Shown: positions 1-42,512 of the stretch, in pieces
Layout: each line of letters begins with the position of its first letter
Position numbering within the stretch: the first letter of the stretch is position 1
Origin: Dechloromonas sp.
Lineage (GTDB): Bacteria > Pseudomonadota > Gammaproteobacteria > Burkholderiales > Rhodocyclaceae
Reading direction: 5' to 3'
Assembly: GCA_016790815.1 (NCBI GenBank)
Contig: JAEUOG010000057.1
Span: 1-42,512, forward strand
Length of the DNA stretch: 42,512 nt
Made by a program: the position numbers and the translations under genes
Notes under the pieces: generated by a model
Databases searched by the model: none
Seen by the model: the letters and a program-made list of their open reading frames with translations, nothing else
Told to the model about the DNA's origin: nothing

Positions 1-16
1 GGAGACAAGGAAGAAC

Positions 17-1888
17 ATGAAAAATACGCACTGCCCCTCCCGCCTGACGCTGCTCGCCGCCCTGGTCGCGGCGACGGTCTGCACCCCCGCGCTGGCCGGT
101 AAAACGGTGAGCTGGGAGGACATCCTCAACGACGACAAGACGCCGCAGGACGTGCTCTCCTACGGTCTGGGCCTCAAGGCGCAGCGCCACAGCACGCTGG
201 CCAAGGTCAATACGAAGAACGTCGACAACCTGGTCCCGGCCTGGAGCTTCTCCTTCGGCGGCGAAAAGCAGCGCGGCCAGGAGGCGCAGGCGCTGGTGCA
301 CGACGGCGTGATCTACGTGACGGCTTCGTATTCGCGCATCTTCGCCATCGACGCCCGCACCGGCAAACGCATTTGGGAATACGAGGCCCGCCTGCCGGAA
401 GACATTCGCCCCTGTTGCGACGTGATCAACCGTGGCGCCGCTATCTACGGCGACAAGATTTACTTCGGCACGCTCGACGCCAGCATCGTGGCGCTCAACA
501 AGGACACCGGCAAGGTTGTCTGGAAGAAGAAGTTCGGCGACCACAAGATTGGCTACACGATGACCGGCGCGCCGTTTGTCGTGAAGGACCAGAAGAGCGG
601 CAAGGTGCTCTTGGTGCACGGCTCGTCGGGTGACGAGTTCGGCGTCGTCGGCTACCTGTTCGCCCGTGATCCGGATACCGGCGAAGAAGTCTGGGCCCGC
701 CCGATGGTCGAAGGCCACATGGGCCGCCTGAACGGCAAGGACAGCACGCCGACCGGCGACGCCAAGGCGCCGAGCTGGCCGGAAGGTCCGGACGGCAAGA
801 AGGTCGATGCCTGGAACCACGGCGGCGGCGCCCCGTGGCAGACCGCCAGCTACGACGTGGACAAGAACATGGTGGTCATCGGTACCGGCAACCCGGCGCC
901 GTGGAACACCTGGCACCGGACCAAGGAAGGCGACGATCCGCGCAACTGGGATAGCCTGTTTACCTCCGGCCAGGCTTACGTCGATGCCAGCAACGGCGAA
1001 CTCAAGGGCTTCTTCCAGCACACCCCGAACGATGCCTGGGACTTCTCCGGCAACAACTCGGTGGTCTTGTTCGAATACAAGGATCCGAAGACCGGCAAGA
1101 TGGTCAAGGCTTCGGCCCACGCCGACCGCAACGGTTACTTCTTCGTCACCGACCGCGAGAAGCTGACCAACGGCGCCGGCTATCCGAACAAGCCGACTTC
1201 GCTGATCGGTGCCTATCCCTTCGTCGAGGGTATCACCTGGGCGAAGAGCTGGAACCTGCAGACCGGCAAGCCGAACATTGTCGAAGGCCAGCATCCGCCG
1301 AAGCCGAAAGAGGGCGCCGACAAGGGCGAGTCGATCTTCGTCTCGCCGCCGTTCCTGGGCGGCACCAACTGGATGCCGATGAGCTACAGCCAGCAGACCG
1401 AGCTGTTCTACATCCCGGCCAACCACTGGGCGATGGATTACTGGACCGAAAAACTCACGTACAAGGCCGGCTCCGCCTACCTTGGCCAGGGTTTCCGCAT
1501 CAAGCGTCTGTTCGACGACCACGTCGGCACCCTGCGCGCCATGGACCCGAAGACCGGCAAGATCGTCTGGGAACACAAGGAGAAATTCCCGCTCTGGGCC
1601 GGCACCATGACCACCGCCGGTGGCCTGTTGTTCACCGGCACCTCGGACGGCTACGTGAAAGCCTTCGACGCCAAGAACGGCAAGGAACTGTGGAAGTTCC
1701 AGACCGGCTCCGGCGTGGTTTCCGTGCCGATCACCTGGGAAATGGACGGCGAGCAGTTCGTCGGCATCCAGTCCGGTTACGGCGGCGCCGTGCCGCTGTG
1801 GGGCGGCGACATGGCCGACCTGACCAAGCAGGTGACTCAGGGCGGCTCGATGTGGGTGTTCAAGTTGCCGAAGTCGTTGAAGAACTGA
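17..1888 (+). CDS. PQQ-dependent alcohol dehydrogenase, Ca-type active site (ExaA/PedE-like)
   Basis: A 623-aa periplasmic quinoprotein that should oxidise an alcohol and pass electrons to a cytochrome c. An N-terminal signal peptide ends near ALA-GKT (residue 27). The eight-bladed propeller is evident from repeated motifs such as DxxTGKxxW. Adjacent cysteines C133-C134 (RPCCDV) form the disulfide ring typical of the family. The catalytic Asp is D342 in the WDFS motif; the residue two further on is S344, not Asp, which by family knowledge marks the calcium-dependent class. GTGNPAPWN supplies the Asn metal ligand. There is no C-terminal heme domain, so an external cytochrome is needed, and a PedF-like one lies two genes downstream. 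The start is set by GGAG at 1-4 and AAGGAAG just before the ATG. The promoter lies outside the window. It is clearly paralogous to the gene at 4849-6633. The substrate (ethanol, methanol or other) cannot be read from sequence. Confidence 0.93.
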   Translation: MKNTHCPSRLTLLAALVAATVCTPALAGKTVSWEDILNDDKTPQDVLSYGLGLKAQRHSTLAKVNTKNVDNLVPAWSFSFGGEKQRGQEAQALVHDGVIYVTASYSRIFAIDARTGKRIWEYEARLPEDIRPCCDVINRGAAIYGDKIYFGTLDASIVALNKDTGKVVWKKKFGDHKIGYTMTGAPFVVKDQKSGKVLLVHGSSGDEFGVVGYLFARDPDTGEEVWARPMVEGHMGRLNGKDSTPTGDAKAPSWPEGPDGKKVDAWNHGGGAPWQTASYDVDKNMVVIGTGNPAPWNTWHRTKEGDDPRNWDSLFTSGQAYVDASNGELKGFFQHTPNDAWDFSGNNSVVLFEYKDPKTGKMVKASAHADRNGYFFVTDREKLTNGAGYPNKPTSLIGAYPFVEGITWAKSWNLQTGKPNIVEGQHPPKPKEGADKGESIFVSPPFLGGTNWMPMSYSQQTELFYIPANHWAMDYWTEKLTYKAGSAYLGQGFRIKRLFDDHVGTLRAMDPKTGKIVWEHKEKFPLWAGTMTTAGGLLFTGTSDGYVKAFDAKNGKELWKFQTGSGVVSVPITWEMDGEQFVGIQSGYGGAVPLWGGDMADLTKQVTQGGSMWVFKLPKSLKN

Positions 1889-1957
1889 GCGAGCGTTTCG
1901 TTTCAACCGTTCCCGCCGAAGGCCGGATTCCCCCGGCCTGCGGATTGCCCGCAAGCA

Positions 1958-1994
1958 AGGCTGGGTCAGCGCTGCATGGACGCTGGCTCAGCCT
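1958..1994 (+). other. Strong intergenic hairpin between dehydrogenase and pentapeptide gene
   Basis: A 14-bp stem (arms 1958-1971 and 1981-1994, two G-U wobbles) closes a 9-nt loop. A smaller hairpin sits upstream (AGGCCGG at 1920-1926 with CCGGCCT at 1933-1939). Neither is followed by a T-run, so a mRNA-stabilising or processing element that separates the dehydrogenase message from the downstream genes fits better than an intrinsic terminator. That role is inferred. Confidence 0.5.
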
Positions 1995-2033
1995 GGGAAT
2001 GCCTTGGATCGAAGCAAATTGCGAGCGACGACA

Positions 2034-2606
2034 ATGCCCAGACATTTCATTTTTGCCTTGTTTTTCGGGTCGACCGTGGCATTCGCCGCGCCGCCTGAAT
2101 ATTTTGAACCGCTGGTCATCAACGGTTGCGGCATCTGGCCGCATACCCGTTGCCCGGGTGCCGACCTGCGCCACGCCAATCTGGCTGGCCAGAACCTGGC
2201 CGGGGCCGATTTGAGTGGCGCCCAACTGGCCCGCGCCGATCTGCGCGGCGCCAACCTGGCCGGTGCCAACCTTGACGGGGCCGACCTCACGGCCGCCCGG
2301 CTCAACAAGGTCAGCGCCCCGACGGCGACCTTTCGCGGCGCCAAAATGGTCGGAGCCGATCTCGAATTCGCCCGCCTGTTTCGCACCGATTTCACCAATG
2401 CCGACCTGACCGCCGCCAACCTCGAAGCGGCCAAGGCCAATTTCGCCTGGTTCATCGGCGTCCGGCTCAACAACGCCAACCTCCAGGAGACCAAATTTTT
2501 CACCGTCAATTTCCGCAAAGCCGATCTGACCGGCATCTACCGCCGCTTCGCGGTGTTCCAGGAAGCCGATTTCGAAGGCTGTACCAACTGCCCGACCGAC
2601 TGGTGA
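2034..2606 (+). CDS. Secreted pentapeptide-repeat protein
   Basis: A 190-aa protein with a signal peptide (MPRHFIFALFFGSTVAFA, then APPEY), so exported. From about residue 38 onward it consists of A(D/N)LxxAxL-type pentapeptide repeats (for example GADLSGAQLARADLRGANL), which fold as a right-handed quadrilateral beta-helix. A short Cys-containing end (CTNCPTDW) closes it. The start ATG at 2034 is chosen over an in-frame upstream ATG at 2004 because it opens directly into the signal peptide. The stop overlaps the next start as TGATG, suggesting coupling with the cytochrome gene. Codons for residues 4-17 of the signal peptide coincide with a copy of the dispersed repeat in reverse orientation. 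Biochemical function is unknown; its place between a PQQ dehydrogenase and its likely cytochrome suggests a role in that system. Confidence 0.85.
   Translation: MPRHFIFALFFGSTVAFAAPPEYFEPLVINGCGIWPHTRCPGADLRHANLAGQNLAGADLSGAQLARADLRGANLAGANLDGADLTAARLNKVSAPTATFRGAKMVGADLEFARLFRTDFTNADLTAANLEAAKANFAWFIGVRLNNANLQETKFFTVNFRKADLTGIYRRFAVFQEADFEGCTNCPTDW
2043..2082 (-). repeat. Dispersed ~36-bp repeat, copy 1 (inside signal peptide of pentapeptide protein)
   Basis: Read on the minus strand: left box CACGGTCGACCCGAAAAA, then AAGGCAAAAATGAAAT. It is in frame and without stops in the host gene, where it encodes the hydrophobic core of the signal peptide. Confidence 0.85.
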
Positions 2607-3073
2607 TGGCCATGAAAAAATTGCTCCTCATTCTCCTGGCCGCGCTGTCTTCCTCGCTCGCCATGGCCAACGAAGTCGCCGTGGCGCCAGCAGTGTCGCC
2701 GGACGGCTTGCCGCCGTTGGGCGAAACCTGGCTGGCCGAAAACCCCTACCGAGGCAACCCGACCGCCCTGGCAATCGGCCGCGATGCTTACAACCAGGCT
2801 TGCGCCCGCTGCCACGGCGCCGACGCCAGCACCAACGCCGCCCCGGCCCCCGATCTTCGCCAGCTCAACCGCTTCTGCAAGCGGATCAGCGACGCCGAGC
2901 TGAACGCCGCGTGCATGCGCGACAACGACGCCTACTTCGCCAAAACCGTGCGCAACGGTAAGGTCATCGTCGGCGTCACGCACATGCCGCCGTGGCAGGG
3001 CGTGCTCAAGCAGGAACTGGCCTGGGCGATTCAGGTCTTCTTCGAATCCCGGGCGGGCGCCCGGCGGGAGTGA
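2606..3073 (+). CDS. pedF: Periplasmic cytochrome c-550, PedF family
   Basis: A 155-aa mono-heme cytochrome c with a signal peptide (cleavage near AMA-NEV). The heme site is C66-A-R-C69-H70; M127 in THMPPWQG is the probable sixth ligand. Two further cysteines (C91, C103) lie between. The motif order NPYRGN, AIGxxAYNQxCARCHG, PDLRxL, YFxxxVRNG and MPPW matches the PedF family, the electron acceptor of PQQ alcohol dehydrogenases in pseudomonads. It should carry electrons from the dehydrogenase at 17-1888 to the terminal oxidases. The start is ambiguous: ATG 2606 (overlapping the upstream stop as TGATG) or ATG 2612; no good Shine-Dalgarno is seen, consistent with translational coupling. It converges with hipA, 12 bp away. 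Confidence 0.88.
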   Translation: MAMKKLLLILLAALSSSLAMANEVAVAPAVSPDGLPPLGETWLAENPYRGNPTALAIGRDAYNQACARCHGADASTNAAPAPDLRQLNRFCKRISDAELNAACMRDNDAYFAKTVRNGKVIVGVTHMPPWQGVLKQELAWAIQVFFESRAGARRE

Positions 3074-3085
3074 GGCCCGATCCCG

Positions 3086-4348
3086 TCAGAAGCCGAATTG
3101 CCCGGCGCCGATGATTTGCTTTTGCCGGCCAAAACAGCTTTCCAGGCGCTTGCGTAACGTCTCCGGCACGTCCTGCAGCTTGGCGTGCAGCCACCATTGG
3201 CTGTAAACAATACCGGCCATTTCCTTGATGGTCGCGTTGGCCTGATCGGCCGAAAGATCGAAATGCGCTGCCGACTGAACTGCCAGTTCGAGACTGGATT
3301 CCTGCGTTGTTCCGTCGATCGACAGCATCTGGTAGCCGAGATTGGTCAGTTGCGGTACGACGTCGAAGGCCGGCGACAAAATGTAACGATCCCCTCCCAA
3401 GCAAAGCATGCCGTGGTTTTTCAGGTGGTCGTCGGTATTGTCGATCAGCAGGTTGAAAATCATGCGTCGAAAGAGTTCCTTCAAGTCGGCACCGGGCCGC
3501 AGGCTGAGCCGGCGGATGACACGGGCAAATTCGACGTAGCTGCCGGCGCTCGATTCATAGGGGATGTCGAGCAGGGCGCTGGCTGACAGGTAGTGCAGGC
3601 GCTGCCGTGACTGTTCGCCAAAACGGTCGAAGCGGCGCGACAGGAAGGCGTTTTCGCCGTGCCTGACCGGCATGGTCATAAACTGCGGCACCTGGATGCC
3701 ACAGCCCATGGCGAGGCCGAGCGCCGTGGCTTCGAGCACCTGAACATCAAGTGGGTCGCCGGCGGCGGGGAACTTGGCCAGCCACAAAGCTCCATCGTGC
3801 GTAAACGACGCCTTGGGGCGGGCGCCGCCCAGGCTGCCGCCGCGCAGCAGCAGGCGTTTGAGCGGTGGCGGAATTTCCATGTCGTATTGCAGGCGGCGTA
3901 CGGCATCGGCCAGTTGGCTCAGTTCGTCGTGCGGTTGTTCGGCCGGCGCCGGCATGTCGCGACTATCGGAAAAAACCATGGCACCGACGCGATCCTCATT
4001 GGTCAGCAACAGTTGTTCGCGCTCGCTCGGCAGGCGCCCACCGAGTTCGTTGGCGAGAACGCGCAGCCCCCAGGCGTCGGGCAGGGCGTCCTTGATGCTC
4101 AGCGGCAAGGACCCACCGTCGCGGAGAAGACGCGCCGGCAGGCGGAAGGTTTCTTGCTGCAAAGGCAGGTGCAGCGGATTCAGCGCCAGCGCATCGGGGC
4201 GTGCAAGGTAGCCCAGGCCGTAGGCCAGATGGCCGCTTTCCTGCAGATTGTTGCGTTCGAGCTTGAGCAGCGCTGCCGTCGTCGGCGCTTCTTGCCCCGG
4301 CAGGTAAAGACCGACGTACAACGAACTTTCAGAAATCCCGTTCGTCAT
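3086..4348 (-). CDS. hipA: HipA-type Ser/Thr kinase toxin
   Basis: A 420-aa protein of usual HipA length. An N-terminal HipA subdomain-1 (about 1-110) is followed by the kinase-like core. Visible motifs are GGARPKA (nucleotide-binding loop region), the catalytic DNTDDHLKNHGML segment (Asp and Asn of the kinase site) and SPAFDVVP (metal-binding Asp). Family members phosphorylate glutamyl-tRNA synthetase or related targets and arrest growth until neutralised by HipB. It overlaps the upstream regulator gene by 20 bp, the usual antitoxin-first order. The residues needed for activity appear intact. Whether it works as a persistence toxin or mainly as a regulator is not visible from sequence. Confidence 0.9.
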   Translation of the reverse strand: MTNGISESSLYVGLYLPGQEAPTTAALLKLERNNLQESGHLAYGLGYLARPDALALNPLHLPLQQETFRLPARLLRDGGSLPLSIKDALPDAWGLRVLANELGGRLPSEREQLLLTNEDRVGAMVFSDSRDMPAPAEQPHDELSQLADAVRRLQYDMEIPPPLKRLLLRGGSLGGARPKASFTHDGALWLAKFPAAGDPLDVQVLEATALGLAMGCGIQVPQFMTMPVRHGENAFLSRRFDRFGEQSRQRLHYLSASALLDIPYESSAGSYVEFARVIRRLSLRPGADLKELFRRMIFNLLIDNTDDHLKNHGMLCLGGDRYILSPAFDVVPQLTNLGYQMLSIDGTTQESSLELAVQSAAHFDLSADQANATIKEMAGIVYSQWWLHAKLQDVPETLRKRLESCFGRQKQIIGAGQFGF

Positions 4349-4667
4349 CGCTGACTCCCTTCGCTACAGGGCGTGCTCGCTGGCTACGTTTGTTGCCGAG
4401 CATGCCGATTTCCAGCGGACTGAGTTGTTCCATGTCCTCCAGGCGCCCGAACAGCCATAAGGCATGGGCCAGCAAACCCAGGCTGACCGTCGGCTTGCCG
4501 CTTTCCAGTGCGCGATAGGTGGTCGGTGAACAGAGTAGGCGCTCGGCAGCCTGTTCCAGCGTCATGTTCTGGGCAAGACGCCTGGCGCGCAGACGCAGGC
4601 CGAGGTTCTTCAACATCGCGAGCGATTCGGGCGGAAGGGCGATGATACTGTTCGTTGAACGCGACAT
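4329..4667 (-). CDS. hipB: HipB-like HTH antitoxin/autorepressor
   Basis: A 112-aa XRE-family DNA-binding protein. The helix-turn-helix spans about residues 22-75 (LGLRLRARRLAQNMTLEQAA, then TTYRALESGKPTVSLGLLAHAL). The C-terminal tail is charged and probably disordered. It precedes and overlaps hipA, so it should neutralise the toxin and repress the operon. No Shine-Dalgarno is evident upstream of the ATG (TTTATTAACC), which suggests leaderless or weak initiation. An inverted repeat directly upstream is the likely operator. Confidence 0.85.
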   Translation of the reverse strand: MSRSTNSIIALPPESLAMLKNLGLRLRARRLAQNMTLEQAAERLLCSPTTYRALESGKPTVSLGLLAHALWLFGRLEDMEQLSPLEIGMLGNKRSQRARPVAKGVSDDERDF

Positions 4668-4672
4668 GGTTA

Positions 4673-4709
4673 ATAAACTATCTGTTAAGTCTTATAAAGG
4701 TTAGTTTAT
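4673..4709 (-). promoter_or_regulatory. Inverted repeat, probable HipB operator/promoter
   Basis: Arms ATAAACTA (4673-4680) and TAGTTTAT (4702-4709) are perfect inverted repeats separated by 21 bp. They lie immediately upstream of hipB in an AT-rich patch unlike the surrounding GC-rich DNA. Position and symmetry fit an autoregulatory operator overlapping the promoter. Confidence 0.55.
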
Positions 4710-4743
4710 CGGTTATTTCAGGTTTGTATACCCGGATCGATGC

Positions 4744-4784
4744 ATTCCCACGGTCAACCGGAAAAATAGCCCAAAAATGAAAAA
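4744..4784 (+). repeat. Dispersed repeat, copy 2
   Basis: Left box CACGGTCAACCGGAAAAA and right part GCCCAAAAATGAAAA. Two A5 tracts about 11 bp apart and a following A4 give phased A-tracts. It lies between the hipBA promoter and the 3' end of the minus-strand dehydrogenase; its A-rich end abuts a terminator stem. Confidence 0.9.
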
Positions 4785-4814
4785 CGGCGCGAGGGCCGAA
4801 ACCGTCGCGCCGTT
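4783..4814 (-). terminator. Rho-independent terminator of the minus-strand PQQ dehydrogenase
   Basis: A perfect 10-bp stem, AACGGCGCGA (4783-4792) with TCGCGCCGTT (4805-4814). On the minus strand it is followed by TTTTCATTTTTG, the A-rich end of repeat copy 2 read in reverse, which supplies the U-tract. Confidence 0.75.
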
Positions 4815-4848
4815 GCTATCGGGCGCCGGAGCGCCCGAAAAACTTCAA

Positions 4849-6633
4849 TTAACCCTTGTGCAGCTTGAACACCCAGACGGAACCGCCCTGTTCGAGGAAG
4901 TTCACGCGCTTGGCGACGTCGCCGCCCCACAGCGGCACGGCGCCGCCCCAGCCGGTCGTCACGGCGATCATCTGCTCGCCATCCTGTTCCCAGCTGACCG
5001 GCGGTGCAACGATGCCGGTACCGGTCTGGAAGGACCACAGTTCCTTGCCGGTCTTGGCATCAACACCCTTCAGGAAGCCTTCCGGGGTGCCATAGAACAC
5101 CAGGCCGCCAGCGGTGGTCAGGACGCCACCCCAGAGCGGGGCGTAGTTCTTGTTTTCCCAGACGATCTTGCCGGTGGCCGGGTCCATGGCACGCAGCACG
5201 CCGATGTGGTCGTCGTGGATGGCCTTGATGGTGAAGCCGGCGCCCAGGTAGGCAGCACCCTTCTTGTAGGAAACCGGTTCGTTCCAGATGTCCATCGACC
5301 ACTCGTTGGCCGGCACGTAGAAGAGGCCGGTCTGCGGGCTGTAGGCCATCTGCTGCTGGTTCTTGCCGCCAAGGAAGGACGGGGCCGAGAAGACGACCTT
5401 GCCCTTCTTGCCATCGGCGCCGGCAGCCGGGTCACCCGGACGGCCTTCTTCGATGTAGTTCGGACGGCCGGTTTCGAGGTTGTAGCCGGTTGCCCAGGTG
5501 ATCTTCTTGACGAAGGGGAAGGCGTTGATCAGCTTGCCGTTGGTGCGGTCGTTCACGAAGAAGAAACCGTTACGGTCGGCCTTGCCGCCGGCCTTGACCA
5601 TCTTGCCCGTCTTCGGATCCTTGTAGTCGAAGGAAACGAATTCGTTCACGCCGTCAAAGTCCCAGCCGTCGTGCGGGGTGTTCTGGTAGTGCCAGGCGAT
5701 CTTGCCGGTATCGGCGTCGATGGCCACGGTGGACGATGAGAACAGGTTGTCGCCCGGGCGCAGGTGGCTGTTCCACGGGGCCGGGTTGCCGGTGCCGGCG
5801 AAGATCAGGTTGGTTTCCGGATCGTAGGTAGCGCCGTTCCAGGTCGCTGCGCCGCCGGTTTGCCAGAGGTCGCCGGTCCAGGTGGCGTTGGTGGTGCCGG
5901 AAATGCCGTTTTCGACCTTTTCGCCAGCCGCGTTGAAGCTGTAACCCATGTGACCTTCGACGGTCGGGCGGGTCCACACCAGCTTGCCGGTCAACGGGTC
6001 GCGGGCGTCGATGCGGCCGACGATGCCAAACTCACCACCGGAAACGCCGGTGATCAGCTTGCCCTTGGCGATGATCGGGGCGGCGGTGGCGGAGTAGCCA
6101 GCAGCGTAGTCGCCGAGCTTTTCCTTCCAGACGACCTTGCCGGTGTCCTGGTTCAGGGCGACGAGCTGGGCATCCAGCGTCGCGAAGATGACCAGGTCAC
6201 CGTACAGGGCGGCGCCGCGGTTGATCACGTCGCAACACGGCATGATGCCGTCGGGCAGGCGGTGCTCGTACTTCCACAGCTTCTTGCCGGACTTGGCATC
6301 GACCGCGAAGAGGCGGCTGTAGGAAGCGGTGACGAACATCTTGCCATTGGCGATGACCGGCTGCGATTCCTGGCCGCGCTGCTTCTCGCCGCCGAAGGAC
6401 ATCGACCAGGCCGGGACCAGGTTCTTGACGGTCTTGGCGTTGATCTGGGTGGACGGGCTGAAACGCTGACCCTGGGTGCCGAGGCCGAAGCTGACGACGT
6501 CGCCGGGAGTCTTGGCGTCGTTGAGGATGTCGGCGTCAGTGACGCCGGCGCTGGCCGGGCTGCCGGCAAATGCCGCTGCCGTCAGAAGCGCGAGGGTAAT
6601 GGCTCTCCGCTTGAAAGGGGTATGACTGTGCAT
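4849..6633 (-). CDS. PQQ-dependent alcohol dehydrogenase, lanthanide-type active site (PedH/XoxF-like)
   Basis: A 594-aa periplasmic quinoprotein with a signal peptide (cleavage near ASA-GVT). The start ATG at 6633 is chosen because it opens the signal peptide and has AAGGAG a few bases upstream; the reading frame stays open further upstream. The adjacent disulfide is C133-C134. The catalytic Asp D325 is followed by D327 in the WDFDGVNE motif; by established family knowledge an Asp two residues after the catalytic Asp coordinates a lanthanide and is diagnostic of XoxF/ExaF/PedH enzymes. It is highly similar by eye to the Ca-type protein at 17-1888 ([20 protein letters not shown]). It is transcribed away from the SoxYZ/TonB/two-component operon, from a sigma54-like promoter. 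Metal use is inferred from one residue; the substrate is unknown. Confidence 0.92.
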
Positions 6634-6763
6634 GGATTGTCTCCTTGATTTTCCGATGGTTCCTCCGCAGAAAACCGTGCTGAACACGGTCGGTCTGCGT
6701 GGAATGACATGCTGGCGAGCCACCTCCATTCCCTGAACCGGCTCGCTGGCGGGGAAATAATCT

Positions 6764-6778
6764 GCAAGGGCTGTGCCA
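6764..6778 (-). promoter_or_regulatory. Sigma54 (-24/-12) promoter for the lanthanide-type dehydrogenase
   Basis: On the minus strand: TGGCACAGCCCTTGC followed by A, matching TGGCAC-N5-TTGC with exact GG/GC spacing. Transcription would start near 6752, giving a leader of about 120 nt. It needs an NtrC-type activator, which is not encoded in the window. Confidence 0.72.
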
Positions 6779-6991
6779 AGCCGGGCCGAAACGCCCGGCG
6801 CTCCTGTTGGCGGGGCTGAAGCCGGCTTTTCACGGATTTTTTGCAGGGCCGGGCAACTGGCAAGGGCCCTGTTCCAATTGTCACCACCTGCTCCAAAGTT
6901 GCACACTCGGGTTGTTCAGGTGCTGTGACAGTGTGCTGCGCCGCTGCGCTTTTGCTGGCCAGATCAGCGATTGGCGCAAATGGCCCGACCT
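6779..6991. promoter_or_regulatory. Divergent regulatory region with palindromes
   Basis: The stretch between the two sigma54 promoters contains a GC hairpin (CCGGGC at 6781-6786 with GCCCGG at 6793-6798). It also holds an imperfect inverted repeat, TGTCACCACCTG (6879-6890) and CAGGTGCTGTGACA (6917-6930), lying about 60-130 bp upstream of the plus promoter, where enhancer-binding proteins usually bind. No gene was seen. The activator-site role is inferred. Confidence 0.4.
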
Positions 6992-7006
6992 TGGCACGCG
7001 CTTTGC
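6992..7006 (+). promoter_or_regulatory. Sigma54 (-24/-12) promoter for the SoxYZ/TonB/two-component operon
   Basis: TGGCACGCGCTTTGC followed by A is a near-perfect TGGCACG-N4-TTGCA. Start near 7018, leader about 37 nt to the ATG at 7055. Confidence 0.78.
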
Positions 7007-7054
7007 AAACGGTTCTCGTCAAACAGCCCGCAGGGCGAATTGGAGCGAGACACG

Positions 7055-7825
7055 ATGAAATACCCCTTGACCATTGCGGCGATTGCTCTGGCGGCCTTGA
7101 TGCCGCCGGCCGAAGCTGCTGCCTTGCGCGAGAACGGCGATCCGCTCGCCTCGGCGCGCTGGTCGGAAATGCAGAAAGCCTTCCTGGCCGGCGCGCCGGT
7201 GCTCTTCGATCCTCGCGTCAAGGTGGTTGCGCCATCGACGGCCGAGAATCCGATGCAGGTGCCGGTCACCGTCGATGCCACGGCGCTGCCCGGGGTTGTC
7301 GAAGTGGTGGTCTTTGCCGACTTCAATCCCATCGTTCAAGTGCTGCGCTTCTTTCCCGAAAGCGCCCCGGCTTTCCTCGGCTTTCGCGTCAAGCTCCAGC
7401 AATCGACGCCGGTGCGCGCAGCAGTGCGTACGGCTGAAGGTGTCTGGCATGTTGGCGGCACCTGGGTGAATACGGTGGGTGGTGGTTGCACGGCCCCGTC
7501 TGCGGCCGGTGGCTCGAAGGAGTGGCAGCAGCGCCTCAACGAAGTCAGCGGCCGCCAGTGGAGCGAAGGTCCGAACGCCGGCCGGCTGCGCATGCGCATC
7601 GTGCATCCGATGGACACCGGCCTGGTTGCCGGCACGCCGGCCTTCTTCCTCGAAGAAATCAACTTCGCCGATACCGCCGGCAAGCGCCTGATGCGTGTCC
7701 AGACCTACGAGCCGGTCAGCGAAAACCCGGTATTCACGCTGCAGCGAACCAGTGCCGACGGCCCGGTCGAGGCCACTGGTCGCGACAACAACGGCAACGC
7801 TTTCAAGGCGAGGATAGCCCAGTGA
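7055..7825 (+). CDS. Quinoprotein dehydrogenase-associated SoxYZ-like carrier protein
   Basis: A 256-aa exported protein (signal peptide MKYPLTIAAIALAALMPPAEA). The N-terminal part (about 30-150) resembles SoxY, with GGGCTAPSA as the Cys-containing swinging-arm-like segment near residue 148; the C-terminal part (about 165-250) is SoxZ-like. Such SoxYZ fusions form a described family found beside PQQ dehydrogenases; the biochemical role is unproven, possibly carrying an intermediate or helping electron relay. The ATG at 7055 follows GGAG at 7042-7045 and opens the signal peptide. First gene of an operon with 4-nt overlaps; its stop overlaps the next GTG as GTGA. Confidence 0.87.
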   Translation: MKYPLTIAAIALAALMPPAEAAALRENGDPLASARWSEMQKAFLAGAPVLFDPRVKVVAPSTAENPMQVPVTVDATALPGVVEVVVFADFNPIVQVLRFFPESAPAFLGFRVKLQQSTPVRAAVRTAEGVWHVGGTWVNTVGGGCTAPSAAGGSKEWQQRLNEVSGRQWSEGPNAGRLRMRIVHPMDTGLVAGTPAFFLEEINFADTAGKRLMRVQTYEPVSENPVFTLQRTSADGPVEATGRDNNGNAFKARIAQ

Positions 7826-8760
7826 AACGGCTGCTCTGTTCGCTGCTGATGTTGGTTGCCGGCCAGCTCGGGGCGGTCGATTTCGACTACCGCCTGAGTG
7901 CCCGTCCCCTTGCCGAAAACGTCTACGCCTTCATCGGCAAGACCGAGGATTTCACCACCGACAACGGCGGCAACATCGTCAACACCGCCTTCATCGTCGC
8001 CGCGCAGGGCGTCATCGTCATCGACAGCGGCCCCTCGCTGCGCTACGGCCAGCAGATGCGCCGGGCGATTGCTGCGGTCACCGCCAAGCCCATCGCGCTG
8101 GTCATCAACACACACCACCACCCCGACCACTTTCTCGGCAACCAGGCTTTCGCCGATGTGCCGATCGCCGCGCTGGCCGAAACGCGCAACGGCATCGCCG
8201 CCGATGGCAACGCCTTCGCCGAAAACCTCTACCGGATGTCGGGCGACTGGATGAAGGGCACCGAAGTCCAACTGCCCGGCAAGACGCTGAGCGCCGGCGT
8301 TGTCGAAGTTGCCGGCCGCAGCCTGCGTCTTGTTGCGCTTGACGGTCATACCGGCGCCGATCTGGTCATCGTCGATGCAACGAGCGGCGTCGTCTTCGCA
8401 GGCGATCTCGCCTTCAACGGCCGCGCGCCGACCACGCCGCATGCCGACATCGCGCACTGGCTCAAGGCCCTCGACCAGCTCGACGCCCTGACCCGCGAAT
8501 CCGGTTTCAAGCTGCTGGTCCCGGGGCACGGCGCGCCGACCACTGACGCCGCACCGATACGCCAGACCCGTGCCTGGCTGACCTGGCTGAGCGCCGCCCT
8601 GCGCGACGCGGCAAAGGCTGGGCTGGACATGAACGACGTGCTGGCCCGCCCGCTGCCCGCCGAATTTGCCAGCCTGCCGGTGGCGGCCAGCGAATATCGC
8701 CGCTCGGTCGGCCATCTCTTTCCGGCGGCCGAGCAGGAAGCGCTGGGGGCGAAACCATGA
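7822..8760 (+). CDS. Quinoprotein relay system zinc metallo-hydrolase (metallo-beta-lactamase fold)
   Basis: A 312-aa exported MBL-fold protein (N-terminus VKRLLCSLLMLVAGQLGA as signal peptide). The zinc site is visible as THHHPDHFLGN (HxHxDH), followed by GHTGADLVI, FAGDLAFNG (bridging Asp) and PGHGAP. It belongs to the SoxH-like hydrolases that co-occur with PQQ dehydrogenases and the SoxYZ-like carrier. The GTG start at 7822 overlaps the preceding stop. It probably acts in the periplasm on the same intermediate or carrier as the upstream protein; the reaction is unknown. Its stop overlaps the tonB start (ATGA at 8757-8760). Confidence 0.87.
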   Translation: MKRLLCSLLMLVAGQLGAVDFDYRLSARPLAENVYAFIGKTEDFTTDNGGNIVNTAFIVAAQGVIVIDSGPSLRYGQQMRRAIAAVTAKPIALVINTHHHPDHFLGNQAFADVPIAALAETRNGIAADGNAFAENLYRMSGDWMKGTEVQLPGKTLSAGVVEVAGRSLRLVALDGHTGADLVIVDATSGVVFAGDLAFNGRAPTTPHADIAHWLKALDQLDALTRESGFKLLVPGHGAPTTDAAPIRQTRAWLTWLSAALRDAAKAGLDMNDVLARPLPAEFASLPVAASEYRRSVGHLFPAAEQEALGAKP

Positions 8761-9509
8761 GCCACGCGGCCATGATCGAGGCACCCGCCGTTCCCACGGT
8801 GAACCGGAAATTTTGGGCAATTCTGGGACTGTCCATCCTCTTCCACGCCTCGTTGTTCGCGCTGACCTCGTGGCAGCGCCAGAACGGGCCGATCAGCCTG
8901 CCACCCATCCTTGCCTCGATCCGATTGATGGCGGTTACCGAATCCGGACCTGTTGCCGAAGTCGCTCCCGCGCCGGCAGTCGTCCCCCAGAAGGCCCGGC
9001 AGGAAGCCAGTCGTTCGGAGCGGCCGGCTACGCGAACGACTCAGACTGCCGGGCCGGCCAATGTGCCGGCCCAAGCGCCCGCGCCTTCCATGGCGTCAGC
9101 CGCCGACAGTACCCAGCCGGCGACGCCCGTCGCCGCACCGGCCGCCGAAGCTGCCCGGCATGCCCCGGAGGTCACGCCACCGCCAGCACGCCCGCAACGC
9201 CCGCAGAGCGAAGTGCTCGACGGCTATCGCCAGCGCCTCGGCGAACTCTTCGCCCGCCATCAGGAATACCCGCGCGTCGCCGCCATGCGTGGCTGGGAGG
9301 GCGAGGTTCGCCTGCGCCTGAAGGTGGCGCGCAAGGGCAACCTGCTCGGCGTCGCGGTCGACCGCTCAAGCGGATTCGATGTCCTCGACCAGCACGCGCT
9401 GGCCATGCTCGAAACACTGGCCAGTCTGCCACCGCTGCCTGAGGCGCTCGACAGCAACGAAATTCAAGTCGTCGTACCTATCAACTACAAGCTCAAGAAA
9501 ACAACATGA
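8757..9509 (+). CDS. tonB: TonB-family energy transducer
   Basis: A 250-aa protein with one N-terminal membrane anchor (about residues 19-38, FWAILGLSILFHASLFALTS), a long Pro/Ala-rich periplasmic linker (about 55-150) and a C-terminal TonB domain (WEGEVRLRLKVARKGNLLGVAV, then SSGFDVLDQHALAMLETL). It should couple the proton-motive force to the receptor encoded next, whose gene it overlaps by 4 nt, so the pair is probably dedicated. ExbB/ExbD are not in the window. Residues 11-24 are encoded by a copy of the dispersed repeat directly before the anchor helix. Confidence 0.9.
   Translation: MSHAAMIEAPAVPTVNRKFWAILGLSILFHASLFALTSWQRQNGPISLPPILASIRLMAVTESGPVAEVAPAPAVVPQKARQEASRSERPATRTTQTAGPANVPAQAPAPSMASAADSTQPATPVAAPAAEAARHAPEVTPPPARPQRPQSEVLDGYRQRLGELFARHQEYPRVAAMRGWEGEVRLRLKVARKGNLLGVAVDRSSGFDVLDQHALAMLETLASLPPLPEALDSNEIQVVVPINYKLKKTT
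8789..8825 (+). repeat. Dispersed repeat, copy 3 (inside tonB)
   Basis: Left box CACGGTGAACCGGAAATT, then TTGGGCAATTCTGG; the right half has diverged. In frame in tonB, encoding VPTVNRKFWAILG, just before and into the membrane anchor. Confidence 0.7.
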
Positions 9510-11851
9510 GACAAATTCCCCAGCGCTCGCTACTCGCCATCGCCATCTCCACCGCCTTCGCTCCGGCTTTCGCTGCCGATCCGCTGGTCACCTTACCCAC
9601 CGTCGAGGTGGTCGGCACCACGCCGCTGTCCGGCGTCGGTGTGCCGCGCCTGCACCTGCCGGCCAATGTCCAGTCGCTCGACGACCGCCGGCTTGATGAA
9701 ATCGAAAGCCAGAACATCGCCGAGCAGATGGTGCGCCAGGTGCCGTCGGTCACCGTCAATGAAGTCCAAGGCAATCCTTACCAGGCCGACCTCAACTACC
9801 GTGGCTTCACCGCCTCGCCGCTGCTCGGCACGGCTCAGGGGCTGTCGGTCTACGTCGATGGCGTGCGCGTCAATGAACCCTTCGGCGACACGGTCAACTG
9901 GGATTTGATCCCCAATTCGGCGATTGCCGGCATCGACCTGGTTCCCGGTTCCAACCCGGCGTTCGGCCTCAATACTCTGGGCGGTGCGCTGTCCATGCGG
10001 ACCAAGAGCGGTTTCTCGCACCCGGGCGGCAAGATCGAGTTTTCCGGCGGTAGTTTCAACCGCACCAACACCGAGCTCGAATACGGCGGCAACAATGGTA
10101 CTTTCGGCTGGTACGGCGCCGGCGACTGGTTCCGCGAAGACGGCTGGCGCGACCATTCGCCGTCCGACGTCAAGCAGTTCTTCGGCAAGCTGTCCTTCCG
10201 CAACGCCGCCGGCGAGGCCGACCTGACGCTGACCAAGGCGCGCAGCCGGCTGATCGGCAATGGTCTCGTGCCGCAATCGATGCTCGCCGCGCGTCGCGAA
10301 AATATCTTCACGCACCCCGACGAGACGCGCAACGACATGACCCAGCTCGCCCTCAACGGCAAGCTGTGGCTCAGCGATACGCAAAGCCTGAGTGGCAGCG
10401 TCTATCACCGGCGGACCAAGACGCGCACGCTGAACGGCGACATGAACGATGACTATGAAGACGACTACGAAAACTGGGTAACCGGCGGCAGTGTCGGCCC
10501 GGCGCCCGATGAAACGGGGGCCAACAATCGTACTCGGACGAGCCAGCGCGGCACAGGCATCGCCGCGCAGTGGAATTTCAGCGGCAAGCAGCATCAGCTT
10601 GCCGTCGGCGCCTCCTACGACCAGTCCCGCATCAACTTCCAGCAGACGCAGGAGCTGGGCGATCTCGACGCCAGCCGCGGCGTCTCCGATCTGCAGGCGC
10701 TGTCCATTCAGAACCAGATCAACGGCAAGACCAGCACGGCCAGCCTGTTCGTCACCGACACGTACTCGTTGATGCCCAACCTGCACCTGACTGCTTCGGC
10801 TCGCTACAACATGAGCCACGTCAAGACCGTTGATGAACTGAACCCCGGTGCGCCGCATAACCTCGACGGCGATCACAAATACCGCAAACTCAACCCGGCT
10901 ATCGGCCTGAGCTGGCAGATCGTCCCGACGCTCAACGCCTACGCCGGCTTCAGCCAGGGAAACCGCGTGCCGACGCCGATCGAACTTGGCTGTGCCGACC
11001 CGGCCAACCCCTGTACCCTGCCCAACTCGATGGCCGCTGATCCGTACCTCAAACAGGTCGTCGCCCGCACGCTCGAAGCCGGGCTGCGCGGCAAGCTGGC
11101 TGGCGAATTCTTGGGAGATGCGAACTGGAATGCCGGCGTCTTCCGCACCATGAGCAGCGACGACATTCTGTTCGTTGGCACCTCGACCAGCGCCGGTTAC
11201 TTCACCAACTACGGCAAGACCTTGCGCCAGGGCCTCGAACTTGGTCTCAACGGCAGCCATCGCCGTCTCGACTGGTACGCCAACTACAGCTGGCTACAAG
11301 CCACTTTCCGTTCCGACGCCTGCATCCTGGCCGAAAACAACAGCACGCGCGGTACGGCGGCGGAGTGTACGGGCGGCGGGCAGGACGATGAAATCCATGT
11401 CAAGAAGGGCAACCATATCCCCGGCCTGCCGAAGCACAGCCTCAAGCTCGGCCTTGCCTGGCGCGCTACCGACTGGTTGCGCATCGGCGGCGACGTGCAG
11501 GCCTTCTCCGGCCAGACCGTGCGCGGTAACGAAAACAACCAGCACCAGAGCGGCACCTATACCGATGCCCTGGGCAACACGCGCACCTTCGACGGCCCGG
11601 GCCGGATCCCCGGCTATGCCATCCTCAACCTCAATGCCGAAGCCAGGCTGGGCGGCGGCTGGCAACTCTTTGCCAAGATCAACAACGTCTTCGACAAGCA
11701 TTACGCGACGGCCGGCGCGCTCGCTGAAAACCCCTTCGTCGGCGGCAGCTTCCAGGCCAACCCCGACGACTGGCGTCGTGAAACCTTCGTCGCGCCGGGA
11801 GCACCGCGCTCCGGCTGGCTCGGCGTGCGCTACGTGTTTGGCGGCAAATGA
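9506..11851 (+). CDS. TonB-dependent outer-membrane receptor (putative metal/metallophore receptor)
   Basis: A 781-aa receptor. The signal peptide ends near AFA-ADP; a TonB-box-like VEVVGT lies near residue 34; the plug spans about 45-165 (SVTVNEVQGNPYQADLNYRG, YVDGVRVNEPFGDTVNWD); the remainder is the 22-strand barrel. It sits in an operon with a SoxYZ-like carrier, a quinoprotein relay hydrolase, its own TonB and a two-component system, beside a lanthanide-type dehydrogenase. Uptake of a lanthanide complex, analogous to LutH/LanA systems of methylotrophs, is therefore a reasonable inference. Iron-siderophore or PQQ uptake are alternatives. The stop overlaps the kinase start (ATGA). Confidence 0.87.
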   Translation: MRQIPQRSLLAIAISTAFAPAFAADPLVTLPTVEVVGTTPLSGVGVPRLHLPANVQSLDDRRLDEIESQNIAEQMVRQVPSVTVNEVQGNPYQADLNYRGFTASPLLGTAQGLSVYVDGVRVNEPFGDTVNWDLIPNSAIAGIDLVPGSNPAFGLNTLGGALSMRTKSGFSHPGGKIEFSGGSFNRTNTELEYGGNNGTFGWYGAGDWFREDGWRDHSPSDVKQFFGKLSFRNAAGEADLTLTKARSRLIGNGLVPQSMLAARRENIFTHPDETRNDMTQLALNGKLWLSDTQSLSGSVYHRRTKTRTLNGDMNDDYEDDYENWVTGGSVGPAPDETGANNRTRTSQRGTGIAAQWNFSGKQHQLAVGASYDQSRINFQQTQELGDLDASRGVSDLQALSIQNQINGKTSTASLFVTDTYSLMPNLHLTASARYNMSHVKTVDELNPGAPHNLDGDHKYRKLNPAIGLSWQIVPTLNAYAGFSQGNRVPTPIELGCADPANPCTLPNSMAADPYLKQVVARTLEAGLRGKLAGEFLGDANWNAGVFRTMSSDDILFVGTSTSAGYFTNYGKTLRQGLELGLNGSHRRLDWYANYSWLQATFRSDACILAENNSTRGTAAECTGGGQDDEIHVKKGNHIPGLPKHSLKLGLAWRATDWLRIGGDVQAFSGQTVRGNENNQHQSGTYTDALGNTRTFDGPGRIPGYAILNLNAEARLGGGWQLFAKINNVFDKHYATAGALAENPFVGGSFQANPDDWRRETFVAPGAPRSGWLGVRYVFGGK

Positions 11852-11890
11852 AATTTCAAAACTGGCCGATTTTTCCGGTTGACCGCAGCA
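11848..11890 (-). repeat. Dispersed repeat, copy 4 (start of kinase gene)
   Basis: Read on the minus strand: TGCGGTCAACCGGAAAAA, then TCGGCCAGTTTTGAAATT. A strong match. It contains the kinase start codon, the overlapping receptor stop and the first 13 codons (MKFQNWPIFPVDR). Confidence 0.88.
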
Positions 11891-13257
11891 AGCTGCGGTT
11901 GAGCCTGCACACCCGCGTCGGCCTCGTTCTCACCGCACTGGCGGCCAGCCTGCTGATCATCCTCGCTGGTTTGTGGCTGCACGGCACGCGCAACGCCATC
12001 CACGAAGAAGTTGAGGCGGCATCGCGCGTTTCAGAGCAATGGCTGAAAGCCGTGCTCGGCGAAATGAACGACGTGCCGGCGGCTACGCGCGGCGAGCGCC
12101 TGCTCGGCGTCGCTCGCGCCATCGGCCGGGTACGGGCCAATGAACTCGAAATCAGTACCACTGCGGGCGACACCATCTACCGCTCGCCAGCCCCGACCTA
12201 CAAGGCCGGGCGCACCGTGCCGGGCTGGTTCGCCGGGCTGCTCGCGCCTGAACTGCCAACGCGCACACTGGCGGTCGATGGTTACACGCTGACCCTGCAT
12301 CCCGATGCCTCGCGCGCGGTGCTCGATGCCTGGGACGATCTGGCCGCCATGGCCGGCTGGGCTGTCGCCTTGCTTTGCCTCATTTTTGTTGCGACACGCG
12401 GGGCGCTGGGCCGGGCCTTGAGCCCGCTGGCAGATATCATGCGCGCCCTCGATCGCACCGGGCGCGGCCGTTTCGACACCCGTCTGCCGGTTTTTGCGAC
12501 GCCGGAGCTCGGCCGCATCTCGCGCGCCTTCAACGGCATGGCCGACAGGCTGGGCGAGGCGGTGGACGAGAACGTCCGCCTCGAAAGCGCCCGCGAAGTT
12601 GACCGCCAGATGAACGCCCGGCTGGAAGAGGAACGCCGGGTCATCGCCCGCGAACTGCACGATGAGCTGGCCCAGGGCATCACCGCCGTGCGCGCGCTGG
12701 CCGGTGCCATCGTCCAGCGCACCGGCGATGCGCCCTCGCTGCACATTCCGGCGCAGGGCATCGTTGCCGTGACCGGCGAAATGCAGGATGGCGTGCGCAA
12801 CATCCTGCACCGCCTGCGCCCGGCTGCCGGCAACGGGCTGGCGACAACGCTGGAACGTCAGCTCGCCGTCTGGCGCGAACAGCAGCCCAACATCGCACTC
12901 GTTGCCCGCCTCGACCTCGGCCATGCGCCGCTGGCAGACGACCTGGCCCTGGCCGTCGTCCGCATCGTGCAGGAAGGCTTGACCAACGTTGTGCGTCACG
13001 CCCACGCCAGCAGCGTCGAGCTTTGCATCACACGCGCCGCCGGCTGCCTGCAGCTGACGCTGGCCGACAACGGCGTCGGTCGTTCCGGCCGGCCTTCCAG
13101 TCAGGCCGGTTGCGGCCTCGGCCTGGCCGGCATGGGCGAGCGCATCGCCGCGCTGGGTGGCAGTCTTCAATTAGAACCTGCGGCTGGCGGCGGCTTTTGC
13201 ATCGTCGCCCGCCTGCCGGATGCCGTAGCGCAACACTCCCCGGAGGAATTCGCATGA
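11848..13257 (+). CDS. MoxY-like sensor histidine kinase (NarL/HisKA_3 class)
   Basis: A 469-aa inner-membrane kinase. TM1 is near residues 25-46; a short periplasmic LapD/MoxY-type domain follows (about 47-160); TM2 is near 165-185; then HAMP (about 190-240), a HisKA_3 dimerisation helix with the phospho-His in ARELHDELAQG, and an ATPase domain with LADNGVGR and GLGLAGMGERI. MoxY-type kinases control methanol/alcohol oxidation genes in Paracoccus, so it probably senses the alcohol or metal status of the dehydrogenases. The start ATG at 11848 overlaps the receptor stop and lies within a reverse copy of the dispersed repeat, which also encodes residues 1-13. Confidence 0.88.
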   Translation: MKFQNWPIFPVDRSKLRLSLHTRVGLVLTALAASLLIILAGLWLHGTRNAIHEEVEAASRVSEQWLKAVLGEMNDVPAATRGERLLGVARAIGRVRANELEISTTAGDTIYRSPAPTYKAGRTVPGWFAGLLAPELPTRTLAVDGYTLTLHPDASRAVLDAWDDLAAMAGWAVALLCLIFVATRGALGRALSPLADIMRALDRTGRGRFDTRLPVFATPELGRISRAFNGMADRLGEAVDENVRLESAREVDRQMNARLEEERRVIARELHDELAQGITAVRALAGAIVQRTGDAPSLHIPAQGIVAVTGEMQDGVRNILHRLRPAAGNGLATTLERQLAVWREQQPNIALVARLDLGHAPLADDLALAVVRIVQEGLTNVVRHAHASSVELCITRAAGCLQLTLADNGVGRSGRPSSQAGCGLGLAGMGERIAALGGSLQLEPAAGGGFCIVARLPDAVAQHSPEEFA

Positions 13258-13901
13258 ACAAAGCTCTGCAAGGCAAGCGCATCCTGCTCGCCGACGACCA
13301 CGCGATGGTTCGCCTCGGCTTTCGTTGCCTGCTCGAAGGCGGCGGCGCCAAGGTGGTGGGCGAGGCCGAGAACGGCGAAAACGCTGTTCGCCTCTACGCC
13401 GAACTGAGCCCGGACGTCGTGGTGATGGATGTCTCGATGCCCGGCATTGGCGGCCTGGCCGCGCTGGAACGCCTGCTGGCCTGGGATGCCAAGGCCAAAG
13501 TGCTCATGCTCTCGGCCCACAACGACGACATCGTGCCGGTGCGCGCCCTGCGTCTTGGCGCCCGTGGCTACCTGTGCAAACGGGCAGCGCCCGAGGAATT
13601 CCTGCGTGCCGTCGGCCAGGTCGCTAGCGAGCGCCGCTACCTCGATCCCGAGCTGGCGCAGGCCGTCGCGCTGGCCCAGCTGTCCGGCTCGTCCAGCCCG
13701 GTCGACACGCTGACAGAGAAGGAACTGGCTGTCTTCATGAAGCTGGCCGAGGGACGGTCAGTCAACGATGTGGCCGAGGATTTCTGCCTGAGCCCGAGCA
13801 CGGTCGGCACCCACCTTTATCACATCAAGCAGAAGCTTAATGTGCAGAACGCCGCCGAGCTGACGCTCGTCGCCGTGCGCAACGGCCTGATCGAGGCCTG
13901 A
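13254..13901 (+). CDS. LuxR/NarL-family response regulator
   Basis: A 215-aa regulator: REC domain (about 8-125) with the acidic pair in LLADDH and phospho-acceptor D59 in VVMDVSMPG, then a GerE-type HTH (about 148-210, LSPSTVGTHLYHIKQKLNV). Its start overlaps the kinase stop as ATGA, with CGGAGGA at 13241-13247. It is the cognate partner of the upstream kinase, comparable to MoxX or ExaE/PedR-type regulators of PQQ alcohol dehydrogenases. Because the divergent promoters are sigma54-type and this protein lacks an AAA+ domain, it cannot be the direct sigma54 activator; it may act on other promoters, such as that of the Ca-type dehydrogenase. Confidence 0.9.
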   Translation: MNKALQGKRILLADDHAMVRLGFRCLLEGGGAKVVGEAENGENAVRLYAELSPDVVVMDVSMPGIGGLAALERLLAWDAKAKVLMLSAHNDDIVPVRALRLGARGYLCKRAAPEEFLRAVGQVASERRYLDPELAQAVALAQLSGSSSPVDTLTEKELAVFMKLAEGRSVNDVAEDFCLSPSTVGTHLYHIKQKLNVQNAAELTLVAVRNGLIEA

Positions 13902-14813
13902 GTGTCGGACCATCTCTATCCTGACTGCCGGCCGCGCTGCATCCGGCAAATGGCGGTCGGTGACGGCCATATCCTGCACGTCGAAGAGTGCGGGCCGGTC
14001 GATGGCCTGCCCGTTGTCTTCCTGCATGGCGGGCCGGGCGGCGGTTGTTTGCCCGAGCATCGGCGGCTGTTCGATCCCGAGGTTTACCGCGTCGTCTTCA
14101 TCGACCAGCGTGGTGCCGGGCGCAGCCTGCCGGGCGGCGAACTTGAGGCGAACATGACGCCCGACCTGGTGGCCGACCTCGATTACGTGCGCGAGGCCTT
14201 GGGCATCTCGTCGTGGATCGTGTTCGGCGGCTCGTGGGGCAGCCTGCTGGCCTTGGCATACGCCCAGATTTTTCCCGAAAGCGTTCGTGGGCTGGTCATG
14301 CACAGCATTTTCCTCGGTTCGCGCGAGGAGATCGTGGCCTACGCCGAAGGCCTGGTCAGCCTGTTGCCCAGCGAAGAGCACAGCAACCCGCTGCCCGCCT
14401 TCGCCCGCCGCATCCTGGGAGCCGATCCGCGGGCCGCTAGCCAGGCCGCCAGCCTCTGGCTCAACTACCAGCGCAAGCTGGTCGGCAAGCCAATCTTGCC
14501 CACCGAGCCGGATGCCATGCAACTGGCCAGGGCGCGCATCCAGATGCATTACCTGAGCCGTGACTGTTTCCTGATGCCTCGTCAGTTGCTGGCCGGACTT
14601 GAACGCATTCAGCATCTTCCAGCCGTCATCGTTCAGGGTATGAACGATCCGGTCTGCCCGGCTAAAACGGCCGAGGCGCTGCACCGGGCGTGGCCCGAGG
14701 CGACTTGGGTTCCGGTGATTGATGGCGGCCACGATGTCCTGTCGCCCACCATGGCCCGGGCGTGCTCGAAGGCGCTAGGCTGGGTTGCGGAGGAGGCCCT
14801 CTGTTTGGGTTGA
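13902..14813 (+). CDS. pip: Prolyl aminopeptidase (proline iminopeptidase)
   Basis: A 303-aa cytosolic alpha/beta-hydrolase of peptidase family S33 that removes N-terminal proline from peptides. HGGPGGG forms the oxyanion hole; the nucleophile Ser is in GGSWGS; the acid is in GMNDPVCP; the catalytic His is in DGGHD. The length is a little under typical family members (about 310-320). The GTG start at 13902 follows directly on the regulator stop, so it may be co-transcribed, but its function is unrelated to alcohol oxidation. Confidence 0.88.
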   Translation: MSDHLYPDCRPRCIRQMAVGDGHILHVEECGPVDGLPVVFLHGGPGGGCLPEHRRLFDPEVYRVVFIDQRGAGRSLPGGELEANMTPDLVADLDYVREALGISSWIVFGGSWGSLLALAYAQIFPESVRGLVMHSIFLGSREEIVAYAEGLVSLLPSEEHSNPLPAFARRILGADPRAASQAASLWLNYQRKLVGKPILPTEPDAMQLARARIQMHYLSRDCFLMPRQLLAGLERIQHLPAVIVQGMNDPVCPAKTAEALHRAWPEATWVPVIDGGHDVLSPTMARACSKALGWVAEEALCLG

Positions 14814-14898
14814 GCGACAGTCCAACGGTTTCGGTGGGTTTCGATTCGCGCTGCCAATTGCTGCCCCGCACTCCCTTTTGCGGGCGTAACATTGCCGC

Positions 14899-15537
14899 AT
14901 GACAACGATCGACATTATTTCTGACCTCGTCTGCCCATGGTGTTTTATCGGCCTTCGCCGCCTTGATGCAGCTATCGCCGAGGTGCGTCGCGCGCTGCCC
15001 GACTTTGCCTGCGAGAAGCGCTGGCGTCCGTTTTTCCTGAACCCCGATACGCCGCCGGAAGGCGAGCCTTATCTGCCGTTTCTCGAAAAGAAATTTGGCG
15101 GTCAGGCGCCGGTCGAAGCGCTGTTCGAGCGCGTGCGCGCCGCTGGCCGGCAGTGGGGTGTTAACTACGCCTTCGAGAAAATCGATGTCCGTGCCAACAC
15201 GCTGCAGGCGCACCGGCTGATCCACTGGGCGCAACAACACGGCGATGCGACCTCGCTCGTAGAGCGGCTGTTCGTCGCCCAGTTCCAGCGCGGTGAGCGG
15301 ATAGGCGATCCGGCCCTGCTCAAGCACTTGGCAGTCGAATGCGGCTATTCCGGCGACGAAGTCGAGCGCTATCTGGCTTCTGGTGCAGACACCGATGAAG
15401 TGCGCACCCTGGAGCGCCAGTTCCGGGCAATGGGAATTTCGATGGTGCCGACCTTCATTGTCGACGGCCGGGAGGTGGTGGTGGGCGCTGAAGACCCGGC
15501 CATCCTCGCGGCGGCGATTCGTCGGGCGCTGGCGTAA
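14899..15537 (+). CDS. DsbA-family oxidoreductase, FrnE-like
   Basis: A 212-aa thioredoxin-fold protein without a signal peptide, so cytosolic. The active site is C12-P-W-C15 near the N-terminus (SDLVCPWCFIG); a helical insert follows; the cis-Pro region is MVPTFIVDG. FrnE-like proteins act as disulfide oxidoreductases or isomerases, often linked to stress resistance. It converges with the FKBP gene across a shared hairpin. Confidence 0.85.
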   Translation: MTTIDIISDLVCPWCFIGLRRLDAAIAEVRRALPDFACEKRWRPFFLNPDTPPEGEPYLPFLEKKFGGQAPVEALFERVRAAGRQWGVNYAFEKIDVRANTLQAHRLIHWAQQHGDATSLVERLFVAQFQRGERIGDPALLKHLAVECGYSGDEVERYLASGADTDEVRTLERQFRAMGISMVPTFIVDGREVVVGAEDPAILAAAIRRALA

Positions 15538-15558
15538 AAAAGCCGGCAGGTGCCGGCT
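15535..15558 (-). terminator. Rho-independent terminator of the FKBP gene
   Basis: A perfect 8-bp stem, AGCCGGCA (15541-15548) and TGCCGGCT (15551-15558), with a 2-nt spacer. On the minus strand it is followed by six T. The A-run overlaps the stop codon of the convergent frnE-like gene. Confidence 0.75.
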
Positions 15559-15563
15559 GTAGA

Positions 15564-15971
15564 TTACTTGGCGATGTCGAGCAATTCGACTTCGAAGATC
15601 AATGTCGAATTGGGTGGGATGCCCGGTACGCCACGGGCGCCGTAAGCCAGGTTGGATGGGCAGACCAGCTTGGCCTTGCCGCCGACCTTGATCTTCTGCA
15701 CGCCTTCAGTCCAGCACGGGATCACGCGGTTGAGGGGGAAAGCCGCCGGTTCGTTGCGCTTGTACGAGCTGTCGAATTCCTGGCCATTGGTCAGCGTGCC
15801 GCGATAGTGCACCTTGACCGTGTCGGTGGCCTTCGGGCTGGCGCCAGAGCCTTCCTTGAGCATGGTGATGCCGATGCCGGAATCGGTCATCACTTCCTTG
15901 GGTTCGGCAGCCGTGGCCTGAAATGAGAGGGCGAGGAGGAGGGCGGCGCTGGCGATGAAGCGTTTCTGCAT
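15564..15971 (-). CDS. FKBP-type peptidyl-prolyl isomerase, exported
   Basis: A 135-aa protein: signal peptide MQKRFIASAALLLALSFQATAA, then one FKBP domain (about 35-135) with VHYRGTLTNGQEFDSS, LVCPSNLAYGARGVPGIPPN and TLIFEVELLDI. It should catalyse prolyl isomerisation of periplasmic proteins. The start at 15971 opens the signal peptide; an upstream extension of the frame to 16070 has no signal-like character and is left out. It is divergent from the TonB receptor, with two dispersed repeat copies between them. Confidence 0.9.
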   Translation of the reverse strand: MQKRFIASAALLLALSFQATAAEPKEVMTDSGIGITMLKEGSGASPKATDTVKVHYRGTLTNGQEFDSSYKRNEPAAFPLNRVIPCWTEGVQKIKVGGKAKLVCPSNLAYGARGVPGIPPNSTLIFEVELLDIAK

Positions 15972-16058
15972 GTTGGGAGCCTTCGTTGCGGTTGGAGAAA
16001 TGTTCAGCGCGCACGTTAGCGGGAAGTGGCGGCGGTGGCAAATCGCCTGATCCTGGCT

Positions 16059-16095
16059 TGTCACGGCCAACCGGAAAAACTGGCCAAAAATAGGA
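16059..16095 (+). repeat. Dispersed repeat, copy 5
   Basis: CACGGCCAACCGGAAAAA, then CTGGCCAAAAATAGGA. Intergenic, upstream of the FKBP gene and of the divergent TonB receptor; 92 bp from copy 6 in the same orientation. Confidence 0.9.
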
Positions 16096-16186
16096 ACCCT
16101 GCGATCTCATGATTTTCATGAGGCTCTATTGGCGATTGCCATGTCGTCAGCTCTATGCGCTTCGCCAATAATCAGAGTGAGGTCGC

Positions 16187-16225
16187 CTTCCACGGTCGAC
16201 CAGAAAATTTGGTCAAAAACGAAAT
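16187..16225 (+). repeat. Dispersed repeat, copy 6
   Basis: CACGGTCGACCAGAAAAT, then TTGGTCAAAAACGAAATC. It lies 18 bp before the chosen start of the TonB receptor and forms a tandem pair with copy 5. Confidence 0.88.
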
Positions 16226-16242
16226 CACGCATCAACCTGAAA

Positions 16243-18339
16243 ATGACAAAAATCATGAGACAAAATCCGAAGCGCCTGGCTCTCATCCTCGCCACCACCT
16301 TCCCATGCTTCGGCATCGCAGCCGAAACGGCGCTGACGCTCGATTCGGTCGTCGTCAGCGGCAGCCGCGTCGAGCACAACACGTTTGATCTGCCGGCTGC
16401 CGTCGATGTCGTCGACGCGGCACGTATCGGTGCCGATCAGGCGCGGGTCAATGCCTCCGAAGCATTGGTCGCGGTGCCCGGCATCACGGTGCAGAATCGC
16501 CAGAATTACGCGCAGGATCTGCAGATTTCGTCGCGTGGTTTCGGTGCCCGTTCCGCCTTCGGCGTACGCGGCATTCGGCTGATTTCCGACGGTATCCCGG
16601 CGTCGATGCCGGATGGCCAGGGTCAGGCAGCGACCTTCAACCTCGATCGCGCCGAACGCATCGAAGTCCTGCGCGGGCCGATGGCCGTGGTCTACGGCAA
16701 CCACGCCGGCGGCGTCATCCAGATGTTCACGCCGGATGGCAAGGGTGCGCCCAGTGTTGAAGGCGGCTTCGTTGCCGGCAGCAACAATACGTGGAAGGCC
16801 GACATCAGTGCGCAGGGTGAAGTCGGCGGGCTGGGCTATGTCATCGATGCTTCGCGTTTCGCTACCGACGGTTACCGCGACCACAGCAAGGCCGAACGTG
16901 ACCAGGCCATGGTCAAATTGACATACCGTCCCAGCGTGGATGGCAAGCTGACGTTTATTGCCAACAGCTTCAGGCAGACGGCCGAAGACCCTCAAGGCCA
17001 GACCTGGGCAGGCTTCCAGGCCAATCCACGCAGCGTCGCCCAGCCAGCGCTCGACTACAACACGCGCAAGAGCATCGACCACATGCAGGGTGGGCTGACC
17101 TACGAGCATCGTTTTGGCGATCATTCGGTGCTGGTTTCGGCTTATGCCGGGCAACGTTCGACCATCCAGTACCAGTCGATTCCGGCCGGCCCACAAGGCA
17201 ACGCCAAACATTCCGGCGGCGTCATCGATTTCGACCGCGATTTTGCCGGTGCTTCGACGCGCTGGGTCGGCCGTTTTCAACTCGCCGGCGGCAAGCTGAC
17301 GACGACGGTGGGTGTCGAATACGAGCAGGCGATCGACCAGCGGCGCGGTTATGAGAACTTCATCGGCATCACGCTTGGCGTCAAAGGCAATCAGCGCCGC
17401 GCCGAAGAGGATCGCGTCGCGAGCTTCGATCAGTATGCCCAGGCCGAGTGGCAGGGGGAGCGCTGGACCTTCAGTGGCGGCCTGCGGCACAGCAATGTGT
17501 CGTTCAGCGTCAAGGACGCCTACCTGAGCAACGGCAACGACAGCGGCAATGTGAGCTACGAGAAGACGACGCCGACCATTGCCGCCATGTTCCGCCTGAT
17601 GCCAAGCGTCAATATCTACGCCAGTGCGGCGCGCGGTTTCGAGGCGCCCACCTTCAACGAACTCTTCTACTCCGGCCCGGGCGGCACTTTCAGCTACAAC
17701 CTCAAGCCGTCGACCAGCACGCACTACGAAACCGGTCTCAAGGCGTTTATCGGCAACAACACCCGCCTCGATCTTGCCGTCTTCCAGATCGAGACCGAGG
17801 ATGAACTGGTCGTCGCCTCCGCTTCCGGCGGTCGGACGACTTTCCGCAATGCCGGCCAGACGCTGCGCCGTGGCCTCGAAGCCGGGGTCGACAGCCGCTG
17901 GGCCAACAATTTGTCGACGCGTCTGGCCTACACGTTGCTCGAAGCACGCTACGACGAGGCGTTTACCTCCTCGTCCGGCCTGATCAACTCTGGCAACCGA
18001 CTGCCCGGCGTTCCCGCCCAGAGCCTCTTCGGCGAACTGGCCTGGAGACATCCGGCCAGCGGATTCCACGCCGCCGTCGAGGGGGTTGCGCGTAGCAAGG
18101 TCTATGTCGAGGACACCAACACCAAGCAGGCTGCCCCGGCATACGCCATTGCCAACCTTCGCTTCGGTGTCGACCGCAAATTTGGTGCGCTAAACTTGCG
18201 TACCTTCCTGCGCCTCGACAATATTTTTGATCGCCAGTACGTCGGCTCGGTGATCGTCGGCGACGGCAACAGCCGTTACTACGAAGCCGCGCCGGGGCGT
18301 ACCTGGCTCGCTGGTGTAACTGCCCGCTACAGTTTTTGA
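16243..18339 (+). CDS. TonB-dependent siderophore-type receptor
   Basis: A 698-aa outer-membrane receptor. The signal peptide (MRQNPKRLALILATTFPCFGIAA) is preceded by MTKI if ATG 16243 is used; ATG 16255 is equally possible, and neither has a clear Shine-Dalgarno. The TonB-box-like LDSVVVSGSR is followed by the plug (about 45-160) with DLQISSRGFGARSAFGVRG and ERIEVLRGPMAVVYGNHAGG, then the barrel ending in the terminal Phe motif YSF. The ligand is unknown; ferric siderophore is most usual for this type. No dedicated TonB or regulator adjoins it. It ends at a strong terminator. Confidence 0.87.
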   Translation: MTKIMRQNPKRLALILATTFPCFGIAAETALTLDSVVVSGSRVEHNTFDLPAAVDVVDAARIGADQARVNASEALVAVPGITVQNRQNYAQDLQISSRGFGARSAFGVRGIRLISDGIPASMPDGQGQAATFNLDRAERIEVLRGPMAVVYGNHAGGVIQMFTPDGKGAPSVEGGFVAGSNNTWKADISAQGEVGGLGYVIDASRFATDGYRDHSKAERDQAMVKLTYRPSVDGKLTFIANSFRQTAEDPQGQTWAGFQANPRSVAQPALDYNTRKSIDHMQGGLTYEHRFGDHSVLVSAYAGQRSTIQYQSIPAGPQGNAKHSGGVIDFDRDFAGASTRWVGRFQLAGGKLTTTVGVEYEQAIDQRRGYENFIGITLGVKGNQRRAEEDRVASFDQYAQAEWQGERWTFSGGLRHSNVSFSVKDAYLSNGNDSGNVSYEKTTPTIAAMFRLMPSVNIYASAARGFEAPTFNELFYSGPGGTFSYNLKPSTSTHYETGLKAFIGNNTRLDLAVFQIETEDELVVASASGGRTTFRNAGQTLRRGLEAGVDSRWANNLSTRLAYTLLEARYDEAFTSSSGLINSGNRLPGVPAQSLFGELAWRHPASGFHAAVEGVARSKVYVEDTNTKQAAPAYAIANLRFGVDRKFGALNLRTFLRLDNIFDRQYVGSVIVGDGNSRYYEAAPGRTWLAGVTARYSF

Positions 18340-18358
18340 GCACCTCCATTCCCCGCTC

Positions 18359-18384
18359 AAGCCCGGCCGAGCCCGGGCTTTTTT
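18359..18384 (+). terminator. Rho-independent terminator after TonB receptor
   Basis: AAGCCCGG and CCGGGCTT form an 8-bp stem with loop 18367-18372, followed by a run of six T. Confidence 0.85.
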
Positions 18385-18475
18385 GTGTCTGATGAAACAC
18401 TGAACACTGTTTCGTTTTGGCTCACAGGCGCAGCAATTGTCCAGAAAATGAACGCGTCGGCCTGCGTGCCTGACT

Positions 18476-18510
18476 GTTGCGGTCAACCGGAAAAATGGCC
18501 TGAAATCAAG
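18476..18510 (+). repeat. Dispersed repeat, copy 7
   Basis: TTGCGGTCAACCGGAAAAA, then TGGCCTGAAATCAAG. Intergenic, upstream of the porin promoter. Confidence 0.88.
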
Positions 18511-18555
18511 CGGGTGACTGGGTTTGCATGGCTTTTTCGGCTGTTTTTTTCAGCC

Positions 18556-18570
18556 TGGCACGGGCTTCGC
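18556..18570 (+). promoter_or_regulatory. Sigma54 (-24/-12) promoter of the porin gene
   Basis: TGGCACGGGCTTCGC has exact GG/GC spacing; one mismatch in the -12 element. Start near 18582, leader about 98 nt to the ATG at 18680. Confidence 0.62.
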
Positions 18571-18679
18571 AATTACTTAGCGCGAAGCACTGACCTCAGG
18601 GATGGGGGAGGGCAGATTCGCACGGGGCGGGACACGCTTCGGGGTTCATTCACACAAAAGATGATTGAGGAGCAATTCA

Positions 18680-19792
18680 ATGCAGAAAAAACTAATCGCG
18701 CTGGCTGTTGCGGCTGTCACTTCCGGCGCCGCGTTTGCGCAAACCAACGTCACCATCTACGGTAACGTCGATATGGGCGTCATGTTCCGTCAGGGGAACA
18801 ACGGCGCGGTTGCCAATGGCCAGTCGCAGTACGATCTGCAGAGCGCTGCCTCGCAGAGCCACATCGGCTTCAAGGGTGTCGAGGATCTGGGCAACGGCCT
18901 GAAGGCGCTGTTCGATCTGCAATATCGCATCAGCCCGGACACCAATACCGGCCTGGCATCAGCAGGCCACCAGTATGTCGGCCTGACCGGCGGCTTTGGC
19001 ACGGTCGTCGCCGGCTACCTGGACGGCATCCGCTTCGGCATCTACGGCAAGTACAGCCCGTTCGGCAACTACTCGGTCGCCAGCCTGACATCGATGACCA
19101 CCCAGTACGACCGCGCGGCCAATGCACTTGCTTACATCTCGCCGTCCTTTTCCGGCTTCACCGTGATTCTGGCCACTGCCACCAACACGCAGGGTGCCGA
19201 AGGCAGCCTGAAAAGCGTCCATACGACGCCCAATACCGGTACCGGCAACACCGGCGACGACCGCCTGCTGTCGGCCAACCTGATCTACGCGAAAGGCCCG
19301 CTCAGCATCGACCTCGACTATGAAACGACCCGTGCCGTTGGCTATGACCGCGACCGACTGTACGTCGCCACCGCCGGCGCTTCCTACGACTTCGGCGTGG
19401 TCAAGGTCAGCGGCCTCTACGACGTCATCAAGGGCGATGTGAACTCCTTTATCGGCGGTAATACCACGTTCGCAGCTGCTGCCTTTGGTCTGGCGGCCAA
19501 CCAGAAGTACGATCGCCGCAACTGGTTTGTCGGCGCTACCGTGCCGCTCGGCAAGTTCTCGGTGATGGGCATGTTCGGCCAGGTCAAGGACAAGACCCTG
19601 TCTGACGCGGATGCCTGGAAGCTGGGTGTCGGCGCGCGCTACGCCCTGTCCAAGCGCACCGAACTGTACGCCGACTTCGCGCACATCAAGAACGACACCA
19701 ACGGGAAATACACCATCAACCCGATGGGTAACGGGGCCGGCACCAGTGTCGGTATCAATGGCCTGGCGATGGGTATCAAGCACTCGTTCTAA
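18680..19792 (+). CDS. Gram-negative trimeric porin (betaproteobacterial type)
   Basis: A 370-aa outer-membrane porin. The signal peptide is MQKKLIALAVAAVTSGAAFA, then QTNVTIYGNVDMGV, the typical first strand of betaproteobacterial porins; GFKGVEDLGNGLKALFDLQY is strand 2-3, and the final strand ends MGIKHSF with C-terminal Phe. It allows passive diffusion of small solutes. ATG 18680 has GAGGAG 8 bp upstream. A sigma54-like promoter upstream suggests control by nitrogen, carbon or a specific substrate. It ends at the terminator at 19845-19874. Confidence 0.93.
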   Translation: MQKKLIALAVAAVTSGAAFAQTNVTIYGNVDMGVMFRQGNNGAVANGQSQYDLQSAASQSHIGFKGVEDLGNGLKALFDLQYRISPDTNTGLASAGHQYVGLTGGFGTVVAGYLDGIRFGIYGKYSPFGNYSVASLTSMTTQYDRAANALAYISPSFSGFTVILATATNTQGAEGSLKSVHTTPNTGTGNTGDDRLLSANLIYAKGPLSIDLDYETTRAVGYDRDRLYVATAGASYDFGVVKVSGLYDVIKGDVNSFIGGNTTFAAAAFGLAANQKYDRRNWFVGATVPLGKFSVMGMFGQVKDKTLSDADAWKLGVGARYALSKRTELYADFAHIKNDTNGKYTINPMGNGAGTSVGINGLAMGIKHSF

Positions 19793-19823
19793 GAGCCTGT
19801 CCGGTAAAGAACTCTTGCGTCAG

Positions 19824-20321
19824 ATGGTTTCTACACATCTGTTTGGGACGCCTCTCGGGGCGTCCCGTTTTTTTCTGGTTCTTCTTTTGCTGATCAGCCT
19901 GTCCGGCCTCTCAATGGCCAGCGACGCACACGTTGTAAAGATCAGCGCCAGCGATTTCCGTACAGCCCATGATGGCCTGATCGAAGCCATCGAAAGCGAA
20001 GGTCTGGTGGTTGGCAGCATCCTTCCTTTTCGCGACATGCTGGCACGCACGGCAGTCGGCGATGGCGAGATCCCGTATGCTCATGCCGAAATCGTCCAGT
20101 TCTGCAGTGGACAACTGGCAGCCGAACTGGTCCGCGAAGCCCCGGCGCAACTGACGCTGTGTCCGCTATCGATCGCGGTCTACACCTTGCCGCAGGATCG
20201 TTCGATAGTGTGGATGGCTTATCGCTTGCCCGGCACCGGGACGTCCGGTCGGCAGCGTGCCGAATTGTTGTTGCAGCGCGTGATCAAGCGCGCAGCGGAG
20301 CTTTCGCGCTTGCGCTGGTAG
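19824..20321 (+). CDS. DUF302-domain protein, exported
   Basis: A 165-aa protein. A hydrophobic segment (about residues 15-31, RFFLVLLLLISLSGLSMA) looks like a signal peptide, followed by a DUF302-type domain (VVKISASDFRTAHDGLIEAI, EIVQFCSGQLAAELV, PLSIAVYTL). DUF302 function is unknown; proposed roles are in redox or metal homeostasis. The start is uncertain: ATG 19824 lacks a Shine-Dalgarno, and the porin terminator lies within its first 17 codons, so translation may begin downstream at a TTG or CTG near 19880. It converges with fnr, 6 bp away. Confidence 0.7.
   Translation: MVSTHLFGTPLGASRFFLVLLLLISLSGLSMASDAHVVKISASDFRTAHDGLIEAIESEGLVVGSILPFRDMLARTAVGDGEIPYAHAEIVQFCSGQLAAELVREAPAQLTLCPLSIAVYTLPQDRSIVWMAYRLPGTGTSGRQRAELLLQRVIKRAAELSRLRW
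19845..19874 (+). terminator. Rho-independent terminator of the porin gene, inside the DUF302 start region
   Basis: GGGACGCC (19845-19852) pairs with GGCGTCCC (19859-19866), followed by G and seven T. It lies within the predicted signal-peptide codons of the DUF302 gene, so readthrough would limit that gene's expression. Confidence 0.82.
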
Positions 20322-20327
20322 TTGCGA

Positions 20328-21074
20328 TCAGCTTGGGCGGTGGCTCATGAGGGCCTTGAGCCCGTTCACATTCAGGATGCGAACGTGCTTTTGCTGCACG
20401 GCGATGTGGCCTTCCTCCTGGAAACGAGAGAAAGCACGGGATACGGTTTCCAGCTTGAGGCCGAGGTAGCTGCCAATCTCCTCGCGGGTCATGCGCAGGT
20501 AGAACTCGGCATGCGAGAACCCGCGTGCCGTGAAGCGCTGCGACAAATTGAGCAGGAAGGCGGCCAGTCGCTCCTCCGCGCGCATGGTGCCGAGCAGCAT
20601 CATAACGCCATGGTCGCGAACAATCTCGCGGCTCATGACCTTGTGGAAATGGTGCTGCAAGGTATGGATTTCGCGTGACAGGCCTTCCAGTCGGGAGAAC
20701 GGAATGGCACAAATCTCGCTGTCCTCAAGTGCGATGGCGTTGCAGGTGTGATGTTCGGAGCTGATGCCGTCAAGGCCGAGCAGTTCGCCGGCCATCTGGA
20801 AACCAGTTACCTGGTCGCGACCATCTTCAAGCAAAACATCCGTTTTGAAAAAGCCACTGCGTATTGCGTAGATGGCATCGAATACTTCGCCGGCTCGGTA
20901 GAGGTGGTCACCGCGCTTGACGCGACGACGGGTCGACACCAAGTCATCAAGGCGCTCCAGTTCTTCCTGGCTAAGACCATACGGAAGACAGAGTTCGCGC
21001 AGGTTACAATTGGAGCAAGCGGTCTTGATGACCGAAAGCGTGACTTCCTGATTTAGCGGGTGTGCTTGGGACAT
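20328..21074 (-). CDS. fnr: FNR-type oxygen-sensing transcription regulator
   Basis: A 248-aa Crp/FNR protein. The N-terminal cysteines of the [4Fe-4S] cluster are in CSNCNLREL plus the following C, with the fourth at HTCNAIA; then comes the cyclic-nucleotide-fold beta-roll, a dimerisation helix, and an HTH (about 195-225, MTREEIGSYLGLKLETVSRAFSRF). The E-xx-SR recognition motif (ETVSR) is that of FNR. It should activate anaerobic genes when O2 is low. ATG 21074 is chosen over the upstream TTG. It is divergent from hemN, with an FNR site between them. Confidence 0.94.
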   Translation of the reverse strand: MSQAHPLNQEVTLSVIKTACSNCNLRELCLPYGLSQEELERLDDLVSTRRRVKRGDHLYRAGEVFDAIYAIRSGFFKTDVLLEDGRDQVTGFQMAGELLGLDGISSEHHTCNAIALEDSEICAIPFSRLEGLSREIHTLQHHFHKVMSREIVRDHGVMMLLGTMRAEERLAAFLLNLSQRFTARGFSHAEFYLRMTREEIGSYLGLKLETVSRAFSRFQEEGHIAVQQKHVRILNVNGLKALMSHRPS

Positions 21075-21091
21075 TCGCAACCTGCGTTCGC

Positions 21092-21105
21092 TTGATCCAA
21101 GTCAA
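21092..21105 (+). promoter_or_regulatory. FNR box between fnr and hemN
   Basis: TTGATCCAAGTCAA matches TTGAT-N4-ATCAA at 9 of 10 positions. A CATAAT -10 element at 21128-21133 puts the hemN start near 21140, so the box centre lies at about -41.5, the classical position for FNR activation. It may also autoregulate fnr. Confidence 0.72.
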
Positions 21106-21159
21106 CCATAAATTCGAACCTTCCGAACATAATCAGACCCATATTTAGTGGCAGGCCTA

Positions 21160-22563
21160 ATGAATTTCGCAACTGAAAACCTCGTATTCGATCCCCAGAT
21201 CATTCGCCGTTTTGATGTCAACGGCCCACGCTACACGTCCTATCCAACAGCTGACCGCTTTGTCGAAGCCTTTGACGCCGAGGCAGCAAAGCTGTGGCTG
21301 GGCAAACGGAACATTGGCGGTATAACTCGACCGCTCTCATTATACTTCCACATACCTTTCTGTAACACTATTTGCTATTACTGCGCCTGCAACAAGATCA
21401 TCACCAAGGATCACGGGCGCAGCGCGAAATATCTCCGCTATCTGGCCAAGGAACTGGATATACAGGCCGCTGCGCTGGAAGGCCGCGATGGCGAGCATGA
21501 GGTGATCCAGTTGCATTGGGGCGGTGGTACGCCCACCTTCCTGTCGCATGATGAGATGCGCCAGTTAATGGGAGAAACGCGCAAGCATTTCAAGTTGCTC
21601 GATGGCGGCGAGTACTCTATCGAAGTCGATCCGCGCAAGGTCGACACGGCAACGGTTGCCCTGCTCGGTGAACTCGGGTTCAACCGGATGAGCGTCGGTG
21701 TGCAGGATTTCGACGAAAAGGTGCAGGTCGCCGTCAATCGTGTGCAGAGCGAGGAAGAAACCTACAGCGTGATCCGCGATGCGCGGGCCAACGGCTTCAA
21801 GTCGGTTTCCGTCGACCTCATCTATGGCTTGCCGCACCAGACCGTGATGGGTTTCAACAGGACCATTGAACGGGTCTTGGCTATGGACCCCGATCGCCTT
21901 TCGATCTACAACTACGCGCACATGCCGGGGATGTTCAAGCCGCAGCGCCGTATCAACGATGCCGACTTGCCGTCGGCTGATACAAAGCTGCAGATTCTCG
22001 CGCTGGCCATTAAGAAACTGACTGATGCCGGATACGTGTTCATCGGCATGGACCACTTTGCCAAGCCAGATGACGAGTTGGCAGTTGCCCAGCGTCAGGG
22101 GCGCCTGCACCGTAATTTTCAGGGTTACTCGACCTACGCCGACTGCGACATGTTGTCATTTGGTATTTCGTCGATCAGCAAGGTCGGGCCGAGCTACTAC
22201 CAGAACGTCAAGACCGCAGACGAGTATTACGACGCCCTTGATACGGGCACCCTGCCGGTATTTCGTGGCATCGAGCTGACGGCCGACGACATCCTTCGCC
22301 GTTCCATCATCCAGGCCCTGATGTGCCATTTTGAACTCTCGATCGAGAGTATTGAAAGTGCCCATCTGATCGACTTCCACGAATATTTCGAAGCGGAGCT
22401 CGATGACTTGAAGGAAATGGAGCGGGCCGGTTTGCTCAAGATCGAGCGCGAGTGGATTACCGTCCTGCCACCGGGTCGTCTGCTGGTTCGCATCATTTCG
22501 ATGGTTTTCGACCGCTACCTTCGGGCCGGTCGCCAGCGCGCGACATATTCAAAGGTTATTTGA
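21160..22563 (+). CDS. hemN: Oxygen-independent coproporphyrinogen III oxidase
   Basis: A 467-aa radical-SAM enzyme of heme synthesis, converting coproporphyrinogen III to protoporphyrinogen IX without O2. The cluster motif CNTICYYCAC lies in YFHIPFCNTICYYCACN near residue 67; HWGGGTPTF binds SAM; the HemN-specific C-terminal domain is complete. ATG 21160 is preferred over a GTG at 21148. Control by the adjacent FNR site is expected and typical. Confidence 0.95.
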   Translation: MNFATENLVFDPQIIRRFDVNGPRYTSYPTADRFVEAFDAEAAKLWLGKRNIGGITRPLSLYFHIPFCNTICYYCACNKIITKDHGRSAKYLRYLAKELDIQAAALEGRDGEHEVIQLHWGGGTPTFLSHDEMRQLMGETRKHFKLLDGGEYSIEVDPRKVDTATVALLGELGFNRMSVGVQDFDEKVQVAVNRVQSEEETYSVIRDARANGFKSVSVDLIYGLPHQTVMGFNRTIERVLAMDPDRLSIYNYAHMPGMFKPQRRINDADLPSADTKLQILALAIKKLTDAGYVFIGMDHFAKPDDELAVAQRQGRLHRNFQGYSTYADCDMLSFGISSISKVGPSYYQNVKTADEYYDALDTGTLPVFRGIELTADDILRRSIIQALMCHFELSIESIESAHLIDFHEYFEAELDDLKEMERAGLLKIEREWITVLPPGRLLVRIISMVFDRYLRAGRQRATYSKVI

Positions 22564-22581
22564 GCGGTGTGCAGTAGCGTG

Positions 22582-22608
22582 AGCGGGCAGTTAAACTGCC
22601 CGCTTTGC
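22582..22608 (+). terminator. Rho-independent terminator after hemN
   Basis: A perfect 11-bp stem AGCGGGCAGTT/AACTGCCCGCT around a single A (a 3-nt loop in practice), followed by TTGCTTTTG. Confidence 0.72.
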
Positions 22609-22626
22609 TTTTGTTGATCTTGTTCG

Positions 22627-23298
22627 ATGCCTGATTCCGGCTATCTCGCACTTTTCCTTGTTGGTCTGCTCGGTGGTACACACTGCGTCGGCATGTGTGG
22701 CGGCATCGTCGGAGCGCTTTCGATGGGCGTAACAGCGCGCTGGTCGATGCATCTGGCCTACAACGCCGGTCGTATCCTGTCCTATGCCGCGGCCGGTGCA
22801 ATCGCCGGGGTGCTGGGTGCCGCCAGCATGGGGCTGGAGGGGCAGGTGCCGGCCCGAATGATTCTCTATTTAGTCGCCAATCTGATGCTGGTGGCGCTGG
22901 GTCTCTACTTGCTGGGCATAACGCGGGCGCTAGCGTTTACCGAGCGTGCCGGGCAAAAACTCTGGATCCATCTGCAACCGCTGACCCGGCGCTTCCTGCC
23001 GGCGCGAAGCATTGGTCAGGCTTTTCCGCTCGGCCTGCTCTGGGGCTGGCTGCCCTGCGGACTGGTCTATAGCGCGCTGGCGAGCGCCCTGACGGCCGGC
23101 TCAGCGACCCGTGGCGGGTTGATGATGCTGGCGTTCGGCCTGGGTACCCTGCCCAACTTACTGCTGGCCGGGGTTGTACTGGCGCGACTGAACGAATTCG
23201 TCCGGCGACCTGTCGTACGTACGCTGTCCGGCCTGTTGGTGCTAGGCTTTGGCTTGTATGGGTTCGTGGGCCTGTTTCGTTTGTCAGGCCTAAGTTAG
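22627..23298 (+). CDS. SafE/DsbD-like six-helix membrane protein
   Basis: A 223-aa integral membrane protein with about six helices. Near the N-terminus is GGTHCVGMCGGIVGAL, a Cys-x3-Cys motif in the first helix typical of the TauE/SafE-DsbD_2 group. Two half-repeats are suggested by PLGLLWGWLPCGLVYSAL in the second half. Such proteins lie beside copper ATPases and cbb3-oxidase assembly genes and are thought to move copper or reducing equivalents. Here it stands between hemN and uspA-Cu-ATPase, which fits that context. Confidence 0.8.
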   Translation: MPDSGYLALFLVGLLGGTHCVGMCGGIVGALSMGVTARWSMHLAYNAGRILSYAAAGAIAGVLGAASMGLEGQVPARMILYLVANLMLVALGLYLLGITRALAFTERAGQKLWIHLQPLTRRFLPARSIGQAFPLGLLWGWLPCGLVYSALASALTAGSATRGGLMMLAFGLGTLPNLLLAGVVLARLNEFVRRPVVRTLSGLLVLGFGLYGFVGLFRLSGLS

Positions 23299-23313
23299 CT
23301 TGGAAATGACGCC

Positions 23314-23739
23314 ATGAAAATTCTGTTGCCGGTCGATGGTTCGGACTGCTCATTGCGTGCGGTTGATCACCTGATCACGCACGCCAGCTGGTTCCGCGAC
23401 GTGCCGGAAATTCACCTTTTGCACGTCCAGTCGCCGATTCCGATAGGTCGCGTCCAGGCCCATGTCGGCAAGGAAACCCTGCATGCCTACTATCAGGAAG
23501 AAGGGCAGGAGCACCTGGCTGCAGCCCAGAAGAAACTGGATGCCGCCGGCCGTTCGCACATGACGCACATTCACGTTGGTCAGCCAGCCGAGGTGATTGG
23601 CCGGGTGGCCAGTGAGCTGGGGTGCGATTTGATCGTGATGGGGACGCATGGCAGGGGCGCAGTTGCCGGTCTGATCATGGGGTCGATCGCCAGCCGCGTC
23701 CTGCATCAAGTTCCCTGTCCGGTCTTGTTGGTCAAGTGA
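23314..23739 (+). CDS. Universal stress protein, UspA family
   Basis: A 141-aa single-domain Usp. The first strand is [18 protein letters not shown], and the ATP-binding signature [17 protein letters not shown] lies near residue 110, so the ATP-binding subclass is likely. Its stop overlaps the GTG start of the Cu-ATPase (GTGA at 23736-23739), which implies translational coupling. Confidence 0.9.
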
Positions 23740-25898
23740 CGGAGTCGGAAACCGGCCGCGTCGTCGAATTTGCCATAGGCGGCATGACCTGTGCGGCGTG
23801 CTCCGCGCGCCTGGAAAAGGTATTGAACCGCCAGTCCGGCATGCAGGCCAACGTCAATCTGGCGGCTGAGCGGGCCCGCGTGCGCTTGTCGGCAGAGGCT
23901 GACGAAGCAGCCGTGGTGGCGGCAGTCGCCAAGGCCGGGTTTTCGGCGACCGTGGTCGATGCGCAAACCAGGGCGCACGAAAAAACCGAGAAATTGCGAG
24001 TCTACCGCAGCGAAATCAGGCGCTTCTGGATTTCGGTCGCCCTGACCCTGCCGCTGGTCGGACAGATGTTTTTCATGTTCGGCGAGCACGGCCACATGAA
24101 CGAACTTCCGCGCTGGTTCCAGCTGGCGCTGGCGACGCCGGTGCAGTTCTGGATCGGCTGGCGTTTTTACGACGGTGCTTTCAAGTCCCTGCGTGGCGGC
24201 GGGGCGAACATGGATGTGCTGGTTGCGCTCGGGACGAGCATGGCTTGGGGATTCTCCACAGTGGTGACCCTGTTCGCGCTGAATCAGCATGTGTATTTCG
24301 AGGGCGGCGCTGCGGTCATCACGCTGGTCCTGCTCGGCAAGTTGCTCGAAGCGCGGGCCAAAGCGCGGACATCGGAGGCTATCGAGTCGCTGATCAGGCT
24401 GCAGCCGAAGACGGCGCGCGTTGAACGCGACGGCCAGTGGATCGACATGCCGGTCGAAGCCCTGATGCCGGGAGACATTTTCCTCGTGCGGCCGGGCGAG
24501 AGCGTACCGGTCGATGGCGAGCTGATCGAAGGTGAATCGAGTGTCAATGAGGCGATGCTGACCGGCGAAAGCATGCCGGTGGGCAAGCAGGCCGGGGACA
24601 AGGTTTTTGCCGCCACAGCCAACGCCGAGGGGGCGATGCGCTGCCGGGCGACCGGCGTTGGCGAGCACACCCTGCTCGCCGGCATCATCCGCATGGTGGG
24701 CGAGGCGCAGGGTTCGAAGGCGCCGGTGCAGCGGCTGGCCGACCAGATTTCGGCTGTTTTCGTGCCGACGGTGTGTGCCATTGCCTTGCTTACCCTTGCA
24801 GGCTGGTGGTGGGCCACCGGCGATTTCGCCGAAGCGCTGGTCAATGCCGTTGCCGTGCTGGTCATTGCCTGCCCTTGCGCACTCGGGCTGGCGACGCCGA
24901 CGGCAATCATGGTCGGGACAGGGCAGGGGGCGCGGTCCGGTATTCTGGTCAAGAATGCCGAGGCGTTGGAGCGAGCCGAGAAAATCACCGTGCTGGCGCT
25001 GGACAAGACCGGAACATTGACCTGCGGATTGCCGCAAGTGACGGACGTCGTGCCCCACGGCCTAACGCGTGACGAAGCACTCGGGTTGGCTGCCGCGCTG
25101 GAAGAAAATTCCGAGCATCCGCTGGCGCGCGCTATTTTGGCGGCGACTCCTGCGGTCAACCGGAAAAAAGCGGCAAATTTCAAAGCCCAGCCGGGCTGTG
25201 GAGTCGAAGGCGTGGTCGACGGTCGGGCATTGCGCCTTGGGTCGCCGGACTGGCTAGGGCTGGCAGAGAGTTCCGTGGTGGCTGAATTGCAGCGAGCAGG
25301 CAAAACAGTGATGGTGCTGGCCGAGGGCGGGGAAACGCTGGCCCTGTTTGCCGTTGCCGACACCTTGCGACCGACCTCACAGGCAGCAGTCAAGCGACTG
25401 CGCGAGCGCGGCATCCGGGTTGTCATGCTGACCGGCGACAATGCGGCGACAGCGGCTGCCATCGCCGCGGAGGCGGGCATCGCGGAATTCCGGGCGGGTA
25501 TATTGCCTGGCGACAAGGCTGCAGCCATCAATGAATTGAAGTCGGGCGGCGGTTTGGTGGCCATGGTTGGCGACGGAATCAACGATGCCCCTGCTCTCGC
25601 CGCGGCAGACGTCAGCTTTGCCATCGGCGCCGGTTCTGACACGGCGGTGGAGGCGGCAGACCTGACATTGATTCGCAGCGACCTGACGAGTGTCGTCGAT
25701 GCAATTGATCTATCGGCGGCCACCTTGGGGAAGATCCGGCAAAATCTTTTCTTTGCCTTCATCTACAATGTACTGGGAATTCCGCTCGCTGCCCTTGGTT
25801 GGCTCAATCCGGTGGTGGCGGGGGCTGCAATGGCGATGAGTTCGGTGTCGGTGGTGTCGAACTCCCTTTTGCTGAAGCGCTGGCGCCCAGGGCGTTGA
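23736..25898 (+). CDS. Cu+-translocating P1B-type ATPase (CopA/CcoI-like)
   Basis: A 720-aa copper pump. One N-terminal heavy-metal domain with GGMTCAACS (C19, C22), eight predicted helices with the CPC motif (VIACPCALG), phosphorylation motif DKTGTLT, N-domain SEHPLARAI (HP motif) and hinge [12 protein letters not shown]. Start GTG 23736, overlapping uspA. The neighbours fnr, hemN and a SafE-like protein resemble cbb3-oxidase maturation clusters, so it may supply copper to cytochrome oxidase (CcoI role) rather than only detoxify. Residues about 472-484 ([12 protein letters not shown]), in a variable loop of the N-domain, are encoded by a copy of the dispersed repeat. Confidence 0.92.
25149..25186 (+). 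repeat. Dispersed repeat, copy 8 (inside Cu-ATPase gene)
   Basis: TGCGGTCAACCGGAAAAA, then AGCGGCAAATTTCAAAG. In frame, encoding [12 protein letters not shown] between the HP motif and the rest of the nucleotide-binding domain, a loop that tolerates variation. Confidence 0.85.
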
Positions 25899-25919
25899 GA
25901 GGCAAGGACGAGGGATTCA

Positions 25920-27686
25920 ATGAGCGACGGGGGCAATGGCCAGACTGGCGGTGAGATCGAGCAGGGCGCAAGCCTGGAGGGAACGCCGACTGCGCTGGGT
26001 TCGCCAGCGTTTTTGGAACAGGAGGCTATGTTCCGGACCACGATGGAGGCCGCACAGGTCGGTATTTTTGTCCTGCAGGATCAACGATTCAAGTACGTCA
26101 ACCCGTACCTGACCTGTCTTTTCGGTTACAGCGCGGCCGAGATGGTAGATCACATGGGTCCGCTCGATGTCGTTGCACCTGAGCAGCATGCTTTTCTCAT
26201 CGAGCAAATGCAGGCGCGGGCAGCCGGCGTTCCCGGACACCAATACGAGATCCGTGCCTTGCACAAGGATGGTTCCGAGTTTCCGGCCATGATCTACGGC
26301 GCGCCCTCTGTGTTCGATGGCCGACCGGCCTCGGTAGGTACCCTGGTCGACATTTCTTCACAGAAGGCGGCCGAACAGCGTATCCGCGAACTGGCCGATT
26401 ACGATGTTCTGACCGGGTTGCCGAACCGGCGACTGTTGCGAGAGCGTTTCGTCCAGTTGCTGGCGACAGCCGAGCGAGAGAAATCTGAGATAGCCGTCAT
26501 TTTTCTCGACCTGGATCATTTCAAGCGGGTCAACGATTCGCTCGGCCACAGCGTAGGGGACGAGCTCCTGGTCGAGGTGTCGCGCCGGCTGGATACCGTG
26601 GTGCGGCGTATCGATACCGTGGCCCGACTCGGAGGGGACGAATTCATTTTTGCCATGCCGGATTTTCATACGGCTGCGGCTGCCGAAGTTGCGCAACGGC
26701 TGATTGACATTTTTGCCTGGCCATTTGAAGTGGCAGGGCACGAACTGACGGTGACGACATCGCTCGGCGTCTGCATCTATCCGCATGACGGGCAGGATCT
26801 CGAAACGCTGCTCAAGAATGCGGATACGGCGATGTACCGCGCCAAGGAGATCGGCCGGAACAATTTCCAGTTTTACGCGACCGAGATGAACACGGCGACG
26901 CTCGATCGTCTGCTCATGGAGAGCAACTTGCGGCGCGCGCTGGCGCAGAACGAGTTCGTTCTCCAGTATCAGCCTCTGGTTGATCTGGAAAACGGGGTGG
27001 TGGTCGGTGTCGAGGCACTGATCCGTTGGCAGCACCCAGAGCTCGGCATGATCATGCCGGACAATTTCATCCACGTTGCCGAGGAAACTGGGCTGATCAA
27101 CCCGATCGGCGACTGGGCGCTCTGCGAGGCCTCACGCCAAGCCAAAGCCTGGTGCGATGAGGGACTGCCGCCGGTGGTCATGGCCGTCAATGTGGCGCCC
27201 GTGCAGTTTCGCCAGCCCGGATTCGTCGAGATCGTTGCCGGTGCCCTGGCGGCCTCGGGCCTCGATGCCAGCCTGCTCGAACTGGAACTGACCGAACGGA
27301 CCGTGATGCATGACGCAGACATCAATCTGGGTACGCTTTCGGCGCTGCATCGCATGGGTGTTGAACTTTCGCTCGACGATTTTGGCACCGGATACTCATC
27401 GCTGGCATATCTCAAGCGTTTTCCGGTCGGCAAACTCAAAATTGACCGTTCGTTCGTCAACGATCTGGAAACCGACCCCGATGACTGGGCGATTGCCTCG
27501 ACCATTGTCAGCATGGGGCGCAGCCTGCGCATGACCGTTCTGGCCGAAGGCGTCGAAACTGGCGAACAGTTGGCCCAATTGCGTAAAATGGGCTGCGATA
27601 TGGCGCAAGGCTACTACTTCAGTCGTCCAACCTCGGCAGCAGGCATAGCCGATATCTTGCGCCAGCAACCCTTCACGAACAGGTAA
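25920..27686 (+). CDS. PAS-GGDEF-EAL cyclic-di-GMP signalling protein
   Basis: A 588-aa soluble protein. A PAS domain (about 35-155, with a PAC-like VDISSQKAAEQRI linker) is followed by GGDEF (about 160-320) and EAL (about 330-580). The GGDEF site is intact (RLGGDEFIFAMP). The EAL site is intact in its opening motif (VGVEALIRW), with DDFGTGYSSLAYLKRFPVGK and KIDRSFV. Both diguanylate cyclase and phosphodiesterase activity are possible. No membrane segment is seen. The start ATG 25920 has an AAGGACGAGG purine tract upstream. copZ follows after 5 bp and may be co-transcribed. Confidence 0.92.
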   Translation: MSDGGNGQTGGEIEQGASLEGTPTALGSPAFLEQEAMFRTTMEAAQVGIFVLQDQRFKYVNPYLTCLFGYSAAEMVDHMGPLDVVAPEQHAFLIEQMQARAAGVPGHQYEIRALHKDGSEFPAMIYGAPSVFDGRPASVGTLVDISSQKAAEQRIRELADYDVLTGLPNRRLLRERFVQLLATAEREKSEIAVIFLDLDHFKRVNDSLGHSVGDELLVEVSRRLDTVVRRIDTVARLGGDEFIFAMPDFHTAAAAEVAQRLIDIFAWPFEVAGHELTVTTSLGVCIYPHDGQDLETLLKNADTAMYRAKEIGRNNFQFYATEMNTATLDRLLMESNLRRALAQNEFVLQYQPLVDLENGVVVGVEALIRWQHPELGMIMPDNFIHVAEETGLINPIGDWALCEASRQAKAWCDEGLPPVVMAVNVAPVQFRQPGFVEIVAGALAASGLDASLLELELTERTVMHDADINLGTLSALHRMGVELSLDDFGTGYSSLAYLKRFPVGKLKIDRSFVNDLETDPDDWAIASTIVSMGRSLRMTVLAEGVETGEQLAQLRKMGCDMAQGYYFSRPTSAAGIADILRQQPFTNR

Positions 27687-27691
27687 ACGGC

Positions 27692-27898
27692 ATGGAAAAT
27701 ACGATCATCAAGGTCGGCGGCATGAGCTGCCAGGGATGCGTCAAGAACATCAGTGGTGTGCTCGGCGGCATGACGGGTGTGGCGAGCGCTGAAGTCTCGC
27801 TGGAGGCGGGCGAAGCCAAAGTGGCTTTCGACCCGCTGGCTGTTTCGCGCGATGCACTGGTCGGCGCGATTGAAGATGCCGGTTTCGACGCCGAATAA
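27692..27898 (+). CDS. Heavy-metal-associated (CopZ-like) copper chaperone
   Basis: A 68-aa single HMA domain with a ferredoxin-like fold. The metal site is GGMSCQGC (CxxC near residues 13-16); GVASAEVSLEAGEAKVAFDP and AIEDAGFDAE complete the fold. It likely hands Cu+ to the ATPase encoded 1.8 kb upstream. No own promoter was seen in the 5-bp gap from the GGDEF/EAL gene. Confidence 0.9.
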   Translation: MENTIIKVGGMSCQGCVKNISGVLGGMTGVASAEVSLEAGEAKVAFDPLAVSRDALVGAIEDAGFDAE

Positions 27899-27934
27899 AA
27901 ATCAAAACAACAGCAGTATTTCGAGAGAACAGCC

Positions 27935-28981
27935 GTGCCCGAAGAAAAAATCAGACTGACCCAGCTTTCCCATGGTGGCGGCTGCGGTTGCAAGATTGCG
28001 CCTGCAGTCCTGCAGCAAATTCTTGCCGGTGCCCCGTCGGGCATCATTCCGCCGCAACTGCTGGTCGGCACAGAAACCTGCGATGATGCGGCGGTTTACC
28101 AGATCAACCCGCAGCAGGCCATCGTCGCGACGACCGATTTTTTCATGCCGATTGTCGACGATCCCTACGATTTCGGTCGTATCGCCGCGACCAATGCCAT
28201 TTCCGACGTATACGCCATGGGCGGTACACCACTCTTCGCACTGGCCATCGTCGGCATGCCGGTCAATACGCTGCCGCTGGAAACCATAGGCAAGATCCTG
28301 CAGGGTGGTGAAGCCGTCTGTCGCGCCGCCTGCATTCCGATTGCCGGTGGTCACACCATCGACTCGGTCGAGCCGATCTATGGGCTGGTTGCCATCGGTA
28401 TCGTCAATCCGGCGCACCTCAAGCGCAATTCTGGCGCCAAGCCGGGTGACAAGCTGATCCTCGGCAAGCAACTGGGGGTTGGCGTCTATAGCGCCGCACT
28501 GAAGAAGGATCAGCTCCACGCCAGTGATTACGAGGCGATGGTTGAGTCCACTACCCAACTGAACACGCCGGGGCCGATGCTGGCCTGCCTTGACGGTGTA
28601 CACGCCATTACTGACGTAACCGGTTTCGGGTTAGCCGGTCACCTCATGGAAGTTTGCAAGGGCAGCAAGGTGCGCGCCAAGGTGAACTACGCGGATTTGC
28701 CCGTGCTTGCCCGTGCCCGCGAATTTGTTGATGCGGGCTACGTGACCGGCGCCTCGGCCCGGAACTGGTCTAGCTACGGTGAAGGGGTCAGTCTTGCGGT
28801 CGACCTCGAAAAAGCGGCAAAAACGCTGCTTACCGACCCGCAAACCTCGGGCGGTCTGCTTGTTTCATGCACGGCCGATACGGTGACCGAAGTTCTTTCG
28901 CTATTTTTGCAGCAGGGGTTCTCGCACGTTTCGGTGATCGGCGAAGTTAGCGAAGGCGAGCCAGGTATCGACGTTATTTGA
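27935..28981 (+). CDS. selD: Selenide, water dikinase
   Basis: A 348-aa enzyme that makes selenophosphate from selenide and ATP. The glycine-rich N-terminal segment GGGCGCK carries C17, C19 and K20; the reactive residue is Cys, not selenocysteine. An AIRS-type ATP-binding core follows (TTDFFMPIVDDPYDFGRIAATNAISDVY in part) and DPQTSGGLL lies near the end. Start GTG 27935. The user pathway (selC/selA or mnmH) is not in the window. A stretch at 28795-28830 resembles a degenerate dispersed repeat in frame. Confidence 0.94.
   Translation: MPEEKIRLTQLSHGGGCGCKIAPAVLQQILAGAPSGIIPPQLLVGTETCDDAAVYQINPQQAIVATTDFFMPIVDDPYDFGRIAATNAISDVYAMGGTPLFALAIVGMPVNTLPLETIGKILQGGEAVCRAACIPIAGGHTIDSVEPIYGLVAIGIVNPAHLKRNSGAKPGDKLILGKQLGVGVYSAALKKDQLHASDYEAMVESTTQLNTPGPMLACLDGVHAITDVTGFGLAGHLMEVCKGSKVRAKVNYADLPVLARAREFVDAGYVTGASARNWSSYGEGVSLAVDLEKAAKTLLTDPQTSGGLLVSCTADTVTEVLSLFLQQGFSHVSVIGEVSEGEPGIDVI
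28793..28829 (+). repeat. Possible degenerate dispersed repeat inside selD
   Basis: TTGCGGTCGACCTCGAAAAA followed by GCGGCAAAAACGCTG. It matches the spacing and both boxes but encodes AVDLEKAAKTL, plausible native SelD sequence, so chance resemblance is not excluded. Confidence 0.35.
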
Positions 28982-28999
28982 GGGCGTCGTGCCGACTGA

Positions 29000-29045
29000 A
29001 GCCACAAGTCAGCCGGTCGGCTGGGTCGTGGCTCAGCGCTTTTTC
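29000..29045 (+). terminator. Rho-independent terminator after selD
   Basis: An outer stem AGCCAC/GTGGCT (29000-29005, 29028-29033) and an inner stem CAGCC/GGCTG (29010-29014, 29019-29023) are followed by CTTTTTCTTC. It overlaps the stop codon of the convergent kinase gene. Confidence 0.65.
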
Positions 29046-31793
29046 TTCTCCAGCCAACGGAGCAAGGTGGCGTAGAGGAGGTCAGGCTCGACGGGCTTGG
29101 CGATAAAGTCGTTCATGCCGGCAGCCAGGCAGCTTTGCCGGTCATCTTCGAACACGTTGGCGGTCATTGCCAGAACTGGGGTGTGTGCCAGGTTGCTGTT
29201 GGCACGAATCAGTCGCGTTGCGGCCAATCCGTCCATTTCGGGCATCTGCATGTCCATCAGGATGATATCGTAGCCACCGAGCATGGACATTTCGACGGCC
29301 TGCAGGCCATTGTCGGCACAGTCGACGATGAAGCCAAGGGGTTCGACCATCAGTTCGCGGGCAACTTCCTGATTGATGTAGTCATCTTCGGCCAGGAGAA
29401 TTCGTGTGCCTGGGTAGCGCTCTCGAAGAAGCCGGTCGGGGTGGCTGTCTTGTGCTGATGAGTAGTGCGCCGGCCCCGCCAGATCCCGATCGCTGCGTTC
29501 GAATGACAGGGTAAAGGCAAATTCGCTACCGGCGCCGGGGCTGCTTTCGATCGTTATTTCACCCCCCATGAGCCGCGCCAGTTGCTGGCTGATAGCAAGA
29601 CCAAGGCCCGTGCCGCCATACTTTCGGGTGGTCGAACCATCGGCCTGCTCAAACGTCGAAAACAGCCTTTGCTGAATGTCCTGGGCAATTCCGATGCCGG
29701 TATCCGTGACCGCAAAGCGGATGGTGCAGCTATGTTCCTCATTCGCCACTTGGCGCGACTCAATCGTGACGGTGCCGCGATCCGTAAACTTGATGGCGTT
29801 GCTGACGAGATTGACCAGGATCTGCTGCAGGCGCATCGGGTCGCCGACCAGCGGCAAGGTCGCAATGCTCTCCGGCGCATCACAATGCAGCTTCAGATCC
29901 TTTGCCATCGCCTGATCATGAAAAAGGCTGATGATGTTGCTGAACAGGTTTCCAACCTTGAACTCGGTCCGCTCGAGCGTGAGCTTTTCCGCCTCGATCT
30001 TGGAGAGGTCGAGAATGTCGTTGAGCAACTGCAGCAGGTGATGGGCCGATGCCCCGATCTTGTCGAGACGGCTCTCTTGGACAGGGTCATCGTTATGGCG
30101 CGCGACGATGTGCGTAAGGCCAATGATGGCATTCATCGGGGTGCGTAGTTCGTGGCTCATGTTGGCGAGGAACATGCTCTTGGCACGGTTGGCAGATTCG
30201 GCTGCTTCCTTGGCAATCGCGAGCGCCGAGGTGCGTTCCGTGACAAGTTCCTCGAGATGGTCGCGATGGCGCGTCAACTCCACTTCGCTCTGCTTGCGTG
30301 CCGTGATGTCGCGCGACAGTACGATGAATCGGGGGTGCTCATCCTGCCCCGGTTTGCATGCAGTCGAAAGTTCGAACCAGGCCTCGCCCTGAGGCAGGGG
30401 GAGGCGGATTTGCTGCCCGTAACTTGTCCCCTCGGCCTTGGCTTCGCGCAGTGCTTCGAGAATGGTGCTGGCCGCTTCTGCCGGAAGGGCGTCGGTGACA
30501 GTTCGGCCAAGCAAGGTTTCACGGCTGCTTACCAAAAGATCCTGATTGGCTGCCCATACATTCAGATAGCGGCCCTCGTCATCCACTTCGAACAGCAGGT
30601 CGGGGATGGCGCGTAAGGTGGTGTCCAGATCGGCTGTTCGATCCGCGACGAGCTGTTCGAGCCTGTCATGCGTGTGTTCGATATTTTCGGCCATGTGGTT
30701 GAAAGCATCGGACAGCGCGACTATTTCGACGGTGCCGCCAGAAGAAGACGCGGGTACGCGAGCGGAATAGTCGCCTTGCCCCAGCCTGGATGCAGCTTTG
30801 CCCAGCGCACTGAGTGGTCGCGCCAGGCGCACAGATCAATGCCATGGCGAGCAGCATCAACAATAGCCCGGCCACCAACAGCCTTTGCGCGTCATCCTGC
30901 AGTTGTACCAGAGCCTCCTCGACAACCAGCGAGTGCCGCAGCGTCCAGCCCTGGCTACCGCCCAACGGAATATGCCGGTAAACAACCAACAACTCCTGGC
31001 CTCTGGCATCGCGTTCGATTATCGACCCTTCGAAACCGTCGGCCACCTGGCTGTAAAAACGGAGAGGCTTTGAAGGTTCGGCTTCGGCAGGAAATTGCGT
31101 GATCAATCCGCCTTCATTGTCAAACAGTTGTGCGGTCCGGTGCATGCCGGTTCCGGACCCCGCGAACAGCGATTGGTCGAGGAGCAGTGCGTTTGATTCA
31201 AGCAGTACAAAAAGCAGCCCGGCCAGTTTGCCATTTGTGTAGCCCTCTTCGTCGGGTGCCAGAACCTGCCGGACAATGGCCAGCGTCTTTCCTTGCGTGT
31301 CGTTGAACTCCGTGAGGATTTCCTGCGCGCCGGGCCGACTCGCCCGTGCCAACAGGTCTTGGTCGCTGAATGGCTGCCCGATAACTGATTTGTCACTGGA
31401 TGCAATGATTTGCCCATTCGGGAGAATGAGCCGCATGGCCTGAAATCTATCCGGGTAGGCGCGTTGTGTTCGCTGGAACACGCGTTCGAAATTGCCCTGG
31501 ATCAGTTCATGGTTTGTCTGGTCGTAGTGGGTCAGTTGCTCGGCGATGGACTTGTTTTCCGCTACCGTCAGGACGTCGCCCCGTCGCTCGATGAGGGAGG
31601 CAATGATCGCCGCCCGCTGATGATCGGCCAAGAGTTCCTGCATGCGCGTTGCCTCGGCCAGTCGCTGGTCGCTGGCGCCTTGGAGCCCTATCGCGGGCAG
31701 GCCGTAGAACCAGAGCGCAAACAGGGCGCCCATCGCAACCAGGAAAAACGTTGCGAAGTACGCTGCAATGCGCTGGGCGAAGGATCGGATCAT
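29033..31793 (-). pseudogene. Hybrid sensor histidine kinase split by a frameshift in the HAMP region
   Basis: Two overlapping frames together make one hybrid kinase. The first (31793 down to about 30836) has TM1 (about residues 9-31), a large periplasmic sensor domain and TM2 ([17 protein letters not shown]). It then leaves frame; the rest of that frame is nonsense-like. The second (from GTG 30832 to 29033, 599 aa) begins inside HAMP ([17 protein letters not shown]) and continues with PAS ([18 protein letters not shown]), HisKA ([12 protein letters not shown]), ATPase ([17 protein letters not shown]) and a REC domain ([12 protein letters not shown]). ALI should join VRLARPL, so the change is one extra base or two missing near 30830-30836. 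A sequencing error, a recent mutation or a genuine two-protein split are possible. The substrate-binding-protein gene lies 18 bp upstream. Confidence 0.85.
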
Positions 31794-31811
31794 GGCAGCG
31801 GGCGGCAGGCT

Positions 31812-32903
31812 TCAGGGGGCATAGTCGAAACTATCCACGGCGTAACGCCGCGGTTCACTCAGGACCTTGGCCAGCCCGTCGTAGGAGAGTGCGTCCGCGA
31901 CGTTTTCCCATTTTCCGGCGTCGGGAAGCTTTCCCTTATCTTTCAGGAAACGGAATTCGCTTTGCAGCGGGGGGCTGCCGGCAGGATAGAGAATGACGGG
32001 TGCCGAAGGAATGTTCAGAATTTCGCGTCGGGTAATCGCCATTACCTGGTTGACCGGCACTTCCGTAGCCAGGGCTGAGAAGGCACGTCCATCCGCGATA
32101 GCCCAATTGGCTGCCGTTTCGAGATTCATCCGGCTGCGGCGCATCCATTCGATGGCGCGAACGTAGCCTGCAATGAGAACGCGTGCAGCTTCGGGCGAGC
32201 GCTTTTCAAAGGACTTGCTGATGACGAAATAGTCCGAGCTCAGCCCGCGAAAGACGGTGCGGTTTTTGGCGTTGCGGGCCAGAGCGGCCGTGGGGCCTGG
32301 TTCCCAGGCGGCAAAGGCATCGATCTTTCCCTCCTCCAGTGCATCGGGCATCTGGTCGACTGCCATGGGAACGAGGGTGACGTCAGCCTCGCTCAGGCCG
32401 GCCGAACGCAGGCCCTGAAGCAGCGTGTGATGGGCGCTCGACGTGTCCACGTAGGCGATACGCTTGCCTGCCAGATTGCGAACCTGAATTTCACCCTTGG
32501 CGACGATCGACGTCGAGGTTTGCTTGACCAGGCCTACGATCCAGACATCACCCCGTGAGGCAGCCAGAATGGTAGGTACATCGCCAATCAGTCCGGCTTC
32601 GAGACGCTGATCTGCAAGCAAGGGGATCATGTCGGCGCCGCGCCGGAAGGGGTGACTGCGCAACGGGGTGCCGAGTTTGGCTAGCGCTTCGATCATCAAG
32701 CGGTCATGGCGCATCACGGCACTGATGACGCCGGACGGATAGCCGTGCGGCTGCGTGCCAAGGTCGATGGCGGGGGACGCCGGCGTGAGGCCATACTGCT
32801 CGACATATTCCGCGCTCAGCGCGGCGGTGGACAGCAGCAAAGCCGGCAGCAGAAAGGCCAGCGAAAAGAAGTGCCTCGCTCGAATGACTGGTGTCTCGTC
32901 CAC
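31812..32903 (-). CDS. Periplasmic substrate-binding protein, SsuA/NMT1-like
   Basis: A 363-aa exported protein (hydrophobic signal about residues 10-31, cleaved near LSA-EYV). The fold is that of sulfonate/nitrate/taurine-type binding proteins: AGLIGDVPTILAASRGDVWIVGL, LAGKRIAYVDTSSAHHTLLQGL and DAFAAWEPGP. No permease or ATPase gene is nearby; instead the sensor-kinase gene starts 18 bp downstream, so it probably presents a ligand to that kinase. Start GTG 32903 with GAGGGAAG upstream. The ligand is unknown; an aliphatic sulfonate or similar anion is only a family-based guess. Confidence 0.83.
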   Translation of the reverse strand: MDETPVIRARHFFSLAFLLPALLLSTAALSAEYVEQYGLTPASPAIDLGTQPHGYPSGVISAVMRHDRLMIEALAKLGTPLRSHPFRRGADMIPLLADQRLEAGLIGDVPTILAASRGDVWIVGLVKQTSTSIVAKGEIQVRNLAGKRIAYVDTSSAHHTLLQGLRSAGLSEADVTLVPMAVDQMPDALEEGKIDAFAAWEPGPTAALARNAKNRTVFRGLSSDYFVISKSFEKRSPEAARVLIAGYVRAIEWMRRSRMNLETAANWAIADGRAFSALATEVPVNQVMAITRREILNIPSAPVILYPAGSPPLQSEFRFLKDKGKLPDAGKWENVADALSYDGLAKVLSEPRRYAVDSFDYAP

Positions 32904-33059
32904 GGTCTTCCCTCAGGATTGTGCACGGCGTGTTTTTTTCAGTCGCCCACCTTTTCAGGATAGCTCAAAAATGGCGAATAGCGCGCCAGAGCGTGGCAAA
33001 TCCGGTATTTTTAGTGATGTTATTAGACGGCTCGGGCGATGTTGCCGCCAAAGGCTCGT

Positions 33060-33098
33060 TCTGCGGTCGACCTGGAAAAACGGCCAAAAACGAATTCG
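33060..33098 (+). repeat. Dispersed repeat, copy 9
   Basis: TCTGCGGTCGACCTGGAAAAA, split here as TCTGCGGTCGACC and TGGAAAAA, then CGGCCAAAAACGAATTC. In the 249-bp gap between the substrate-binding-protein and bfd genes, 55 bp beyond the bfd stop; nothing else was recognised in that gap. Confidence 0.88.
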
Positions 33099-33152
33099 GC
33101 TATCGGGCGCTTTGGTGGTGCCCGGGATATGTTGTCTGGCCGAGGCCTGGTC

Positions 33153-33356
33153 TCAGGCGGCGAGCGGAACGCACTCGCTGGTGTGGGCAGCGCAGTGATG
33201 GGCTTCCTTGAGGCATTCTCGTGCGCAAGATGCGCAGCGGCCGCAGTCGGCGGTCACCCCGAGGTCGCGCCGGAGATCGCGCAAGGTTCTGGCGCCGCCT
33301 TGCACGGCTTCGAAAATCTGTCGGTCAGTGACTGCTTTGCAGACGCAGACGTACAT
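33153..33356 (-). CDS. bfd: Bacterioferritin-associated ferredoxin
   Basis: A 67-aa [2Fe-2S] protein. Cluster cysteines C4 and C6 (MYVCVCKAVT) and C38, C41 (CGRC) match the BFD domain; two more cysteines (C44, C48) lie in the tail. It reduces Fe(III) in bacterioferritin to release iron under starvation. A Fur-like palindrome directly upstream fits this, and the bacterioferritin genes lie 200 bp away on the same strand. Confidence 0.92.
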   Translation of the reverse strand: MYVCVCKAVTDRQIFEAVQGGARTLRDLRRDLGVTADCGRCASCARECLKEAHHCAAHTSECVPLAA

Positions 33357-33377
33357 GAACTGCTCCTGATCACCATG

Positions 33378-33392
33378 TGAGAATGGTTCTCA
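33378..33392 (-). promoter_or_regulatory. Fur-box-like palindrome upstream of bfd
   Basis: TGAGAA-TGG-TTCTCA is a perfect 6-3-6 palindrome, with a second related half-site (TTGAGAACCATTGTCAA) at 33402-33420. AT-rich, 22 bp upstream of the bfd start; iron repression through Fur is inferred. Confidence 0.7.
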
Positions 33393-33516
33393 TCTTATGT
33401 TATTGAGAACCATTGTCAACAACTAGTTTGGTCTTTGAGGTTCGCGACAAGCCGCTACCCCGATTCAAGCATCGAGCAAATCACGAACCAGCCTGGCTGA
33501 AGCCGCCCAGATACGA

Positions 33517-33543
33517 AAAAGCCGCAGACTGGCTGCGGCTTTT
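33517..33543 (-). terminator. Bidirectional-looking terminator after the bacterioferritin genes
   Basis: AAAAGCCGCAG (33517-33527) and CTGCGGCTTTT (33533-33543) form a perfect 11-bp stem with a 5-nt loop and U-tracts on both strands. Confidence 0.85.
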
Positions 33544-33565
33544 GGGTGGGGCAGGCAGAGTGGCC

Positions 33566-34048
33566 TTAGCCTTCGCCTGGCTCCATGTGCGCTTGCAGAT
33601 AGTTCGGCAAGGTCACATCCTTGATCAAGCTCTGCTGGGTTTCCAGCCAGTCGATCGCTTCCTCGCAGTGCTCGAGCAGTTCTTCCAGCAGATCGCGGCT
33701 CACGTAGTCCTGCAGATCCTCGCAAAGGGCGATGCTCTCAATCAGCAACGGGCGCTGGATATCTCGCTCGTACTTGAGGTCGCCCTGCAGGCATTCAACG
33801 ACATGTTCGCCGATCAGCAACTTGCCGAGATTCTGCAGGTTCGGCAGGCCTTCGAGGAAGAGCACGCGCTCGATGATCTCGTCGGCTTCCTTCATGACGC
33901 GGATCGACTGCTTGTACTGATAGTCGTTGAGCTTTTCCAGGCCCCAGTTGCGGAACATGCGGGCATGCAGGAAATACTGGTTGATCGCCGTCAGTTCGTT
34001 CTTCAGCACCTTGTTGAGGGCTTCGATGACTTTCTTGTCGCCTTTCAT
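33566..34048 (-). CDS. bfr: Bacterioferritin, heme-binding subunit lacking a complete ferroxidase site
   Basis: A 160-aa ferritin-like four-helix subunit. Aligned by position to E. coli Bfr, heme ligand M52 is kept (VMKEAD), as is E18. Ferroxidase residues at 51 and 54 are changed (V51 for Glu, E54 for His), and the EExH motif of the last helix has become EEAI, losing H130. It should bind heme and mediate electron entry but not oxidise iron well. It is paired with the upstream subunit, which shows the opposite pattern. Its start has AAGGAG, and it lies 12 bp downstream of the partner gene. Confidence 0.88.
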
Positions 34049-34060
34049 CGGGGTCGCTCC

Positions 34061-34546
34061 TTAAGCCGCCGGCGCCGAGCCCATCTGGCTCTGCTGGTAG
34101 TTGGCAAGGCCGACCAGGTTGATCAGGCTGATCTGCTTTTCGAGATAGTAGGCATGATCCATTTCGGTATCGTCCAGCTGGATGACCAGCATGTCGCGGC
34201 TGACGTAGTCCTGAGCCTTCTCGCAGGCGGCAATGGCCTTCTTGAGTTCGCCGACGACCTTGTATTCGACATCAAGGTCGGATTTCAGCATGTCCGGTAC
34301 CGTCTTGCCGATTTTCAGCGCTTCGCGCTTGGCCATGTTTGGCGTGCCTTCGAGGAACAAAATCCGCTGGATCAGAGCGCGGGCGTGTTGCAGCTCGTGT
34401 GCCGATTCATGCAAGGCCTTGTCGGCCAGGTTCTGAAAGCCCATGTCGGCGTACATCTCGCCGTGGATCAGGTATTGATCGACGGCGGTCAGTTCGCCTG
34501 CCAGCAGGCTATTGAGGATCTCGATGATTTTCTTGTCGCCCTTCAT
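34061..34546 (-). CDS. bfr: Bacterioferritin, ferroxidase subunit lacking the heme methionine
   Basis: A 161-aa ferritin-like subunit. Ferroxidase residues E18, E51 and H54 (HELQH) and the late-helix ExxH (TEMDH) are present, but residue 52 is Leu, so the inter-subunit heme ligand is missing. With the next gene it should form a mixed 24-mer in which one chain oxidises iron and the other binds heme, as described for two-subunit bacterioferritins of Neisseria and magnetospirilla. A Shine-Dalgarno CCGGAG precedes the ATG. A repeat copy lies 178 bp upstream. Confidence 0.88.
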   Translation of the reverse strand: MKGDKKIIEILNSLLAGELTAVDQYLIHGEMYADMGFQNLADKALHESAHELQHARALIQRILFLEGTPNMAKREALKIGKTVPDMLKSDLDVEYKVVGELKKAIAACEKAQDYVSRDMLVIQLDDTEMDHAYYLEKQISLINLVGLANYQQSQMGSAPAA

Positions 34547-34723
34547 TGCGTTCTCCGGAGGTGGTTGGGGCTGGCTGGCGTACAGCGGCTGGCTTGCCGG
34601 AGCGCCTATTCTAGGCTTGGCTGCAGTGCTTTTCTAGCCGGGCATCTTGCCAGACCGCCGAGTTGGAAAGGAGTTCCGCCTATTCGCGGAATCGCCGGGA
34701 GCCGCAAAAGTCGCTCGTGACGC

Positions 34724-34761
34724 CATTCCCACGGTCGACCAGAAAAAATGCCCGAAAATGA
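34724..34761 (+). repeat. Dispersed repeat, copy 10
   Basis: CCCACGGTCGACCAGAAAAA, then ATGCCCGAAAATGAA. It lies 27 bp beyond the nudC stop; a weak hairpin (about 34768-34787) separates them, so the repeat's A-rich side reads as a T-rich tail for the minus-strand transcript. Confidence 0.9.
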
Positions 34762-34787
34762 ACCACCGTCTGGCGGGCAGTGCCGAC

Positions 34788-35552
34788 TCAATCCCCTTGC
34801 AGGGCCGCGTCGATCAGCTGCCGCGAGATGCTGATCGGCTCGGGCAGGATGGGCAGCGCGTCGGGCGTGAACCAGCCCGCTTCCTCGATTTCGCTCGGGT
34901 CCGGCGTGATCGTGCCGCCCGCGTAGTCGGCAAAAAAGGCGACCATCAGCGAATTGGGGAATGGCCAAGGCTGGCAGCGGAAGTAGCGCAGGTTGGCGAT
35001 TTCCACACCGACTTCCTCGCGTACCTCTCTAATGGCGCATTCTTCAAGCGTTTCGCCAGGCTCGAGAAAGCCGGCCAGGGCACTGAAAACGCCCGGCTTG
35101 AAATGCGGACTGCGGCCGAGCAGCAGTTTGTCGCCATCGCGCACCAGCACCATGACGGCTGGCGAAATGCGCGGGTAGGCGAGCAGGCCGCAGGCCGGGC
35201 ACGCCATGGCAAATTCGCCGGCTTTCATGGCGGTCGGTGTGCCGCATTTGCCGCAGAATCGGTGGTTGGCCTGCCAGTCGAGCAACTGGGTGGCGCGTCC
35301 GGCCAGCGCAAAAACTTCTTGCCCGGCTAGCGAGAAAATGGCGCGCAGCGGCACGGCTTCACTCTCGGCAAGTTTGGGGAACTGCGTGACATCGGCAGCG
35401 TAGCAGGGGAGGCCGTTCAGTTCGCCGATGTGCAGCGCCTTCGTGGGATGGCCGAAATCTTTCGCCTGCCCTGCCGGGAAGATCGGATCACCGCCGCCGA
35501 TCGTCAGCAGACGATGTTCGCAGCGCAGAATCCAGTAAGAAGCAAGGTTCAC
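34788..35552 (-). CDS. nudC: NADH pyrophosphatase / NAD-RNA decapping hydrolase
   Basis: A 254-aa Nudix hydrolase. A zinc ribbon is formed by FCGKCG and ACPACG; the Nudix box is GFLEPGETLEECAIREVREEVGV; a downstream SQPWPFPxS-like motif (CQPWPFPNSLMVAF) is diagnostic of NudC. It hydrolyses NADH to NMNH and AMP and removes NAD caps from RNA. GTG start at 35552. It follows the small membrane-protein gene after 9 bp, so the two are likely co-transcribed. Confidence 0.93.
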   Translation of the reverse strand: MNLASYWILRCEHRLLTIGGGDPIFPAGQAKDFGHPTKALHIGELNGLPCYAADVTQFPKLAESEAVPLRAIFSLAGQEVFALAGRATQLLDWQANHRFCGKCGTPTAMKAGEFAMACPACGLLAYPRISPAVMVLVRDGDKLLLGRSPHFKPGVFSALAGFLEPGETLEECAIREVREEVGVEIANLRYFRCQPWPFPNSLMVAFFADYAGGTITPDPSEIEEAGWFTPDALPILPEPISISRQLIDAALQGD

Positions 35553-35561
35553 GGCGATTTC

Positions 35562-35972
35562 TCAGGCCGAAATGGTCTGTCCCGACGGCGTGGGCGGCAG
35601 GCGGTAGATGGTTGTTTCAGCATTGGGCGCCAGCGTTCCGAGGGCGAGGCTCAGGATGGAAATGAACAGGCTGGCGAAGAAGGCCGTCCAGAAGCTGGAG
35701 ATGGTGAAGCCTTTGACCAACTTGGCGACCAGCATGAGTAGCAGGGCGTTGATGACCAGCACGAACAGGCCCAGCGTGAGGAGGGTCAGGGGGAAGGTCA
35801 GAATGATCAGCAGCGGCTGCAGCACGGCGTTGGCGAAGCCAAGGAGCAGGGCCGAGATGATCAGCGTCGACGTGCTGGAAAAGCGGATGCCATTGAATAC
35901 CAGGCTGGCGCCCCACAGGGACACGGCGGTAATGCCCCAATGGAAGAAGAAGCCCAGCAGATTGTCGAACAT
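35562..35972 (-). CDS. Small membrane protein of the phage-holin-like PF04020/YvlD family
   Basis: A 136-aa protein with four predicted helices: FFHWGITAVSLWGASLVF, STLIISALLLGFANAVL, LTLGLFVLVINALLLMLVA and FWTAFFASLFISILSLAL. The pattern of a short helix followed by NAVLQPLLIILTFPLTLLTLG is characteristic of this family. Function is unknown despite the holin-like name. ATG 35972 is chosen because it opens the first hydrophobic segment. Confidence 0.8.
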   Translation of the reverse strand: MFDNLLGFFFHWGITAVSLWGASLVFNGIRFSSTSTLIISALLLGFANAVLQPLLIILTFPLTLLTLGLFVLVINALLLMLVAKLVKGFTISSFWTAFFASLFISILSLALGTLAPNAETTIYRLPPTPSGQTISA

Positions 35973-36033
35973 GTTTTTTGCCTTTGTTGAAGTGCTGCTG
36001 CCCGGTCGGCGCAAGACTGAATTCTAAGCGCTG

Positions 36034-37245
36034 CTAGGCGTTCTTGCCGTGCATGACGATGCGCGAGACGAACCAGATGGCAACCAGATTGGCTGCGACC
36101 GCAACGTAGCCGACCAGCGAATAGCCGACTATGCGGCTGGAGGCGTCGAAGGAAGTCAGGAAGCCGGCGAGTGTCGTGGCGAGGCCCATGGCCAGCGACT
36201 GAACGGTGCTGTTGAGCGACATGAAGGTGCCACGCAGTTTGGGCTGGGCGGACGAGGCGATGATGGCCATGGACGGGATCATGCGCCCGGAAATGAGCAC
36301 GAAGAAACTGGCAGAAATGATCAGCCAGCCCCACAGCGGCAGCGGGCCGGCGTGGGTGAGGACGAGCGTCGGCACCATGGCGAGCAGGGCGACGCGGCGA
36401 TAGACCTCGACTTTTCCGAACTTGTCCGCCCAGCGGCCGATCAGGCGCGCGCTGATGAAGGTGGCGGTGCCTCCCACCAGATAGACAATGGGGATGTCCT
36501 CCAGTGCGATGCCGACGTTATTCACGGCATAGACCGTGATGTAGGGAATGACCGTGAAGCCCGAAAAAATGACCAGTGCGGAAAAAAACAAGGCGCGCAG
36601 ATGGTTGCTGTCGCCGAGTACGCTGAAGGTCGCAGAGAGCAGGTGGGCGCGCTTTTCTTCGCCAAGATGATGGCGCAATTCGGGCAGAAAGCGCAGGCCG
36701 ATGCCAAGGAATATGACCGTCAGCGCGGCGATCAGAATGAACGGCGCGCGCCAGCCAAAATGGTTCGCCAGCAACAGTGACAGGGGCACCCCGGCAATGG
36801 TCGAAATCGAGAAGGCGCTCGACACCACGCTACTTGCCCTTGCCCGCCGAGAAAAAGGAATGCTGTCGGCGATCATGGTTTGCACGAGCGCCCCCATGAT
36901 GCCGCCGAAGACGCCAGCCAGCCCGCGTGCCAGCATGAGCGTCGAATAGCCCGGCGCCAGCCCGCAGGCTAGCGTCGCCACGCCGAACAGCGTGAAAACG
37001 ATGAGCAGCAGGCGCTTGCGTTCGAACAGGTCGACGAAGGTCGCCGCGAGGATTCCGGAAATGGCAGCGCTGAAACTGTAGGAGGCCACGAGCAGCCCGA
37101 ACTCGTGCGTGCCGATGCCCAAGGCCGCCATGAGGACAGGCCCCAACGGCATCATGATCATGAAATCGAGCACATGGCTGAACTGGATGCCGGCCAGCGT
37201 CAGCAGGAAAAAGCGTTCGGCGCGCGGAGAGAGCGGGGTGGTCAT
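36034..37245 (-). CDS. Major facilitator superfamily transporter (AraJ-like)
   Basis: A 403-aa, 12-helix MFS protein. The N-terminal half has the loop-2/3 motif A region (DLFERKRLLLIVF) and GRxAxGxFGG-like ARGLAGVFGGIMGALVQTMIADSIP. Similar to the AraJ/arabinose-efflux group; substrate unknown. A single gene with no transcriptional regulator nearby. Confidence 0.85.
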   Translation of the reverse strand: MTTPLSPRAERFFLLTLAGIQFSHVLDFMIMMPLGPVLMAALGIGTHEFGLLVASYSFSAAISGILAATFVDLFERKRLLLIVFTLFGVATLACGLAPGYSTLMLARGLAGVFGGIMGALVQTMIADSIPFSRRARASSVVSSAFSISTIAGVPLSLLLANHFGWRAPFILIAALTVIFLGIGLRFLPELRHHLGEEKRAHLLSATFSVLGDSNHLRALFFSALVIFSGFTVIPYITVYAVNNVGIALEDIPIVYLVGGTATFISARLIGRWADKFGKVEVYRRVALLAMVPTLVLTHAGPLPLWGWLIISASFFVLISGRMIPSMAIIASSAQPKLRGTFMSLNSTVQSLAMGLATTLAGFLTSFDASSRIVGYSLVGYVAVAANLVAIWFVSRIVMHGKNA

Positions 37246-37583
37246 CGGCGAAATGAATGGTCAAACAGGCTGGCCCGGATGGTAAGGGCTGGCGCCGCAG
37301 ATCGGCGAATTATTTCGCCAGTACGTTCCCCGGTGAGCCTTGCCTCGGGAAACGCCGGGTCAGGCTGAGATCGATTCCCTGCGAACGCGCTTCCTCGCGT
37401 GGATGGCTTGCCCGTAACGCACCAGCGGTTGCCGCCCACCGCTTGGCCGACGGAAGCTGCCACCTGCCCGTAGCCGGCCACCGAGGCCGGGCTGGTGTGC
37501 AACAGCGCTTTCCAGAAGCTGAGCAGTCAATAGGTACTTGCCACGTGCGGGGAAATCGGCGTCGCGTCACCCTCGGCCGGGTA
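37246..37583. other. Gene-free stretch between MFS transporter and TIR gene
   Basis: 338 bp with no convincing gene on either strand: several overlapping open frames exist in different phases, none with a recognised domain or Shine-Dalgarno. On the minus strand a phrase such as GIDLSLTRRFPRQ could be the remnant of a decayed gene, but I could not identify it. Confidence 0.4.
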
Positions 37584-37620
37584 TTTGATTATTGCCTCAA
37601 TTTTCCGGTTCACCGTAGCC
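37584..37620 (-). repeat. Dispersed repeat, copy 11
   Basis: Read on the minus strand: CTACGGTGAACCGGAAAAT, then TGAGGCAATAATCAAAT. It sits 5 bp beyond the stop codon of the TIR gene, in the same orientation as that gene. Confidence 0.8.
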
Positions 37621-37625
37621 GTGGC

Positions 37626-38402
37626 TCATCTTGGCACAACGCTGGCTGCAGCGGCTTCGCCTTGCGCTCTCTCGAAGCCGTCCAAGTAGACGCCAATGCC
37701 CGGAAACTGCGGAGCACCAGGCACCCATTGGCGGACTCTCGCGGCGAAATCTTCGGCGGCAGCGTCGTCGCGTAGCTTTCCCAAAGCGCTTTCCGCGCCG
37801 GGCCACCAGGCATGGGCGACCGCCTCGCCGCAGGTTTGGGCGATCACGCTGCGCCAGAATCCGATGCTCCATTGCAGGCAGCCGACGCTGAACTCGCGCG
37901 GGTTTTCGGTTGCGGCACGAATGGCCAGCATCAACTGGTCGATATGGCCCTCACGGACGTTCATTTTCGTCCGGTTGTCCGTTAGCGCCAGAAACTCGGC
38001 GAGGTTGGCGTCGGTCAGGGTCGTATAGAGATTGAGGTATTCCTGGATGGTCGATCCGGCCTGTGCCGGTGGCTCGCTCGGCATTGTGTCTGTCAGGTAG
38101 ATACCGATCGCCGATTTGTCGTAGCGGCCGTCGAAGAACCCGGTTTCCCAGGGCATCCAGCGCGACAGCGGCGAATTGGCGCTGCTCACGAAAATCAGCG
38201 AGCGACAATTGCGCAAGATGTCGCGCAAATGGAGCGGCACGGCTTCCAGCGGGATGGCGGCTGATTTTGCTTCGGCCAGATTTTTATCCAGGTCATCCAG
38301 ATAGCAGGAGTAGCCGCGAGCCTTGATCTTGCGGGCAAGTTGTTTTGCGATGCCCAGGTCTTCCTTTTTGTGGGAAATGAATGCGGCGTATTCGTCGTTC
38401 AT
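37626..38402 (-). CDS. TIR-domain protein (candidate NADase)
   Basis: A 258-aa soluble protein. An N-terminal TIR-like domain (about 1-150) begins YAAFISHKKEDLGIAKQLARK, has the second strand YSCYLDDLD, and carries a candidate catalytic Glu, E86, in SRWMPWETGFFDG after FVSSANSP. About 110 C-terminal residues (from NVREGHIDQLMLAI) are not recognised. Bacterial TIR proteins cleave NAD+ or make cyclic ADP-ribose signals, mostly in phage defence. The gene follows the SGNH hydrolase gene by 27 bp with a good GAGGAG site, so the two form an operon. I do not recognise this pair as a named system. NADase activity is inferred from the fold and Glu only. Confidence 0.82.
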   Translation of the reverse strand: MNDEYAAFISHKKEDLGIAKQLARKIKARGYSCYLDDLDKNLAEAKSAAIPLEAVPLHLRDILRNCRSLIFVSSANSPLSRWMPWETGFFDGRYDKSAIGIYLTDTMPSEPPAQAGSTIQEYLNLYTTLTDANLAEFLALTDNRTKMNVREGHIDQLMLAIRAATENPREFSVGCLQWSIGFWRSVIAQTCGEAVAHAWWPGAESALGKLRDDAAAEDFAARVRQWVPGAPQFPGIGVYLDGFERAQGEAAAASVVPR

Positions 38403-38429
38403 GATTATTGCTCCTCGTGCAGCGTGGCG

Positions 38430-39212
38430 TCAGACGATGCCTTCGTTTCTGAGCGCCGGAATCCAGGCATTCCTGACCATCTGATCGAAAGCGCCAGGCT
38501 TCAGGTGCAGTTCGTTGGCCCAGACATCCGCCTTGTCGGGCAAAGTGCCTGTCGTCCGGATGGGAACAACCTTGCCGAGGTCGGTGTTGGCCAGCTGCTG
38601 CTGACAGGTGTTCAGTCGATCGAGAATGTCGGCGAAAAGTTCGTGGCGCAGCGCTTTCGGGACATGTGCGTTGTCCATCGGCGTTTTCAGCCAGTTCGCC
38701 GGTCCGAACAGCCCCTTGCCGGTCGGCCATGCCTTCTCGTAGTTGTGGCAAATGACCGGCGCGGTCGTGTTGTATTTGCGGAACTTGCAAATGACCTCAC
38801 GGTACGAGGTCTGGACCTTGAGCAGGATGCCATCCGGCTGTCCGGGGCTGTAGCACTGGCAGATATCCGTCGCATCCCGGCAGTTGTCCTCGACGATGGG
38901 ATCGAAATCATCCGGCCCGGCCAGGTCGTTGCCGCCACCGCTCAGCAACAGGCCCTGCGCAGTGCTGGCGTACCATTTGAAGGCCAGGTCGATCTGTTTC
39001 CGGTACTTCGTGGACCACTCCTGAGCCTCGGCGCCATTGTTGCCGAGTACCAGCAGCTTGTGCTCGCCGTCCAACTGCGCGGCCAGTTCGCTGGCCAGGT
39101 TGTTGAAGGGATACCAGAACCACGAGTCGCCGATCAGGATCAGCGTCGGGTTCCCCTCGACATCCGGCGAGCTGAGCAGTGAATTGATACCCCAGAAGAC
39201 TTTTCCAGACAT
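38430..39212 (-). CDS. SGNH/GDSL-type hydrolase without signal peptide
   Basis: A 260-aa protein, first gene of the TIR operon. Block I is LILIGDSWFWYP with nucleophile S30 (GDSW); the Gly of block II falls in LGNNGAEA; block III is SGGGND (N95); block V is WANELHLKPGAF with H236, where Asn-Glu replaces the usual Asp-x spacing before His. No signal peptide or membrane segment is seen, so it likely acts in the cytosol, unlike most secreted GDSL lipases. Possible substrates are phospholipids or acylated/acetylated molecules; none can be named. ATG 39212 is preceded by AGAGGAGGG, a very strong ribosome site. A TATAAT element lies 125 bp upstream. Confidence 0.82.
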   Translation of the reverse strand: MSGKVFWGINSLLSSPDVEGNPTLILIGDSWFWYPFNNLASELAAQLDGEHKLLVLGNNGAEAQEWSTKYRKQIDLAFKWYASTAQGLLLSGGGNDLAGPDDFDPIVEDNCRDATDICQCYSPGQPDGILLKVQTSYREVICKFRKYNTTAPVICHNYEKAWPTGKGLFGPANWLKTPMDNAHVPKALRHELFADILDRLNTCQQQLANTDLGKVVPIRTTGTLPDKADVWANELHLKPGAFDQMVRNAWIPALRNEGIV

Positions 39213-39333
39213 GAAATTCCCTCCTCTTTGATTTGGAATGCCTTCGCAATCCGGTCTGCCGCGGGGGCATTTGCCGGGAGGAGTTCCTGGAGATATTGCA
39301 GGGCATTCCGGGTTGTCCGACTGTGCTAATGTC

Positions 39334-39339
39334 ATTATA
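39334..39339 (-). promoter_or_regulatory. Candidate -10 element for the SGNH-TIR operon
   Basis: TATAAT on the minus strand in a locally AT-rich patch; the -35 is weak. The leader would be about 115 nt and contains an inverted repeat, GGAATGCC (39235-39242) with GGCATTCC (39302-39309). Confidence 0.4.
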
Positions 39340-39398
39340 GAAATGGCTTTGGCTTCCGGCGAATGAAATTTCTGGATGGGAGAGCAGCAGAAAACCGT

Positions 39399-39437
39399 GT
39401 CTGCGGTCGACTGAAAAAATCGCACGAATTTGAAAAA
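39399..39437 (+). repeat. Dispersed repeat, copy 12
   Basis: CTGCGGTCGACTGAAAAAAT, then CGCACGAATTTGAAAA. Intergenic, between the divergent SGNH and glutathione-peroxidase genes. The left box has lost two bases. Confidence 0.75.
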
Positions 39438-39549
39438 AATTGTCCGGATGCAGGTATTTGCCAATGGCCTCGAACCAAGACCGGGTTTGGCACTCAAAGC
39501 GACTTAATCCCATGAGCGCAGCGACGTTAGCCGAACCGATCAAATCCAC

Positions 39550-40032
39550 ATGAGCCCAACCCTCCACGATTTCAGCGCCCGACGCCTGAACGGCGATCAG
39601 CAAAACCTCGGCGACTACAGCGGCAAGGTGCTGCTGGTCGTCAATACGGCCAGTCAGTGCGGCTTCACGCCGCAGTACAGCGGTCTTGAAGAGCTCTACC
39701 GGCGCTACAAGGATCGGGGCTTCGTTGTCCTGGCGTTTCCCTGCAACCAGTTCGGCGCGCAGGAACCCGGCGATGCCGCCACCATCGGCCAGTTTTGCGA
39801 GGCACGTTTCGAGGTCACCTTCCCGCTCTTTGCCAAGGTCGACGTCAACGGCGACAACGCCCATCCGCTCTACGCATGGCTCAAGCACGAGGCTGCTGGC
39901 ATTCTGGGGACGGAAGCGATCAAATGGAATTTCACCAAATTTCTGGTCGACCGCAGCGGCAAGCTCGTTCATCGCTATGCCCCGGCAACCCGGCCGGACG
40001 AGCTGGTTGACGCGATCGAAACGCTGCTTTGA
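39550..40032 (+). CDS. Glutathione peroxidase family protein (Cys type)
   Basis: A 160-aa thioredoxin-fold peroxidase reducing H2O2 and organic hydroperoxides. Peroxidatic C37 is in NTASQCGFTPQY; the tetrad Gln and Trp/Asn are in FPCNQFGAQEPG and IKWNFTKFLVDRSG. No selenocysteine codon. No signal peptide, so cytosolic; thioredoxin rather than glutathione is the usual reductant for bacterial Cys types. Confidence 0.93.
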   Translation: MSPTLHDFSARRLNGDQQNLGDYSGKVLLVVNTASQCGFTPQYSGLEELYRRYKDRGFVVLAFPCNQFGAQEPGDAATIGQFCEARFEVTFPLFAKVDVNGDNAHPLYAWLKHEAAGILGTEAIKWNFTKFLVDRSGKLVHRYAPATRPDELVDAIETLL

Positions 40033-40131
40033 GGCGTAGCAGGCGCGAGGGCGTTTTTGCATGCGAATAGGGGAACTGTTCCGGACTGCATCCATCGAAC
40101 AAACACCTCATCGCGTGAAAAGGAGCCTCTC

Positions 40132-40362
40132 ATGCAAGCCCAACTGCACTCCATGACCAACCTGTTTGCCCAGCTCGGGCTGCCCAGCGACGAGGCTGGC
40201 GTTGAAACGTTCATCGCCGCCCACCGCCCGCTCAAGAACGATGTCGCCCTCTACCGGGCGCCTTTCTGGAGCGACACGCAACGCGCCTTCCTCAAGGAAG
40301 AAATCATTGAAGATGCCGACTGGTCGGCGGTCATTGATGAACTCAACGGGCGTCTCCGCTAG
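40132..40362 (+). CDS. DUF2789 family small protein
   Basis: A 76-aa protein matching DUF2789 by eye (HSMTNLFAQLGLPSDEAGVE, APFWSDTQRAFLKE and ADWSAVIDELNGRLR). Function unknown. ATG 40132 has AAGGAG 7 bp upstream, so the longer frame from 40057 is not used. Confidence 0.82.
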   Translation: MQAQLHSMTNLFAQLGLPSDEAGVETFIAAHRPLKNDVALYRAPFWSDTQRAFLKEEIIEDADWSAVIDELNGRLR

Positions 40363-40426
40363 TCACTTGTCGGGTGAATTTGGCAACGCACTCCTCGCGC
40401 AAAAATATGCCATTGGACAAATTCTA

Positions 40427-40442
40427 TTGGCATCAATTTTGC
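40427..40442 (+). promoter_or_regulatory. Sigma54-like promoter of the Cache-domain protein gene
   Basis: TTGGCATCAATTTTGC has exact -24 GG / -12 GC spacing and both core elements (TGGCA and TTGC). Start near 40454. Confidence 0.58.
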
Positions 40443-40504
40443 GTTAGACTTAATTCGCCATACACATTTTGTGATGGTGAGTTACCCACAAAGGAGGAGT
40501 CAAA

Positions 40505-40951
40505 TTGAAAAAATTCATCGCAGTTAGCTTGGTAGCAATTGCCAGCGGGTTCAGCACAGCAGCCATCAGCGCCGGCGAGTTCGGCACCGCCGCAGAAGCC
40601 AAAGCCATGCTCGAAAAAGCCGTTGTTGCGGTCAAGGCCAACAAGGCCGCCGCACTGGGCCAGTTCGCCAAAGGCGAAGGCGGTTTCCGTGACCGTGACC
40701 TGTATCCCTTCTGCGGCGGCCCTGACGGCAATTTCTCTGCCCATCCGAGCCTTACTGGCAAGAGCATGAAAGACCTGATGAGCAAGGCCAACGAACCAAT
40801 CGGCGCCAAGCTCTACGAAGCCGCCAAGGAAGGCAGCATTGCCGAAGTGCCTTACATGTGGCCGCGTCCGGGTACCACCGAGCCGGTCCAGAAGTACAGC
40901 TACGTCACCAAGATCGGTGATCAGGTTTGTGCGGTTGGTTACTACAAGTAA
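40505..40951 (+). CDS. Secreted Cache-domain protein
   Basis: A 148-aa exported protein (signal peptide to about residue 23, TAAISA-GEF). The mature part is a single small Cache-type ligand-binding domain: AKAMLEKAVVAVKANKAAAL, FRDRDLYPFCGGPDGNFSAHPSLTGKS split across two strands, and YSYVTKIGDQVCAVGYYK at the end. It has no transmembrane or signalling output, so it probably binds a small ligand in the periplasm. The start is TTG 40505, supported by AAAGGAGGAG just upstream and by the signal peptide. A sigma54-like promoter precedes it. Confidence 0.82.
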   Translation: MKKFIAVSLVAIASGFSTAAISAGEFGTAAEAKAMLEKAVVAVKANKAAALGQFAKGEGGFRDRDLYPFCGGPDGNFSAHPSLTGKSMKDLMSKANEPIGAKLYEAAKEGSIAEVPYMWPRPGTTEPVQKYSYVTKIGDQVCAVGYYK

Positions 40952-41008
40952 AACACTGGTTTAACCCCTACCGGCGCTAGCCGGCGGAAACAGAGCCAAT
41001 AAAACGCG

Positions 41009-41036
41009 ATGGCCCGCCTCAAATGAGGTGGGCCAT
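41009..41036 (+). terminator. Long hairpin downstream of the Cache gene
   Basis: ATGGCCCGCCTCA and TGAGGTGGGCCAT form a 13-bp stem (one G-U) with a 2-nt gap. Only a weak T-content follows (TGTCGTTATT), so a terminator or a REP-like hairpin is possible. Confidence 0.55.
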
Positions 41037-41121
41037 TGTCGTTATTGAGCGACGCAAACTGCCTAAAAATAGCGGCAGCGCCGTTAGTGAAGGACTTCGC
41101 GCGTCGCCGGGCAGCGACAAC

Positions 41122-41490
41122 TCACCTGCTGGCCAGCTTGCCCCCCGACGCCATCACGCGCGCACTCAGCGCCTGCAGGGTTTCCTGCGCTTCGGCAGCC
41201 GCCTCTTGCATCTCCGCAACGCTCAAAGGCCGGAGCAACGCCTCCAGTTCGATGCGCTGAATGTTCGGGCATTTGGCGACAGCGCCTTGCAGGATGCTGT
41301 CCACCTTCTTCGAACCCAGCCCGAACAGCACTTTCTCCAGCACGAAAACGCGGACGATGATGATGTCCTCCTCGTTTACCGCCGTCGCCTGCACCGCCTC
41401 AATCTCCTTGCGCAAATAGCCGCGGAACTTGAGCGGCGTGATGTCGGCAGGCACCTGCAGGATGGAAGAACGGAATTGGCCCTGGATCAT
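41122..41490 (-). CDS. Conserved-looking protein of unknown function
   Basis: A 122-aa soluble, acidic protein with no signal peptide, membrane helix or domain I recognise. It starts MIQGQFRSSILQVPADITPL; the C-terminal third is a predicted coiled-coil-like helix (AEMQEAAAEAQETLQALSAR). No clear Shine-Dalgarno is seen before ATG 41490. Codon use resembles neighbouring genes, which favours a real gene. Confidence 0.55.
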   Translation of the reverse strand: MIQGQFRSSILQVPADITPLKFRGYLRKEIEAVQATAVNEEDIIIVRVFVLEKVLFGLGSKKVDSILQGAVAKCPNIQRIELEALLRPLSVAEMQEAAAEAQETLQALSARVMASGGKLASR

Positions 41491-41620
41491 GGTTTGTCTG
41501 GAATAAGCAAAGCGCCGATTCTCGCAGAAGGGCAGGGGTGGAGAAAGCCTGACGCCAGATCGCCCGCGTGCTGCGTGCCTTCGCGATGCGCGGCAACGGT
41601 TGGGGGAGCGTCGGGGCAGC

Positions 41621-41658
41621 TGCTACGGTCGACCGGAAAAAAGCACCGAAAATGAAAA
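41621..41658 (+). repeat. Dispersed repeat, copy 13
   Basis: CTACGGTCGACCGGAAAAA, then AGCACCGAAAATGAAAA. Its A-rich end abuts the terminator stem of the minus-strand thioesterase gene, as copy 2 does at the dehydrogenase gene. Confidence 0.9.
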
Positions 41659-41685
41659 GGGGGCAACGAAATGTCGCAGCCCCCT
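41657..41685 (-). terminator. Terminator of the thioesterase gene
   Basis: AGGGGGC (41658-41664) pairs with GCCCCCT (41679-41685). On the minus strand the stem is followed by TTTTCATTTT, contributed by the repeat. Confidence 0.65.
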
Positions 41686-41698
41686 CTTGCTGCTGGAC

Positions 41699-42163
41699 CT
41701 ACTTCGCGACGAAGGTGTCCGGCATCTGCAGCGCCACCACTTCGCCACGCGCCGTAGCGACGCCTTCGGCATAGACCGTCGCCTCGACCACCACCTTGCG
41801 CCCCTTGATCTCCTTGACCTTGCCGCGAATCTCCAGCTCCGGACCGAGCGGCGTCGGCTTCAGGTAACTCACCTGCAGTGAGCCGGTCACGAAACGAAAC
41901 GCCGGCAAGCTGTCCATGTCGCGATTCTCGGCGCGATACATCGCCGCAGCCGCCGTGCCCGTGCAGTGGCAGTCGATCAGCGAAGCCAGCAGGCCGCCAT
42001 AAACGAAACCGGGAATCGCCGTGTGTTCGGGGCGCGGCTGAAAATGCGTGACCGTCTCGTCACCATCCCAGAAGGTCTTGATCTGGTGCCCATCCGCGTT
42101 TTCGCGGCCGCAACCGTAGCAGTGGGCAAGCGTCTCCGGGTAGCAATCCTGAAAGGCCTTCAT
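41699..42163 (-). CDS. PaaI/4HBT-type hotdog thioesterase
   Basis: A 154-aa single hotdog-domain protein. GFVYGGLLASLIDCHCTGTA contains the helix with the usual Asp position; LQVSYLKPTPLGPELEIRGKVKE and RKVVVEATVYAEG are the central strands; an N-terminal CYGCG precedes the fold. It probably hydrolyses an acyl-CoA in the cytosol; the substrate is unknown. AAGGAG lies before ATG 42163. Confidence 0.85.
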   Translation of the reverse strand: MKAFQDCYPETLAHCYGCGRENADGHQIKTFWDGDETVTHFQPRPEHTAIPGFVYGGLLASLIDCHCTGTAAAAMYRAENRDMDSLPAFRFVTGSLQVSYLKPTPLGPELEIRGKVKEIKGRKVVVEATVYAEGVATARGEVVALQMPDTFVAK

Positions 42164-42287
42164 GCTGTCTCCTTGTTTTTTGAAAGCGCCATCCTAGGCG
42201 ATGGCCCGTGCAGGCGCCATTGTCCGAGCAGTCAGTCTGCATGCAAATCCGGCCAAGGCGGATTTCAATTCACGAACCTGTACGCAG

Positions 42288-42318
42288 AGAACAAAAGGGG
42301 TCAGCCCCCTATTGTTCT
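42288..42318. repeat. Palindrome with GGGGTCAGCCCC core
   Basis: AGAACAA (42288-42294) and TTGTTCT (42312-42318) flank GGGG-TCAG-CCCC. A 31-bp imperfect palindrome in a 213-bp gene-free gap between the thioesterase and the partial transposase-like gene. Similar GGGGTCA palindromes often accompany insertion or REP-type elements. Confidence 0.55.
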
Positions 42319-42338
42319 GGGGATAGCGCTGGAGCGAC

Positions 42339-42374
42339 TTCCACGGACAACCCGAAAAAACCGTCGAATTTAAA
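42339..42374 (+). repeat. Dispersed repeat, copy 14
   Basis: CCACGGACAACCCGAAAAAA, then CCGTCGAATTTAAA. It lies 2 bp beyond the stop of the partial transposase-like gene. Diverged but with both boxes recognisable. Confidence 0.72.
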
Positions 42375-42376
42375 GG

Positions 42377-42512
42377 CTATGTACCCGTAACATGTTGAAC
42401 GCCACCGATCCCCAAAGCGGCGCGTAGGAAATCGGCAGAGGACATATTCCGGTCGTATCGCTCGATCAGTCGTCGCCATCCCAGATAGTTACCCAGATAG
42501 CGAGTGGTCACG
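42377..42512 (-). CDS. C-terminal end of a probable transposase (cut by window edge)
   Basis: A minus-strand frame open from the window edge to TAG at 42377-42379, about 44 residues: TTRYLGNYLGWRRLIERYDR, then MSSADFLRAALG. The RYLxNYLGWRR pattern recalls the C-termini of insertion-sequence transposases; the family cannot be fixed from this fragment. Confidence 0.5.
   Translation of the reverse strand, partial: VTTRYLGNYLGWRRLIERYDRNMSSADFLRAALGIGGVQHVTGT

What the first reader, a model, noticed from the sequence alone, without database searches (positions are those of the whole stretch)
2043..42374. Undescribed dispersed ~36-bp repeat, about one copy per 3 kb
Fourteen copies plus one doubtful share a left box CGGTCRACCGGAAAAA, a 2-4 base spacer and a right box close to GGCCAAAAATGAAA. 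Starts: 2043-, 4744, 8789, 11848-, 16059, 16187, 18476, 25149, 33060, 34724, 37584-, 39399, 41621, 42339 (minus sign = reverse); doubtful at 28793. The core CGGTCGACCG is palindromic, with the two central bases varying. The A-tracts recur about every 10-11 bp, which predicts curved DNA. Eleven of 14 point the same way although genes point both ways, so orientation may follow replication rather than transcription. At this density a whole genome would carry over a thousand copies. It could be a site for a nucleoid or segregation protein, an uptake or recombination signal, or a very successful small mobile repeat.
Basis: seen in the sequence. Interest (0 to 1): 0.87.

Follow-up and report, generated by a model that had tools for sequence, protein, structure and literature searches.

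The report
Probable DNA uptake signal in Azonexus
Many Azonexus/Dechloromonas bacteria carry hundreds of copies of a 37-base DNA 'password' that looks like the self-recognition tags Haemophilus and Neisseria use when taking up DNA; if confirmed, this would be the third bacterial family known to have such a system.

Summary
The repeat is real. It is a 37-bp site, TNCYR-CGGTCRACCG-GRAAWWW-nnnnC-AAAWWT-nn-AAA. A matrix trained on another species finds 14 sites above 20 bits in the window and none in 400 kb of four motif-poor congeners. It is confined to one genus, Azonexus/Dechloromonas, and is patchy there: 41 of 76 genomes have at least 20 exact cores; 297 other genomes of the order have at most 2 each.

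It is not a mobile repeat. In two sampled species most copies lie inside genes, in both orientations. Ten of 11 testable copies align without a gap to relatives (at least 70% identity) lacking the site there, so they arose by substitution. Copies are enriched between genes, more evenly spaced than chance, show no replication-strand bias, have a strong core, and come in species dialects sharing that core. In a third species the intergenic copies can fold into hairpins.

These are published hallmarks of DNA uptake sequences, so far reported only from Neisseriaceae and Pasteurellaceae (PMC12616744, introduction). The two-A-tract layout resembles the Haemophilus USS. Best reading: a third, independently evolved uptake sequence (0.7). 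Function and receptor are not shown; comEC integrity and the PF16732 pilin do not track the motif.

The parts
2045..2081 (-). copy, 43.5 bits; at the start of a called gene (start uncertain)
4746..4782 (+). copy, 58.5 bits; intergenic between two minus-strand gene calls
8792..8828 (+). copy, 34.1 bits; inside the N-terminal part of a gene with a TonB C-terminal domain (8757-9509)
11854..11890 (-). copy, 52.8 bits; at the start of a histidine kinase gene called at 11848 (start uncertain)
16059..16095 (+). copy, 40.1 bits; intergenic upstream of a TonB-dependent receptor gene
16188..16224 (+). copy, 43.0 bits; intergenic, same spacer as the previous copy
18475..18511 (+). copy, 42.4 bits; intergenic
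25148..25184 (+). copy, 53.6 bits; inside a P-type ATPase gene; same-place copies in L069 and L070; gapless against four relatives without it
28792..28828 (+). doubtful copy, 17.7 bits; inside an AIR-synthase-family gene; possibly chance
33059..33095 (+). copy, 39.6 bits; intergenic; copies at about the same place in L069 and L070
34727..34763 (+). copy, 41.7 bits; intergenic; same-place copies in L069 (13227), L070 (12226) and L075 (11269)
37584..37620 (-). copy, 40.8 bits; intergenic
39399..39435 (+). copy, 32.6 bits; intergenic
41621..41657 (+). copy, 48.2 bits; intergenic
42339..42375 (+). copy, 34.5 bits; after the last gene call near the window end

Best explanation
The repeat is a DNA uptake sequence (USS/DUS type): a self-recognition tag bound at the cell surface by a sequence-specific receptor of the type IV pilus and competence machinery. 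The receptor reads the core CGGTCRACCG; the phased A/T tracts on one side (or both sides in palindromic dialects) give narrow-groove, bent DNA that helps the duplex enter the outer-membrane pore. Fragments carrying the site are taken up preferentially and recombined, so point mutations that improve a site spread wherever a gene or spacer tolerates them. Shown here: copy number, structure, origin by substitution, placement, spacing, dialects, genus restriction, absence from one foreign insert. Inferred: uptake itself, the receptor, and the role of the tracts.
For: Published features of USS and DUS (PMC1626085, passages): no orientation bias, spacing more regular than random, preference for non-coding DNA with many copies in genes, unusually strong consensus, AT-rich flanks (USS), origin by mutation. 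Results here: (a) No orientation bias: 139/138 in the own genome; 47 of 79 and 48 of 101 relative to skew. (b) Even spacing: G281 variance/mean of counts per 20 kb 0.37; gaps under 500 bp 1.3% against 12.9% in simulation (0 of 2000 as low; 2 overlapping pairs merged first); G000 3.4% against 12.2%, P = 0.02. (c) Placement: G000 with window 37 of 100 intergenic, 60 coding, 3 partial, with 93% of the sequence called coding; G281 44, 70 and 6 of 120, with 91%. (d) Strong core: CGGTCAACCG 55 against 3.2 expected in G281 and 32 against 3.1 in G000; all 30 single mismatches together 105 against 73.0 and 123 against 78.0, much of that excess being the central A/G change. (e) Substitution origin: 10 of 11 sites gapless. 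(f) Dialects with a shared core, found without supervision. (g) Intergenic copies with covarying arms in G147. (h) No copy in a 33.7-kb insert, 6.7 expected, P = 0.0012. (i) comEC in 71 of 76 genomes; prepilin-type gene clusters in the six loci viewed.
Against: No uptake experiment. No paper found on natural transformation in this genus (2 papers, neither on it by title and start of abstract). Density, one per 3.3-4.8 kb, is below the roughly one per kb of USS/DUS. Closely spaced inverted pairs, described for USS/DUS, are missing in G000 and G281 apart from 2 overlapping pairs in G281. PMC2346458 (abstract) reports that known uptake sequences favour one orientation in genes; here it is 34 against 29 and 36 against 40. 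The core is palindromic, which suits a dimeric binder as well. No receptor identified: PF16732 (ComP_DUS) is in 70 of 76 genus genomes but also in 63 of 68 genera of the family, of which only this one shows the motif, and its sequence does not track the dialect. ComEC integrity does not track the motif: G323 has 333 exact cores and an interrupted comEC; G297 and G301 have 0 and 2 and apparently intact frames.
Confidence: 0.7

Rival explanations
1. Binding site of an unknown chromosome-organising (nucleoid, occlusion or segregation) protein, probably a dimer reading the palindromic core and bending DNA at phased A-tracts.
For: Palindromic core and full dyads in G147, G240 and G222; even spacing; phased A/T tracts; substitution origin fits any selected site.
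Against: No significant polarity relative to replication; 3-7 sites in each of 20 spread 20-kb stretches of G281, so no domain there. Near absence in several congeners. Amino-acid changes inside a P-type ATPase are a high price for an architectural site, though not impossible.
Confidence: 0.17
2. Small mobile repeat (REP/RAYT, MITE or other copied element).
For: High copy number, identical cores, hairpins in G147, patchy distribution.
Against: Gapless alignment to relatives without the site, 10 of 11 sites; sites inside genes in both orientations; Y1 transposase family not found in motif-rich G147, G240, G305, G310, G323, G331, G335 and G336, though present in motif-rich G281, G311, G316, G341 and G347; even spacing.
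Confidence: 0.03
3. Intrinsic transcription terminators sharing a stem sequence.
For: Intergenic G147 copies have covarying arms, often next to A or T runs.
Against: Nearly all G000 and G281 copies listed are asymmetric, and most lie inside genes. Terminator use looks secondary, as reported for USS/DUS (PMC12616744, introduction). No terminator scan was run.
Confidence: 0.03
4. Recombination or replication signal (Chi-like or fork-orienting).
For: Abundant and dispersed.
Against: No significant leading-strand bias; Chi and KOPS are about 8 bases (recalled), not 37; dialects and absence within one genus would be odd.
Confidence: 0.05

Closest known systems
Uptake signal sequence (USS) of Pasteurellaceae, Hin type AAGTGCGGT and Apl type ACAAGCGGT
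   Same: Strong core followed on one side by two A/T-rich tracts about a helical turn apart; no orientation bias; even spacing; intergenic-enriched but common in genes; arises by mutation; types with a shared inner core (PMC1626085 and PMC7811141, passages; PMC12616744, introduction). Both contain CGGT.
   Different: Core here is a palindrome (CGGTCRACCG) and longer; three A/T tracts; one copy per 3.3-4.8 kb rather than about one per kb; some dialects are full dyads; few close inverted pairs; the CGGT resemblance may be coincidence.
DNA uptake sequence (DUS) of Neisseriaceae, recognised by minor pilin ComP
   Same: Also betaproteobacterial; dialects with a conserved core; intergenic hairpins; copies in genes (PMC3630211, passages).
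   Different: Unrelated sequence; DUS is continuous and up to about 13 bases without AT tracts (PMC12616744, introduction); no ComP-like protein tracking the motif was found here.
REP elements with RAYT transposases
   Same: Short, dispersed, sometimes hairpin-forming repeats.
   Different: No insertion signature; Y1 transposase not found in several motif-rich genomes.

Membership tests
DNA uptake sequences (USS/DUS) | Hundreds to thousands of copies with unusually strong core consensus | tested here: met
   277 strict places in 2.54 Mb; core 17-fold (G281) and 10-fold (G000) over expectation against 1.4- and 1.6-fold for all single mismatches together
DNA uptake sequences (USS/DUS) | No genome-wide orientation bias | tested here: met
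   139/138; 47 of 79 and 48 of 101 relative to skew
DNA uptake sequences (USS/DUS) | More regular spacing than random | tested here: met
   G281 strongly; G000 on gap lengths only, its counts per 20 kb are not under-dispersed (1.13)
DNA uptake sequences (USS/DUS) | Preferentially non-coding but many copies in genes | tested here: met
   37 of 100 and 44 of 120 intergenic in sequence 7-9% intergenic; home-made gene finder
DNA uptake sequences (USS/DUS) | Arise by point mutation, not insertion | tested here: met
   10 of 11 sites gapless at 70% identity or more; all comparisons to relatives without the site 31 gapless, 9 gapped, 8 of the 9 at 48-51% identity
DNA uptake sequences (USS/DUS) | Some copies in closely spaced inverted pairs | tested here: inconclusive
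   G000 none, G281 two overlapping pairs; G147 copies are full dyads, i.e. overlapping inverted half-sites
DNA uptake sequences (USS/DUS) | Dialects with a conserved inner core that follow the phylogeny | tested here: inconclusive
   Dialects with core CGGTCRACCG seen; tree of 15 species: motif-rich rows weakly clustered (34 of 500 shuffles as low), motif-poor rows not (253 of 500)
DNA uptake sequences (USS/DUS) | Functional competence machinery | tested here: inconclusive
   comEC in 71 of 76, but intactness does not track the motif
DNA uptake sequences (USS/DUS) | Sequence-specific surface receptor | tested here: inconclusive
   ComP_DUS (70 of 76) and GspH (69 of 76) pilins present but not tracking motif or dialect
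DNA uptake sequences (USS/DUS) | Site increases DNA uptake or transformation | not testable with these tools
   needs experiment
REP/RAYT | RAYT (Y1) transposase in host genome | tested here: not met
   no match in G147, G240, G305, G310, G323, G331, G335, G336; 33 of 76 genus genomes do match
REP/RAYT or MITE | Present as an insertion relative to an empty site | tested here: not met
Replication-polarised sites (KOPS/Chi type) | Strand bias relative to replication | tested here: not met

The most novel reading that the evidence does not exclude
A third, independently evolved self-DNA recognition system for natural transformation, outside Neisseriaceae and Pasteurellaceae, whose palindromic core implies a two-fold symmetric (dimeric) receptor different from the known or proposed minor-pilin receptors ComP and ComN, with dialect change and repeated gain or loss within a single genus.
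Probability: 0.35. Interest if true: 0.87.

Novelty: new variant of a known kind. Interest (0 to 1): 0.77.

Why it matters
Uptake sequences are reported from only two families (PMC12616744, introduction). A third case in environmental bacteria (wastewater and sediment, recalled apart from the listing titles) would show that self-recognition in DNA uptake evolves repeatedly. One genus with several dialects and many motif-poor species would make the origin, turnover and receptor coevolution of such systems testable. It would also give a practical handle for transforming Azonexus species important in wastewater treatment.

Tried and rejected
Rfam search of the window: no match. Six motif strings in full-text search: no paper. 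Searches for uptake sequences, repeats or transformation in this group: nothing on this motif in the titles and abstract starts listed (15 of 19, 0, 15 of 33, 2, 15 of 157, 15 of 16 and 10 of 122 papers). Passages of the D. aromatica genome paper found by five words do not mention it.

Replication polarity: rejected. The place listings looked polarised, but totals were balanced (150/161; 98/98) and direct sampling showed no polarity; I take those listings as cut by the output limit and did not use them.

ComP_DUS (PF16732) as a specific marker: rejected, found in 63 of 68 family genera and not tracking the dialect (one search was a faulty first attempt that picked wrong frames). GspH also general. 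ComEC integrity and Y1 transposase do not correlate.

Phage origin: the 16-mer CGGTCAACCGGAAAAA occurs in 17 stretches of IMG/VR; in those loci the G281 matrix gives 9 sites above 12 bits, 5 above 20 and 4 above 30, not followed up.

The small-gene tree used 15 of 24 loci, those where all three genes were found.
Full report
The repeat is real. All listed copies were found within 0-6 bases of the stated starts. From 77 strict copies (window plus 20 stretches each of the own genome G000 and a congener G281) I built a 40-column matrix. Consensus: T-N-C-Y-R-CGGTC-R-ACCG-G-R-AAWWW-nnnnC-AAAWWT-nn-AAA. The A/T tracts start 11 bases apart. Above 12 bits there are 84 sites in 400 kb of G000, 120 in 400 kb of G281 and 16 in the window; one third-order Markov sequence per stretch gave 0. 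A matrix trained on G281 alone gives 67 sites above 20 bits in the G000 sample and 14 in the window, but 0 (1 above 12 bits) in 400 kb from four motif-poor congeners and 0 in 100 kb of a fifth, G112.

Distribution. In the whole assembly (2.54 Mb, 76% complete) 277 places match CGGTSRACCGGAAAA within one mismatch, 139 forward and 138 reverse, reversed control 0. Of 297 genomes of the family examined, only genus members exceed background: 11 relatives have 510, 269, 117, 73, 56, 39, 38, 30, 29, 23 and 2; the 285 genomes of other genera have at most 10, where the reversed control reaches 9. With the dialect-free pattern CGGTCRACCGNNAAA, 41 of 76 genus genomes have 20 or more (up to 346), 2 have 12 and 19, and 33 have 9 or fewer; control at most 4. 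Of 300 genomes of the order, the 297 outside the genus have at most 2. Loci fetched with a window frame name the group as Azonexus/Dechloromonas; G297's contig has the same length as the D. agitata is5 scaffold.

Dialects. Unsupervised 9-mer enrichment in samples of 100-442 kb puts core words at the top in G000, G281, G147, G240 and G222, lower in G201, and finds no such word in G342, G297, G303, G301 and G112. Forms: CGGTCAACCG-GAAAAA (G000, G281, G305, G323, G335), TTTTCA-CGGTCGACCG-TGAAAA (G147), TTTGA-CGGTCGACCG-TCAAA (G240), GCTG-CGGTCGACCG-CAGC (G222). The core is shared; what flanks it differs. G299, G302 and G201 show only weak or mixed consensus.

Not a mobile element. With a home-made gene finder, 60 of 100 G000 sites and 70 of 120 G281 sites lie inside genes; of coding or partial sites 34 are same-strand and 29 opposite in G000, 36 and 40 in G281. 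In the P-type ATPase at 25148-25184 two relatives (L069, L070) keep the site while flanking bases differ, and four without it (L074, L087, L088, L090) align without a gap; two more, L078 and G147, have a partial site with a length difference beside it. Over 67 sites deep in genes, 11 had a relative at 70% identity or more with no site there (matrix score 15 or less; the best of them reached 12) in the fetched DNA; 10 were gapless. Counting all relatives at 45% or more, 31 alignments to sequence without the site were gapless and 9 gapped, 8 of the 9 at 48-51% identity; control windows 1634 against 123. Relatives were judged by identity, not by a reciprocal test. Sites in genes favour one reading frame (27 of 40 same-strand, 19 of 30 opposite), which I read as the frames whose amino acids are best tolerated.

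Placement and spacing. Intergenic DNA is strongly enriched (37 of 100 where 6.9% is intergenic, P = 5e-18; 44 of 120 where 9.1%, P = 2e-16). In G281 counts per 20 kb have variance/mean 0.37, and gaps under 500 bp are 1.3% against 12.9% simulated; in G000 3.4% against 12.2% (P = 0.02), though its counts per 20 kb are not under-dispersed (1.13). There is no significant bias relative to GC skew. The perfect core CGGTCAACCG is 17-fold (G281) and 10-fold (G000) over expectation; the 30 single mismatches together are 1.4- and 1.6-fold, largely through the central A/G change and the last two positions. Closely spaced pairs are rare: one same-orientation pair in G000, two overlapping pairs in G281.

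Hairpins. In G147, 18 of 29 full palindromes ACGGTCGACCGT are intergenic, 8 coding, 3 partial. Intergenic arms are self-complementary at 0.72-0.89 over the inner seven positions; the coding ones are not. Against 2000 re-pairings among the 18 intergenic copies, the observed match was never reached at positions 3, 4, 6 and 7, and the mean over positions 1-8 is 0.79 against 0.52 (largest shuffle 0.62). With all 29 copies the excess beats every one of 500 shuffles at positions 4 and 7 only. Secondary terminator use is described for USS/DUS (PMC12616744, introduction; PMC3630211, passage); I ran no terminator test.

Foreign DNA. In G323 a roughly 33.7-kb element interrupts comEC near residue 28; of the frames searched it holds a large serine recombinase next to the junction, a phage-type integrase, a B-family DNA polymerase and a D5-like primase. 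It has no site; 60 kb of other G323 sequence has 12 (P = 0.0012).

What it most likely does. These properties match most of the description of USS and DUS in PMC1626085 (passages), and the core-plus-two-tracts layout matches the Haemophilus USS, whose AT tracts are predicted to be rigid, narrow-grooved and slightly bent and to aid uptake (PMC7811141, passages). [quoted passage not shown] My inference is a third uptake-sequence system.

What does not fit. Density is lower; close inverted pairs are few; the orientation preference within genes reported for known uptake sequences (PMC2346458, abstract) is not seen; the core is palindromic; no receptor was found. PF16732 (ComP_DUS) rings in 70 of 76 genus genomes but also in 63 of 68 family genera. 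It sits with other prepilin-like genes and a very large gene, which I read from recalled features as a pilV-W-X-Y1-E cluster near rpsT (no database call on those names). Among the five genomes shown to share one dialect the pilin falls into about four types, and G281's is closest to those of G147 and G297 (116 and 115 bits; G323 104, G335 94, G305 59, G000 58), which have another dialect or none. ComEC is present in 71 of 76, and its integrity does not track the motif: G303, G313 and G342 are broken and motif-poor, but G323 is broken and motif-rich, and G297 and G301 have long open frames and are motif-poor. A tree of 15 species shows motif-rich rows weakly clustered and motif-poor rows not. 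A nucleoid-type site therefore remains the main rival.

Noticed in passing
G323:C33:109608-143311 (L234, L235): A mobile element with large serine recombinase, integrase, B-family DNA polymerase and D5-like primase interrupts comEC near residue 28; G342 has a comEC split by a similar distance and a fimT-like frame with 2 stops.
   Followed up: partly
L165, L169, L175, L201-L203: The minor-pilin locus near rpsT differs in gene order and pilin type between congeners (PF16732 gene first or last), as if whole cassettes were exchanged at one site.
   Followed up: partly
window 33413-34720: The plus-strand frame used as query has no Pfam hit and is probably a shadow of minus-strand gene calls 33566-34048 and 34061-34546; it served only to fetch loci.
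   Followed up: partly
core of the repeat: Contains (G)CGGT(C), and GCGGT is shared by both Pasteurellacean USS types; possible convergence or coincidence.
   Followed up: no
G201 (L186-L190): Another locally enriched word set (CTCTGGCTC, CCGGAGCCG), probably a low-complexity repeat.
   Followed up: no
window about 8.7 to 18.4 kb: Genes with a TonB C-terminal domain, two TonB-dependent receptors and a histidine kinase lie close together.
   Followed up: no
L217-L233 (IMG/VR): Among 17 viral-contig stretches with the exact 16-mer the matrix gives 4 sites above 30 bits, perhaps phages or misassigned DNA of this genus.
   Followed up: no
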